This document shows positions 1 through 64,000 of a stretch of DNA of 64,000 nucleotides, in pieces. The notes under the pieces are model-generated. The model did no database searches. It had not been told where the DNA came from and saw only the letters and a program-made list of their open reading frames with translations. Where the stretch lies: positions 5,630,857 to 5,694,856 of the forward strand of contig OY725491.1 of assembly GCA_963281255.1 (NCBI GenBank). Reading direction: 5' to 3'. The position numbers and the translations under genes are program-made. Within the stretch, counting starts at the first letter, position 1. Every line of letters starts with the position of its first letter. The DNA is from Aphrocallistes beatrix (lineage: Eukaryota; Porifera; Hexactinellida; Sceptrulophora; Aphrocallistidae).

Positions 1-150
1 TATTCCAACTTGTGTTGCAAATGGAAATTATTGCAATCGTACACCTTCCAATTACCAAATTAATTTGGACAGAAAACATCAATCGTCGAGTTTTAAAAGA
101 CATCTTTCATTCCTAATTGATACACAAGTATTATTCTGTTTTGAGTGTAC

Positions 151-3100
151 CTTTCATGAGCGGTCCTTCTATGATGTGAATAGGACGAGAATAGAGGTCA
201 GGACTCAACCTGGCAGCCTCCACATCTTCAGTTATGTACTTGTCAATGCCTTTAATTAGTGAGTACTCTATCCTATCTTCTAACGGATCGTCTCTCCACT
301 CCTCTACAGCGCCTGGAGTCAGTACACTCCCTGAACCTAGGCCTGAAAAAGAGTATTGTACCAATATCATTCATAAATAAATGGGATAAAATATACTTTT
401 GTTTAAATTTGAATTTGAGTAAGAAAGAGGAAATTTGATAAATAATATTGAATATTAAAATTGTATACCGTCACTTTAATTTTTTCAATCAATTAAACAC
501 TCTTTTGTGATAAATTTCATAATTCTGTGTGACTAAAGGACATTTTTTCTAAATATACCAATATGTCTCGATTTTGATGGAATATCAGCTGTTTCAAAAA
601 AGGTTCAAAACTCCTCGCATAAATAACATCAATCTAATATTATTCAATTAAGTCTAAAATGCATTCCAGATAGTCAACTCACCTTCTGCATAAGCGAGTA
701 GTCTCTCAGTAGCATCCGGTCTCTTATTCCATAGAATATCTTCACACAGCTCCAACAGCTCTTTTGGTATATCAGAATACACTGGTAGTTGTCCAGCATT
801 GACTATCCCCATATCCATACCAGCTTGAATTGCATGGTACAGAAACACTGAATGCATCGCCGAACGTAAGTATTCTTTGCCACGAAAGGCGAACGAAAGG
901 TTTGAAACGCCTCCACTCACTCTAGACTCAGGGAGATGCTCTTTTATCAGTTTGGTTGCTTCGATAAAAGCTATCCCATACTCATTGTGTTCTTCCATTC
1001 CTGTCCCAATTGTCAAAATGTTTGAATCAAATATGATATCAGATGGATTGAAGTCCAACGTGTTAACCAAGAGGTCATACGAACGCTTGCAGATATCAAA
1101 TTTTCTCTGACTTTCAGTCGCTTGGCCCACTTCGTCAAAAGCCATCACGACTACAGCAGCTCCGTGATTCTTGATTAGTCTCGCTTTTTCAATGAAATCC
1201 CGTTCTCCCTCTTTCAGACTTATACTGTTCACAATACATTTGCCTATAACAATGCGAAACTGCTTATAAGATTAGAAATTAAATGTATACCATATACTGG
1301 AATATTAGCCGGGGCGATTATTAAAAAACATTAAATTACCTGGGGTAATTTCTATTTATAGCAAAGACCCACACTTCTAAGGTTTCCCCGCCCAAAATGA
1401 CTTAACCGGAAATGAGTTAGCAAAAATCTAGCGCCATTTAAGAGTTAAATTTAGTCCCATTTGCCCCCTGAAGAAAAATTAATATCTCAGATATAAGCGA
1501 GTTTTTAATGAATATTACTGCACGAGTGAATCAAGAAATGGTAGAAAGGAAGAATTTACCATTAATATTTTTTCCAACAGGTACAAAAAAATTATAAGCA
1601 CCATCTTTGGGGAGGGTGATTATTCTAGGGCCGGCTACTATTCGAGTAAATACGGATCTAGATTTAAGTTTTTCATGTTGGCAAACAAATACAGTCAGGG
1701 TCGCTTTTTGTGAACCACCAGGGGACCAAAGAATCTGTTCATAATAGAGATACTCCATATTAAGCGAACTTGATTCAATACAAATCCTATCTAAGAAATG
1801 AAATTGGGACCAGGAGGTTAGTTCATAATAAACGAATGTTCATATTAAGCGGGTTCATAATAAGCGACCCTGACTGTATTTATATATTAAATGAGTGAAA
1901 GAGTTTAGGAAATTTATAAGATTAACTCACCCTGTGCACATTTCAACCCTGCCTCTATAACTCTAAAATTACTCGAATCAATGCACAAAGGCACCCTTGC
2001 TATGTCTGGGTCTGAAGAAATGAGGTTACAGAACCGACCCATAACCTTGACTCCATCCAGCATGCCTTCGTCCACGTTTATATCCAAAATCTGCGCACCA
2101 GCATTCACCTGTTCTTTAGCCACTTGTAGGGCTTCTTCAAACTTATCAGTTTTCACCAAACGGCAGAATTTCCTACTTCCAGCAACATTACATCTCTCTC
2201 CAATGTTGATAAAGTTTGTAAACTTGGATATTTTCATCAATTCGAGGCCAGATAACAGAGTCTCTCCTCTGTGAATGTTCAGTTTAGGTACACGTGGTTT
2301 CACACCTTTCATGGCCTCAGCAATCGCTTTAATATGCTCAGGCGTACTCCCACAGCAGCCACCGACTAAATTCAGAAATCCCGAATCAGCGAATTCTCTC
2401 AAACACTCTGACATTGACTGTGGGGTTTCGTCGTAACCGCCGAATGCGTTAGGAAGACCGGCGTTCGGGTAACACAGAGTGAAGATAGAAGTGAATTGGC
2501 TAACCGTTTGGATGAATGGACGAATTTCCTTCGGACCTAATGCACAGTTGAGACCGATAGCCAGAGGCTTACTGTGCAGGAGACTCGTGAGGAACGCTTC
2601 TGTCGTCTGTCCGGATAAAGTACGGCCACTCTTGTCAACGATGGTTCCTTTACAAGAAATGTTACCGGTAAAAATAAACAAAATTTCTACTATCGTGACC
2701 CACGCATACGAGCCATGATAAATGTGGGACGCAGCGTTGAATTTCGCGGGACATGGCGGGACGCAATATCAAATTATACATAGATTCAAAAAAAGCGGGA
2801 CATAATGGGGAAATTTCATGTAAAAGCGGGAGACTTATGAAAATTAGTTCAACAGAAGAGTGAAAAAGCGGAAGTCCTGCCAAAAACTGGAGAGTTGGCA
2901 TGTATGCCTACGTTATAATCACCTGATATCATCACTGGAACTTTCCTATATCCGCTGGTGAATAGATTCTCAATAGCGAAGAGAGCGGCTTTAGCATTGG
3001 CGGTATCGAATATGGTCTCCACGAAGAGAATGTCCACTCCTCCGTCCAGCAATCCCTTAGCCTGCACGGAGTATCCCTCCACTAACTCATCGAACGTTAT

Positions 3101-3922
3101 GCTGCGGTAGTCTGGACGCTCAACTGAAGGACATTAATGACTAAATTCTAAAAAAAAAGATGCTTTTCGGGCATCTGGGAACTAATTACTAATTGTATGT
3201 CTGTACGGACGTCCATGGGTTTATCTAGGATTTTCCGGTACATTTTTGAAGGTGATGAAAGTTATATGACACCCAAGCAGGGGTTTATCTTGTAATTCCA
3301 GGGTGGTGGAAACCCGGCACCAAAATCGAATCACACCTTGACTCTTCGGGCGATACCATCCTGGTACCTATATGTTCCGGTGAGTACCTAGATAAACCCA
3401 TGCGTCCTCCCCTCATGCACCATCTCACCAACTAAGCAACTTAGCTCTGCTATGCATACCTGATGGAGACACTGAAAGAGTCCTGTTGGTAGGTCCCATC
3501 GCCCCAGCGACAAACCTAGGCACTCCAGTCCGTCTACTGACGTCATAGCAGCACTCCAGTGCGATAACAGCAGCCGCTTTATTAATCTCGTAGGTGAGAT
3601 CTTGTGTGGCGTAATCTGACTGTGATACAGTTGTACCGTTGAATGTATTCGTTTCTAGGATATCAGCACCTGCTTCTAGGTAACCTGTGTGTATCTCTTT
3701 GATGATGTGTGGCTGAGTGAGGCATAGGATGTCATTGTTACCCTTGAGGTCCTTGTGGTGGCTTTTAAACCTCTCACCTCTGAAGTCCTCCTCCTTGAGC
3801 CTATAACTCTGCACCATAGTCCCCATTCCTCCGTCTATTATCATTATTCTCTCGTGGAGTTGTGTGGTGAGGTGGGCTCTGAGGTTGACAATACCTCGAG
3901 GATCCGGGTTGGAAGCTGACAT
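151..3922 (-). CDS. MTR: Methionine synthase (5' exons; gene runs off the left edge)
   Basis: Cobalamin-dependent methionine synthase, which moves the methyl group of 5-methyl-tetrahydrofolate to homocysteine in the cytosol. I read five exons in transcript order: 3922-3460, 3123-2923, 2647-1931, 1243-683 and 342-151. All junctions are GT-AG, all four introns are phase 1, and together they give 711 residues. The homocysteine-binding barrel spans about 1-340, with DGGMGTM near the start, GLNCALG (Cys256) and VGGCCGS (Cys319, Cys320) as zinc ligands. The pterin-binding domain follows (about 370-640, [14 protein letters not shown] and DEVGQATES), then the start of the cobalamin module ([29 protein letters not shown]). 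The last exon ends on a phase-1 donor, so the rest of the cobalamin and reactivation domains must lie outside the window. The ATG at 3922 is the first in frame and fits the family's short N-terminus. The family is certain; only exon edges are inferred. Confidence 0.95.
1333..1448 (-). repeat. Dispersed repeat in an MTR intron (inverted copy at 23834-23950)
   Basis: About 115 bp that reappears, reverse-complemented and nearly identical, in an ELAC1 intron at 23834-23950. Shared blocks include CTAACTCATTTCCGGTTAAG and GGCGGGGAAACCTT. No coding potential. It is probably a small non-autonomous element; I could not fix its ends. Confidence 0.75.
1692..1876. mobile_element. Pogo-like MITE in an MTR intron
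   Basis: A 185-bp element with perfect terminal inverted repeats, CAGTCAGGGTCGC at the left and GCGACCCTGACTG at the right, flanked on both sides by TA. A TA target duplication with ends starting CAGT is typical of pogo/Tigger-type Tc1-mariner elements. No transposase is encoded, so it is non-autonomous. Confidence 0.8.
2705..2905. mobile_element. MITE-like repeat rich in GGGAC motifs in an MTR intron
   Basis: The ends read roughly CATACGAGCC at the left and GGCATGTATG at the right. The interior is full of GCGGGAC/GTCCCGC motifs. A related, shorter copy lies at 20401-20500, where the ends are ATACATGCC and GGCATGTAT. The boundaries are approximate. Confidence 0.5.
3207..3407. mobile_element. 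MITE-like inverted repeat in the first MTR intron
   Basis: About 200 bp bounded by imperfect inverted repeats: GGACGTCCATGGGTTTATCT at the left and AGATAAACCCATGCGTCC at the right. No ORF. Probably a non-autonomous DNA transposon. Confidence 0.6.
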
Positions 3923-4390
3923 TGTGAATTCCTATTTCACTAAGCGATACTATTGAATGGTAAGTTGATGTGTACAATAGTAGAATTAAATAGATAAATG
4001 TGTATGAATGCACGAGTGAAGTATTGTATACATCAAAGACCTGATACATTGGTAATTGCAGAAATTTCTTGCGGAATATGTAGGTTTAAAAAGTGTGTAA
4101 ACTTCCCTTCAATTCTATAACAATTAGTTTCCTTACATAATCACTTTTGGACAAAAAAACAACAATTTTTTTCACAAAGATTTTCCAAATATTCCGAAAG
4201 AGGATATTAGTGCGTGAATGTGTACATATTCCCACACTTTTAAAAATTTCTCACCAAGTTTGCATGCAAATCGTATCAACTAGCCTTATAACTAACAAAA
4301 TACAGAACTAGCTAAGAGTGCGTAAGTGTTGGGATAAGTGAACAGGAGTAACAGAGTGGAATTCACATACAAATACAGGCCAGGAGCTAA
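3923..4390. other. Intergenic region between MTR start and POC5 end
   Basis: This 468-bp AT-rich gap must hold the MTR promoter and 5' leader and the 3' UTR of POC5, since both genes run on the minus strand. I see no clear TATA box, CpG-rich block or repeat that would define a promoter. Confidence 0.4.
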
Positions 4391-7300
4391 TCAATGGGCA
4401 ACAGGTGCATGCCTCTGCACAAGCACTTTATGCTTATTGCCACGACTGGGAGCAATATTCGTCCGTTTCAAACTGTGAATAGATATTGGAGGAGGCTGCG
4501 AATCCTTCGGTTTGGGAAGGGTTGAAGTTGAAGTTGAAGAAATGTGGGACTTTTTCAATGATTTCGCTATCGGAACGTAGTTACTTGACGTGGAAGGTGG
4601 AAGTGGCTCGGGTTGCAGTTCAAGGGGAGGAGGTACTTCGGTGGTTTCAGGAGGTGGGTTCACGTCTGGAGGCTGAAACATGGTCATCGCTTCCATACTG
4701 AGAGCACACACGCCACGCATAAATGCCTTTTTCATCGTCTCTTCGTATGTTTCTCTGTCTCGAGTTAAAGTCTTCACTTCTTCGCGGGTTTCAAACAGAG
4801 CATTTTCAGATGTAGCTAGCTTCAATTCATAATCGGCTGTTAGTTGAGTGCACACCTTGAAAATATAAATTCGTATGTAGAGAAAAATTAAACAATAATC
4901 GGTTATGTGGAAAAATTGAGGCTGAATATTTCCAAAATTAAAGTATGATTGGTTAATTGTTCCTATTGAAAGAATGAAGGTGTCAAGAAAATGAATGACT
5001 ATCCCTGGCACGTCCTGGAATGTTGAAGTGAAAGTGAAAGTAAATTGAAAGTGAAAATGAAAGTGGGCCATTTCTATTTATACTTTTGATCCCAAGTATT
5101 CCCAGAGCTATTCTGGATCAAATTTTAAAATCTAAAATTGGATTTTTCGAGGGAGGTGATTATTCGAATGGCTGGCTACTATTCGGGTATACAGGGTAAT
5201 CTAACACTGAATCAATTCGAGTTTTGAGACTCCAATCACGAAGAGACCATTACCTGCTGCGCTCTAGCTTGACAGGCTCTCTCCACTCTCGCCTTCCACT
5301 TCCCTTCGATGATAGAGCGCCAGGCTTCCCACGCCTTCCTCCGCAATCTCCGTACGTTGCTTTGCTCGGCTAGTCTCAGCTTAAGAGAAGAGCCTCTCGC
5401 CTCACATAGACCCTCACGCCAGACACTCCAGTAACGACGGAGGTTACACGTGCGTCGAACCTAGAGCACAGTTCTCTATATACAATGCATGCTAGTATCC
5501 TATGGAATCTCTCAATAGAAGCTGCACTAAAACATTGAAAAACTTCCCACTATATTTCGTAACGGAAAGATTTCATGGAGATAAATTCAGTCAACGGCAT
5601 TAATATATGACAACACAAAATTATTGAAAAAATTGAATACTGTAGCTTAAATATCAAACTTCCTCCTTGTTTCACCTTTAAATTTTTTTAATATAATATT
5701 TTGCGAAATTTTTACACTACAGTCGAAACCGTTTTTCTCACTCCGGTTTATCCTTACTTATCGGTTGTTTCTTACTATTTCAGAATCTTAATTATGTAAA
5801 AAATTCCAAATCTATATTAATTTCCATCGGTCTTTTCTTACTGTTCGAACCTGTAAAGAAATAGTAAGAAAAAACCGGTTTCGACTGTACCTCTCTTTGT
5901 ATAGGTTACAGCTATATAATATGGACCTCTAGAGAACAAAGATATGTGTCCATAAATCAGAAATTCACATTAAGGATTTACATAAGCACCCTAACAACAA
6001 CTCTACCTTACTGAGCGACCGTGTTATTCCATCTATCGCCTGGTTACGGTGCACTAGAGACTGCTCGTAGCGTGCTACAAGCTCACGCATGGACTCCAAC
6101 TCTCTCTGCAAGCTGTTCACTTCGAATACTCTCTCCTCCCGAGTCCTGTTGATAGAATCCCGGACCTTAGCATTGAGACGTGTCTGTATCTGTTGTACTT
6201 CTGCCAGCACGTTATGCTTGAAATTCCCGCACCACTCATCAATGAAATCATCTAAAGATGATGAAATATGTTGATTGAATAAGACAAACTATATAATATG
6301 CAGTGTGGGTGAACTTTATGGAGCTTTGTCTATTAGTATTAATTTATTATATACACATTAGTGGCTCTCATCAAGACTGTATATTTGGATCAGAAAATAT
6401 GTAGAATTTTGATTAGAATTGTGGAATTTCAATACTACTTAATACAAATTTCACATTTCTGACCAAAATTTTACATTGGTTTTCTGATTAAAATTCTAAA
6501 CATTTTCTGATCAAAATAAACAGTCTCATTCTCATCATTATAATTATCACTAGATTAGCATAGTAATGGGCCATTTACACATATTTGGCCTTATTCGCTT
6601 TTTTTAATAAACTCATAAACTAACTCATCCTATGCAGCTCTATAGCATCAGTAGAAATCTCATTTGAAGCAGGCTGTCTTTCAGTGACTTCAGTGATGAG
6701 ATGGAAATCTGTATTATTCGACTGCTGCATGCCTCGATCCATTTCTGTCAGAAGCATGTGATGAGTGACAGGTGGCTGAGTGGGTACTGATTTAGTTTCT
6801 CTAGCAAACTCTTCAGAATCTAACTCCAAGTCTATCAGGTCGGATTCTGGCTGGAAGAGATGGGATGGAGTCGGGTAAGGCTCTGGTGCGATCTCGGATA
6901 GATGAGTTGCAGCTGAGTGGAGAGTTGACTTAAAGAAAGTCTCACGTGGTTGGAATGAATCTGAATCGGAGGAGTGATCTATGGAAAATATTTATATCGT
7001 CGAATAGTAGCCGGGGGCCTAATTAGATGCAAAATTATTCTGGCAATTAAATTGTGTCTTTTGGCTAACATTATTTTGACAAATAATTTGTATTGTGACT
7101 CCTTGGGTGCCAAAATAGTGGAATTTATTTGCCAAAATAATGCTATTTCAGGTTTTTCGCCAAAAGAAAAAGAGTTGCCAAAATTATGGTAAATCCATTA
7201 TTAATTTTCAGACCAATATCATAACACATCTTGGTCTCTTCATTGAAGAATAACAATGGATCTTTAGTGATTGAAAGTTTGAAACAAAACATAATTAATC

Positions 7301-7611
7301 TCACTCAAATCGTATAACCCCCAACCCCCACAAATCAAATTTTTCTCAGAACCAAACATAGAGACATTAAAATCCAGTTTCTAGGATTCTAGCTCATTCT
7401 CACCGGGTTGCTTCTTGAGTGGACTCATAAGTTCGCTATCCATGGTTGGAACATCGTTAGAGAGAGGTAGGGGCTGGTAGGGGGCAATGAGAGCATGCTT
7501 GAGTAGTTCTTCGTATTCCTCTCTGAAAGTGGTAGAGACAGAACTCCCTCTGCTCTCTTCTAGCTCTGGGACTGGTAGAGAGAGGTTGTTATCCTCTGGG
7601 CTATTCTCCAT
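4391..7611 (-). CDS. POC5: POC5-like centriolar protein
   Basis: Centrin-binding coiled-coil protein of the distal centriole lumen. I read five exons: 7611-7404, 6978-6625, 6251-6007, 5460-5254 and 4855-4391, with GT-AG junctions. They give 492 residues; human POC5 has about 575. The N-terminus carries the conserved SRGSSVSTTFREEYEELL block (about residues 19-37). Exon 3 is coiled coil. Exon 4 (270-338) holds the tryptophan-rich helices RRYWSVWREG and RKAWEAWRSIIEGKW that resemble centrin-binding repeats, ending VERACQARA. Exon 5 carries the family signature AFMRGVCALSMEAMTMFQ at 382-399, then a proline- and serine-rich tail. I identify it by recalled similarity to human POC5 in the first, middle and signature blocks. 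The serine/threonine-rich stretch of exon 2 is poorly conserved. It implies an organism that builds centrioles. Confidence 0.88.
5720..5887. mobile_element. Pogo-like MITE in a POC5 intron
   Basis: A 168-bp element with terminal inverted repeats CAGTCGAAACCG and CGGTTTCGACTG and TA on both flanks. The two arms also pair further in (TTTTTCTCACTCCGG against TAGTAAGAAAAAACCGG). It carries no coding sequence. Confidence 0.8.
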
Positions 7612-7693
7612 ATATCTAAATCTCCTTTTACAGAATATATGCTACTCGTCGTAGTATTTAAGAATTTCTAGTAGAGTGGTTGTTTTGAAATAA

Positions 7694-8235
7694 TCCTTAC
7701 TATTAAAACTCGATTAATGTTTGTTTGTTTGTATATATATATCTAACGAATTGATTGAAGAAACTGCCAGGCCCAGGAAGCTGATTTTTGGCATGTGGGA
7801 GTCTTTTGGCTATGGCTCCAGTAAGTTCTGAGTTCAGAGCAAAATGTCGACTCATCATGGAATTATGACGTCATTGTTCCATTTTTAAAAGTTAAGCAAC
7901 ACAGTTATTCGGGCATAACTCAGCCATTATAGGAGATAGAAAGATGAAATTTTAATAGAATCTGTATACTAACACGCCTCACACATGATACAACTATCAT
8001 AAAAAAATGATGACTCACCACTTTGTTATGACGTCATCATTACTATCAAAAATTTTAAAAATTGACAAATTTGGTGATTTTTCGAGTGATATCGATTTTA
8101 AAACTAAGATGGACATATTTAGAGATGATATCTCCCTTATAATTAACCAATCTCACCTCCAGGCGACCGAAGGGAGCCTCCGGCGGACACGAAGTGTCCC
8201 CCAGCCGCGCAGCGCAAGCAAGCGAATCGCGCTTG
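7694..8235 (+). mobile_element. Non-autonomous Helitron-like element, copy A
   Basis: A 542-bp element with a near full-length inverse copy at 40315-40873. Its 5' end reads TCCTTACTATTAAAACTCG after a flanking A. Its 3' end has a GC-rich hairpin (CGCGCAGCGC ... GCG-CGCG) followed at once by CTTG and a flanking T. There are no terminal inverted repeats and no target duplication. A 5' TC, a 3' subterminal hairpin and insertion between A and T are Helitron hallmarks; CTTG departs from the usual CTRR. No Rep/helicase ORF is present. Confidence 0.65.
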
Positions 8236-8691
8236 TTATAATGATACCATCAAGAGATTAGATATGTACTCAAGAGAATGACGTTTTACTGTATTATGAT
8301 GCCCAACCTTGGAAGTATTTGAGAATCCTACAGTTTCAAAATGGTAATGCGGAAATGGTTCGACTTTTTATCATTAGGATTAATGGTGGTTTTTATGTGA
8401 ATTATTTCCTTTTTTGGAAAGTCGAACTATTTCCACCATACTTTCAAAATCAATGCAGAGGTATGAATGGGCTAATTTAGTAAAAGAAGTGAAAATGACA
8501 TAAAATCACATAATTCTGTGATGATGAGTTGGCATTTTCACCTGAAACTCGAACTAACCACTCACCAAATACTCTGGTGTCAGTGGTGTACTAAAATCAG
8601 TTTTAATTGTTTAAATTGAGTCAAGTTGAGTCTGAATTGAGTGTTAAATCGAATTTGAATCGAGTCAATTTCTATATTTTAATATGGAGTA

Positions 8692-8775
8692 CAGTGGAAC
8701 TCCTCCAATCAGGTTATCACCTAATATTATTTTGCAAGATTGTAGAGTAGTGACCGTATCTGAGGAGCTTTACTG
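8692..8775. mobile_element. Short pogo-like inverted-repeat element
   Basis: 84 bp flanked by TA on both sides, with imperfect inverted ends CAGTGGAACTCCTC and GAGGAGCTTTACTG (11 of 14 positions pair). Probably an internally deleted MITE. Confidence 0.5.
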
Positions 8776-9129
8776 TATCTCTTTATTAACTTTTTTATGG
8801 TCTTCTAGTGGGTCATAATTAGCGATCCTGTATATGCGTAAATAAAGGAAATCACGTTTTAATAGTATAAATAAACAACAAGCAACACAAATAATTATAT
8901 CATGAAGATAAAGGTATAAGCTAAAATCGAACATAGGATTACCAGGATGCGAGTGAAGGTTTCAGGGTGCATAAAAGTGTAGAAATCAAAATTAAAAAAT
9001 TGCAAAAAAAACACCATTTTTTATTATATAATTAAAGATTTTGCATGATCATCTCCACATGAACAGGGTCAGTGCATGTTGGGTACTAAGAATGCTAATA
9101 TGCAGAGGCGTAGTCAACTGGATTCAGGG

Positions 9130-9262
9130 TGACGGCAAGGGTGCAGGATGGTGTAGCAAGAGTGCGGCGGGGTGCGGTAAAGTGCGGTATAGTGCGGCGA
9201 GGGTGCGGTACTGTGCGGCAAAGGTGTGGCAAGGATGCGGCAAAAGAGTGTGGCAAGAGTGC
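9130..9262 (+). repeat. GTGCGG-rich minisatellite
   Basis: Degenerate tandem repeats of about 10 bp around GTGCGGxAAG, markedly more GC-rich than the surroundings. The open frames over it are low-complexity and I do not take them as genes. Confidence 0.7.
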
Positions 9263-9490
9263 AGCCATGATGATGTCTATAATATTGTGGGGGACTAGCT
9301 GGAGCAGCACGAAATAAACTTCATCAAGACGAGAATCAGGATTTCGCAGAACGATACAAGAAGAGCATTGAAAAATGGGGTGACAATGTTGAAAAGTAAG
9401 AAGGAATAAGAAGCGTATTTTATAACTTAAATATGGTAAATAAAGTCCATAGCATCCTACACAGTGTATAAAATGCTATGGATATTCATA

Positions 9491-10240
9491 TCATACCCAT
9501 GAAATTTCGCGTTGAAAATTATATTTTTTGGGATTTAGTCCTCTTGAATGCATCGGGCAAGCATTAATAGTGGTATATTTGTTGTATTTACAACTAATCC
9601 GCATATAAATATCCCAAAGTCGCAGAGTCATTTTCAAGATTGTCATAATGACAATGCAAAAGTAAAAAAGTATTTTCGTTATCCTAGACTCGGTCGGATT
9701 AAGATTCGAGTTGGGTTCAAATCGGGCCGAATTTTCTTCAAGCTGAGGGTGCAGACTTAATGATGGGGTTCGAGATGGATTCGTGGTCAGATCTGGATTT
9801 AGATCTGAGTTATCAGATTTTTCAGTGTAGAACTCGGGCTGTGCCGGTAGTGTTTGGTTCTGAAAAGTGGGGCTGATTTCAACTGAGGGTTTAAAGTCTC
9901 TACAAGAAGAATGTGCTTTCGGGACAGAATCTTGTTGGGGCACAGCGTCTTCAGAGGCATTTTTTAGCTGAAACAATCTCGCTGAAATTTTTTGATGAGA
10001 GAATTCTTTAAGTTTGTAAAATCCGAAATCCTGTTCCTTTACCGAATTAAAGATTATGGAACTCTCTCTTGCATCCTTAATCGGCTTTCCAACTGTATCG
10101 AACCATTGGTACTTAGTATTTTCGTTTGAAACCGGGGCGTACATTTTCGCACTTGAGTCGATAACTGCTCTAGTAACAATGGGTTGAAATGGTACCCACT
10201 TATTAAGGTGATAATCGAAAAAAAATGGATTCATAAACAT
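9491..10240 (-). CDS. Hypothetical protein with a possible Ig-like fold
   Basis: A 249-codon ORF that I cannot assign to a family. Residues about 43-80 contain YQWF, GKPI, a hydrophobic strand and then DFGFY, which resembles the Trp and D-x-G-x-Y core of an Ig-like domain. The middle is proline- and serine-rich and disordered-looking. Near residue 190 comes a hydrophobic stretch (ILFYFCIVIMTIL) that could be a membrane segment or read-through into an intron or UTR. The real start may be upstream: a short ORF at 10525-10438 begins MNLSSFTKYLV and ends on a good donor, but I could not join it in frame. Its expression is unproven. Confidence 0.35.
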   Translation of the reverse strand: MFMNPFFFDYHLNKWVPFQPIVTRAVIDSSAKMYAPVSNENTKYQWFDTVGKPIKDARESSIIFNSVKEQDFGFYKLKEFSHQKISARLFQLKNASEDAVPQQDSVPKAHSSCRDFKPSVEISPTFQNQTLPAQPEFYTEKSDNSDLNPDLTTNPSRTPSLSLHPQLEENSARFEPNSNLNPTESRITKILFYFCIVIMTILKMTLRLWDIYMRISCKYNKYTTINACPMHSRGLNPKKYNFQREISWV

Positions 10241-10691
10241 ATTATTTCCGAGATGATTAATGATCAGTAAATTAAAGAATAAGAGTACTTATAATGCACA
10301 TTCACTGGTAGAATGCTTCCTGCCTTCTACCTTATTCTACGGGAAGCTACAAATACGTCCGTTTCCTTGCCACTTGCGTCGTAATTTTGATGGAACTTTA
10401 ATGAACTAAAGCAATGAACTAGATGATCCTTAGTTACCAACTTGTTCTCTCTTTCGCAAAGTTATATTCTGCCAATTCTCACTCAGTGAAGTCACAAGAT
10501 ATTTTGTGAAACTGGACAAATTCATTTCTAGATCCCTGTCGATAATATATCCAGCTAGCTACTCGGGGGCTGCCTGTGGATCCAAAGAGCCTGGACATTT
10601 TTCTCCAGTTATTGCAGAGGGGAAAGTACAGACATTTTCTCTCAAAGTGTCAATAATTTTCCTGGAAAAACCAGTAAACTTTAACGTAGAA

Positions 10692-11355
10692 TCTTACTTG
10701 TATATATTAAACGCTAGGATTCTTTAGTGCTTTATCTTGTTTGATTTTCACACCTTTTCTATACAATATATATGACTTCACTCTCACAATAAAAATCATT
10801 GTATAATGTCTACAATAGACTGTCACTGTTACTAATACTTCAAAGCAATAAATTAATAGATGTTTCAATTTATTTTAGTGTATAGCAATAAAAATGTTTT
10901 GTGCATATTTTCACACCATTTGACGAATATTGAAAAATATATGAGTAGAGACTAGCTTCCAACGGTTGATTTTTTAGGGGTGTAGATTTCGAATATTATA
11001 ATTTCAGATCTGTATTTGTTTACCTTTGTTTACAATTGATACATAAAGTAAACAAATTTAAAAAAATGGGCTAGAGAAAAGCTGCCAACGACATTGGGTT
11101 TTTATGGGTGTATATTTTGAATATCATATTTTCAAACCATATGATAAATAATTTGTTTACTTATGTTCACAATAGATACATAAAGTAAACAAAGCTCAAA
11201 AAGATGTTAGAAACTAGCTTTCAACTGTTGATCTGTGAATTTCGAGGCGTAGATTCCTAATATTGCATCAAATCTATCGAATCTGAATTTTTTGATATCC
11301 CCAGCGACTCTGAGAACACAAAGTCTTCGCTAGCCGCTCTATGCTAGTGCGCTTG
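10692..11355 (+). mobile_element. Helitron-like element of a second family, with internal repeats
   Basis: It begins A|TCTTACTTGTATATATTAAA and ends GTGCGCTTG|T, matching the terminal pattern of the 7694-8235 element. The interior has about three degenerate direct repeats of roughly 115 bp, each with a CTAGCTTnCAACnGTTGAT-like block, a GTAGATTTCGAATAT-like block and a GTTTAC...TACATAAAGTAAACAAA segment. Related copies in reverse orientation lie at 32054-32778, 34640-35191 and 48245-48681. No protein is encoded. Confidence 0.55.
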
Positions 11356-11705
11356 TTTACTTATAATCCTCCAAATTGTGGTTAGATAATATTTCCGATT
11401 CGAAGGTAGATCTTATTTTGATTTGTAATTTTTTATTGACAAATGAAATTATGTCCCATCCTTTATGTTAACTATCATAATGAGCTAGTTATTAATTACG
11501 TATATTTACACAAAGTACTAACGTTAATTACTAAAATACAATGTATATATATACACTAGAAACAAATCAATACTAATAAGAAATACAAAACAAGGTTAAA
11601 GGAGGTGAGAATTAAAAACATAACACTTCATATGCATTGAGACAGATTAGTCATGAAGTAGATGGAATATGAATTATTAAAGATGTCAAACGTTCGCTGT
11701 GTCCG

Positions 11706-14700
11706 CTAGTAAAGTGTTGGATTTAAACGCTTTTGATATTTTTCTGACTTCCTCCTAGGTAAAACAAAGTTCATTGTCTCCGAGATATAAGGCTTGGGGG
11801 AATCTGGGCTGTGGAAGCTGCTTATCAATTCAGTCTCACTGCGTTGTTTCTTCGTTGTCCAAGATTTCTTATGCATTTGAACCTGTTTGATAATAGATTT
11901 GATGTAATTCGAAATGCGCAAGGCTTGTTCCATCTGATCGAAACACCATTTATCCTGAAAAGGGCTGATAAATTTCAATGCATTCTCAAAGCCTATTGTG
12001 TCCATTTTAGGTGCGACAGTCTGGTTCTCATTACTACCACAAATAAGCGACACCAAAAGAGATTGCACAGCGGTCTGTGTTGCACTGTCGCTACTTTGTG
12101 AGAGGAATTTCAATATTTTCGGTCGAATCAATGGTTCAATATCTGAAAAGTATATTTTGAATGAGCGTTTTGCTTCAGCTAGCGTTTCAATGATATTCTT
12201 TGATGCAATGTCATCATTATTGTGGAGGATATGCAAACTTAGAATGAACACGATCAAAGTTTGACAATTGGGCTCTTTAACTAAGTCTGGGTGGACAATA
12301 CAGTCTTTGGTCTGGAGTAAAAATTTATCAAGTTTCTCGCCCCAGCTTCGATCCTCTAAGCGTGATTTCGTTGGACCTAGGATCTTCTTGCTGGTCTTCT
12401 TACGTGGATGAGTGAGGAAGAGACTGTCAATACAGACATCAGATTGTGAACGTCTAAAGCTTGTTTCGGTATTATCTTCCTCATTCGAGATTAGAAATTT
12501 TACTGGAGAAGTGATAGGAAGGGCTAAAGTGCTTGGATCATCATGAGAAAATGAAAATTTAAGCTCATTATAAGATCTTGGCAGTGCAAGCAAAAATGGT
12601 AGGTCAGCTTCTGTGAAGTGTTGTGGACTATGGATGAAGCTTAAAACAGATGATTTGCGTGTCAACGAAAATAGAGTCGTGATTAGACTTTCAACACGGA
12701 GGGATAGCTCAGCAGTACGGAACAAGATTCCTTTCATTAACAGGATGGCAAGGGCGAATGTGAAATGTTCATCGAGAAAAATCCCTGTGTTGATATCAAG
12801 GTTGTGAAAATCGAACTCAAAAGTGTTCCGAGTTTTCCGCATGAATTCAATGATCGTGAGATCTCCTATGATGTCATGGTAACGCAGTATTTGAAGGTTT
12901 GCCTCCAATAGAACTAAAGCTGCCGAATAGAGTGCATAGTTCCCAAGTCTTAGCACGAGTATCGCAAACCAACTGATATGTTTCAGAAGCGAACTCTCGA
13001 CTAGGATTTTCGGCTGAAGTTTGGCTAGACAGACAAGAATCGCTTCCATCAACAAACAATTCTCTTCAGGGCTCTGAAGACAATGCATAAAGCTGGACAT
13101 TATCAATGACAACTTGTCGTCTCCAATATTATCTGCTATTGTACCGAGCACTATGAAGGCTCTTGGTTGCAAAGCTGGGTTTTGACTGAACGCAAAACTC
13201 TCAACAATATCGATCCAACGATCCAACCAAATGAATGATGGGTTAGATGATGTGCACACTTCCATCACCTCGTAAAGATCGTCCACAATGGTTTGAAGAG
13301 AAGTCAAATTAGTCGTGTCGTGATCCGGAAGTTTCCAATTACCCTGTGAAATTTGAAAAGCTACTTCAGCACACGAAAGATTGCCTTGGATGTTAAAGAG
13401 AAGATAGAATTTCTGTAGCGACATGTCACCCAGTTTACCTTGCAGTATTTTTCTAGCTTGATCACTTAGACCTTTAAACGTACACATGGCCTGATAACAG
13501 TTCGTTAAAAGTCCATGCACTGATGCACGTAACATTGGAGGGCCACGACAGAATATCATTGTTATGACGTGGAAAAGTTCTGGAAGATGTTTTTCAACAT
13601 TGAGTCTGTTCTGGAAGGAGAGCATTAGTAGAAAACGCGTAATGACAGCCAGTTCGCTCCATAAGATATGGTGCTCTAGGATGGGCGAGAGGTCGCCATA
13701 CGTTTTCTGCAAAACGTTTAAAACACGCTTAATTATTTTCTCCGATACGATTAAACTATTTGCAGATGCTAATGTTACAACTGAATCAGAGACGATGTAA
13801 GTGAATCGACTGTCCAAACCGTTGGTGGTACTCACACGGACGAAGAGGTCAAGTATGGTATCAATTAACCCATGAAGTCGCCCCAAACGGCCCCAAATCT
13901 TAGATTGGATGGTAGGGTACATGTCAGTTTCTTTGAATGTCAACTCACTTAGGAGGTTTTCAATTATGACCTTAGTTCTTGGATGGTCAGCATATTTGGT
14001 CATATTCTCAAGCCAAGGCGCCATGTAGACGAGAGAAAGATGCTTCCTTGGAGAATCAGACATTTTAAATCCGTTAATAGCCTCGGTTAAGAATTCCAAA
14101 GTCAGATCTGGCATATGCTCGGCGATTTGTTTACTAATCTTTTTGATAAACAAAGTATTGTTTTCAGGGATACAGATACCTTGAGCTGAGTTCAACTGAC
14201 GACCGAGTTCGAATCTAAAAGTGGAAGATAACACGCAAAGTAGATTATAAGCGGCCAACCGCAGAGATGGGTTGGAACTTCCAAGGTTGAGAAGGGCTAA
14301 GTTCAGTAGAGTGCCTGGCAGGTCTGATGGTTGAATCTGGAAATAGTTGGACTGTTCTAGAGTAATGTATACAGGCTGTTGTAGATTCCAACGCGATTGA
14401 AGGCTACGGAAACATTTATACAAGTCCTTTGAATCTGTAATAAAGGAATAGACAATGTTCTCCGGGGAGGATTTTATCAGTACGATGGTTTGAAACTGGT
14501 TTTTGTCATCTTGGATTTTGACGTCATCTATCTCAGATATATCATGTATATCGTTCAGGGTTGTCTGAATGTTGAATAACTTAAAACGTTCTGTAGACGA
14601 GACCCAGAAACAGGTTGCAGCGAATTGGATTGTGTAAGGCAATCTATATCCGGTGCGGATAACATTTTGAAAGTTCTTCTGCACCTGGGTAAGACTCAAT

Positions 14701-17700
14701 GTGGATTGCGGTATACGTAACTGATTAGTATCGATGTAATCTGTGAACTTTGTATGTGCGTCTATTACAATCCAGTTTTTAAACGATTTTCCCCGATTAA
14801 TTTTCTCTTCAGGGAGAAGACGAACAGAATTCTTGAATGCAGTACTAATATTGTATAGATAAATAGCTTCAAGATTTCGATACGTTTGTACAGGGAGTCT
14901 GTCTAGAAGTTGAAATAGTAAGTCAGCACTGAACGGTATCGTAGACTTTGTCTGTATTAGATCAATAACAACTTCCCAGCTCTCAACATTGCACTGTTTG
15001 CCAAGGGTAAGAAATATATACAATAAATGATCAATCACTCGATGTTGATTGAAAAATGTTTCATTGATTTTCCGCGTGATCAGGTAGAATACGATGTTTC
15101 CACATTTAGAATGGCCGGACTGGTATAACACATCTGAAGCCTGTAACTCCTTAATGTATTCCTGATCTATCTTGTCGGCCAAATTTCTGAGCATTTCATT
15201 CGGGATAATAGATGAAGTTGGTCGTAGGTATGTATGGGGATTCTTAAACTGTTGCGGGGGACCTAAATGTGCTAACTGTGTTACAAGTGTATCTAAAGTC
15301 TTGCGTGATTGTGAAAAGCAAGGGAGACGGGAAATATGCTCGCTTATATCGGATTCCAACTCCCAGAGTAAATTGTGAAGAATAAATTTGTCCTGTTCCT
15401 TTATGGTAGAACTAACTTCCATTAAATTACTGAAATTATCTGGACCCATCATTGAGACTTGCTTGTTAAACTCGATAATTAGAAGAAAGTTTTCTTCCAA
15501 AAACGGATTGACGAAAGTCATATCGTGGTTGGGATTGTGCTTGAAAAGTTGTTGATTGGCTAAGTTTTGGAGTATTTTTGAGAGTACTGTGAGGCCACGA
15601 GCAATATTCGGCGATAGATATACTTCGTTTATCAAACCTTTCGTTTGGGGACTAACAATTGAAGGATTAATAAAACGGAGAAATAATGCAATGGCCACTG
15701 AGATATTCGCGAAATCTGGGAACTTTTGGTGTACAACTCGAAATAGAATGTAGCATAGGGTACGAATCTGTTGTGATATTGATCCGATAGATGTCCTAAT
15801 CGTATCGAAAAATTGCTTGGCGAGTTTGAGTAATTTTGCCTGATCAAATTCGCTTGTCTGTAATATATCTCCAACAGAGCCTCGATTGCCAACAGTCTCG
15901 AATATCAAATCGTCATTTTCAGGATTGCATACTTCGATGACTAAAGGCTTAATCACATCCTCCAAGAATTGGTTGCCAAACATGTTCAAGACTGTTCTCA
16001 ATATTTTGGTGGTGATATTGTTGCTACGCATGAAGGTGTCACGAGTAGCGATCGTCAGCTTTTCAATTTCGCGAGTAAAAATAATCGTGAATAAAGAGGC
16101 GAGTTTGTTTTTAGAATCGAATACCACAACAAGGATACCCGCCAACTCTTCTAATTGTGAAAAAGGTATCACTTCTAGTAATGCATTAACGATGGGATAA
16201 TCTCCATTAGGAAGAGGAGTGACGAGCAAATCTATGATAGAATCGTAATGAATGTTCATAGCGTAATCTGAAAGTTCATCAAAACTACCACCTCTCCGTT
16301 TTAACAGATTTGTTAGTACTTCCATGAAACTTGTACGAATCAGGTTATTCTGGTTATAACCAAGTCCGATTGTGTGTTGCAGGCCATATTGCACGTTTGC
16401 TGATAAGAGATTGGTGATGGATTTAATTGAGAGGGACCTAAGCATGCCGAGATGTCGCTGCTCTTCTGAATCTATTGTAACATTGTCTTTAGGGAAATCA
16501 CAATACTTCAACTGATTCATGAGCTGATTGAAATATTTGCGAAACAATTTTGATTTCACTTCGTGAACATTATCACACTCATTATTCTCTATGTGTAATG
16601 GTAAATCCCGTGTAACAGCTACTAATGCTTTTAGAGAATACTCCTCAAGTTGTCTATAAATTGAGATATTTATATCCATGGTTAGTGTTTGTCGAGACTG
16701 GTCACCTGTTATCCATTGTGAGAGGTTCTCCATTATGGAATTACGAAATTTCAACTCCTGTCTTATGTAAAGGTCGTTTTTGCACTCCATCATTTTAATG
16801 ATAACCTGACAGAGTTGAATTCGCATTGTGACAGTGCGTTGATGGATGATAGGCATAGCAGCGGAATATTTAAAGTAGATTTCAATAATCGGATCGATTC
16901 TAAACTGAAATAATCTTTCTCGTGATGCTAGGGTACTCGTTTCGAGGATGCGGTCGATGATAGTCATCGTAGCGGCGACCAGTTTTGAATTCTCGTCGGA
17001 CACTTTGATATCGGACGCATAAAATGTTGCATGTCCTGTTTGGGAATCAGAGGCGAGATCTTTCGAGAGGTTGATGGATAGGATTTGGGATAGAATACTG
17101 TAAAAAGCTGGATTTAGCTCGTTACCTAAGAGCTGGAGAATAATCTGACTAATTTGTATGGAAACGTTGTCTTTGTCGCCGTAGGAACATTTTGTGAGGG
17201 TTTTAATGAAGGATTCTCCTTTATGATCGCAACTATCATCTTGACCGTTATCATCGAATGCGATCAATTTGAGAGATTTGACAGAATGATTATTGTCACT
17301 TGTCTTCGAAAAACTATTCGATCGAGTGCGATTTAAATCACCTGTATCGAAAATAGACAACATAGGAGTCGACTCAGATTTGACGACTCGGGAAGTAGAA
17401 GGTACATCCCATTTCGAATTAAACTTCACTCCACCGAGAGACGCTAAAAACCCTGAAACATTATGCCATTCCTTAATGTAAATGTCAGAATTGGAAGACG
17501 GGACATGGAAGAGAGTAGTTAGTCCAACACTAGCCCTCGAGTGTGCACTACGGCCTCGACCTGGGAGAGTACCTGAATTTGCGGGGAAAATAGAAAAGTC
17601 TGTTGGGATTATTCCTGGGCATATTTTATTGAATACGACCGTCCACCTGTTGTACACTTGGTCCCACGCGTGAATTGACCCGGGAGAAGAGTTGATTCGG

Positions 17701-19910
17701 CGCAATTGCTTCCAGACTTTTTTTTGCTGCGAGAGACGTCCGATGTGTTTCTCCTTTGCGAACTCAACGAACTCTTGGTAGATGTTCAGATTCTCAAGGT
17801 TTACAAGAGTGGCCGTTTGCTCTTCAGCTACAGAATGCACCTCTCGACAGAGGTATTGAAAACAGCCTGCGGTTTGAGTGACAATATCCACGTCTTTATT
17901 AGAAAGTAGGGAGAGAAGCGCCGATTCGAGGATAACATGGCTTTTCTGCGCTAACAGAATGACCGTGTGGTAAGCTAGGTTCATTTCATCTTTATGCTGC
18001 GCGAAAAAATCACTTCTACATTGTAGAATGTCGCTGAGTATTTGTAATAGCGATGGATTACGCGGCTTGCACATCTTGGAGCAGATAAGGTAGAGAATGT
18101 ATGAGCCTATTTCCCAGAAAAAGGTGACAACATCATTGGGGTACCATTCTTCAATCAATTTAGGCGCGTGAAGTGCTAATAACGCATCTCTAGCATCTTC
18201 ACTCAAGCCTGGATAGCGATTGAAATCGACGAAAAAAGCTAATGACAGTAGAGTTAGTTTGATCTCTTCGCAATAAGTCTCCATACTTTCTTTCTCACCA
18301 TCTGTGAAGAGGAATAGATTCGGATGGATTTTGCATAGACGGAATAGCCACTGTAGGAGATTGAATGTAAGGTCGATAGATTTGTTTTCGAGAAAGAAAT
18401 CGTTTATATTTTGCTGAAAATTCGGAGTAGGTGAGGCTGTGGAGTAGGTATCCAGGGCAGAGTCAATCTCATGCACAGGGACTAGTTTCGAATTGCGAAT
18501 AGTTTTAGAAAATAAATTACGGAGAACAATACCGAAAGAGTTCAATTTGCCAATATTCTCCCATAACGAACTCTCTGGTTTATTATTGAGATCAGTCACA
18601 ATCTTATAGCAAGTTTTCACCAGTATAATCTGTAGGAGAGGCGCATCAGCACAGCGAAGGCAGTGTATCGTGAAATCTATGCATTTGGAGGAAATATAGT
18701 AGAGAGAAGCGCTAAACTCTACGATTGTATCTTCAGGAAAAAACTGCGGGTTTTTAAGAAGTAATTCTTGTAAGTCAGGAATATATTTCTCTAAAAATTC
18801 CAGATAAATATTCGAGTAGGTAGTGTTCTTGATTATGGCATAAACTCGACATAAATCAACCCAACACCCAGCAGCTTTCACAACCAGTAACTGCTTGTTC
18901 TTTAGATTTGCGGGGTCCTTTATATACTTACACATGTATTGGAGAAATGTGTCTAAACCTTTCGTCTCTTTGGATGGGTAAGAGTTTTTGTTCATTATCT
19001 TTTCAATTAAAGTCGGCCGTAGAAGCAGTAACAAGTTCTGAAGAGCCCAATACTGCTCACGTTTTTTTCCTGAGTCAGTATGGGAATCGATAAGTTTATA
19101 AAGGTGATATACTGACTCCTTAAATTCACTTTTCTCCTCACTAACCACGTTAGGTAGCCGCTCTATCAAATTGAACAGAATCGTTTCAAGCGATTGAACG
19201 ACAGAAGTAAAGATAATTCGTTGTTTGCTATTTTTCAATTTCATAAAAGAGGAGTCTGTCAAAGATTTCAAAACCGAATTGATATCGACAGGAGAAACCT
19301 GGATGTATTGGATGAAACGGAGTTGATCGCTGTCTAAAGGTCGTTCCTGAATAACCTGATGCAGCGTTTTGACCCAGAAATCATGCACACAACTGAAATT
19401 ATACTTTGAAATATAACATACCACAAGGCCTGCTTTCTCTCTAATGTCACAGCTGAATTCATTATTAGCGGACATTTCAGCTACGTGAGGGAACACTGTT
19501 TGTAGGGCAGCTGTATCTTTCGGAGATACATCAAACGACTTTAGCACGTCAAGACATTTGGCTATAGTGTCCAGTAGAAGGAAATGGGAGACGTTCCGTT
19601 TATCCACGAACTGGTTATCACTTAAAATCCCGCCAAGTGTGTGGATAATCTTAGCGAAATCGAACTCGCAAAGAGAAATAATAGTCGTGACGGTACATGA
19701 GAGGTTTGAGAGAAGATTCGGATCAGGACTGTCTTCTTTAGAAATGGCATTGAGATCTGATTTGTACTTTTCTAGACACGAATCGATCAATTCCGCTCTG
19801 ATCTCTGCTGGGTTAGTTGAGTTTTCCAAGCGTCCAAAAGGATGTTCCCCATTTCGGACAATCCGATTCAAAAGATTGTTTGACTCTTCTTGGATGGTCG
19901 AGTGGCTCAT
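11706..19910 (-). CDS. NF1: Neurofibromin (Ras GTPase-activating protein), single exon
   Basis: A complete neurofibromin of 2734 residues (human about 2818-2839) in one uninterrupted reading frame. It switches Ras off by stimulating GTP hydrolysis at the plasma membrane. The N-terminal HEAT-like helical region aligns with the human protein by eye along its length. The Ras-GAP domain spans about 1180-1530: the arginine finger is R1295 (TFMRSN) and the signature FLRFINPSIVSP lies at 1410-1421. The Sec14-PH module covers about 1600-1860, followed by PGTLLNLALLNLGSSNPSLR and the long C-terminal helical region. A basic KKTSKKILG stretch lies near residue 2505. Just upstream of the ATG is a good acceptor (ACTTGTTTTTAG|A ATG), so a 5' UTR intron is likely. 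In most animals the gene has dozens of coding introns; here none is seen. All key GAP residues are present, so I expect a functional protein. Confidence 0.97.
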   Translation of the reverse strand: MSHSTIQEESNNLLNRIVRNGEHPFGRLENSTNPAEIRAELIDSCLEKYKSDLNAISKEDSPDPNLLSNLSCTVTTIISLCEFDFAKIIHTLGGILSDNQFVDKRNVSHFLLLDTIAKCLDVLKSFDVSPKDTAALQTVFPHVAEMSANNEFSCDIREKAGLVVCYISKYNFSCVHDFWVKTLHQVIQERPLDSDQLRFIQYIQVSPVDINSVLKSLTDSSFMKLKNSKQRIIFTSVVQSLETILFNLIERLPNVVSEEKSEFKESVYHLYKLIDSHTDSGKKREQYWALQNLLLLLRPTLIEKIMNKNSYPSKETKGLDTFLQYMCKYIKDPANLKNKQLLVVKAAGCWVDLCRVYAIIKNTTYSNIYLEFLEKYIPDLQELLLKNPQFFPEDTIVEFSASLYYISSKCIDFTIHCLRCADAPLLQIILVKTCYKIVTDLNNKPESSLWENIGKLNSFGIVLRNLFSKTIRNSKLVPVHEIDSALDTYSTASPTPNFQQNINDFFLENKSIDLTFNLLQWLFRLCKIHPNLFLFTDGEKESMETYCEEIKLTLLSLAFFVDFNRYPGLSEDARDALLALHAPKLIEEWYPNDVVTFFWEIGSYILYLICSKMCKPRNPSLLQILSDILQCRSDFFAQHKDEMNLAYHTVILLAQKSHVILESALLSLLSNKDVDIVTQTAGCFQYLCREVHSVAEEQTATLVNLENLNIYQEFVEFAKEKHIGRLSQQKKVWKQLRRINSSPGSIHAWDQVYNRWTVVFNKICPGIIPTDFSIFPANSGTLPGRGRSAHSRASVGLTTLFHVPSSNSDIYIKEWHNVSGFLASLGGVKFNSKWDVPSTSRVVKSESTPMLSIFDTGDLNRTRSNSFSKTSDNNHSVKSLKLIAFDDNGQDDSCDHKGESFIKTLTKCSYGDKDNVSIQISQIILQLLGNELNPAFYSILSQILSINLSKDLASDSQTGHATFYASDIKVSDENSKLVAATMTIIDRILETSTLASRERLFQFRIDPIIEIYFKYSAAMPIIHQRTVTMRIQLCQVIIKMMECKNDLYIRQELKFRNSIMENLSQWITGDQSRQTLTMDINISIYRQLEEYSLKALVAVTRDLPLHIENNECDNVHEVKSKLFRKYFNQLMNQLKYCDFPKDNVTIDSEEQRHLGMLRSLSIKSITNLLSANVQYGLQHTIGLGYNQNNLIRTSFMEVLTNLLKRRGGSFDELSDYAMNIHYDSIIDLLVTPLPNGDYPIVNALLEVIPFSQLEELAGILVVVFDSKNKLASLFTIIFTREIEKLTIATRDTFMRSNNITTKILRTVLNMFGNQFLEDVIKPLVIEVCNPENDDLIFETVGNRGSVGDILQTSEFDQAKLLKLAKQFFDTIRTSIGSISQQIRTLCYILFRVVHQKFPDFANISVAIALFLRFINPSIVSPQTKGLINEVYLSPNIARGLTVLSKILQNLANQQLFKHNPNHDMTFVNPFLEENFLLIIEFNKQVSMMGPDNFSNLMEVSSTIKEQDKFILHNLLWELESDISEHISRLPCFSQSRKTLDTLVTQLAHLGPPQQFKNPHTYLRPTSSIIPNEMLRNLADKIDQEYIKELQASDVLYQSGHSKCGNIVFYLITRKINETFFNQHRVIDHLLYIFLTLGKQCNVESWEVVIDLIQTKSTIPFSADLLFQLLDRLPVQTYRNLEAIYLYNISTAFKNSVRLLPEEKINRGKSFKNWIVIDAHTKFTDYIDTNQLRIPQSTLSLTQVQKNFQNVIRTGYRLPYTIQFAATCFWVSSTERFKLFNIQTTLNDIHDISEIDDVKIQDDKNQFQTIVLIKSSPENIVYSFITDSKDLYKCFRSLQSRWNLQQPVYITLEQSNYFQIQPSDLPGTLLNLALLNLGSSNPSLRLAAYNLLCVLSSTFRFELGRQLNSAQGICIPENNTLFIKKISKQIAEHMPDLTLEFLTEAINGFKMSDSPRKHLSLVYMAPWLENMTKYADHPRTKVIIENLLSELTFKETDMYPTIQSKIWGRLGRLHGLIDTILDLFVRVSTTNGLDSRFTYIVSDSVVTLASANSLIVSEKIIKRVLNVLQKTYGDLSPILEHHILWSELAVITRFLLMLSFQNRLNVEKHLPELFHVITMIFCRGPPMLRASVHGLLTNCYQAMCTFKGLSDQARKILQGKLGDMSLQKFYLLFNIQGNLSCAEVAFQISQGNWKLPDHDTTNLTSLQTIVDDLYEVMEVCTSSNPSFIWLDRWIDIVESFAFSQNPALQPRAFIVLGTIADNIGDDKLSLIMSSFMHCLQSPEENCLLMEAILVCLAKLQPKILVESSLLKHISWFAILVLRLGNYALYSAALVLLEANLQILRYHDIIGDLTIIEFMRKTRNTFEFDFHNLDINTGIFLDEHFTFALAILLMKGILFRTAELSLRVESLITTLFSLTRKSSVLSFIHSPQHFTEADLPFLLALPRSYNELKFSFSHDDPSTLALPITSPVKFLISNEEDNTETSFRRSQSDVCIDSLFLTHPRKKTSKKILGPTKSRLEDRSWGEKLDKFLLQTKDCIVHPDLVKEPNCQTLIVFILSLHILHNNDDIASKNIIETLAEAKRSFKIYFSDIEPLIRPKILKFLSQSSDSATQTAVQSLLVSLICGSNENQTVAPKMDTIGFENALKFISPFQDKWCFDQMEQALRISNYIKSIIKQVQMHKKSWTTKKQRSETELISSFHSPDSPKPYISETMNFVLPRRKSEKYQKRLNPTLY

Positions 19911-20145
19911 TCTAAAAACAAGTTTGTAAAATAAGAGCGAAAAATAATGAAAGATACATATAAGGTAGCTAAGATGTTCGATTTCGAGTAATTAGGATTG
20001 AAACGATTGAATACATTCATCTGAACCTGCCTAGGAAGGATTTAGAATTTTGGTGAGGGGGTGGGGATAATGGGCATAGGAGCCATGTGAGAGACAAAAA
20101 TGGACTCTAAGCGCCTCTAGAATCCGATTCCAATCCTGGAAGGAG

Positions 20146-20354
20146 GGACATACCTAATTTACGGAACTTGACGAAACGGTTCCGGAATTTCAAATGCCTA
20201 TTTTACGGAATATTCAATTCCGGATATTATAAATGCCTAATATACATAATATTCCGTAAATTAGGCATTTATAATATCCGGAATGGAATATTCGTAAAAT
20301 AGGAATTTAAAATTCCGGAACCGTTCCGTCCCATTCCGTAAATTAGGTATGTCC
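20146..20354. mobile_element. 209-bp foldback element
   Basis: Almost the whole element is an inverted repeat, starting GGACATACCTAATTTACGGA and ending TCCGTAAATTAGGTATGTCC. The flanks are TGGAAGGAG on the left and TGGAAGAAG on the right, compatible with an 8-9 bp target duplication as in hAT-type elements. No ORF. Confidence 0.7.
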
Positions 20355-20400
20355 TGGAAGAAGCATCCCGGAAAATCTAGTTACCTAATTTCCGGGGCCC

Positions 20401-20500
20401 ATACATGCCGACTGTCCCGTTTTTTGCGGGACATGTCCCGCGAAATTCAACACCGGGTCCCGCTTTATCATGGCTCAAGTTGGCATGTATGGGGACCGGA
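20401..20500. repeat. Short GGGAC-motif repeat
   Basis: Bounded by ATACATGCC and GGCATGTAT in inverted orientation, with internal GTCCCG / CGGGAC motifs. It resembles an internally deleted version of the repeat at 2705-2905. Confidence 0.5.
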
Positions 20501-23443
20501 CGGTCAAGATGCTTAATTTCGGTCTCATCCCGTCCCCTCCTGGGAATTGGTTAAATCCATGTCCAAAAACTTTGATTTTTAAGCAAAGTCTCAGGATAAA
20601 TCTAGCATAGACGAACCAAAGTTCCTGGAATCCCACCCCATATGGATTCGCCTATGACCCCTTTTCGTCAACTAGCATCCCATGGCAGGCAAACTGCTCT
20701 GTTCCGTAAGAAAGAGTCAGTGTGATACTCATTAAATATCTCATCTTTTATCGGCCTTTGGGTTCACCCTTATCCGAGTATAATGTAGACACTAGTTGAC
20801 CATACACTGTTATAAGTCTGTAAGCGTGTGTACGTATGTAATATGTATGTATATCAAAGGAAGTAATTTCCCTCTGGAAAATTAGATTCAGCAGAATATG
20901 CTAGAATGTATGCATCCATTATGGCATGAGGTGGTGAATAATGATTAATGTAAATTAATATATTCAAATCATTTGAAATCTACACTTAATAATAATGGAA
21001 ATGGGAGATACGTAAGATTTGTCTAATCATTTAATTATCCCCAGGATAAAACACAGTATTTTGGTCTACAGTGAATAATTCGTCTAGTTGCATGGATGTA
21101 ATTATGTATTGTGGTGGACATTAAAATTAATCATTAAAATTATTTTCGAATAGTCATGAAAATAAGGCTATGCGGTGCATGAACCATCTTATGGCGCCAT
21201 ATGAATCAATCTGGTAAAATGGTGAAATAATTTAATTAGAACTAATAAGAGATGGATAAATTTAATTTTTTTATCCATGTATTATTCGGTGCTTTAATAA
21301 GCACGATTTTTAGTCTGAGCATGTTTAAAACGCAATAGAATCGTACATTCTAACATGCTAGAATGTGATCCATCGATTTAGGGGTATAAAATTTATGAGA
21401 TCGAATTTAAGAGCGTATGTATAATGTCCTAAGCTAAGTATATATATATACTTAGCTTGCTGAGAAACTTGCATTATAGGAGCGCCCTCTCGCATTATCC
21501 ACAAATATGCGTTATGAATATTTTAACCACTGATTGTTAGAAAAATCTTTCAGTTCCTGGCGAATCTATAACTTGGTATTGGATCAAAAAGTTCAATTGT
21601 CATTAATAAAAAATAGTACGTATATACGTATATATAATAAAAATCAAATCGAATCCAATTCGCTAGAGGAGAGTAGATGAGAGTAATTGCAATGCAAATG
21701 TGACTATTTCCCCTATTTTATCTTTATTTCAGAGTATCGTATTTCCTTGAACAATCGCCGGGATTTATTCAGCGAAATATGGTCATAATAATGACTAGAG
21801 TTTAGCTCAGTTTGTGATATGCACGTATCTAGTAATTAGAAGACACGGTGTTGCTGCATAGTATTCGTAGATCCGAGTAATGGCGGGGATTTCATGCGTA
21901 CGAGAAAAAGAAACGCAAGACGATTGATTATTCAGGAAAATACTGTATTTAAACATTGGATTAAAACATTGAAACAAAGCTAGTATTAAAAATTATTTGA
22001 TCTAAACACTATTAAAAGGAATACATAGGATTTCGCCTTATTTAATGCTCAGCTTGTGTCTCTAAAATACTAGAATAAAATTTATTCAAATTTGAAAAAG
22101 ATATTTCCTAAATCTTAAGTACAATTATACATATACATGAATATAATGTTAACAAAGGGCATTGTTGAAAAGATCGTTTCCTATAATACGTATGAGACTA
22201 ATGAGATTTAGGATTAATGAAAATTAGTTCGTTAGCATCGAAACCCCATGTTTTATGATATACTAGGAATAAAACCATCTATTGTCGCAATAATGAAGAT
22301 ATAGAACTCGGAAAGAGATAAAGGAAAAAGAGCAATTAGAAGTTGTGAAAGAGTAAAGTCATTTATGTTTGTCTGTGGAATCTGATACTATACAAAATAA
22401 TTTCACACATATGTAGTATTTAGAATTTTGAACTCCTGTTACTCTGATATCAATTAACATAATAGTCTAGATTTGGAAAGATATTCAATTACTACTAATA
22501 TCAAATTGTTATGTTATCGAGAATGTGTCATTGATTCAATAATTGGAGATATATTTTAAAAGTATCTCCTAGTTTGAGCATATATTAGAAATACTCTGGA
22601 ATAATACAGCAATTAAATTGCGAGGGTTTAGTTTAAACGGGAGTAGAGTGTAGTTTGATTCTTTACAAATAATACTCAATTGCAATTTACCTTGGAAATG
22701 AAGGTGCAAAACACGCTAAATTCTGTTTGTAACTCATCAATTCTTAAAAATTGATCAAAAAATATCTAAAAAAGTTGAAATTTACTACAAATTTAAGAAA
22801 ATTTAAGAAACAGTCCCTATTATATAGGTAAAAGATTTAAATAATGTAACAGTAGTTACCACAGATAAAAGCAAAGAATGCAGCAAGTTATTAAGACCAC
22901 AAATTATTGCAATCGCCAGACATAATGTCTAGCACTAAACCTCATTTTCACTATGGGCACTATTATGGCTTGAAACAACTTATCTTGAGAAAAACAATTA
23001 CCATAAATACATTTTTGCTTACACAAGAACCAATTGCACAAGCGATGCGATAATCTACCACTCACACACAAATTTACCGTAAATATGTGATAAAAAATTG
23101 CATGGATAGAAGAATGCCAAGTTTATTTGCAGATATCAAAAGTACAAGAGTCAGAAATCCTTGATTATTAAATCTCTAGACTATTTTGAAGCAAAGATTC
23201 TCTTGAATAACCAGTTTGCAGATAAGACAGTAAATTTAATAGAGAGTGATTCCCAGCAAGTTTTGCATCTCCATTCGTCAAACGCAATTCAAAGAATCAA
23301 CCAAAATAGAATCAGAATTGCAGTTTGTGCAAATACATGGTATTAGTTGCAAAATATGAAAAAATCTTCTAACAATAATAATAATAATTCCTAACTCTCT
23401 GTCTACACCCCTCAAAGTTCTACAACCCTATGAAACAAATAGA

Positions 23444-25725
23444 CTAGCTGCTGACTGGAATATTGACTGTGAGCAAATCATGTGCTATCACCACATCATC
23501 AAATTCTTGTTTCGCTTCCTCCAATAGACAGTGAGCAGACAGTTCTCCATCCTTTAAAGGTTCACCAATCGGTTTATACCTCTGACTTAGGTGGAATAAA
23601 ATCAATTTTTTCGCATTCATCGTTTTGGCACATCCTACAGCCATTGATGGGGTTGAATGTCCGTTCTGTATAGACTTCTCAAAGTCTTTGTTCTCATTGG
23701 TCGATTCGTGCAATAGAACATCTGCATTTTGAGCGATGGAGTAAATCTGAGAACAATCTGACGTATCACCTAAATAATAATAAGATAGGATTTAGAAAAA
23801 TTTGAAAAATCTTGCCAACAGTTCGTTAATTAATTAACTCTCAAATGGCGCTAGATTTTTGCTAACTCATTTCCGGTTAAGTCATTTTGGGCGGGGAAAC
23901 CTTGAAATGTGGGGTCTTTGCTATAAATAGAAATGACCCCAGGTAATTTAAGGATTAATATCACCTGTCAATATAGGGGTTTAATGTATTACGTACATAG
24001 ATACAGAAAAAGTTCTTATAAAACCATTTCAGTTGAATGGAACTGGTATCTATATAAGCATTAAATAATATTTTTAGCTCCATAGAATCGATTCATATAC
24101 TTGTAGTATAATTGTAGCCAAGAGATGATCTTGGAGCGCGAGACGCTCATTTAGAGGTATTATTTTAAGCCCAAAAGTGTTTAGGAGCGTGAAAACCCAG
24201 AATAATACCCACCGTATAACATAATGTTATTTATCGATTTAGGCGTATGAAAATTTAGAGGTTTGAGGTTAGGAGTGCATCACTGGAGTATAATACTCTG
24301 ACACACCTAATATAACCATTTTTCTTCCTTTCCGCTCTGGTCCCAGCACGTCAGCTGGATTTATGACTGCACCTTTGTGTTCAATACTCTGGCCTGACTT
24401 GATCTTTGCAAAAAGTGGACCTTGAGGTACACCAAGGCTAATCAACTTTGCTGCATCCAATTTCCGAGGCAACATTCCTTCTTGAAGCACAAATCCTACA
24501 CTTGGAACTCTATGCTTGAGAGCAGCGGCATAAACTGCCATATTATCCTCCTCAAACAGAAACCACGATCCATCTTCAGCTCGTTGTATTTGGTTGTAGG
24601 ATGCTTCATCTGGGTGAGGCAAGTCGGTCGTTTTGATTGTCCTGAAATCGTTTTCTGGTAGAATGTTTGTTGCGGCATCGGAGCCTATATTTAATAGTAT
24701 AACGACAGCGATGTTAGAAAAGTGGCAGGCATTTTCCTAGTAGCTGACCATTATGTTTTCGATTCCCAAAATATAGTAATAGTATAGTCAGTAAAATTTA
24801 TTTATACTTATCCCATTTTCTGTGAATAAGAGCGATTATAAATCAGGAAGCGGATACTATCTTTTAACAATAGCCTTTGTACTCTTAAGTCAAATATTCA
24901 AATGATAATACGTATATACTAAACGGAAATCTGAACCATTAATGGCAGGATGCGTTGAATTGCGATAGATAACGGAACAAAATAAAAATAAAGTATAAGA
25001 AGTAAAAAAAGGAACGAAAGAGGAATTTTGAAGAAGAAACTCGTGAAATTTAGCTCAATAGAATAGTGAAAAAGTAGTAAAGCCCGCCAAAATAAGAATA
25101 TTTCCATCAATGCAAAGAAACTAAATACAGTCGACTCCGCTTAATAGGGTCACATCGGTCAGAGGACATTTTGACCCGATTAAGCGGAGAACCCTATTAA
25201 CCGAAAATATTGAGTATTAGCTTCTATGTGTAAGAGCTATTCCGGTCCTGCCAAAAGTGACCCGATTAAGCGGCTGACCCGATTAAACAGTGACCCTATT
25301 AAGCGGAGTCAACTGTATATTAATAAATGGGTAATACTCTGACCTGCAATATCATCCACCAGCTCATAAACTTCATATTTGTATCCTAAAATGGAGTATG
25401 ACAGATTCAAACTTTGCCTTAGATAGGCAGCCAATCCCGGAGGTCCATAAATCTTCAGAGCTGGTTTGTCCTCTAACACAGTGCTATGCGTTATGGTGCA
25501 TAACAACCCAGGCAACCCGAATAAATGGTCTCCATGCATGTGTGTTATGAATATTCTCTTGATTCTACCAAGTTTCAGTGTACTGCGCATTAATTGTATC
25601 TGTGATCCTTCCCCGCAATCGAACATCCACACGTCTCCCTGTATTTGGAGTGCGGTACAAGAGGTCCCTCTTGAGGGAGATGGTACACCGGCACCTGTGC
25701 CTAAAAAAGTTAATTTCCATTCCAT
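23444..25725 (-). CDS. ELAC1: tRNase Z, short form (ELAC1-like)
   Basis: Zinc endonuclease of the metallo-beta-lactamase fold that removes 3' trailers from precursor tRNAs. Three exons, 25725-25344, 24684-24307 and 23769-23444, join in frame with phase-1 GT-AG introns to give 361 residues, against 363 for human ELAC1. Exon 1 holds FLGTGAGVPSPSRG, FDCGEG and the metal-binding HMHGDH at residues 62-67. Exon 2 has HRVPSVGFVL, LGVPQGPLFAKIKSG and the VILG block. Exon 3 has GDTSDC, LLHEST, GHSTPSMA and HLSQRYKP, which supply the remaining conserved ligands. All landmark motifs are present, so it looks functional. Intron 1 carries a pogo-like MITE and intron 2 the 115-bp dispersed repeat. The length match argues against the long ELAC2 form. 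Confidence 0.95.
23834..23950 (+). repeat. Dispersed repeat in an ELAC1 intron (partner of 1333-1448)
   Basis: Reverse-complement partner of the copy in an MTR intron, about 22 kb away. The copies differ at only a few positions. Confidence 0.75.
25128..25315. mobile_element. Pogo-like MITE in ELAC1 intron 1
   Basis: 188 bp with TA on both flanks and ends CAGTCGACTCCGCTTAATAG and CTATTAAGCGGAGTCAACTG. Internal subrepeats GACCCGATTAAGCGG recur. Same family as 26784-26979; a decayed relative lies at 37155-37345. Confidence 0.85.
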
Positions 25726-25744
25726 TTTCAGTTAACCTACTTTA

Positions 25745-25992
25745 TACTATGCAAAATACTGGTCTATTATTGATCCCTTATTGATTCAATGTTAGTAAGA
25801 TTTATGGTTGGATTCAATGGAGCGGATTAATTTCTAATTCTATGTATGCAGCATATGTAGCAATGCAACTTGAGTAAGTAATCCTTAGTTCATATTGTTA
25901 TTAGATATTTTAATATTGAGATGATGGGGAATCATTCGGCTACTAAATAATTCAAATAATGGACTACTAGAGATATTCTATCAAACTGAAAT
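25745..25992 (+). pseudogene. Duplicated fragment of receptor 2 intron and SRCR exon
   Basis: This stretch matches about 45630-45840 of receptor 2 by eye: shared intronic AATACTGGTCTATTATTGAT, then the exon start GATGATGGGGA and the block AAATAATTCAAATAATGGAC. A frame-disturbing change (GGAATCATTCGGC against GGATCTTCGGC) and loss of the rest of the SRCR exon make it non-functional. Confidence 0.75.
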
Positions 25993-26145
25993 ATCTCATA
26001 TATCCCCGTTGTCTTGAGCATGAATTGGTTTATACAGTGAAAAAGAGATTTATTGAAAGAATAAAAACTAAATAGCAATTCTAACAGCATTACTTTTAAC
26101 AAGAAAAGATCTGTAAACAATAATCAACATTCAAAGACACTACAA

Positions 26146-26651
26146 TTAATCTTGATGATCTTCATTTAGAGCTATCCCTCTTGGACGGTCAAACATTCCC
26201 ATATTACTACATTCTACCTCTAGCGTGTGTATCATACCATCAGTTGTAAATACGTGCACGTAGGGGGAAGAGTCACAGAGTACATACACAGTGTCTAGTG
26301 TCAGCTTAACGTCAATTGGTTGCGTCATGGAATGGTGTGATATGTGACGCTGATATTTTTGTATATTTTTTCTAAGTGTACTGCTATACCCCATGGGCTC
26401 TTCAGGATTTTATGTGAGAACACAGCTAGATACTTGCCCGTTTCTGAAAAAATTGATACGCGTGGTGGCTCTGCTTCTGCCAGATAAATATGGTTAGTGT
26501 TAGAATCAATGGCAATGCCACCTACATTCCACACCTCTCCACAACATGTACCTCGAAATGCAACGGTTGTCAAGTGGAGATATAAATGTTCAATACTTGA
26601 TTCTCGGCAATCTACAAGTTGTGGTACTTCAGGAAATCGGAAATTTGCCAT
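26146..26651 (-). pseudogene. NHL-repeat protein fragment with a frameshift
   Basis: Two overlapping frames together encode NHL beta-propeller repeats: GGIAIDSNTNHIYLAEAEPP and LKSPWGIAV in the first, then PIDVKLTLDTVYVL and FDRPRGIALNED in the second. The switch falls at an A-run near 26350-26365 and looks like a one-base indel. The second frame stops at 26146 in mid-repeat, so both ends look truncated. NHL propellers usually bind protein or RNA in larger proteins such as TRIM-NHL. I read this as a decayed gene piece; a sequencing error at the A-run would leave a longer but still truncated ORF. Confidence 0.6.
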
Positions 26652-26783
26652 TCTTTTTTGTGCATCTTACCTGTATTAGTCTGTATAATTATAAATATAT
26701 ATCTGCGAGTGTAGTGTAGTGTAATAAGAATCCAGTGTAGTACTAATCCAACTACGCAAGGGTAACTAATAATTGAAAGCATA

Positions 26784-26979
26784 CAGTCGACTCCGCTTAA
26801 TATGGTTACATCGGTCCGAGGACATTTTGCCCCAATTAAGCGGAGAGCCCTATTAACCGAAAATATTTTGTATTAACTTATATGTGTGAGAGCTATTCCG
26901 GTCCTGCCAAAAATGAAAAAATGGCCCGATTAAGCGGTTAACCCGATTAAACAGTGACCCTATTAAGCGGAGTCGACTG
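26784..26979. mobile_element. Pogo-like MITE, second copy
   Basis: 196 bp with ends CAGTCGACTCCGCTTAATAT and CTATTAAGCGGAGTCGACTG, same family as 25128-25315. TA is kept on the left; the right flank reads TT, so the target site has mutated. Confidence 0.8.
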
Positions 26980-26989
26980 TTGACTAATT

Positions 26990-28420
26990 GGAGCCATCTC
27001 TGTTAGGATATCAGATATTTTCAATCAGTTTTTCAAATTTTAGAAGTGGGTGACGGTCATGAACTCTATCACTCTATCCCCTGCTGCCCAGTCGCTGATT
27101 GTCTCACCCCAGATCGACCTATTTCGAGATCTTCATAGAGGTTTATGCATATATGAAGATTCTTAATTAGTTTTGTATCGAGGGGGATCATGTTACTAGC
27201 ACTAACATTCAGTTCTTCATGGATGCAATGCGTTCCCCCTGGAAAACCTTGTTTTCAATGAATTGTAATATAACTACGTATTCTATGAAATTCTTTGAAA
27301 ATTATGACAGAATTGTAAAATATAGTATTACACATTTAAGATTTTCCAATAAGCATAAATGAACCACTTGGATTCATTTTATTTATTAAAGTCAAACGGA
27401 TATACCATTATTTTAAAAAAACCACACTTAAATGACATTATTATTTTGGCGAGTTGCCACAATAATGCAACCCAAAATACAGTTTAATTTCTAGTACAAT
27501 ATTACAAGTGTACATCCATTTAGGTTGATAACATCATGTGGAGAATAGCCATATTATACACTGCAACTGAGCGAAAATAACCAAACTTTCTCTTTAAACT
27601 TTATCAGAATTATCAATAGAATGTGGAAATTTTAGCTAAATTGTTTTGACTAATCTAAGCTCATGTATATCAATATCCACATTGCACCACTCGTATCTAG
27701 AAGCAATTTTAAATAATCTTGTTTTCTATTATTAGCATCAGCAATACAGTGACTATGTGATACTACGTAATTACATTCATTTCAATAGGATAATGCATCA
27801 TTAAGTTTTGACTTCAACGTAGTTCACAGATAAAGGTACACTATGGGTTTATTTGTAACACAATACGCTCATAACTGATGACTAACATACATGTATTATT
27901 ACTTACTGTTAGTACCGTGTCAAAGAAATCATTACAATATATGTGTGTGTAGATGTAATATATAATTTTATAACTTTATACACTTGAACTTCTCTTATCC
28001 GGACCTCCGATATCCGGGCACCTCTCTCAACTGGGCAGCCCTTTCGACATTTAGTCAATATGCATTGTCATATTTTCAAGTCAATAATTAACCACAATCC
28101 AGCAATCATTAGTAATATTATTTTTTGACATTAATATGTAATTAGTAAAACTGTGGGTTTTGCTTACTGAATACTTACGTACTTGTATATTGTCTTGGTA
28201 CGTAAATCTTATAGAATAACCTCATGTGCATAGACATGTTTTCGAATTACCCGGGCAAATTCTGTTATCCGGGCACCCTCCGGTCCGGCACTGCCCGGAT
28301 AAGAGAGGTTCGAGTGTATATGTATACTAGACAAACTCAAACGCTGATGAATCTTTCTAATGTCTAAAAATTACTCATTATAACTTTGCTGATTTTAACA
28401 CCTTATGCAGTCGAGGATTT
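26990..28420 (+). repeat. Rearranged duplicate of the 5' flank of receptor 2
   Basis: Blocks match 44024-44790 in order: GCCATCTCTG near the start, ATAAATGAACCACTTG, AGGTTGATAACAT, CTATGGGTTTATTTGTAACA and TAACTTTGCTGAT at the end, which lies in the signal-peptide exon of receptor 2. The part around 27665-27835 matches in the opposite orientation, so it is a local inversion. A pogo-like MITE (27981-28316) interrupts this copy only. The ATG-containing exon is degraded. Confidence 0.7.
27981..28316. mobile_element. 336-bp pogo-like MITE with an empty paralogous site
   Basis: Ends CACTTGAACTTCTCTTATCC and GGATAAGAGAGGTTCGAGTG, TA on both flanks, internal TCCGGGCA motifs. The paralogous sequence near 44695 (AACTTTATACTATATG) lacks it, which confirms a clean insertion at TA. 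Confidence 0.85.
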
Positions 28421-29216
28421 TTCTATGACGTACCATTTGTCTACAATCGTTATTTAAAATTATTTATTTGATTCTATACAATGACCAAATTCTATTGTTT
28501 CAAGTGAGATTATAGTCCACAACCAATAATATCGAGTTTAGACTTATAATTATTAATATGGAGCGGAATTATTTTACACAATAACTATTACTGAGCAAGA
28601 TTAATATTAATATTAATATCCATATAGGGATAATACTATACAGATTTAAAACTAAATAACTTCATAATTAAAAGTGATGAAATAAATCTTTCAACGAATA
28701 AATGTTCATCATATCCCTTGACACATTTTAATAATTATATTTATGTGGTCAGATGGCGATGACTAATCGAAAAAATATTAAATGTCGAATTTGCATAATT
28801 ATGCTTTCCTATGTTATCTAAAAAGATTTCCTTAAAATTTTTTTAATTTTAACACCTCGATGTTAAATTAACTTGAAAATGAGAAGAGATAGAGATTAGG
28901 TTACTTGAGAAAAATATTTATTAAAAGCATTACAACACCTTTCTATATAAATATTTTCATGATCAGTTAATGAGCCATCAATTTTGCATCATGTATAAAA
29001 AATATCGTAAAGAAACCACAGTTTGCCTCTATCTATAATATCATGTAGCCACCACCAAGACATCCCACAAATGCGCCGCGAAACATGATGAGGATATAAT
29101 CTAACCCAGTTATTACTTAAAAAGTTCCAATGTGCGAGACGAGGCAAACTAGTAGGATTTTCTTTCTCAATCCTGGATTCCTAATGTTTTGACTAGTTTC
29201 CTCAACCGCAGTTAAC
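28421..29216. other. AT-rich intergenic stretch
   Basis: No gene, RNA or clear repeat family visible. The part around 29030-29080 vaguely resembles the segment near 34640-34680. Confidence 0.4.
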
Positions 29217-30149
29217 ACGTGTTATAACACTGTTATAACACATGTTATAACAGTGCTATAGCAGTGTTATAACACTGTTACAATACTGTTATAACACTGT
29301 TATAACACATGTTATAACACTGTTATAACCAGGGTTGCCGTGGGAAAGAAATTTCCATTCCCATTCCCATCCCATTCCCACGAGATTTCCCGTGGGAATT
29401 CCCATGGGAATTCCCATGGGTTTCCCACGTGGGAAGTCCCATATGGGAAAACCCATGGGAATTCCCATATGGGAAATCCCATGGGAATTCCCATATGGGA
29501 AATCCCATGGGAATTCCCATATGGGAAACCCATGGGAATTCCCATATGTGAATTCCCACGTGGAAAAATCATTTCCCATTCCCATCCCATTCCCATGGGA
29601 AAACTGTTATAACACATGTTATAACACTGTTATAACACATGTTATAACACTGTTATAACACATGTTATAACACTGTTATAACACATGTTATAACACTGTT
29701 ATAACACATGTTATAACAGTGTTATAACACTGTTATAACACTGTTATAACACATGTTATAATACTGTTATAACACATGTTATAACACTGTTATAACACTG
29801 TTATAACACTGTTATAACACTGTGATAACACATGTTATAACACTGTTATAACACTGTTATAACACATGTTATAACACTGTTATAACACTGTTATAACACA
29901 TGTTATAACACTGTTATAACACATGTTATAACACTGTTATAACACTGTTATAACACTGTTATAACACTGTTATAACACTGTTATAACACATGTTATAACA
30001 CTGTTATAACACTGTTATAACACATGTTATAACACTGTTATAACACATGTTATAACACATGTTATAACACTGTTATAACACATGTTCTAACACTGTTATA
30101 ACACATGTTCTAACACTGTTCTAACACTGTTATAACACTGTTATAACAC
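29217..30149. repeat. Palindromic minisatellite of TGTTATAACA units
   Basis: Dozens of copies of ACACTGTTATAAC and ACACATGTTATAAC alternate. Each contains the palindrome GTTATAAC, so the array can fold in many registers. It is interrupted at 29331-29604 by a different palindromic array. Its open frames on both strands are repeat artefacts. Confidence 0.9.
29331..29604. repeat. Second palindromic array (GGGAATTCCCAT units) inside the first
   Basis: Alternating CCCATGGGAATTCCCATATG-type units, each a palindrome. Both edges carry related ATTTCC(C)ATTCCCA-rich stretches that lie in direct orientation. It sits abruptly inside the TGTTATAACA array, as if inserted. Confidence 0.85.
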
Positions 30150-30330
30150 GAGATGACATCCTTAGTGCTTTCAGCTCACTAAGGTTCTGCAATAGTGTAG
30201 GCTCGAATTACGTTGCCGAAGCATGACTACGTACTTTATTTAGTTGGATGTATTTATTATATACGTCATTTATAAAACTCATTTTAGGCCAAGTTCAGAA
30301 GTAAATACTTACTGAACCTTGCACAATAGC

Positions 30331-30638
30331 AGATTCTTACTGTATCTGGCACAAACTCAGATTCTTACTGAATCTGGCACAAACTCAGATTCTTACTGTA
30401 TCTGGCACAAACTCAGATTCTTACTGAATCCGGCACAAACTCAGATTCTTACTGAATCTGGCACAAACTCAGATTCTTACTGTATCTGGCACAAACTCAG
30501 ATTCTTACTGTATCCGGCACAAACTCAGATTCTTACTGAATCTGGCACAAACTCAGATTCTTACTGTATCTGGCACAAACTCAGATTCTTACTGTATCTG
30601 GCACAAACTCAGATTCTTACTGTATCTGGCACAAATGC
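30331..30638 (+). repeat. 28-bp minisatellite, 11 copies
   Basis: Unit AGATTCTTACTGTATCTGGC plus ACAAACTC, with only TGTATC/TGAATC and CTGG/CCGG variants. Because 28 is not a multiple of 3, the frame rotates between units, and the open frame over it is not evidence of a gene. Confidence 0.9.
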
Positions 30639-30820
30639 AAATTCTTCAGTTAAAGATATCAGTTCAAATCGTATTTAACAGGACTTTTTTCTAAACCTAA
30701 AAAAATATTTAATCAATTAATATTGATTGTTGCAAATGTCATAATTATTTTGTTTTCTCAGCTTGATTGGTTGAAGTGAAGGTTCCTTTGTTATTAATTT
30801 AAATAGCCATTGATTTTTAA

Positions 30821-30852
30821 GCCGCGCAGCGCAAGCAAGCGAAGCGCGCTTG
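30821..30852 (+). mobile_element. Solo 3' end of the Helitron-like element
   Basis: Only the terminal hairpin and CTTG end remain (GCCGCGCAGCGCAAG ... GCGCGCTTG|T), matching 7694-8235. The bases after it differ from the other copies, which fixes the 3' end at CTTG. Confidence 0.6.
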
Positions 30853-30989
30853 TACATATATAATTAATTATTATCATGAATCCTGTCTATTTTTGTGATA
30901 CCTTGGAGGGTGAAGAGGCCCCCTTGGAGCTGGAGGCCTGGGCCAAATGGCGCTAGCCCCCCTCTCATAGACCTGATTCGCCGCAACTA

Positions 30990-31170
30990 GAGTATGTGAT
31001 CAAAATTACGTAGCTATCAAATGAAACGTGTAAATTATAGAGATTTAATTGTTCAATTGACTTTAATACAAATTACTTTTTATAAAATTAATATATTTTT
31101 AGAATCACTGCCACAAGAATTGCTTTTGCAATAGGTATGTATCTTTGTATAAGAAATGAATATACTTACC
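30990..31170 (+). pseudogene. Relic of an FN3 exon with its introns, upstream of receptor 1
   Basis: About 31010-31102 matches the intron that precedes several receptor FN3 exons (ATCAAATGAAAC ... TTTATAAAATTAATATATTTTTAG). The exon start AATCACTGCCACAAG follows, then an abrupt jump to the end of an FN3 exon (TTTGCAATAG|GTATGTAT) and the intron TTTGTATAAGAAATGAAT that follows the last FN3 exon of receptor 2 at 59713. The exon body is deleted. It marks a former receptor copy here. Confidence 0.65.
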
Positions 31171-33005
31171 TGGCCAAAAGTACTGGAACAGCCCAAATTT
31201 TCCCATCATAATAGTAATAAAATTGGTATTTTGGCCAAGGAAAATTCATTCAAACTATGCCATTTACTGTATTTCTGATCAAAATTCAGGTTCTACGTAT
31301 TCGAATTACCCATACGTATATTATATTTCTACGGACTTAGCAATTTTTATCACCATGGGGGTCGTATGCCACCTATCACCAACTTAACTGTTGTGTTTCA
31401 GTTTACATTGATATTGTGTATCAAATGACTTAATATCCAAATCTCTCAGCAAATAGTCTCAAGGCAAATATACTATCTAGGATGCTTCATTTTGATACTG
31501 GTGTCGCTACTGGTGTATATGATCAATTTTAATTGCAAAAAGAAGAAGAAACCTTATGTTTTTTATATTCTCTAGGCGAATTACATCTCTAAACTGGCCT
31601 TTAAGTACATAAGGACCAATTCTTTTCTCTCCAGACCCCCACACACAATAGCTCGCTACGCTCGCGCCGCGCCCTATTCTCAGCTCATGTAATAACAGAG
31701 TGTCTAATCTTTGAATGTTACCTTGTCGGGAATTTTGATCGCGTAGCTGACAGCCGAAGGCAAAACCAAGAAATTTGCCAGAATACTAGGGGTCCGGGGC
31801 TCCCAAGGAAATTTTTGCGACCCGGTGGTCCTGAAATACCATTTTCATCACTCTCATATAAATATTTATGACAAAGAACTTTGGTAAATTGATCGCCATT
31901 TAACGCTTGTTTTCCATTGAAAACAATCATTGCAATACGTACTAATTGAATAGGAGCCAATAATGCGGATATCAAAAATATACGTTAATTAATGAATTCA
32001 TTGAATTCATCAGTAGTTGACAAGTTTGTTTACATCATTCAATATCGCGCATTTATGTAGCGCTGCTGGCGAACACTTTGTGTTTGCAGAGTCGCCATGC
32101 GGACGCCTAGGAATGTAAACATATTCAGGAGCCCCTACGGGTGCCAAATATTATTACTTTCACTGATCAATTTTTTAACTTTATGAATGTATAGTAGGGA
32201 TGGGGAAATGCATTTTTTTTGTAGATCATGTTCTCTAGGTGTGCGAAAGTTGCCTTAGCACATTTAAAGTAAATTCCCAAAGTTTCATTCAATTTGTTCA
32301 ATGTTAACAACTTGTACATTCCAACAGTCGGTGTGTAGGATAATTTGAGTTTTTTTTTGTCAATATAAGATCGAAAATAGGATATTCGAAATCTACACTC
32401 CTAAAAACCCCATATTAATCTTTGGAAGCTAGTTTTTAGCATATTTTTCAAAAACCGTCAAAAAGCGTTAAAATGTACTCATAACCTTTCTTATTGCTAT
32501 ACCCTATAATCATATACGTAAGTTATTACTTTGAAATATTCATATCAATGACAGTCTATTGGAGTGTCGTACAATGAAGTCATATATATTCTATAGAAAA
32601 GGTGAGAAGAATTATTTTCCATTTATTCGCAGAGATGTGAAAATTTCGCTTAATTAGATCTTTGGAACTTAATCCTAGGCTCATCATTTGACACCTACAT
32701 TCCAATTTTCATATATCTACGCCTTGCCAATTCTTCAATCAATTCGAAAAAACAAAAAACAAATCCTTGCATTTTAATATAAACAACTATGATTCAACTA
32801 TACCTTTGTAAAATCGCATTTTTGCATCCCGATCGAAATTGCTTCGGATTCGGAGTTTTCAAGCAAAATCGGGATGGTTGGACATTCTGTAATAATTTGC
32901 TCCCGTTACCACTGAGCAGGGTATTATCAATTATTAAAAATACACTTTATATACCTTTGTTTTTTGGTTAGTATATTAACTTAAAGTTTTGTTATTGGAG
33001 TAACA
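31171..33005. other. Intergenic region upstream of receptor 1
   Basis: No gene recognised. The minus-strand frame at 31975-31718 has no family features I know and I do not call it. A Helitron-like element occupies about 32054-32778. The receptor 1 promoter should lie in the last few hundred bases. Confidence 0.4.
32054..32778 (-). mobile_element. Decayed Helitron-like element of the second family
   Basis: In reverse orientation it runs from a degraded GC-rich end (GCGCTGCTGGCGAACACTTT) through one internal unit (GAAATCTACACTCCTAAAAA, GGAAGCTAGTTTTTAGCA) to the AATTCTTCAATCAATTCGAA and TTTTAATAT end. Boundaries are approximate. Confidence 0.45.
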
Positions 33006-34353
33006 ATGACTCCATCTGTTCCAAGAACAGCTTTATTTTTAATTCTTCTACAAATGACACTTACAATGGTGTACCAGCAAAATCATTGCCGAACAAGCAC
33101 TAGAGGTAAACATTTCATTATTGCTTTTCCAGAAATCTATGAAGAAAGGGACTGGCCGGTAGATCGACATGTATTGATTGTCTCCTTTCACAACGAGATT
33201 ACAGAAGTTACGATAAACAGCCCATACAAATTATCAGACAACACTTATTTCACGAAAACTGTAATTATTCAACCTGAGAGTTTTGTACGGGTAAACATAT
33301 CAAGTGAGTTTGAATTAATCGGAATAGAGAAAAGTTTCAAGACAGTTGAAATTACAGCAGATTTTGAGGTATCTGTCGATTCAATTCATTTGGAACAACA
33401 AACTTCAGATGGTTTCTTGGCAATCCCTACAGCAAATTTAGGAACTCAATATGTTGTTACAAGTTTTGATGATGGAATCATTGATGCTAATTTTGATGAT
33501 GAAACATTATTTACAGTTATTGGATCTCAAAAAGATACAACTGTTTCAGTTCAATTGACTTCTGAAGTGTCATACGATAACAATCAATATAATCCCGGTG
33601 ATACATTAATTCTAAAGCTTTCAAAGTATGAAGTAATCCAAATTGTATCAACAAATGATTTAACTGGAAGCATAATTAGCAGTGATAAACCAATAGGAGT
33701 TATAAGCGGTCATTCATGCGCCAAGAGTAACGGCGCCAACTGTGATAATCTATTAGAACAGAACATACCCGTCAGCGATTGGGGTACAAAACATTTCTAC
33801 TCCACAGCTGGAAGACAGGGTGGAACTTCTATATACCGTATGATTGCCTTCTTCAATCATACTTCATTCAATGTCAACAGTGAAAATAGGATACTAAATT
33901 CTGGAAATTTCACTCAGTTCGAGTTATCTGGTAATGGACTCATTGTCACTTCAAAACCAGCTTCTATGATCCAGATTTTATCGATAATAGATGGTGCTAT
34001 AAGAGAACCATCAATTATCCATGTGCCTAGTGAAGAACAGTTTGTATCAATGCTAGGATTTGTTACACCTACTCGATCTAATGTATTTTCTAAAGAGTTT
34101 TCTAATTTTGTGAATGTAATAGTAAAATCTGATGAAAAATCTTCATTAAGATTGAATGGTGGTTCTATTAACGAAAATAAGGCCTCTGTAAGTAAAATAA
34201 TGGATTCAGATTATGATCTACTTGCGATTCAATTACCAAGCGAGGAAGCTGTCTATTACATCACACAAGAATTAACCAACTCTTCTCCCATATCGGCAAT
34301 CGTATATGGATATTCAGAAGGCACATCTTATGGATTTGTTGCTGGACTCGCAG
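33006..34353 (+). CDS. Receptor 1 exon 1: signal peptide and IgGFc-binding N-terminal domain
   Basis: A single 1348-bp exon encodes a hydrophobic leader (TALFLILLQMTLTMV) and the whole IgGFc_binding-type domain known from FCGBP-like mucins and many invertebrate surface proteins. Landmarks are SDKPIGVISGHSCA, NLLEQNIPVSDWGTKHFYST and VYGYSEGTSYGF. The exon ends GGACTCGCAG|GTTACA on a phase-1 donor, compatible with the FN3 exons downstream. If that donor is not used, the frame runs 9 more codons to a stop at 34380-34382, giving a 458-residue secreted product. Confidence 0.8.
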
Positions 34354-37300
34354 GTTACAAAATTTATTTTTATTTTGATTAGTAATTTGTACTATTTTAA
34401 GGTGTTTTACTGAATAGTTTTGCATCGTATTAGTAAGGTAGAATCATACTACTCTGAAAGTACTTACAAAACATATATATGCACTTACACAAGATTCATT
34501 TTCTTTTGCATTCACTTTAAAAGAAGGTTTCCTACAAGTAGGTATTATTAGTATACGTATTTCAAATATGAAAATGTAGAAATCAATCAAGAATTTAAAA
34601 TTTTAAGATTTATTAAAGTATATTAAAGAAAGAGACCGTTCATCAAGCAGTCGCCATCCAGACATTCCAAAAATGCACCAGGATAAATTTGTTTATTTTA
34701 TGAAGATATTGTAAACAAGCATTATCAATATAGGATCGAAAATTTGATATTTGGAATCTATACCTTTACAAACAACAAATCAATAGTTGAAAGCTAATTT
34801 CTAGCACAATTTTGAGATTTATTCACTTCATGTATTCATTGTAAACAAAAACAGACCAAATAGTTATCATATCCCAGATTAAACGTTGTAAACTAGCCAA
34901 TTTTTGGAATTTGTTTACTTTATGTAACCATTGCAGACAAAAATAAAATTATCATATAGTCTCGAAAATATGATAATCGGATTCCATACCCCTAAAAACT
35001 CCTGGTCAACCGTTGGAAGTTAGTCTCCGGCATATTTATCAAAATTAGTAAAAGGTTGAATATATGTATTTAAAGGTTATAAATATACACATAACCTTTT
35101 TGATGTACATTTTTAATATCCCTACGGCTTGTGAATTCTTCAATCATTCGAACAAACAGACAAAAAAATCTTAGTGTTTCAATAAAAAGATATACAATAG
35201 TATATACGTATACAAATTGTGTTTAGTAATGCTACAATAATTGATCTCGTCTACTTATACTCGTATAATTATTTCTATTCGTAACATATCATATTTTATA
35301 GTATCATTTCCGCAACCAAGTCAACCTACTCTTGTTGATGGGCGAAATCCAGACAGTGTAAAGATAGAATGGGAAGAATACATGTATGCTGTATCAAACT
35401 ATTCACTTTGTGTTACAAAATTGAACGAAGTTGGTTGTGAGAAGAATTTCATATCATCTAACACAACATTCTTGATAGAAGGATTACAAGCAGCAACAAA
35501 TTATTCTGTAACGATTGTAGCAGTAACTGAAACATGTCAAAGTCTGGCAAGTAACAGACTTAACTTTACAACAGGTTTGACTTTGTAATTTTATTCTTAA
35601 TTTCAGAATATTCATCAGGATATACTAATAATGCTAAAAGTGCACATTTTAATTAAATAGATTGACAGATACATAAATATTAATTTTTGTAATAATTGAA
35701 ATAATATCTTATATACAGTATGCATAGGTATTTTGAAGCATGAATTTCAAGTCAATTTTTAAAAAAAAATTATGCTTAATTATAACATAGTCAATCGTGA
35801 AAATTCTTTATATTCTTATTCTCAGAGTATAAAAAGAAAGCATTTAAAAAATTGTCTCTTGTCTTATCACTAGTTTCTATGACACTGATAAAGTAGATAC
35901 AATATGTAAAGAGATATAAACCATCATATTTGCAAAATTAATTATCAAATGAAACAAGTATAAATTATTATAGGGATAATATTGTTCAAGTGGCTTTAAT
36001 ACGAATTACTTTCTATAAAATTAATGTATATTTTTAGCATCACTTCCACAAGCCAATCCACCCAGTCTTGTTAATACTAGTGCAGACAGCATAGAGATAA
36101 AATGGGAGAAATATATGTTTCCTGTTTCAAACTACTCAATCTGTGTTAGGAAATCAAACGAAATTGACTGTGCAAATAATTTCACACCCTCCAACATAAA
36201 GTTCTTGATACCAAATTTAGAACCAGAAACAGAGTATTTTGTAACAGTTTCTGCTTTTACTAAACATGGTCCAAGTCCGAAAAGTAACAGAACTGGATTT
36301 ACAACAGGTTTGTGAAAATAGTAGTATTATAACATTTTAGTGTGCTATACTAATATTGGATCATGGATCCTATATAATCATTTCATGGGTGCACAATATT
36401 GCAAGAATTATATTTCACATGGGTATAAATATGTTTTCTAGAACCACTTCGAAAGCAAATCGTGCTATTTTCGTTAACAGAAGTGCAAACAGTATAGAGA
36501 TAAGATGGCATGAGTATATGTTCCCTGTTTTACAGAACAAAAACAAAAACAGAATCTTAAATATTTTTATCATTCACCTAATAAAAACAATATATTTACT
36601 TTGACTCTATTGAATATCTATTTTTCTAGAACCACTTCCAACACCAATTCAACCTACTCTTGTTGATAGAGATGCAGTCAGTATCAAGATAGAATGGCAG
36701 GAGTACTTGTTTCCTGTTTTAAACTACTCACTCTGTGTCATTAAATCTAGCGAAATTGGTTGTAATATTAACTTCACAACTTCTAATACGAGTTTCCTGA
36801 TACCAAATTTAGAACCAGAAACAGAGTATTTTGTAACAATTTCTGCTTTTACTAAACATGGTCCAAGTCCGAAAAGTAACACAACTGGATTTACAACAGG
36901 TTTGTGAAGATAGTATCGTGAACTAAAAAAATACCTTAGATATTTTGGTTTGTCGAATATACTTTCATAATTGGTAACTTTGCAGGTTATAAACATTTAT
37001 TCATTTTGATTATTCTGTGCCTAAAGTTACTAAATAATTTTACATAGTAATAGAAAGAAATTATACTAATTTGTAAGTACATACTGAAAAGATGTATGCA
37101 CTCAGATGAGATATCGGCGTACTTGGTTCCCTATACGTATGTCTTATTAATATACAATCGCAATAGACTGCTCGTGATAGAGCCACATCGGTCAGAAAAT
37201 GATTTGATCTGGTTAAGTGGAGAACCCCATTAACCTAAAAAAGTTGGCATGGATTAGCTGCTTTTCACATGATTATGTTCTTATATTAAATGACTCGATT

Positions 37301-40300
37301 AACCGGTTGGCTCCATTAACCGGTGGTTCTATTAAGTAGAGTGTGCTGTATTTCAAATATAAAAATGCATGCATCTATCAAGAATGAAAACTAACTAATA
37401 GAACATTTTGAAGCATTGTTAATGTTTTGATTTTTATCAGTTGCCAAAATTTGGTCTCCAAATTGTATCACATTTCATGACAACTTAACTTTACAGAGAT
37501 ATAAAATATTTTTTGAAATGATTGAAACAATATCCTGATACAGTATGTATGTAGTATATGTATTTTCAAAGCACAAATTTCCAACCAATGAATTATAGCA
37601 GAAATGATTCATGCATAATTATAGCATTAGTCAATAACGAAAGAACGCGATCAAGATTAAAATTTCAAATCATGATCTATTTTTTATTATTTTGAGGTAG
37701 AGTACATTTTTTGTCATATTTAATATAGAAACTAGGTCTTAAGCAGATTAGAACTGATAGAATGGCGACACTTGTGACTCACTGGCCACTTTCCAGCATA
37801 TCTACAACTTTAAACATTATTTAATAATTAAACCTTCTTTGGGTGTGATTAATTTGAATATATTATTTCTTTAGTTCCACTACCTATAAAACCGATAATC
37901 ACCTCCCCAGTCGAAGATATTGTACGAAAAGTTACTGATATAACTACGCGTGCAAATTTCAGTCTTACTCAAGAATGCACTGCTACAGGATTTCCTCAAC
38001 CTTCTGTAACATGGAGTGGAGATCTGAGTATGAAATTCGTCAACGGAAATGTATTGTCAATAAAACCTGGAGATTTGGCAGAAATAATAAATTCACTTAA
38101 GTTCAAATGTACTGCGACGAATTCTGAAGATTCTGATACAAAGAGCGTCAAAATATTGTTTACAATTGATCTTTCTGACATCATTGATCAATTAATTAAT
38201 GTAACTGATGAACAAGTAACTACTATTACTAATAAAATTACTAATAAGACAAATGGTATTAATACATCGGCGGAGAATACTACTGAAATACAGCGAGAAT
38301 TGGAGATGTATGCAGAGTATTTTAAAAGTTTAGCCGATAAATATCTAACTACAAATAAATCATTGAATAATAATACAGTGATGAGTTTATTGGACACAGC
38401 GCAAGCAATCATCAGCAAAGATAGCAATATTGAAGAAGAAGAAATTAAGGTACAGTACCATAAAATAGGTACAATGGACTCTTTAATCGGGGCATATCAG
38501 TCTTTTTATTTTGGCTTAATTGAGTGGAGTTTCCAAACAAGTGTATTTTAATTTTTTATGTAAGCATTGGAATGGTTCTGTTCTTAGCGGATTTTCAAAA
38601 TTACACGGTCTCCATTTAGATAAACCAAGACTTATGATAAAATATAAGTTTCATTCTAATGACAAATTGGCTTGGTTTAATGGGACATTAGCATCCATGG
38701 ATACATGTCATTGATGTCAAGGATACTGTGGAGATTAAATTTTAAAAATTAGATTGTTTTTATTTAGACATTTCTATGTGAATACTATAAATACCTTTAT
38801 CTTATGTATCATAGTCTGAAGCTCAGAGAGGACATAATAACATCGCTCCAGCTTCTTCAGTCTTTCGCACAGTTCTAAACACTGTAGAAAACATAGCTTC
38901 GAATGCTGCGAAAAACTTGGAGGATTCGGAGAGTAATACCAGTTCAATTTATAGAGCTAGAACAATCACTGTGATTGCGGAGAATATAAATCTACCTAAA
39001 ATCGATCCTGAAACACCAGATCTTATAATTCCTAAAGGAGAAAAAGGAATTGTGGATGGCATCAAAGAGAGAATTCAAATCTCCTCTAGGAACTTTGGAA
39101 TACTTTCATCAAATAATCGCAATCTTAGAGTGAGTTAATACACTTAGATGGCAAAATTATAAATACAAATTTGCATAAATTTGATAAACATAGTACAACT
39201 ATGTAGTACGTATATTTCATACAAAAACAATCTGTATATGCAACTTTGCACTGTAAGTATGTTAGTTTAATATGATTATATTATGTAAATATAGATTGCA
39301 ACTACAATAGTCAACACTATCGAAATAAGGAGTGAAACTACGGGAATAAACTTATCAAAGTTATTTACTAATATTATTTCATTGGTGATTCCATCAAAGA
39401 GAGATCAGAAGATAAGACTTGCAAAACCGGTAAGTTTCCTTACACAGCTGTAATGTAGACTAATTAAGTGTCGTAATTGGGCATAAATATTAAAATACTA
39501 TTAATCGATCAGCAATTGTTCCAAACAATTTAATTCTACTCAAGAGTTTACAATTTTTCTCCATGACAAGTTATATATGATTTCCTTCTAAAGTTATTTT
39601 AGTACCCTATGTCCTCCTTAAATGTATATATAGTAAGCTGAACTATATTTAAAATACATCTCGTTTAAATATTTTTAGGTGAAGCTAATTTTTCCAGTAT
39701 CCAAAAGCAACCCAAATGGTCTCAAGCAAGTATGTTCCTTTCTCGGTGATGTATATTGGTCGGATGAAGGTTTGAAAACAGATGAGATGGATAATGTTAC
39801 ATATTGCTACACAGACCATCTCACAAGTTTTGCAGTCTTCGTTACGCCTAGAGATTTAGAGCCTGATAATAGAATTGCATCTATCGTCAGTTATGCAGTT
39901 GTATCGATCTCATTCATCTCCTTAATTGTATCCCTAGTCCTGTTCATACTTAGCGGTAGAGGCAAACATTGTGTATTTCAACTACTGTTTGTCACTAACA
40001 TTGGCTTTCGGTTTATTCTTATTTGGAATTGAGACTGGGAAATTTAACGAAATTTTGTGCAAAATCATAGCTTTTCTCCTCCATTATCTCTGGCTCTCTG
40101 TGTTTGTATGGACCCTCTGCAATGGAGTCTTGATTATCTACAAACTGACATTAGGTAAGTAAACCTTACATGCTAACATGATAGTTCAAAGTGTATTAAA
40201 GCGATTCGTATGCTTGGATTGTGTTGCTAATGAATACTTTGTATCCACATGAGGCGCTCTGAGGAATATCATGTTGATGAGTACCAGAATGGAATGATTG

Positions 40301-42397
40301 TTAATTAATTGTTACAAGCGCGCTTCGCTTGCTTGCGCTGCGCGACTGGCGGACACTTTGTGCCCGCCGGAAGCTCCCTTCGGTCGCCTGGGGTCACATT
40401 GGTTAATTATAAGGGAGATAGCATCTCTAAATATGTCTGTCCTACTGTTATAATCGATACCACTCGAAAAATCACCAAATTTGTCAATTTTACAATTTTT
40501 GATGCGTAATGATGACGTCATAACAAAGTGATGAGTCATCATTTTTTGATGATAGTTACATCATATGTGAGATATGTTAGTATACAGATTCTATTAAAAT
40601 TTCAGCCTTCTATCTCCTATAATGGCTGTTATTCCCGAAGTTATTCCCGAATAACTGTGTTGCTTAACTTTTAAGAATGTGACAATGACGTCATAATTCC
40701 ATGATGAGTCGCCATTTTGCTCTGAGCTCAGAACTTACTGGAGCCATAGCCAAAATACTCCCACATGCCAAAAATTAGCTTTCTGCGGCCGGTAGTTTCT
40801 TCAATCAATTCGTTACAGAGATATATATATATACATATATATATACACAGTAATCGAGTTTTAATAGTAAGGATAACCTAGACATATCAGAGTATACTCA
40901 TTTAATCATAACAATTAGTTTAGTTATTTTAAAATTGAATCTTCAGGTGTTTTGAGTCAACGCAAGATATACCCATACTTAATAGTATTTGGATGGACAT
41001 TTCCTATCGTTATTCCAACCATTACAGTCTCGATTAAACATGACAAATACGTGAATACAACTCAACACTGCTTTTTGAAGAATGCAGATGGAATTATCTG
41101 GGCTTTAACTGCTCCAATTTTAGTTATTACCTCTGTTAATATGGTAATACTCATTTTATCAGTCATACGGATTTCAACTACCAAATTTGGTTCTGAAAAA
41201 CTGAAAGGGAAACAAATGATCAAGACTGCACTTGTCTCAACTTTAATCTTGACTCCATTACTGGGTATTCCTTGGGTCATCCTGTTACTCAACGCTTTTA
41301 TAGAAGATTCATCAGTACAATGGGCCTTCATCATCGTCAATGGACTAATGGGATTATTTTTCTTCTTTGCAGTCACCATGCGAAACACTGAAGTTAAGAC
41401 ATTGTTAAAAATGGAGAAAAGAGAAAATTATCAGATGGTCACCAATACTGTAAAAAAGTCATTTAGCATATCGAGTAAGAAGTCCAAATGGTCTGTGTCA
41501 CGAACTACAACAGAGGTAACGAGTCCGATTAACACGGCCACAAGTAAGAAAGAAGATTGCTTCCCACTCGGTAAGTAGCTGGAAAGGAGATAGAAAATAT
41601 ATGAATAAATATGCTTTTCGTGTTTTTATGTTCTAGGATGTGCTGATATTGAGTTGTTACAAAATTTAACCAGTAAACAAATTATCTGTAAAAGTAGAGT
41701 AAGTATTTGCATTTACGTGTATCTTACAGCCCTACGATATATTTTTAAATCCGGTTTGCAGTCCAGTTGACGCATTAAATTATTAGTCATTACAGAATAC
41801 ATGAATAAGTTAAAGTGGATTTTTGAAAAATGTGTCATACGTAGTTATCTATGCTATTATTTAATTAATAACAAATAATGCGATACAACCTTATTGTGTT
41901 AATTAACACCCATAAACATTTTTTATTAACACTATTGAAAAGCATTTTACCGATATTAGAAACAGTTAATTATGTAAATCTGAATATGTTGTACATTTAC
42001 TGAAAGTTTTAAAATATTTAAACACTACAATGTTCTTATAGAGCGAATGAGTACTTCTGAGGTTCAGAATTATGACGTGCGAGTCAAATCTCCGACAGGA
42101 TCAATATCTTCAAGATACAACACTCCTCCCAGACCAAAGAACCTCCCCAAACCAAAGTCAAGGGATAGGTCAGACCAAGAAACACGTTACGACACACCAT
42201 TAAATATCAAACCTGATCAACCTAACATCTTCGATATGCTGGAACCTAAAGATGCTGAGGGTGGGAAAGAGTCACAATTATACGAGATTCCTGAAGAGAG
42301 TTCTTTTAGCCTGCATGAATATCCTAGTGATGCTACCAAACAGATTACTGCTAAAAGCGTAGAGGTGGACGAAAAGATCCCTCAGGATTCGAACTAA
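33006..42397 (+). CDS. Receptor 1: IgGFc-binding / FN3 / Ig / GAIN adhesion-GPCR-like, frameshifted after TM1
   Basis: Adhesion-GPCR-like surface receptor. Exons: 33006-34353, 35302-35574, 36038-36307, 36630-36899, 37875-38449, 38815-39129, 39295-39429, 39679-40154, 40947-41570 and 42042-42397, all GT-AG. A signal peptide precedes an IgGFc-binding-type domain (1-449; SDKPIGVISGHSCA, VSDWGTKHF). Three FN3 domains (450-720), an Ig domain (ECTATGFPQP, W, KFKCTATN) and a GAIN region with a GPS (FLGDVYW ... DHLTSFAVF) follow, then TM1. The frame breaks at 39955-39958, where 17 bp present in receptor 2 are missing; translation then stops at 40030-40032, giving about 1179 residues with one TM. TM2-TM7 and the tail remain open in their own frames downstream, so the loss is recent. 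It could be a single-pass protein, a pseudogene, or one allele. Ligand unknown. Confidence 0.8.
34640..35191 (-). mobile_element. Helitron-like element of the second family in receptor 1 intron 1
   Basis: Three internal units (each with GGAATCTATACC- or GGATTCCATACCCCT-like and AACCGTTGGAAGTTAGT-like blocks) and the end AATTCTTCAATCATTCGAAC ... TTTCAATAAAAAGAT. The 3' end is decayed, so the left boundary is approximate. Confidence 0.45.
36440..36540 (+). pseudogene. Truncated FN3 exon in receptor 1
   Basis: Starts like a type-B FN3 exon (CTAG|AACCACTTCGAAAGCAAAT, AGATGGCATGAGTATATG, CCTGTTTTACAG) and then breaks into AACAAAAACAAAAACAG. Two thirds of the domain is missing. A matching stub sits at 51145-51245 of receptor 2. 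Confidence 0.75.
36984..37400 (+). repeat. Internal duplicate of the start of receptor 1 intron 1, with a MITE inserted
   Basis: GCAGGTTATAAACATTTATT and what follows match 34350-34500 (GCAGGTTACAAAATTTATTT). After the MITE, GTATTTCAAATATAAAAATG matches 34557-34580. The IgGFc exon that should precede it is absent, so a second IgGFc cassette has probably been lost here. Confidence 0.65.
37155..37345. mobile_element. Decayed pogo-like MITE
   Basis: Same internal blocks as 25128-25315 (CCACATCGGTCAG, GGTTAAGTGGAGAACCCCAT, ATTAACCGGT, CTATTAAGTAGAGT) but with degenerate ends. Confidence 0.65.
40315..40873 (-). mobile_element. Non-autonomous Helitron-like element, copy B
   Basis: A 559-bp reverse-orientation partner of 7694-8235, inserted in the intron between the TM1-3 and TM4-7 exons of receptor 1. 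Flanks are A before the 5' TC and T after the 3' CTTG, as in copy A. The matching intron of receptor 2 (62422-62571) is only about 150 bp and lacks it, so it inserted after the two genes split. Confidence 0.7.
40947..42397 (+). CDS. Receptor 1 TM4-TM7 exon and cytoplasmic tail exon (downstream of the frameshift)
   Basis: Exon 40947-41570 encodes TM4-TM7 (YLIVFGWTFPIVIPTITV through LMGLFFFFAVTMRNTEVK) and the start of the tail. Exon 42042-42397 encodes a proline-rich tail with RYNTPPRPKNLPKPK, YDTP and YEIP, ending at a TAA. Both are phase 1 and free of stops. Because of the upstream 17-bp deletion they are not in frame with the ectodomain. A further possible small exon at 41637-41703 (after TTCTAG, before GTAAGT) is open but would shift the frame. 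Confidence 0.7.
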
Positions 42398-43212
42398 GGC
42401 CCCTAACTTTATGTTTGCTCATGAATTTCTTTTAGTATAACTGCTCAAACTAATTTGTTCTAGAAAACAGAATTTTTTTTCCCTAGTATCTTCTCAGTAT
42501 ATGGTGTGTATGATTATTGTTTGCTATTGAATTTCTTTTAAGATAACTGGTCAAACTAATTTGGTATATAAAACTGAGAATATTTTTTTTCCTAGTATCT
42601 TCTCAGTATATGGTGTGTATGATTATTGTTTGCTATTAAACCTTGTATATGTGAAATAACTTTAATTAGAGGTTTTTGTTTTCCTGTAAAAGTAGAACCA
42701 GTTTGAAATGCTTTAAAGCATTTAAAATTAAACAGTGACGTCATTCCTCCATGATGAGTGATATCTCAAATGATATATGAGTATATGTTAGTTAGGGTAT
42801 GGTCATTATTCCTAATTTCTGAATTCAATAAAGCTGATGATACTTGTACAAATCACGATTTATACCTAAAAAATTATAGTTTTGCCTGTAAAAATTTCTT
42901 GATGACGTTTTGATGATTAAGAGTATTTAAAGAGAGATATTGTTGCAATTCGATCTTTCCGCTTACTTCATAATAAATATATTTCAAAATGCAACTAAAC
43001 TGATAAGAATAGGAAATGCCCAACGAAAAATGATCAAATATTTATAAATCTTCCTCATAGACAAAACGTCTATAGAAAGAATTTTGGATTAAAGCTTCTA
43101 AATTCCCATAGAATTTCAAGTTAAAAATTTAGGAAATTAGGCAATAAATGTAAATAGTATAATTATTTCATTTTAAAATATGCTTACTCAAAAATATTAT
43201 CCATAAACTAAC
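42398..43212. other. 3' flank of receptor 1
   Basis: Begins with two near-identical direct repeats of about 115 bp (ATTTCTTTTAGTATAACTG-like start, TCTTCTCAGTATATGGTGTG core) at 42420-42640, likely in the 3' UTR. AATAAA occurs near 42829. The rest is AT-rich with no gene. Confidence 0.5.
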
Positions 43213-43711
43213 TTATGACGATCTTGTACATGATGAATATTCCGATACACAGAGTCCAGGTGAACACTGATAGCCAGGAGTAGCGTAGTAAGAATGCAAT
43301 GATCTTGCATAACACTATGTTGTATGTACCAACTTGAATGCCAAATACGAATAATCCAGTTGCTAACAGCATAGACAGGCAATAGTTGAAGTAGATAATG
43401 TTAGCTTCTACCTTGAAGAATGCTTTACCAGCAATGAGGAAGATAATGAGAGAAATCCATAAGAAGATGAACGAGATATCAAAAAAAGGCATAGCTAATA
43501 GCTGAGAGTGTTATAAATTCCTTGGAATCTCTGACATTATCAAAGACGTAACAAAGCCTGCAAATATTGTGAAATGTGACGATTCACAGTTTGTGAGAAT
43601 AGCTGTTGATTGATCTGTAGATAAACCGTCGCTCACCCAACTAGTATCATTCAAGAACACACAAGTACTTTCTGAAGGTTGGTTTGAATACATATCAAAT
43701 GATAATATCAC
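43213..43711 (-). pseudogene. Relic GPS-TM1-3 exon of a third receptor, antisense
   Basis: One exon homologous to 61926-62421 but on the other strand: acceptor CTTTAG|GTG at 43711, a GPS-like stretch (TCVFLNDTSW, NCESSHFTIFAGFVT), a TM1 frame (FDISFIFLWISLIIFLIAGK) and TM2-TM3 (VYFNY-like IIYFNYCLSMLLATGLFVFG, LRYSWLSVFTWTLCIG), with a phase-1 donor at 43212. Two frameshifts separate GPS, TM1 and TM2. The GPS cleavage HLT is changed to HFT. No TM4-7 or ectodomain exon is found around it, so it is a solitary decayed exon. Confidence 0.8.
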
Positions 43712-44744
43712 CTAAAGTTTAGAAAGATTAGTATTGAATATCTAGTATTCGAGGGTATCTGTCTTTTACAATTCAGCATTATTTAGGAATCCGATTCTTC
43801 TTTCTTAATTCTTTTAACAATGGAAGTTGAAGGTGCATTAAAAACAATATTAATCTATGATATTACTAAAACTGTATATGTATTTAATACTGGGTTCTAA
43901 TTATAGCACTAACAAAAGTAGTCAAATATCTACCAAAATTTGTTATAATTCTGACAAAACTAATGAAAAGACTAGCAGAATTAATGAAAAGACTGAAAAG
44001 AGGGGGGTTGCATCAATTAATAACTAGTTAGAGCCATCTCTGCTAGGCTATCAGATACTTTCAATGAATTGTTAGTCAAAATTTCCAAGTATAAATGAAC
44101 CACTTGCACTAATTACATTTTATCTATGGGAAACGAATGTTCCATTATTTTGGCAAATAAATTCTATTAATTCCATTAGTTGAAAAATAATGCAACTCAA
44201 AAAATCCAGAACTGGATTACATCCGTTTAGGTTGATAACATTAGGCACGGAATATCCATATTATACAGTACAACTGAATTCAAATGGCCAAACTTTCTCA
44301 TTTAAATGACCCTCATTTTTATCAGTATAATATATCAATGGAATGTGGAAATTTGTCTAGTTGTTTTGACTACGTAGTCTATAGGCTACTACCTTTATCT
44401 GTAAACTGCATAGGAGACAAACTTAAAGGTGAATTATCCTATTGAAACAAATGTAGTTAGCATCGCATAGTCACCGTATTGCAGATGCTAATAATAGAAA
44501 ACAGGATAATTTAAATTGCTTCTAGGCACGAGTGCTGTAATGTAGATATTGATATATATGAACTATGGGTTTATTTGTAACACAATACGCTCATATCCGA
44601 TGACTAACATACATGTATTATTACTGTTAGCACCGTGTCAAAGAATTATTGCAATATATATGTGTAGGTGTAGGATATAATTATATATAACTTTATACTA
44701 TATGTACTATACTAGACTAACACAAACGTTAATGACTCTCTTGA
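43712..44744. other. 5' flank and likely promoter of receptor 2
   Basis: AT-rich, with TATATATAACTTTATACTAT about 50 bp before the start codon. A rearranged duplicate lies at 26990-28420. No other gene is visible. Confidence 0.45.
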
Positions 44745-44814
44745 ATGTCTAAAGAATTACTCATCATAACTTTGCTGATCTTAGGATGGTTGACTAGTGA
44801 GGTTCAAACACAGA
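44745..44814 (+). CDS. Receptor 2 exon 1: signal peptide
   Basis: Seventy bases encode a short leader (MSKELLIITLLILGWLTS...) that ends on ACACAGA|GTAAGT, phase 1. Too short for ordinary ORF finding; it fits because the next exon begins in the same phase with an SRCR domain, and because its flank is the part duplicated at 26990-28420. Confidence 0.75.
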
Positions 44815-47800
44815 GTAAGTTTCATGTTAACAATACATTGTATTTCCATCAAATTCGTTCAATCAACATCTCTAAAGGGTAGGATTTACTAATAATTTTT
44901 ATGAAACTATCTGCCAACCAACCACTTTTTATGTGCAATAAGGGTGGAAATCATGGATAATTTGCTTCAAGAATCATAGGAATAAGGCGAAATTTCGTCA
45001 TCTTTCGCTAGAATTTGTTTGTCTCTACAAGTTCGGATATCTAAGCGAAGTGTTAACAACTCTGCAATAAAACGACAATTCAAAATTTCACACCTTTTTA
45101 TGAATTATATACCAAGGCTTCACTCTCTCACTAGCAAACCATCGATTTCACTTTTTCAATTCCGTACGGGCATGGACAGACGTATAACGTAATCCATGCC
45201 ATAAGGGTATCTCCCTTTTGAATTTGCATTAAGATTGAAAATTAGCTTTGTGAGATACACGTAATAGTAATACGTGTACGTTAGCATATTTTTGCATTTT
45301 AATAGTATATCTTTTAGGTGAAGGAGCCATTGAATTAGATGACGGGTTACTCAGAGTATACTACCGTGGTAGTTGGGGATTTGCATGTGGCACTGGATGG
45401 AATGACATTAATTCAGATGTTGTTTGCAAAATATTGGGATATGGATCTGGAAAACAAAGCCTATTAATTCCTCGCTTCGTGTTTGTGACTAAGATAGATA
45501 ATGTTCGTTGTAGAGGCTATGAAACTAACATTCTCAACTGTACGTACACCACACTTCCCACATCTTGCCAACAGCTCATTAACATCACCTGTCAACATGG
45601 TAGGTTTCTGTATTAAAATCCATCCTGACTTTATCTATGCAAATACTGGTCTATTATTGATCCTATATTGCTTCAATATTAGTAAATTTTTGGCTGAATT
45701 CAATTGGATCAAAGATTAAGAATCATGCAACTGAGTAGATTCCTTAACTTACGATGTACGCTTTATTTACTATTTAGATGATGGGGATCTTCGGCTACCA
45801 AATAATTCAAATAATGGACTACTGGAGATATTCTATCAGAATAAATGGGCCCATTGCTGCGACGATTTCTGGAGTTTGGCAGCAACAGATGTGGCCTGTA
45901 GGAAATTGGGATTTCGACGTGCGGAGTCCTTTTCTTATGGAGTAGCGAGAGCAACAGCTGAGTTTCACATCGACGATATTATATGCATTGGCAATGAATC
46001 AAGCTTATTGGAATGTGATATTCGCAATGGACATGATTGCAGCGAAAATGAACAAATTGAAATCCAATGTAAAGAAGGTAGGTGGCTGACTCAGTATTTA
46101 GGATTGACGCTTGCCGCAGTTAACATATTTAAAATGTGATAGGCATGGAGCCTTAGGAGTAGAGTTTTCATATTTTTCCAAAAAGGTAGGGGGGACCAAT
46201 GACCCACTGCCACACCATCAGTCTAGCGATAAATCTTAAAAGCAATAATTTAATTGATACATGTACTTTGTACTGCCGCAATAAACTATATTCTACCCCT
46301 CTAGCTGAGGACAGCTTTTTTAATTGGTAGATCTAGCCCCTCACATCTGACATCTTGAAATGTGGAGGGAGGGGACAGTCCCCCCACTCATGGGGAATAG
46401 AGGGGGGATTTGGCTAACTCGATGCCTATGCATGGAGCGAAATTCACATGATAGTTTGTGGGATGCCCAGTTCGCTGGCTTCACACCAAAGTATTTGTGG
46501 AATATTTGAAAATTGAGTTATAAGTTAAACATATCTGCATATTTTCTCAGATGGCTGTGAATCCTACGCTCCTTTTGCAGATGCTAATTCAACTGTAGTC
46601 GAATTCTACTCAGAATCGAATTGGTTCTATATCTGCAGTGAGGGTTTTACTCTGGAAAATGCGAATGTAACATGTCGTGAAAACACTCAATCAACAGTGG
46701 AGCAATATTCATCAGAAATAAAGAGTGGAGTTTTAGATAAGAAAATATTTCCCTACCTATTTAGATGTAATGGAGATGAGGAATCATTATGTGCTTGCAG
46801 TAAGGATAGACGTACAAGTACTTGCCCATCTAGTTCTATTGTGAAAATCAAATGCAGAGCTGGTTAGTTCTTCGTACAAAATTAACGTTATAATTCTAAC
46901 TGTGATTCTAATGGGAAACTGTAATAAGTCCGACTGGAATAGGCCCGATTGGATTAACTTCGACCAATTTCAGTGAGTTATAAGAAATTTCAGAGAGAGA
47001 GGAAGTTTTTTTTTCAATGAGATGTTAAAAAGACAGGGAGAGATTGAAGTTTTTTTCAGTGAGATGTTAAAAAACAGGGAGGGAGTGAAAGTTTTTTCTT
47101 ATTCTAATCGATCCAATTTCAATCTAAGATATTAATCCATCTTATTTAAGTAGAAGAGATTTTCAAGAGGAAATTCTGCAGTAGGACTTATTCCAGTCGG
47201 AGCTATTCCAGTGGTGGAAAAATTGCAGTCAGACTTATTCCAATTATGGAATTTGGTCGGACTTATTCAGTCAACTCATTCTAATATAAACTTTTGTAGA
47301 TGAGGGAAAGCTAACTTTGATCCCAGGAACCAGCAGACACAATGGATTCGTCTTTATTAATCATTTGGAACAATGGAAGGGAATCTGTTTAGAGGAAAAT
47401 TCGAATATAAACTTCTTGACTGCACATGTCACATGCAAACAACTCGGTCATAAAGGAGTCTATAATTTCTATTCCGGACCATCTGTCAGTAGTGACATCA
47501 ATAGGATAGAATACTACGTTGGAAATGTCAAAAGGTTTAGTTCTTGGATAATGCACCCAAACTGCACTGGCAAGGAAAATTATATCAGTGAATGCAGATT
47601 CAATTGGACAGAGTCTGATTGTGAAAGAAATCCTTTATGGGTAGACTGTGAACCTTATAGTAAGTACGGCTTATGATATGGAAATTATGTTTAAATTGTA
47701 ATCTTAGAATTGCAAAATTTGAGTTGAGTAGATTAGGTCTATTGGTCCATTGTCTTTCATTTTTTAATGAAAATATAAACTTAATATAAAATCATTTATT

Positions 47801-50800
47801 GTAAAATCCTATTTTAGTGAGAACAGTTTTAAAAGTGTGCTTAATTAGTCATTAGACAACTTTAGTAATTAAATTTGTTTTTATAGAGCTGAATGATGTG
47901 ATTTTCACTCAATCTTCTTCCGATTTTCAAGGAGTGCCTAACATATTTTTTAATGATAATTGGTACAAACTATGCATCATTAACAATGCTATTGATAGCA
48001 AAATTCTTGACGCAGTATGTCGTTCTATTGGAGCATCCTCGTTTCAGCGATTGAATTTGATACCAAAATCTGGTAACAAATTCCTAACACCTGATTATGT
48101 ATGCTTTGGTAATGAAGAGAATCTCCAAACTTGCTATGCTGAAGAACTGAATGTGACCAGATGTGAGAATGGTTATGAAGTATATATCTATTGTACTCAA
48201 CCTTGTAAGTTTATCTTATATGGTTATTTACAGCTATAATACAATACACTCGCGCTTTGCACTTTGTATCCGCAGAGTCGCCGGCTGTCGCCTGGAATTA
48301 CTCAATCTAGCCTACGTATTTTGGGAATTTGTTTACTTTATATCAATATTGTAAACAAAAGTAAACAAATAATTTATCACATAGATTCGAAAATACGATT
48401 TTCAGAATCTACATCTCTAAAAACCCATGTCACCCGTTGGAAGCTTGTAGTATCGTAATTGATTTTTTTTGTGAGAGTGAAATCATATAGTGTCTAGAAA
48501 AGGTGTAAAAAATTGTTTTTCATTTTTTTTGTAGAGGTGTGAAAATTTCGCTTAGATTTTCTAACTTAATCGTAGGGATATCATTTAACGCCTACATGCC
48601 AATTTTCATATCTCTACAGCCAATTCTTCAATCAATTTGAACAAACACAATAAAAGAATCCTAACGTTTTAATATATAAGATGCATTTAAACTGCATGCA
48701 ATTACAGTGCGTTTTCTCATTGATTATATTTAGTGTGAACAAAATATTATACTAACTCATCACTGCGACTTTTTCCAATTTCATACAAACAATGTCAAAA
48801 TTTGATGCATAAATGTCATTTTTTCGCCTGAATATTTTATGTTACAGATTTTTCTATTTGTGTTTGTACCAAGTTGTATATAAGTTCGGATTATCTGTTT
48901 CAAATTAAAATAATTAATCTATTTATAGCTGATGAAACCCCTTCTCTAAAATATGGCTCATCAAAAAATGGTATTGTTGAAATCTATACTTCTAACTCCT
49001 GGGGTCTTGCTTGTATAAACAGTCAAATGTTTTCTCAGAGAGATGTCAGTGTAATTTGCAATGATTTAGGCTTAAATGGTGGGAAATGGAATAGTATAAA
49101 CTATGCAAATAGCATAGATCGTTATTATTGGAATAGTGCATTCAATTGTAATGGGAATGAAACGACTCTATTTGAAAGAAACTGTTTCGAAATATCAGAG
49201 CCTCAGCGAATGCCAGAATGTAGACAACCCTTCAGTCCTTTGAAAGTATATTGTAGACCATCGTTCAGTAAGTTTAACCTTGAAATGTGATTGAGAGCCA
49301 ATTTCTGTTATATTATTCTTTTTTAGACGAAATGCGGTTGATACTATCTTCTATCACAGATGGTTACTACAAAGTTCAGATCCTAAGTCCTCAACGCATT
49401 TGGGCTCCGATTTGTTCAATTAGTAATTTTAGCTCTGGTGAAATTTGCAGATTATTTGGATTTGAGACAGCAAATAATATAACTTATGTAAAAGATAATA
49501 GCGACATATCTGCAGACATAATGTGTATTTCAGAAACTGACAGTTTTGGTCAATGCCAAGTTGCTTTTACGTATGATTACATGTCCATTTATGGATGCCT
49601 ACAGAGCTTAGAGGTGTCATGTAATAATCCGCAAGGTAATCCCTCTCATAATTTATTGATTTTATTATGATACTAATAACATTTTATTTTCTTAGTTCCT
49701 CGCTTTAATGTTGAACATTTGAAGGGAGTAAGCACTAGTCCATATAGTATCTTGCTCAGATGGGACTATAGTTACCCTATAAGTGAGGAAAACATGAATC
49801 TTAGTTATCACCTTCGTATTGCAACAAATACTTTTGAAACTTTCAAGGAAATTGAGTTGAATTATATTGATCAAAATGTCAAATCACGTTATTATTCAGT
49901 TGAGAATCTCAGACCGTATGCTGCCTACAATTTCAGAATATTGCTTAAGAATTCGGTAGGATTTGGGCCGCAAGGAGAATCAGTAAACATCAGAACGGAT
50001 GAAATTGGTAAGAGCTAAGGTTCAAAATCGAGCCTGATATCAGTATTTATGTCTTACCGAATACAATCACTGATATTCGGTTAGCTGACCGAATATTGAT
50101 ATTAAGTTGGTCATTGAGTATCAACCATTCACCAAATAATATTGGGTTCAGCCTAATATATCAGTACGTATTCGGTTTCAACTTTGTTCAGAACTTATTA
50201 GAAATAAAATATTTTTTTACAAATATTTAATATTTTTAACTAATTACTGGTTAATTTTATTCTTATTTTTTAGCTCCGAGCGGATCTCCACTAAATATTC
50301 GAGTTACTGCCATTTTGCCACTGTCTGTTGAATTAAAATGGGAACAACCAGCCTTGGATAAGCGAAACGGATTGATTACTAAATTTGACATCTGTTTCGA
50401 GAGATTCATTACTTTATTCTGTGACACATCTTTCATAACACAAGCTGTATCATTTCAATTTCGAAAGATAGGACTGCAACCTAACACTACCTACATAGTA
50501 AAGATCAGAGCGAGTAATTCGATTGGAGTGGGTCCTTTCAGTGTACCATTGGAATTCACAACAGGTGTGAAGTTTATTTATCCGTCAATATTATAAAATG
50601 TAATTTAACTTAAAATAAGATAAAAAATGAATTTTTACACGTATAACTGTCAGAAGGCCTTCTCAATGTCATAAAACCTCTGAAGAGATTATTAAATACT
50701 ACTATATGTACCAATTAATTAATCAATAAATATTTCTATAGCGCCGCTCCCATCAGCAAGTCCACCTACTTTAGTCAACATAAATGCAGTCAGTATAAAG

Positions 50801-53800
50801 ATAAAATGGCAAGAGTACATCTTTCCTGTTTTGCATTATTTACTTTGTGTTACGAAATCAAACGAAATTAACTGTGAGTTTAATTTCACAACTTCTAATA
50901 TAAATTTCTTGATACAAGATCTGGAACCAGAAACAGAATATTTTGTAAAAATTACTGCAATAACTGAGTATGGTTCAAGTCCTACGAGTAACAGAACTCG
51001 ATTTACAACAGGTTTGTGAGAATAGTAGTATTATAACATTTTATTGTGCTATACCAATATTGGATCTTGGATCCTATTTAACAATTTCATGGGTGCATAA
51101 TATTGTAAAATCATATTTCACATGGTTATAAATATGTTTTCTAGAACTATTTTCGCAAGCAAATCCTGCTATTTTCGTTAATCGAAGTGCAAACAGTATA
51201 TAGATAAGATGGCATGAGTATATGTTTCTGTTTTACAACACAACACAAAAACAGAATCTTAAATATTGTTTTCATTGACCAAATAAAAACAGCATATTTA
51301 CTTTGACTCTATTGAATATCTATTTTTCTAGAATCACTTCCAGCACCAATTCAACCTATCCTTGTTGATAGTGATACAATCAGTATTAGGATAGAATGGC
51401 AGGAGTACTTGTTTCCTGTCTTATACTATTCACTCTGTGTCACTAAATCTAACGAAATTGGCTATAGTAATACCTTCACAACTTCTAATACGAGTTTCCT
51501 GATGCAAGATTTAGAACCAAAAACAGAGTATTTTGTAACAATTTCTGCTTTTACTAAACATGGTCCAAGTCCGAAAAGTAACATAACTGGATTTACAACA
51601 GGTTTGTAAAAATAGTATTCGTGAACTATAAAAAATACCTTAGATATTTTAGTTTATCGAATATACTTATATGGTTGATAACCATTGGAATATCCATATT
51701 TTTTACTTAAACAATTGATTGGTATATTTAACTTAAAGATGGTCGCGGGGAAAATTGGTCGCGGTAAAATGGTCGCGGAAATTTCGTCGCTAGGAAAAAT
51801 AGTCGCGGGGAAAATTTATCGCTAGGAAATAAAATTCACTTTCAATATGAATCGGTTTTAAACTGAAAATGCTCAGTTTCACACTGTTCTCCTAACGTTT
51901 CCGACATAAAATGCCTACTTTCGCGCTCATTTTAATTTGCGAACATCTCTTTCCCCGCGACGAATTTTCCTCGCGACCATCCTCGCGACCATTTTTCCTC
52001 TTCCAATGAATATCTATTTCTTTAGAACCACTTCCATCACCATTTCAACCTACTCTTGTTGATAGAGATGCAGTCAGTATCAAGATAGAATGGCAAGAGT
52101 ACTTGTTTCCTATTTTACACTATTCACTCTGTGTCACTAAATCTAACGAAATTGGCTGTAGTAATAACTTCACAACTTCTAATACGAGTTTCTTGATACA
52201 AAATTTAGAACCTGAAACAGAATATTTTGTAACAATTTCTGCTTTTACTAAATATGGTCCAAGTCCGAAAAGTAATAGAACTGGATTTACAACAGGTTTG
52301 TGAAGATAGTAGTTATATAACATTTCAGTCTGTCCCCTATGCTAATAAGCGTATTAGATCCTATATAGTCCTATGGGTGCACAAATTCACTGACATAAAA
52401 TCTACATAAACTTCACGTGGTTATAAATATATTTTCTAGAACCACTTCCACCAGCGAATCCTCCTATTTTCGTTAACAGAAGTGCAGACAGTATAGAGAT
52501 AAGATGGCATGAGTATATGTTTCCTGTTTTATACTATTCACTTTGTGTCGTAAAATCGAATGGAAATGGTTGCGATAACAATTTCGAAACCTTGAATACG
52601 AATTTCTTAATACAAGACTTAGAACCAGAAACAGAATATTCTGTAACAATTGTGGCAGTGACTGGATATGGTTCAAGTCCTACAAGTGAAGAGAAGAATT
52701 TCACGACAGGTTTGTGAGTATTTATAATACTGATAGCAATAAGATTATCTAAAACTGTATTAACAGACTTAAAGTATGTTTGTAATATGTATGTATGTAC
52801 GTAGCAAAGAATAAGCTTGGAAGTCTGTTTGAGTAAATATCCATTCTTGAAATTCTTATGAGTACAAAGTATAGAAAGAGAGCCCCTTCAAAAAATTTCA
52901 TTTGCCTTCTCACTAGTTCTTTTAACATAGATGAAGTAGGTGCAATATGTAAAGATATAAAACCATCTTTGCAAAATTAATTATCAAATGAAATGTGTCA
53001 ATTATAGTGATTCAGATGTTTAAGTGGCTTTAACATAATACATATTAGTTTTTAAATAAAAATTAAATTAATATACGACGTATTACAACAGGTTTGTGAA
53101 ATTAATACTTGCAAACTCAAATATTTCTAGTTTGTTGATTTTATTCGAATTATTTTCTATAAAATTATTATATTTTAGAATCACTTCCACAAGCCAATCC
53201 ACCCAGTCTTGTTAATGCTAGTGCAGACAGCATAGAGATAAGATGGAAGGAATATATGTTTCCTGTTTCAAACTACTCACTCTGTGTTACGAAATCAAAC
53301 GAAGTTGGTTGTAACATTAACTTCACAACTTCTAATACGAGTTTCTTGATACAAAATTTAGAACCAGAAACAGAATATTTTGTAACAATTTCTGCTTTTA
53401 CTAAACATGGCCCAAGTCCGAAAAGTAACAGAACAGGATTTACAACAGGTTTGTGAAAGAATATCTCTATTGACCATTTCTCTTCAATTTGTTATCTATT
53501 CGAGAACTTTTAGAAATAAGATGGTCTCGCGAGCCATCTTTCGACAAATATATATATTAATAACAATATTTATTAAACTAAACAAATGAATATAACTAAG
53601 TCGATCATTAGTACTTATCTAGATTCCTAAATTCTAATTGAGCGAATATTAATTCTTGATGTTCTTATTCTAATAGCAAGTACAGAAAGAATACACTTTA
53701 AAAATGTTAAACCGTCATCTCATTAGTTTATATAACACTGATAAGTAGGTGCAATATGTGAAGAGAAATACATTATCATTGCAAAATTAATTATCAAAAG

Positions 53801-56800
53801 AAATAAGTATCAATTAGAGCGATTTATTTGTTCAAATGGCTTTAATATAGTTACTTTTTATAAAATTATTATATTTTAGAACCACTTCCACAAGCCAATC
53901 AACCCAGTCTTGTTAATACTAGTGCAGACAGCATAGAGATAAGATGGAAGGAATATATGTTTCCTGTTTCAAACTACTCACTCTGTGTTTGGAAATCAAA
54001 CGAAATTGACTGTGAAAATAATTTCACAATTTCCGATATCAATTTCTTAATACGAAATCTGGAACCAGAAACAGAATATTTTATAACAATTTCTGCAATT
54101 ACTGAATATGGTCCAAGTCCGAAAAGTAATAGAACTGGATTTACAACAGGTTTGTGAAGATAGTAGCATTACAACATTTCAGTCTGTCCCCTATGCTAAT
54201 ACGCGTATTAGATCCTATATAGTCCCATGGGTGCACAATTTCACTACATAAAATTTATGCTTCATATATAGTTATAAATATGTTTTCTAGAATCACTTCC
54301 ACCAGCGAATCCTCCTATTTGCGTTAACAAAAGTGCAAACAGTATAGAGATAAGATGGCATGAGTATATGTTTCCTGTATTATACTATTCACTTTGCGTT
54401 GTAAAATCGAATGTAAATGGTTGCGATAACAATTTCACAACCTTGAATACGAACTTCTTGATTCAAGATCTAAAACCAGAAACAAACTATTCTATAACAA
54501 TTGAAGCAGTAACTAGATATGGTTCTAGCCCAGCAAGTGAAAAACGTGGATTTATAACAGGTTTGTAAAATAATATTGCAAACAAAAACGGAATATTAAA
54601 TATTTGTATTATTCACCCAATAAAAAGAAAATATATATATTTCTTTCACTCTATTGAATATCTATTTCTCTAGAACCACTACCATCACCAATTCAACCTT
54701 CTCTTGTTAATAGAAATGTATGCAGTATCGAAATAGAATGGCAGGAGTACTTGTTTCCTGTCTTATACTATTCACTCTGTGTCACTAAATTGAATGAAAT
54801 TGGCTGTAGTAATAACTTCACAACTTCTAATACGAGTTTTCTGATCCAAAATTTAGAACCTGAAATAGAATATTTTGTAACAATTGTTGCAGCTACTGAA
54901 TTTGGTTTAAGTCCTCCAAGTCTGGAACAGAATTTCATGACAGGTTTGTAAGTATATTTGTAATCGTGATAGCAATAAGATTATCCAAATCTGTATTAAC
55001 AGATCTAAAGTGATATTTATGTAAAAAACAACAAAAATTAACTGAGCGTATATTTATTCATAATATTCTTATTCCAATAGCAAGTAAAGAAAGAATGGTA
55101 TTTTTAAAATTTCAATTGTCTTCTCACTAGTTCCTTTGACACAGTTAAAGTAGGTTTAATAAGTAAAGAGATATAAACCATCATTGCAAAGTTAATCACC
55201 AAATGAAACAAGTGTCAATTATAGTGATTTGATTGCTCATGTGATTAATATACAATATTATTTTTTAAATAAAACTTATTATATTTTAGCATCACTTCCA
55301 CAAGCCAATCCACCCAGTCTTGTTAACACTAGTGCAGACAGCATAGAGATAAGATGGGAGGAATATATGTTTCCTGTTTCAAACTACTCACTCTGTGTTA
55401 GGAAATCAAACGAAGTTGACTGTGAAAATAACTTCACAACCTCCAATTTAAATTTCTTGATACAAAATCTAGAACCAAAAACAGAATATTTTGTAACAAT
55501 TACTGCGATTACTGAATATGGTTCAAGCCCTCCAAGTGAAAGACGTGGATTTACAACAGGTTCGTGAAATTAATATTTTTGAAGTAAAAAATCAAATATT
55601 TCCAGTTTGTCGAATTTACTCTGCATAACTTTTGAAACATCCCTAATTTTTCACTCAAACTCTGGATTGTTATATTATCACCCCCAATATAGAGCAGTAA
55701 TCATGTGTATGCAGTATTATTCCCCATCAAATAATATACAAGTACTTACCTTCCTCCTACTGAATATCTATTTCTCTAGAACCACTTCCATCACCATTTC
55801 AATCTACTCTTGTTGATAGAGATTCAGTCAGTATCAAGATAGAATGGCAAGAGTACTTGTTTCCTGTCTTATACTATTCACTCTGTGTCACTAAATCTAG
55901 CGAAATTGGCTGTAATAATAACTTCACAACCACTAATACGAGTTTCTTGATACAAAATTTAGAACCAGAAACAGAATATTTTATAACAATTTCTGCTTTT
56001 ACTAAACATGGTCCAAGTCCGAAAAGTAACAGAACTGGATTTACAACAGGTTTGTGAAGATAGTAGTATTATAGCATTCTAAGTTTTATTTTTGCTTCCA
56101 ATACTAATATTGTGTCATAGATCCTATATAGCCGCATGAGTGCACAATTTCACTAAAATTTATGCTTCACACGGTTATAAATATGTTTTCTAGAACCACT
56201 TCCACCAGCGAATCCTGCTATTTTCGTTAACGGAAGTGCAAACAGTATAGAGATAAGATGGCATGAGTATATGTTTCCTGTTTTACACTATTCACTTTGT
56301 GTTGTAAAATCGAATAGAAATGGTTGCGATAACAATTTCAAAACCTTGAATACGAACTTCTTGATACAAGACTTAGAACCAGAAACAAACTATTCTGTAA
56401 CAATTGAAGCAGTGACTGGATATGGTACAAGTCCTAAAAGTGAAAGACGTGGATTTACAACAGGTTTGTGAAATTAATTCTCGTGAACTCAAAAAATTAT
56501 TAAATATTTTCAGTTTGTAGATTGTACTTTGCATTACTTGTTAAATACCCCTGTTTTTCACTCAAACTCTGGATTGGTTTATAACTTTGAGAGTATATCA
56601 ACTTCAATATAGCAGACAATTATGTGTATGTAGTATTATTCCTAATCAACTAATATACTAACCTTCATGCTAATGAATACGCGTATCTATTTCTCTAGAA
56701 CCACTTCCATCACCAATTCAACCTACTCTTGTTGATAGAGATGCAGTCAGTATCGAAATAGAATGGCAAGAGTACTTGTTTCCTGTTTTACACTATTCAC

Positions 56801-59800
56801 TCTGTGTCACTAAATCAAACGAAATTGGTTGTAATAATAACTTCACAACTTCTAATACGAGTTTTCTAATCCAAAATTTAGAACCTGAAACAGAATATTT
56901 TGTAACAGTTTCTGCTTTTACTGAACATGGTCCAAGTCCGAAAAGTAACAGAACTGGATTTACAACAGGTTTGTGAAGATAGTAGTATTATAGCATTCTA
57001 AGTTTTATTTTTGCTTCCAATACTAATATTGTGTCATAGATCCCATATGGCCGCATGAGTGCACAATTTCACTAAAATTTATACTTTACATGGTTATAAA
57101 TATGTTTTCTAGAATCACTTCCACCAGCGAATCCTGCTATTTGCGCTAACAGAAGTGCAGACAGTATAAAGATAAGATGGAACAAGTATATGTTTCCTGT
57201 TTTACACTATTCACTTTGTGTTGTAAAATCGAATGGAAATGGTTGCGATTACAATTTCACAACCTTAAATACGAGCTTCTTAATACAAGACTTAGAACCA
57301 GAGACAGAATATTTTATAACTGTTTCTGCTTTTACTAAATACGGTCCAAGTCCGAAAAGTAACAGAACTGGATTTACAACAGGTTTGTGAAAATAGTAAT
57401 ATTATAACATCTCAGTTTATCCCCAATACTAATGCTCGTATTAGACTATAGATCCTATTTAGTCCCATATGTACACAATTTCACTAAAATTTATACTTCA
57501 CATGGGTATAAATATATTTTCTAGAACCACTTCCGCCATAAATCTACCTTCACTTTATTGAATATCTATTTCTCTAGGACCACTACCAACACCAATTAAA
57601 CCTATCTCTGTTGATAGAAATGCAAGCAGTATCGAAATAGAATGGCAAGAATATTTGTTCCCTGTTTTATACTATTTACTCTGTGTCACAAAATCAAACA
57701 AAATTGACTGTAATAATAATTTCACTGCCTCTAATACGAGTTTTCTAGTCCACAATTTAGAACCAGAAACAGAATATTTTGTAACAGTTTATGCTTTCAC
57801 TAAACATGGTCTAAGTCCGAATAGTAGCAACGCTGCATTTACAACAGGTTTGTGAAGCTATGTATAGTAGTATTATAATATCATTTTAGTGTTATTTCTA
57901 AACTATTATTGGATCACATATCCTATATAATCGCAAAAGTGGAAAGAATTAGGTGGAATGATTTCAAATGCAATTTATTCTCCTTTTATTGTTATAAATA
58001 TATTCTTTAGCACCACTTCCACCTGCAAGTCCTCCTATTTTTGTTAACATAAGTGCAGTCAGTATAAAGATAAGATGGCAAGAGTACATCTTTCCTGTTT
58101 TACATTATTTACTCTATGTTACGAAATCGAATGAAATTGGCTGTAATAATAGTTTCACAACCTCCAATACGAGTTTCTTGATTTCAAACTTAGAACCAGA
58201 AACAAAGTATTTTGTGACGAGTGTAGCAGTTACTGAATATGGACCAAGCCCGACAAGTGAAAAACAGAATTTTACGACAGGTTTGTGGGTATTTGGAATC
58301 GTAATAGCGATTAAATTTCAATTGACTTCTCACTTGTTTGTATGACACTGATAAAGTAGGAGTAATATGTAGATTGATATAACCCGTCAAATTTGCAGAA
58401 TTATAAGTAAATATCAAATGAAACAAGTGTCTATTCTAGCGATTTATTGTTCAAGTGGCTTTAACACAATTTTATTTTTTTAATAAAAATTATTATCTTT
58501 TAGCATCACTTCCACAAGCCAATCCACCCAGTCTTGTTAATTCTAGTGCAGACAGCATAGAGATAAAATGGGAGGAATATTTGTTTCCTGTTTCAAACTA
58601 CTCACTCTGTGTTAGGAAATTGAATGAAATTGGTTGTGAAAAGAGTTTCACAACATCTAAGACAACATTCTTGATAGAAGGATTACAAGCAGCGACAAAT
58701 TATTCTGTGACGATTGTAGCAGTAACTAAGACAAGTAAAAGTATGATGAGTGACAGACTTAACTTTACAACAGGTTTGATTATCTTAAATTTAATTTTAG
58801 ATGTCAGTATAATTGAAATAGATTAACAGAAGCATAAATATTATTTTTTCATAATAATTGAAATGATATACAATATGCATGTATATATAGTATATAAGAG
58901 TATTTTAAAACACGAATTTCCAGTCAACTACAGCAGAAATGCTTTATGCATAATTATAGCATTAGTTAATCGTGAAAAAGAGCATGATCAAGATTTCAAT
59001 TTCAAATTTTGATCCCTATCCCGATCATTTCAATCGGTTCATTACGTATAATGCATATTTTTGTGTTATTTAATATAGAAAATAGATCTTTAGCTGATTA
59101 GAACTGATATAATGATGTATTCCTGTGACTCAATGGCCGTCCTTAAGGTATATCCACAACCTTTCTTAAAAATTAGCGAAAAATTTTGGACAAATAGTAT
59201 CGCGGTCGTGTTTGAATGATCAATGCTCGCACGATCCTAATGTTTTAGGTATAGTCAAATTGGTCATTCACAAACCTGGTTATCACTGTTTTCCATAGAA
59301 CTGCTACAAACTGCTGTTATTAATGTTTACGCCTAGCATACTGATTTCAGTCATGCGTACATAGCAATAGTTTACTTGTTTTAATAATTAAAAATTATAG
59401 CTCCTTTATTTATGTGATTAATTTGAATATATTCCTTAGATCCACTTCCGCAACCAAGTCTACCTATCTTTGTTAAAATAAATATAGCCGACAGTATCAA
59501 GATAGAATGGGAAGCATACTTGTTTCCTGTCATACACTATTCACTATGTGTGATTAAATCGAACGAAATTGGTTGTAATTCTACTATCACAACATCTGAA
59601 ACGAGCTACATTCTACAAAATTTAGAATCAGAAACAATTTATTTTATTACTATCACTGTATTTACTGATATTGGTGAAAGTCCAGCAAGTGAAAGAATCG
59701 CATTTGCAACAGGTTTGTATTTTTGTATAAGAAATGAATCTAATCTAATCTGAAATGAATCTAATCTTTTTTAGAAAATATACCTCCAACAATCACCTCT

Positions 59801-62800
59801 CCACTCGAAGATATTGAACGAAAGGTTACTGACATATCTACGTATACAAATTTTAATCTCACTCAAGAATGCACTGCTATAGGATGTCCTCAACCTACTG
59901 TGACATGGAGTGGAGATCTGAGTATGAAATTCGTCATAGGAAATGTATTGTCAATAAAATCTGGAGATTTAGTGGAAATAAAAGATATAAATCCACTAAG
60001 GTTCATTTGTAAGGCGACGAATTCTGAAGGTTTTGATACAAAGATCGTCAAAATATTGGTTAGAATTGATATTTCTGCCATCATTGATAAATTAATTAAT
60101 GTAACTGATGAGCAAGCAACCAATCTTACTAATATTATCACTATCAACACAAACGGTATTGATACATCGGCGGATAATACTACTGTAACACGGCAGGAAT
60201 TAGAGAAAAATGCAAAAGATTTAGAAAATTTAGTAGGCAAATATCTGAATACAAGTAAATCATTGAATAATAATACAGTGATAAACTTATTGGACACAGC
60301 ACGAGCAATCATCAACAAAAACAGTGAATTCGAAGAGGAAGAAATTAAGGTAAAGTACTATAAAATACAATGGACTCCTTTTAATTGGGGCATATCGGTC
60401 TGTTTATTTTGGCCTTAATGGTGGGGTTTCCAAACAAGTGTATTTTAATGATAATAATACTGTTGACCGGTTTCTTTCAAATATTCTCTGAGTTATCTAG
60501 GATTTTATCACGATCTATAGAGAAGCAATGAGATGTGACAAAATAAAATTTGAAATAACCACATCAACAGTATTATTTATCATATATGAAGTGATAGCTT
60601 GCGGATTGAATGATATTTCTTAGTGTCACCGATCTACACCTTTTGAGTTATAACGTATACATTCAATCTTTTGATTTCATAGTAACTGAAGAATATATAG
60701 ACATTCCAGTTCAAATTTTCAAATTTTTTGGATTAAGGCCTTCCTATTGATATTCTATACTTGTACTTGTATCAAAAATTCAAGCATTATAAATGCAGAT
60801 AACAATGTTTAAAATTATGTAGAGCTAGAACAGCATCATTTTTCGCTCTAAAAAGAAGTTATTTCGTCATCACATGACATATACACTTTTGAACATTTGA
60901 ATAACATTCCCAGATACGATGTTTGTATATGCTAATACTACATTTCAAAGGTCTATCGTATACGGTTTTTGATTTATCGGTCTAATTAACTTTGAACTGA
61001 ACTCCTATAAATAATTTAAATACCTTAATTTTATTTATCATAGTCTGAAGTTCAGAGAGGACAAAATAACATAGCTCCAGCTTCTCCAGTCTTACTCACA
61101 ACTCTAAACACTGTAGAAAACATAGCTTCAAATGCTGCACAACGCATAGAGGATTCGGAGAATGGTACCAGTTTAATTTATAGAGCAAGAACAATCACAG
61201 TGATTGCGCAAAATATAAATCTAAGTGAAATCGATCCTAAAATACCAAATCTTATAATCCCTAAAGAAGAAAATGGAATTGAGGATGGCATAAAAGAGAG
61301 AATTCAAATCCAACCTGAGAACTTTGGAATACATTCATCAAATAATCCTAATCTTAGAGTGAGTTAATTAACGTAAAATAGTATAAGTACAAATTTGTGT
61401 AAATTTGATAAACATAGTACATCTGCGTAGTACGAATATTCCTCAAAAAACAATATGAAAATGCAACTTTGCACTATATATATATGCTTATTTAATAATG
61501 ATTATATGATGTACGAGTATGTATAGATAGCAATTACAAGAGTTGATACTATGGAAACAAGGAGTGAAACTAAGAAAGTGAACTCATCAAGGTTATTTAG
61601 TAATATTATTTCACTGGTGATTCCATCAAAGACAGATCAGAAGATAGAACTTGTACAACCGGTAAGTTTTTCTACACAGCTCTAATCCAGATTACCTAAA
61701 TGTCGAATTTGGGCTTAAAATATCAAAAGAGTACTAATCGATCAGCAATTGTTTTAAACAATTTATAATTTATTCAAAAGGGTTTTTAATTGTTTTCCGT
61801 GACAAGTCATGTGATTCCATTCTAAAGTTATTTTAGTGCCCTATGTCCTCCTTAAATGTACTTAAACTGAACTTATGAAAATTGTTCCAAATAAATTTGA
61901 TAAATTTATTTTAAATCTTTTTTAGGTGAAATTAATTTTTCCCATATCTCAAGGTAATTCCAATAGTACTTTCAAGCAAGTATGTTCCTTTCTCGGTGAT
62001 GTATATTGGTCGGATGAAGGTTTAAGAACAGATGAGATGGATAATGTTACATTTTGCTACACAGACCATCTCACAAGTTTTGCAGTCTTTGTTACGCCTA
62101 GAGATTTAGGGCCTGATAATAGAATTGCATCTATCGTCAGTTATGCAGTTGTATCGATCTCATTCATCTCCTTAATCGTATCCCTAGTCCTGTTCATACT
62201 TAGCGGTAAGAAGTTCTTCAAGGTAGAGGCAAACATTGTGTATTTCAACTACGGTCTGTCACTAACATTGGCCTTCGGGTTATTCCTATTTGGAATTGAG
62301 ACTGGGAAATTTAACGAAATTGTGTGCAAAATCATAGCTTTTCTCCTCCATTACCTCTGGCTCTCTGTGTTTGTATGGACTCTCTGCAATGGAATCTTGA
62401 TTATCTATAAACTAACATTAGGTAAGTAACATCGAATTTCTGATTAACGTTTATGTTAAATTGATTGTTATATTATACAATGCATTTATAGAATATAGTA
62501 GTTCAATACTTACTGAAACACCTATCTAATCATCCAAAAGTTCAGTTCTCAATTAAAAATTATTTCTTTAGGCATTTTGAGACAACAAAAGATATATCCA
62601 TACTTGATAGTATTCGGATGGACATTTCCTATCGTTATTCCAATTATTACAGTCGCGATTAAACATGACAAATACGTAGACACAACTCAACACTGCTTTT
62701 TGACGTATGAAGATGGAATTATCTGGGCTTTTATCACTCCAATTATAACTATCATCCTTGTTAATATGGTTATACTCGTTATATCAGTCATTCGGATTTC

Positions 62801-63935
62801 AACTACCAAATTTGGTTCTGAAAAACTGAAAGAGAAACAAGTGATCAAGGCTGCACTTGTCTCAACTTTAATCTTGACTCCATTACTGGGTATTCCTTGG
62901 GTCATCCTCCTACTCAACATCTTCATAGTAGACCCAGTAGTACAGTGGGGTTTCATCATCACCAATGGACTAATGGGAATCTTTTTCTTCTTTGCAATTA
63001 CTATGCGAAACACTGAAGTTAAAAAATTGTTAAAAAAGAAGAAAGGAGAATATTCTCAGATGTCTAGATGTCTAGTACCGAAAATAAACCATCTGGCATT
63101 TTGAGTAACAAGTTCAAAAGATCTGTGTCACGAGAAACAACAGATACATTATCTCCGTCTCATACAGAAGCTAGTAAGAAAGGAAACTATTTTGCACTTG
63201 GTAAGTAGCTGTAATTAATAATTAATCTCGCTATATATAAGATAATATAGTGGATAGAGATCTTGTTTCTTTGTTTATACTTTCATAATTTGTTTAGTTT
63301 ATCCTTACATTATAATTAAAACAAGCAAAGTGCAGGAGTTATCGAATAGTTTCTGAAATCATTTTTGTCGTGAAAGTATCCTCAAAATTTTCGATTGAAA
63401 ATCAATTGAGAACTATGCAGTAGAGCAGAATATGTTTATTCATTTTGAATAATAAAAATTATTTTGAAAATGGAGATAAATTTTTAATTGTAGATGTTAA
63501 CAAAATATACTTAATATCTGACATAAATTTAATAACAGTGAAAGTTTAAAAAATTATATTCTTATAGAGCCAATGGGTACTTCTGAGGTTCAGGATGATG
63601 GTAGGGAAGTCAAATCCCCGACGGGATCACTTTCTTCAAGATATAACACTCCTCCTAGACCAAAGAACCTCCCCAAACCAAAGCCAAAGAGTTCTAGGGA
63701 TGAGTCGGGACAAGATATATGTTACAACATACCAGCAACTGTAAAACCTGATCAAACTAACATCTACGATATGCTGGCACCTAAAGATGCTGAAGGAGAG
63801 AAAGACTCGCCTGAATCTGCCGAGATTCCTGAAGAGAGTTCCTTTAGTGGTTTTGAATATCCGAGTAATGCTACTAAGCAAAATACTGGTAAAAGCGTAG
63901 AGGTAGACAAGAAAGTCTACCAGAGTTTGAACTAA
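44745..63935 (+). CDS. Receptor 2: 7 SRCR / 19 FN3 / Ig / GAIN adhesion-GPCR-like, tail frameshifted
   Basis: Very large adhesion-GPCR-like receptor, 33 exons. Signal-peptide exon 44745-44814; SRCR exons 45318-45599, 45778-46077, 46551-46862, 47300-47659, 47887-48204, 48929-49267, 49327-49635; FN3 exons 49696-50007, 50274-50564, sixteen of exactly 270 bp from 50742 to 58773, and 59440-59712; Ig/GAIN exons 59775-60349, 61044-61358, 61527-61661; GPS plus TM1-3 61926-62421; TM4-7 62572-63200; tail 63568-63935. Joined, they read 3179 residues to a stop at 63102-63104. That stop is caused by a perfect 8-bp tandem duplication (ATGTCTAG, 63060-63075); without it the frame would continue through the tail as in receptor 1. 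It presumably sits at the cell surface, with SRCR domains binding protein or microbial ligands (inference). Splice joins are inferred from GT-AG signals and constant phase 1. Confidence 0.85.
45318..49635 (+). CDS. Receptor 2 SRCR block (seven one-exon domains)
   Basis: Seven consecutive phase-1 exons of 282, 300, 312, 360, 318, 339 and 309 bp, each one scavenger-receptor cysteine-rich domain (residues about 24-763). Domains 1 and 2 are canonical (RGSWGFACG, DVVCKILGYG; NKWAHCCDDFW, DVACRKLGF, CIGNESSLLEC). Domains 3-7 keep the cysteine spacing but have lost much of the WGTVC core, so they are divergent. Introns are 60-1200 bp and several hold repeats (46920-47272, 48245-48681). Confidence 0.85.
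46920..47272. mobile_element. MITE-like element in a receptor 2 SRCR intron
   Basis: Inverted ends built from AATAAGTCCGACTGGAATAG at the left and repeated ACTTATTCCAGTCGG / GGACTTATTC at the right, around an internal duplicated TGAGATGTTAAAAA...CAGGGAG segment. It fills most of the intron. Confidence 0.55.
48245..48681 (-). mobile_element. Helitron-like element of the second family in a receptor 2 intron
   Basis: Reverse orientation: a decayed GC-rich end (CGCGCTTTGCACTTTGTATC), one internal unit (AGAATCTACATCTCTAAAAA, CCGTTGGAAGCTTGTA) and the 5' end, which on the minus strand reads A|TCTTATATATTAAAACG. Confidence 0.55.
50742..58773 (+). CDS. Receptor 2 FN3 cassette array (16 exons of exactly 270 bp)
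   Basis: Starts at 50742, 51332, 52026, 52440, 53179, 53880, 54291, 54674, 55290, 55780, 56194, 56699, 57113, 57578, 58011 and 58504. Each exon is 270 bp, phase 1-1, and encodes one FN3 domain: a SLPxxNPPxLVN-like start, IEIRWxEYMFPV, YSLCVxKSNEIGC, NLEPETEYFVTI and GFTTG at the end. The exons fall into a few sequence classes that alternate, and introns before the same class also resemble each other, so whole exon-intron units were duplicated. The pair of cysteines 8-10 residues apart (LCV...GC) is unusual for FN3 and may form a local disulfide. Confidence 0.85.
51145..51245 (+). pseudogene. Decayed type-B FN3 exon in receptor 2
   Basis: Begins like a functional type-B exon (CTAG|AACTATTTTCGCAAGCAAA) but has an in-frame stop (AGTATATAGATAAGATGG) and breaks off after TTTCTGTTTTACAAC. 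It sits in the same relative place, before a type-A exon, as the stub at 36440-36540. Confidence 0.75.
51736..52002. mobile_element. MITE-like element with GGTCGCGG ends
   Basis: Left end has direct GGTCGCGG repeats (ATGGTCGCGGGGAAAATTGG); right end has the complement (CCTCGCGACCATCCTCGCGA). No ORF. It occupies a single FN3 intron. Confidence 0.6.
53083..53100 (+). pseudogene. Residual 3' end of an FN3 exon
   Basis: ATTACAACAGGTTTGTGAAA matches the last bases of an FN3 exon and its donor, but the rest of the exon is gone. A matching 5' stub (CTAGAACCACTTCCGCCA) lies at 57522-57545. Confidence 0.6.
59775..61661 (+). CDS. Receptor 2 Ig domain and GAIN region
   Basis: Exon 59775-60349 encodes an Ig domain (LTQECTAIGCPQP, TWSGD, FICKATNSEG) and a helical stretch (IIDKLINVTDEQATN ... 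INLLDTARAII). Exons 61044-61358 and 61527-61661, both phase 0, continue the GAIN region (LNTVENIASNAAQ, FSNIISLVIPS). The same three exons with identical lengths (575, 315, 135) occur in receptor 1 at 37875-38449, 38815-39129 and 39295-39429. Confidence 0.8.
61926..63200 (+). CDS. Receptor 2 GPS and seven-transmembrane module
   Basis: Exon 61926-62421: GPS-like motif QVCSFLGDVYW ... FCYTDHLTSFAVF with the HL|T cleavage triplet kept, then TM1 (SYAVVSISFISLIVSLVLFI), TM2 (YFNYGLSLTLAFGLFLFG) and TM3 (LHYLWLSVFVWTLCNGILII). Exon 62572-63200: TM4-TM7 with STLILTPLLGIPWVILLL and GLMGIFFFFAITMRNTEVK, typical of class B2 receptors. The GPS lacks the inner pair of cysteines of the canonical motif. 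The 7TM core is intact; the frame is lost directly after it at the 63060-63075 duplication. Confidence 0.85.
63060..63075 (+). repeat. 8-bp tandem duplication causing a frameshift in receptor 2
   Basis: ATGTCTAG occurs twice in a row. The reading frame stops 9 codons later. With one copy the frame would read on to TTTGCACTTG|GTAAGT and match the receptor 1 tail (SKKSKWSVSR against SNKFKRSVSR). Confidence 0.85.
63568..63935 (+). CDS. Receptor 2 tail exon (out of frame in this sequence)
   Basis: An open 368-bp exon, phase 1, homologous to 42042-42397. It encodes a proline-rich tail: SSRYNTPPRPKNLPKPK, YNIP, YDML, AEIPEESSF. Its sequence is well preserved against receptor 1, so the upstream frameshift is probably young, polymorphic, or bypassed by splicing. 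Confidence 0.65.
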
Positions 63936-64000
63936 TAAACTAACTTTGTGCTGACTACAGCATTTCTTCCGACTAACTAATGTAGTATGCAAGAATAAGG

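Follow-up and report, generated by a model that had tools for sequence, protein, structure and literature searches.

Adhesion GPCRs with SRCR repeats have been described in the sponge Amphimedon queenslandica, in which Aq712029 and Aq715659 carry several SRCRs before a secretin-type 7TM, as do genes of the locus analysed here, and the legend of the sponge adhesion-GPCR figure in the same paper also includes the fn3, Ig and GPS domains of our genes (available portion of PMC4302439). In contrast to the present locus, no IgGFc head, SRCR7-FN3x19/20 order or evidence of exchange was found for the Amphimedon receptors in that portion of the paper. In Trichoplax sp. H2, 28 of 36 CTLD receptors are C-type-lectin adhesion/secretin GPCRs (PMC6321704, in the text excerpted from it), with lectin heads on a 7TM like our receptors R14, R16 and R17; here, however, lectin, SRCR and IgGFc heads occur in one array and the bases are exchangeable. 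SRCR superfamily clusters of sponge and sea urchin resemble the locus in their tandem arrays, varying domain number and duplicated exon structures, but the clustered sponge genes spread each SRCR over three exons, where we found one exon each, on a 7TM base (PMC10855680, sections available). Brown-algal ROCO genes, exon-shuffled immune receptor candidates whose proteins are unrelated, likewise join variable recognition exons to a constant signalling part (PMC11378527, in excerpt).

A figure showing receptors of another sponge names both IgGFc-binding and GAIN, the carrier proteins being unspecified in the accessible part of PMC8242945, and an IgGFc-headed adhesion GPCR may already be drawn there; our literature search found no paper combining IgGFc with an adhesion GPCR. 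SRCR- and lectin-headed adhesion GPCRs are already published, whereas the IgGFc head on an adhesion GPCR and the SRCR7-FN3x19/20 form are apparently new, as is direct evidence of head and base exchange among adhesion GPCRs. An earlier note on this DNA had known of no described receptor with the order SRCR x7-FN3 x19-Ig-GAIN-7TM, which apparently holds for that form; SRCR-repeat adhesion GPCRs as such had been described in a sponge (PMC4302439, same portion).

An array of 7TM genes with varied heads

The window, that is, the whole 64-kb stretch of DNA analysed, holds two receptor genes on the + strand, R1 and R2. Paralogues, which the earlier note had proposed to look for beyond the 64 kb, were found: at least 29 such 7TM genes lie within 0.95 Mb, window included, their heads being of the SRCR, IgGFc, C-type lectin and FN3 types. 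In array members with readable upstream exons, a GAIN/GPS/7TM base follows the head. Outside the window, IgGFc_binding matched R10 (E 4.8e-51), R4 (176.1 bits) and R3 (164.9 bits; cut-off 25.6), and lectin heads (Lectin_C) are present in R14, R16 and R17. SRCR was located upstream of at least 11 of 30 C4 TM4-7 matches, a lower bound because 150 of 308 candidates were scored; one of the 30, at 2147302, is outside the cluster.

The base belongs with the adhesion GPCRs: its leading PDB profile match was ADGRD1 (4.4e-34), and matches to ADGRL3 and ADGRG2 started in the C-terminal part of GAIN, that to ADGRL3 running through the 7TM. Animal adhesion GPCRs such as ADGRD1 and ADGRL3 have the GPS, the HL|T motif, a tethered-agonist sequence and the 7TM in common with the array; the array heads differ from theirs, and the sequence match takes in neither the Ig exon nor the initial half of GAIN. 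HL|T, a cleavage motif with a described role in adhesion GPCRs (PMC12716839, in part), occurs in 16 of 18 receptors, with QFT in R10 and HFT in R11. Helices after the Ig domain would fit GAIN subdomain A in the structure model. A fold search with the Ig exon gave only Ig-domain structures among the matches listed, spanning model residues 1-98, and GAIN structures were absent from the best 50 fold matches of each list, all covering the Ig part only.

The 7TM tree consisted of two clades (split 100/100), each with SRCR, IgGFc and lectin heads, R7 and R12 being on long branches with unsure placement. Head labels changed 5 times on a typed, rounded copy of this tree that omits R11, R13, R15 and R18 (heads unreadable or only partly readable), and because 795 of 5000 label shuffles gave 5 or fewer changes, there is no clear link between head type and 7TM lineage. 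TM1-3 of R3-R6 were identical across 74 aa at dS 0.16-0.37; dN/dS was 0.48-0.78 for the Ig exon and 0.62-0.66 for IgGFc, the latter well above the 7TM of R2-R6.

SRCR, FN3 and Ig modules are frequent in adhesion proteins, and adhesion GPCRs serve mostly for adhesion and morphogenesis. An array that works in development, in cell adhesion or in telling self from non-self tissue, instead of in antimicrobial defence, is equally compatible with the present data, and we regard it as a real possibility, somewhat short of an even chance. Against it, the SRCR, C-type lectin and IgGFc heads, the fast protein change and the many copies resemble pattern-recognition repertoires, and in a sponge a single gene of each kind, SRCR and adhesion-GPCR, responded to microbial patterns (PMC6208332, in the part available). 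The array may have an immune role.

The two receptor genes of the window

R1 encodes, in order, IgGFc-binding, FN3 x3, Ig, GAIN/GPS and 7TM. Exon 1 (33006..34353, 1348 nt), with the signal peptide and the IgGFc-binding head (PF17517, E 1.7e-54), ends in phase 1 at the donor CGCAG|GTTACA and is followed by FN3 exons at 35302-35571, 36038-36307 and 36630-36899, all three of which passed Pfam fn3. This bears out the head described in the earlier note, and a partial fourth FN3 exon (~36442-36540, 35.7 bits against the FN3 HMM) can be added. The base comprises the Ig exon (37875-38449, 575 nt; I-set E 1e-5), two GAIN exons (38815-39129, 315 nt; 39295-39429, 135 nt), a frame-broken GPS and TM1-3 exon (39679..40154) and, 3' of the break, the TM4-7 exon (40947-41570; 7tm_2 E 5.8e-21) and the cytoplasmic tail exon (42042-42397).

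The break is a loss of 17 bp in TM1/ICL1 at ~39956, found in R1 only among R1-R6, and because these 17 bp are absent relative to R2-R6, the reading frame of the joined model ends after 1178 aa, shortly past TM1. Private 7TM codons numbered 15 nonsynonymous and 9 synonymous in R1, against 8 and 33 in R2-R6 combined (Fisher p 0.001; p 0.79 in Ig+GAIN1); judging from these codons, constraint on the R1 7TM is relaxed. Signalling through the 7TM was most likely lost, which would leave a pseudogene or at most a one-TM product, and with its signalling part broken R1 has probably ceased to work as an adhesion-GPCR-type receptor. A domain list alone would score R1 as a working receptor, and the broken 7TM is a warning in this respect.

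R2 encodes SRCR x7 (one divergent), FN3 x19, Ig, GAIN/GPS and 7TM. A signal-peptide exon (44745..44814; phase 1 end, donor GTAAGT; recognised by eye, without Pfam match) precedes SRCR exons 1-4 (45318-45599, 45778-46077, 46551-46862 and 47300-47659) and 5-7 (47887-48204, 48929-49267 and 49327-49635), all phase 1-1, and 19 FN3 exons (49696..59712), likewise phase 1-1, with FN3_3 to FN3_18 each 270 nt long. The base follows with an Ig and helical GAIN-A-like exon (59775-60349, 575 nt), GAIN exons (61044-61358, 315 nt; 61527-61661, 135 nt), a GPS and TM1-3 exon with the cleavage motif HL|TSFAVFV (61926..62421; GPS E 3.1e-5, 7tm_2 E 2.2e-8) and a TM4-7 exon (62572..63104; 7tm_2 E 7.8e-22). The joined CDS has 32 exons and 3179 aa, its sole stop being at the end. 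An 8-bp stretch of the tail is duplicated in tandem at ~63060 and leads to this stop at 63104, ahead of a conserved cytoplasmic tail exon (63568..63935; without Pfam match) whose aa sequence is 69-74% identical to the R1, R3 and R4 tails; R3, R4 and R5 read open at the duplication site, and the R6 sequence ends before it.

The layout of seven SRCR and 19 FN3 claimed earlier for R2 was recovered, with unequal support. Six of the seven SRCR exons passed the Pfam SRCR cut-off; SRCR7 had no Pfam match, was missed by an HMM of SRCR1-6 and gave a useless structure model (pLDDT 40.6), although six of its cysteines align with those of the other SRCRs compared and a 75% identical copy exists in R5. All FN3 exons submitted to Pfam fn3 passed (5 of 19 from R2, 3 of 3 from R1), and the remaining 14 of R2 matched an HMM built from the same exon set, and hence not independent of it. 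The R2 Ig exon scored 20.5, just below the Pfam cut-off of 23.7, and its model folds as Ig. GPS and 7tm_2 passed in both genes, so that the domain searches once proposed succeeded for SRCR, fn3, GPS, 7tm_2 and IgGFc_binding, with SRCR7 and the R2 Ig exon below cut-off.

Base exons of equal length (575, 315 and 135 nt) occur in R1 and R2 alike, as first noticed, but calling the 7TM parts "near-identical" was an overstatement: aa identity is 91% in TM1-3 and 81% in TM4-7 (70% in the Ig exon), with the R1 frame broken and the R2 tail truncated, and DNA identity is 81-84% in base blocks and 78% in the tail. A plain sister relationship of R1 and R2 along the entire base was rejected: their grouping failed for Ig+GAIN1 (p 0.032), although GA2+GPS (p 0.139) and TM (p 0.14) allowed it. 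Between them, an inverted relic of a different, clade B receptor (42993..43687, - strand) has HMM matches to GPS and TM1-3 and to a small remnant of TM4, its TM1-3 being 99% identical in aa to R11. An Rfam scan of the 64-kb window gave no matches. All gene models are splice-site inferences from sequence; when checked by script, 24 of 28 exons of R5 had an open frame between phase-1 sites (the simple splice rule did not hold for one FN3, two SRCR and the Ig exon), as did 3 of 3 in both R3 and R4.

Frame lesions in both R1 and R2 argue against both working as intact receptors. This part of the array might be decaying altogether, with R1, R2 and the inverted relic all non-functional remnants, as the 17-bp loss and relaxed 7TM constraint of R1, its partial FN3 exon, the R2 tail stop and the clade B relic would suggest. 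We consider this unlikely, since all 32 exons of R2 are open and its 7TM is intact, with 1 nonsynonymous and 5 synonymous private changes.

Exchange of heads and bases

R16 combines an ectodomain from an R14/R18-like gene with a GPS-7TM from an R17-like gene. A single breakpoint at C4:5862370-5862388 fits 577 of 611 informative sites, equalled by 0 of 2000 shuffles, and lies 13-31 bp upstream of the GPS cleavage codon, so that the exchange would put one receptor's N-terminal fragment on another's C-terminal fragment. Similarity between R16 and R14 continues through introns. Because the case rests on the assembly and the array contains similar genes, chimaeras such as R16 could be assembly or haplotype-merging artefacts, but R14, R17 and R18 are also present and the halves of R16 differ from them by ~7-12% over matching blocks, a divergence that a misjoin of those sequences would not produce; we hold such an artefact to be very improbable.

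The IgGFc head of R10 showed dS of 0.34-0.35 to R1/R3/R4, compared, for the same pairs, with Ig dS of 1.78, 2.67 and saturated and with saturated 7TM dS; on this contrast, the head of R10 is read as naturally exchanged. Heads that never moved, all inherited from an ancestor having every head and alike through slow head evolution, would account for SRCR, IgGFc and lectin heads in both 7TM clades, yet the high IgGFc dN/dS and the gap between head and base dS led us to reject slow-evolving heads, and the sharp single breakpoint of R16 and its intronic likeness to R14 leave this reading scarcely plausible.

For exchange in R2, the comparison is with R5, ~0.67 Mb away on the opposite strand, in which the order recurs as SRCR x7-FN3 x20-Ig-GAIN-7TM and each SRCR is 74-97% aa identical to its same-position partner; R6, whose SRCR label is based on hit lists, seems to be a shorter version. 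In the Ig+GAIN1 tree R2 grouped with the IgGFc-headed R3/R4 (98/94), and R2+R5 was rejected (p 0.007). By these comparisons, R2 is an exchange product, with an SRCR block like R5 and an Ig/GAIN part grouping with R3/R4. Its base is itself patchy, because TM1-7 alone allows R2+R5 (p 0.098) and the GAIN2 exon looks R5/R6-like at 5 of 6 diagnostic sites. The R2-R5 dS intervals overlap slightly (SRCR 0.124-0.208, base 0.20-0.31).

R2 reads as one gene because introns of 60 nt (SRCR7/FN3_1) and 62 nt (FN3_19/Ig) bridge SRCR/FN3 and FN3/Ig; the intron after the Ig exon has 694 nt. That the SRCR/FN3 exons form a gene separate from the GAIN/7TM exons, making R2 a model artefact, was the refuting scenario of the earlier note and is very unlikely: the gene model of R2 is a prediction and the 694-nt intron would leave room for a boundary within the base, but the two short introns speak against detaching the SRCR/FN3 exons, phase 1 holds throughout and R5 repeats the order. 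A locus mixing recognition domains on a fixed base, as first proposed, is upheld in its mixing (R10, R16 and R2) but not in its fixity, given the exchanged 7TM half of R16 and the lesions of R1 and R2.

Proposed mechanism and meaning

We conclude that R1 and R2 are probably two members of a tandem adhesion-GPCR array of an animal, by its gene families probably a sponge, and that heads and bases were exchanged between array genes by recombination or gene conversion, R1 most likely without 7TM signalling and R2 a cell-surface receptor of ~3,200 residues. The 26 consecutive SRCR and FN3 exons of R2 have lengths divisible by three and phase-1 sites on either side, and because they are symmetric its head could move without breaking the frame. 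R2 would bind surface or microbial ligands through its SRCR/FN3 stalk, and a pull on or displacement of the head would expose the putative tethered agonist TSFAVFV after cleavage at the predicted self-cleavage site HL|T, which would then switch the 7TM on.

More tentatively, the array may be a germline combinatorial locus, in which recombination swaps heads at phase-1 introns and N-/C-terminal fragments by the GPS site often enough to provide a variable immune or allorecognition repertoire in an early-branching animal; this is possible, with the balance leaning against it. The origin of varied adhesion-GPCR ectodomains has usually been argued from distant comparisons, whereas the exchanges here are so recent that they can be dated and mapped, that of R16 to within 19 bp, beside the expected self-cleavage site. 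Natural chimaeras of this kind would make adhesion-GPCR modularity testable, and a recognition repertoire, if true, would add a 7TM-coupled way to build one outside jawed vertebrates.

Gene models of R1 and R2

The window spans C4:5630857-5694856 in a genome assembly that comprises 28 contigs and 100,537,919 bases. A neurofibromin-like gene and the receptor families mark this genome as animal. Of the receptors numbered R1 to R18 in fetched sequence, R1 and R2 fall within the window. The earlier proposal that the receptor gene R2 carries seven SRCR and 19 FN3 domains ahead of Ig-GAIN-7TM was confirmed by a model of 32 joined exons that encodes 3179 aa, has its sole stop at the end and runs from signal peptide through SRCR x7, FN3 x19, Ig (575 nt), two GAIN exons (GAIN1, 315 nt; GAIN2, 135 nt) and GPS-TM1-3 to TM4-7. 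All SRCR and FN3 exons have lengths divisible by three and phase-1 sites on both sides. The introns span 59-724 nt, and those at the SRCR7/FN3_1 and FN3_19/Ig junctions measure 60 and 62 nt, where a gene end and promoter would not fit, making a separate gene of the SRCR/FN3 exons very unlikely. Pfam supported six of the seven SRCR exons above cut-off, but not SRCR7, which gave no match in Pfam or with an HMM built from the other six exons and a structure model of useless quality, leaving a cysteine alignment and its 75% identical counterpart in R5 as the backing for its SRCR identity. In the R2 tail, an 8-bp tandem duplication creates an early stop upstream of a conserved tail exon; the frame is open at this site in R3, R4 and R5, and the R6 sequence ends before it.

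R1 likewise agreed with the earlier note, with a single-exon IgGFc head and three FN3 on the same base exons as R2, plus a fragment of a fourth FN3. Alignment with R2-R6 revealed that only R1 lacks 17 bp in TM1/ICL1, and its reading frame ends shortly past TM1. Private codon changes in TM1-7 numbered 15 nonsynonymous and 9 synonymous in R1 against 8 and 33 in R2-R6 pooled (Fisher p 0.001), but R1 did not differ from R2-R6 in Ig+GAIN1 (p 0.79), which shows relaxed constraint on the R1 7TM and an ectodomain that evolved like the others.

The DNA separating R1 from R2 holds an inverted receptor relic of clade B (one of the two 7TM clades); the relic is 99% identical to R11 in TM1-3. A 109-bp direct repeat, present in roughly two copies, follows directly behind the R1 tail exon (window 42412-42637), and minisatellites occur upstream of R1 at window 29387-29558 (periods 12-14 and longer multiples), 29603-30149 (11/23/34) and 30330-30635 (28). 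On the minus strand, a 2761-aa open frame (window 11709-19991) with RasGAP and CRAL-TRIO matches, and a PH_NF1 match slightly below cut-off, has the appearance of a neurofibromin gene without introns.

The C4 array and its heads

A genome-wide profile search listed 134 7tm_2 matches, and 29 TM4-7 matches are spread over C4:4.94-5.90 Mb, beyond the limits of the window. SRCR matches lie upstream of at least 11 of the 30 C4 TM4-7 matches (same strand, ≤25 kb, no 7TM between), a lower bound, and four of the ten IgGFc_binding matches in the genome fall in this array. Architectures were derived from fetched DNA; that of R6 starts at the end of an FN3 exon, and the evidence for its four FN3 and for SRCR further upstream is confined to hit lists. 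R3 and R4 are IgGFc-FN3-Ig-GAIN-7TM, and R5 is SRCR x7-FN3 x20-Ig-GAIN-7TM. Within the stretches assigned to these genes, 16, 6 and 30 SRCR matches precede an Ig match and 7TM in R7, R8 and R12, respectively, and three precede the 7TM in R9, with no Ig match. R10 comprises a single 1159-aa reading frame (IgGFc, AMOP, VWD, C8-3, Sushi) followed by Ig-GAIN-7TM; R14, R16 and R17 carry C-type lectin, FN3, Ig, GAIN and 7TM, with FN3 above the Pfam cut-off in R14 and a weak HMM match in R16 and R17; R18 has FN3 repeats (incomplete in fetched DNA), Ig, GAIN and 7TM; and R11, R13 and R15 are without head information.

R17 (C4:5873069-5875447; stretches L045:9069-9569 and L046:943-1447) contains two apparent tandem GAIN-GPS units, the first GPS (HLTSFAVLVTP) being continuous with another helical stretch of GAIN type, while the 7TM comes after the second GPS. 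The HL|T cleavage motif (bar, cut point) is lost at the GPS of R10 (QFT; C4:5790631-5790879, minus) and R11 (HFT; C4:5802392-5802640, minus), so these receptors may not self-cleave.

The 7TM tree of the 18 receptors split into two clades (100/100), with R7 and R12 on long branches, and SRCR, IgGFc and lectin heads were present in each clade. At least five head changes are required on this tree (14 labelled rows), and five or fewer occurred in 795 of 5000 label shuffles, so any link between head type and 7TM lineage is weak at most.

Exchange between receptors in R10, R16 and R2

The IgGFc head of R10 shares 72-76% identity with the R1, R3 and R4 heads, compared with 30-31% for the Ig exons; its TM4-7 is 50% identical to that of R2. 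Against R1/R3/R4, dS was 0.34-0.35 for the head and saturated in all pairs for the 7TM, with Ig values of 1.78, saturated and 2.67. Four IgGFc-binding frames of 1143-1179 aa, similar in length to the R10 head frame, cluster outside the array at C13:3159298-3195945 and may have supplied the IgGFc-AMOP-VWD-Sushi head.

From lectin to GAIN, introns included, R16 shares matching blocks of 88-90% DNA identity with R14, and R18 is 89% identical to R16 from the FN3 exon onward; starting at the GPS exon, R16 and R17 share 93% identity across 1251 bp. One breakpoint at C4:5862370-5862388 explains 577 of 611 informative sites, a fit equalled in 0 of 2000 shuffles; it lies 13-31 bp upstream of the HL|T cleavage codon (T; C4:5862401, counted from the start of the GPS match). 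The dS values agree (lectin vs R14, 0.17; 7TM vs R17, 0.06-0.14; 7TM vs R14, saturated). Because the upstream flank of R16 resembles that of R17 (76-80%), R16 is possibly an R17-like gene with a ~3-kb conversion tract.

In R2, SRCR1-7 are 88, 90, 97, 91, 74, 86 and 75% identical to their R5 counterparts, with all non-matching positions ≤35%. The Ig+GAIN1 tree placed R2 with IgGFc-headed R3 and R4 (98/94), rejecting both R2+R5 (p 0.007) and grouping by head (R1+R3+R4 vs rest, p 0.030). GAIN2+GPS also rejected R2+R5 (p 0.013) and tended to head grouping without support (64/79), and TM rejected neither (p 0.098 and 0.11). Diagnostic sites in the R2 base were 34 R3/R4-like, 14 R5/R6-like and 1 other, although the GAIN2 exon leans R5/R6-like; R2-R5 dS came to 0.164 (0.124-0.208) over the SRCRs, compared with 0.249 (0.20-0.31) over the base. 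By these comparisons, the R2 exchange is less clean than those of R10 and R16. Together, the three exchanges uphold the earlier idea that heads are mixed on a shared base, but not that this base is fixed, as the GPS-7TM of R16 is itself R17-like.

Published receptors and a possible mechanism

Published work describes adhesion GPCRs with SRCR repeats (PMC4302439) and lectin GPCRs (PMC6321704), and a figure in PMC8242945 may depict an IgGFc-headed adhesion GPCR; further literature covered was PMC10855680, PMC12716839 and PMC13197933. In a sponge, one SRCR gene and one adhesion-GPCR gene responded to microbial patterns (PMC6208332). The SRCR x7-FN3 x19-Ig-GAIN-7TM order, which the earlier note knew from no described receptor, recurs in R5 with FN3 x20. 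We found no description of an IgGFc-headed adhesion GPCR, or of head exchange in such an array, in open-licence literature.

A ~560-bp interspersed repeat, located by coordinate comparison in introns of R1 (TM3-TM4; window 40314-40875), R5, R14 and R17 as well as at other places in the fetched DNA, could promote misaligned recombination. Its longest copies are 77-91% identical, the others being at C4:5000205, 5838632, 5638549 (window 7693-8242), 5787892, 5841067, 5870215, 5867935 and 5753654. The R16 breakpoint, the sole one mapped, sits in a conserved exon outside this repeat.

The head exons of R2 are symmetric, the cleavage motif and tethered-agonist sequence (TSFAVFV in R2) are conserved, the 7TM of R2-R6 is strongly constrained, and exchange has occurred between genes. 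By inference, a ligand would expose the tethered agonist, the 7TM would signal through G proteins, and the receptors of this array may have a role in recognition.
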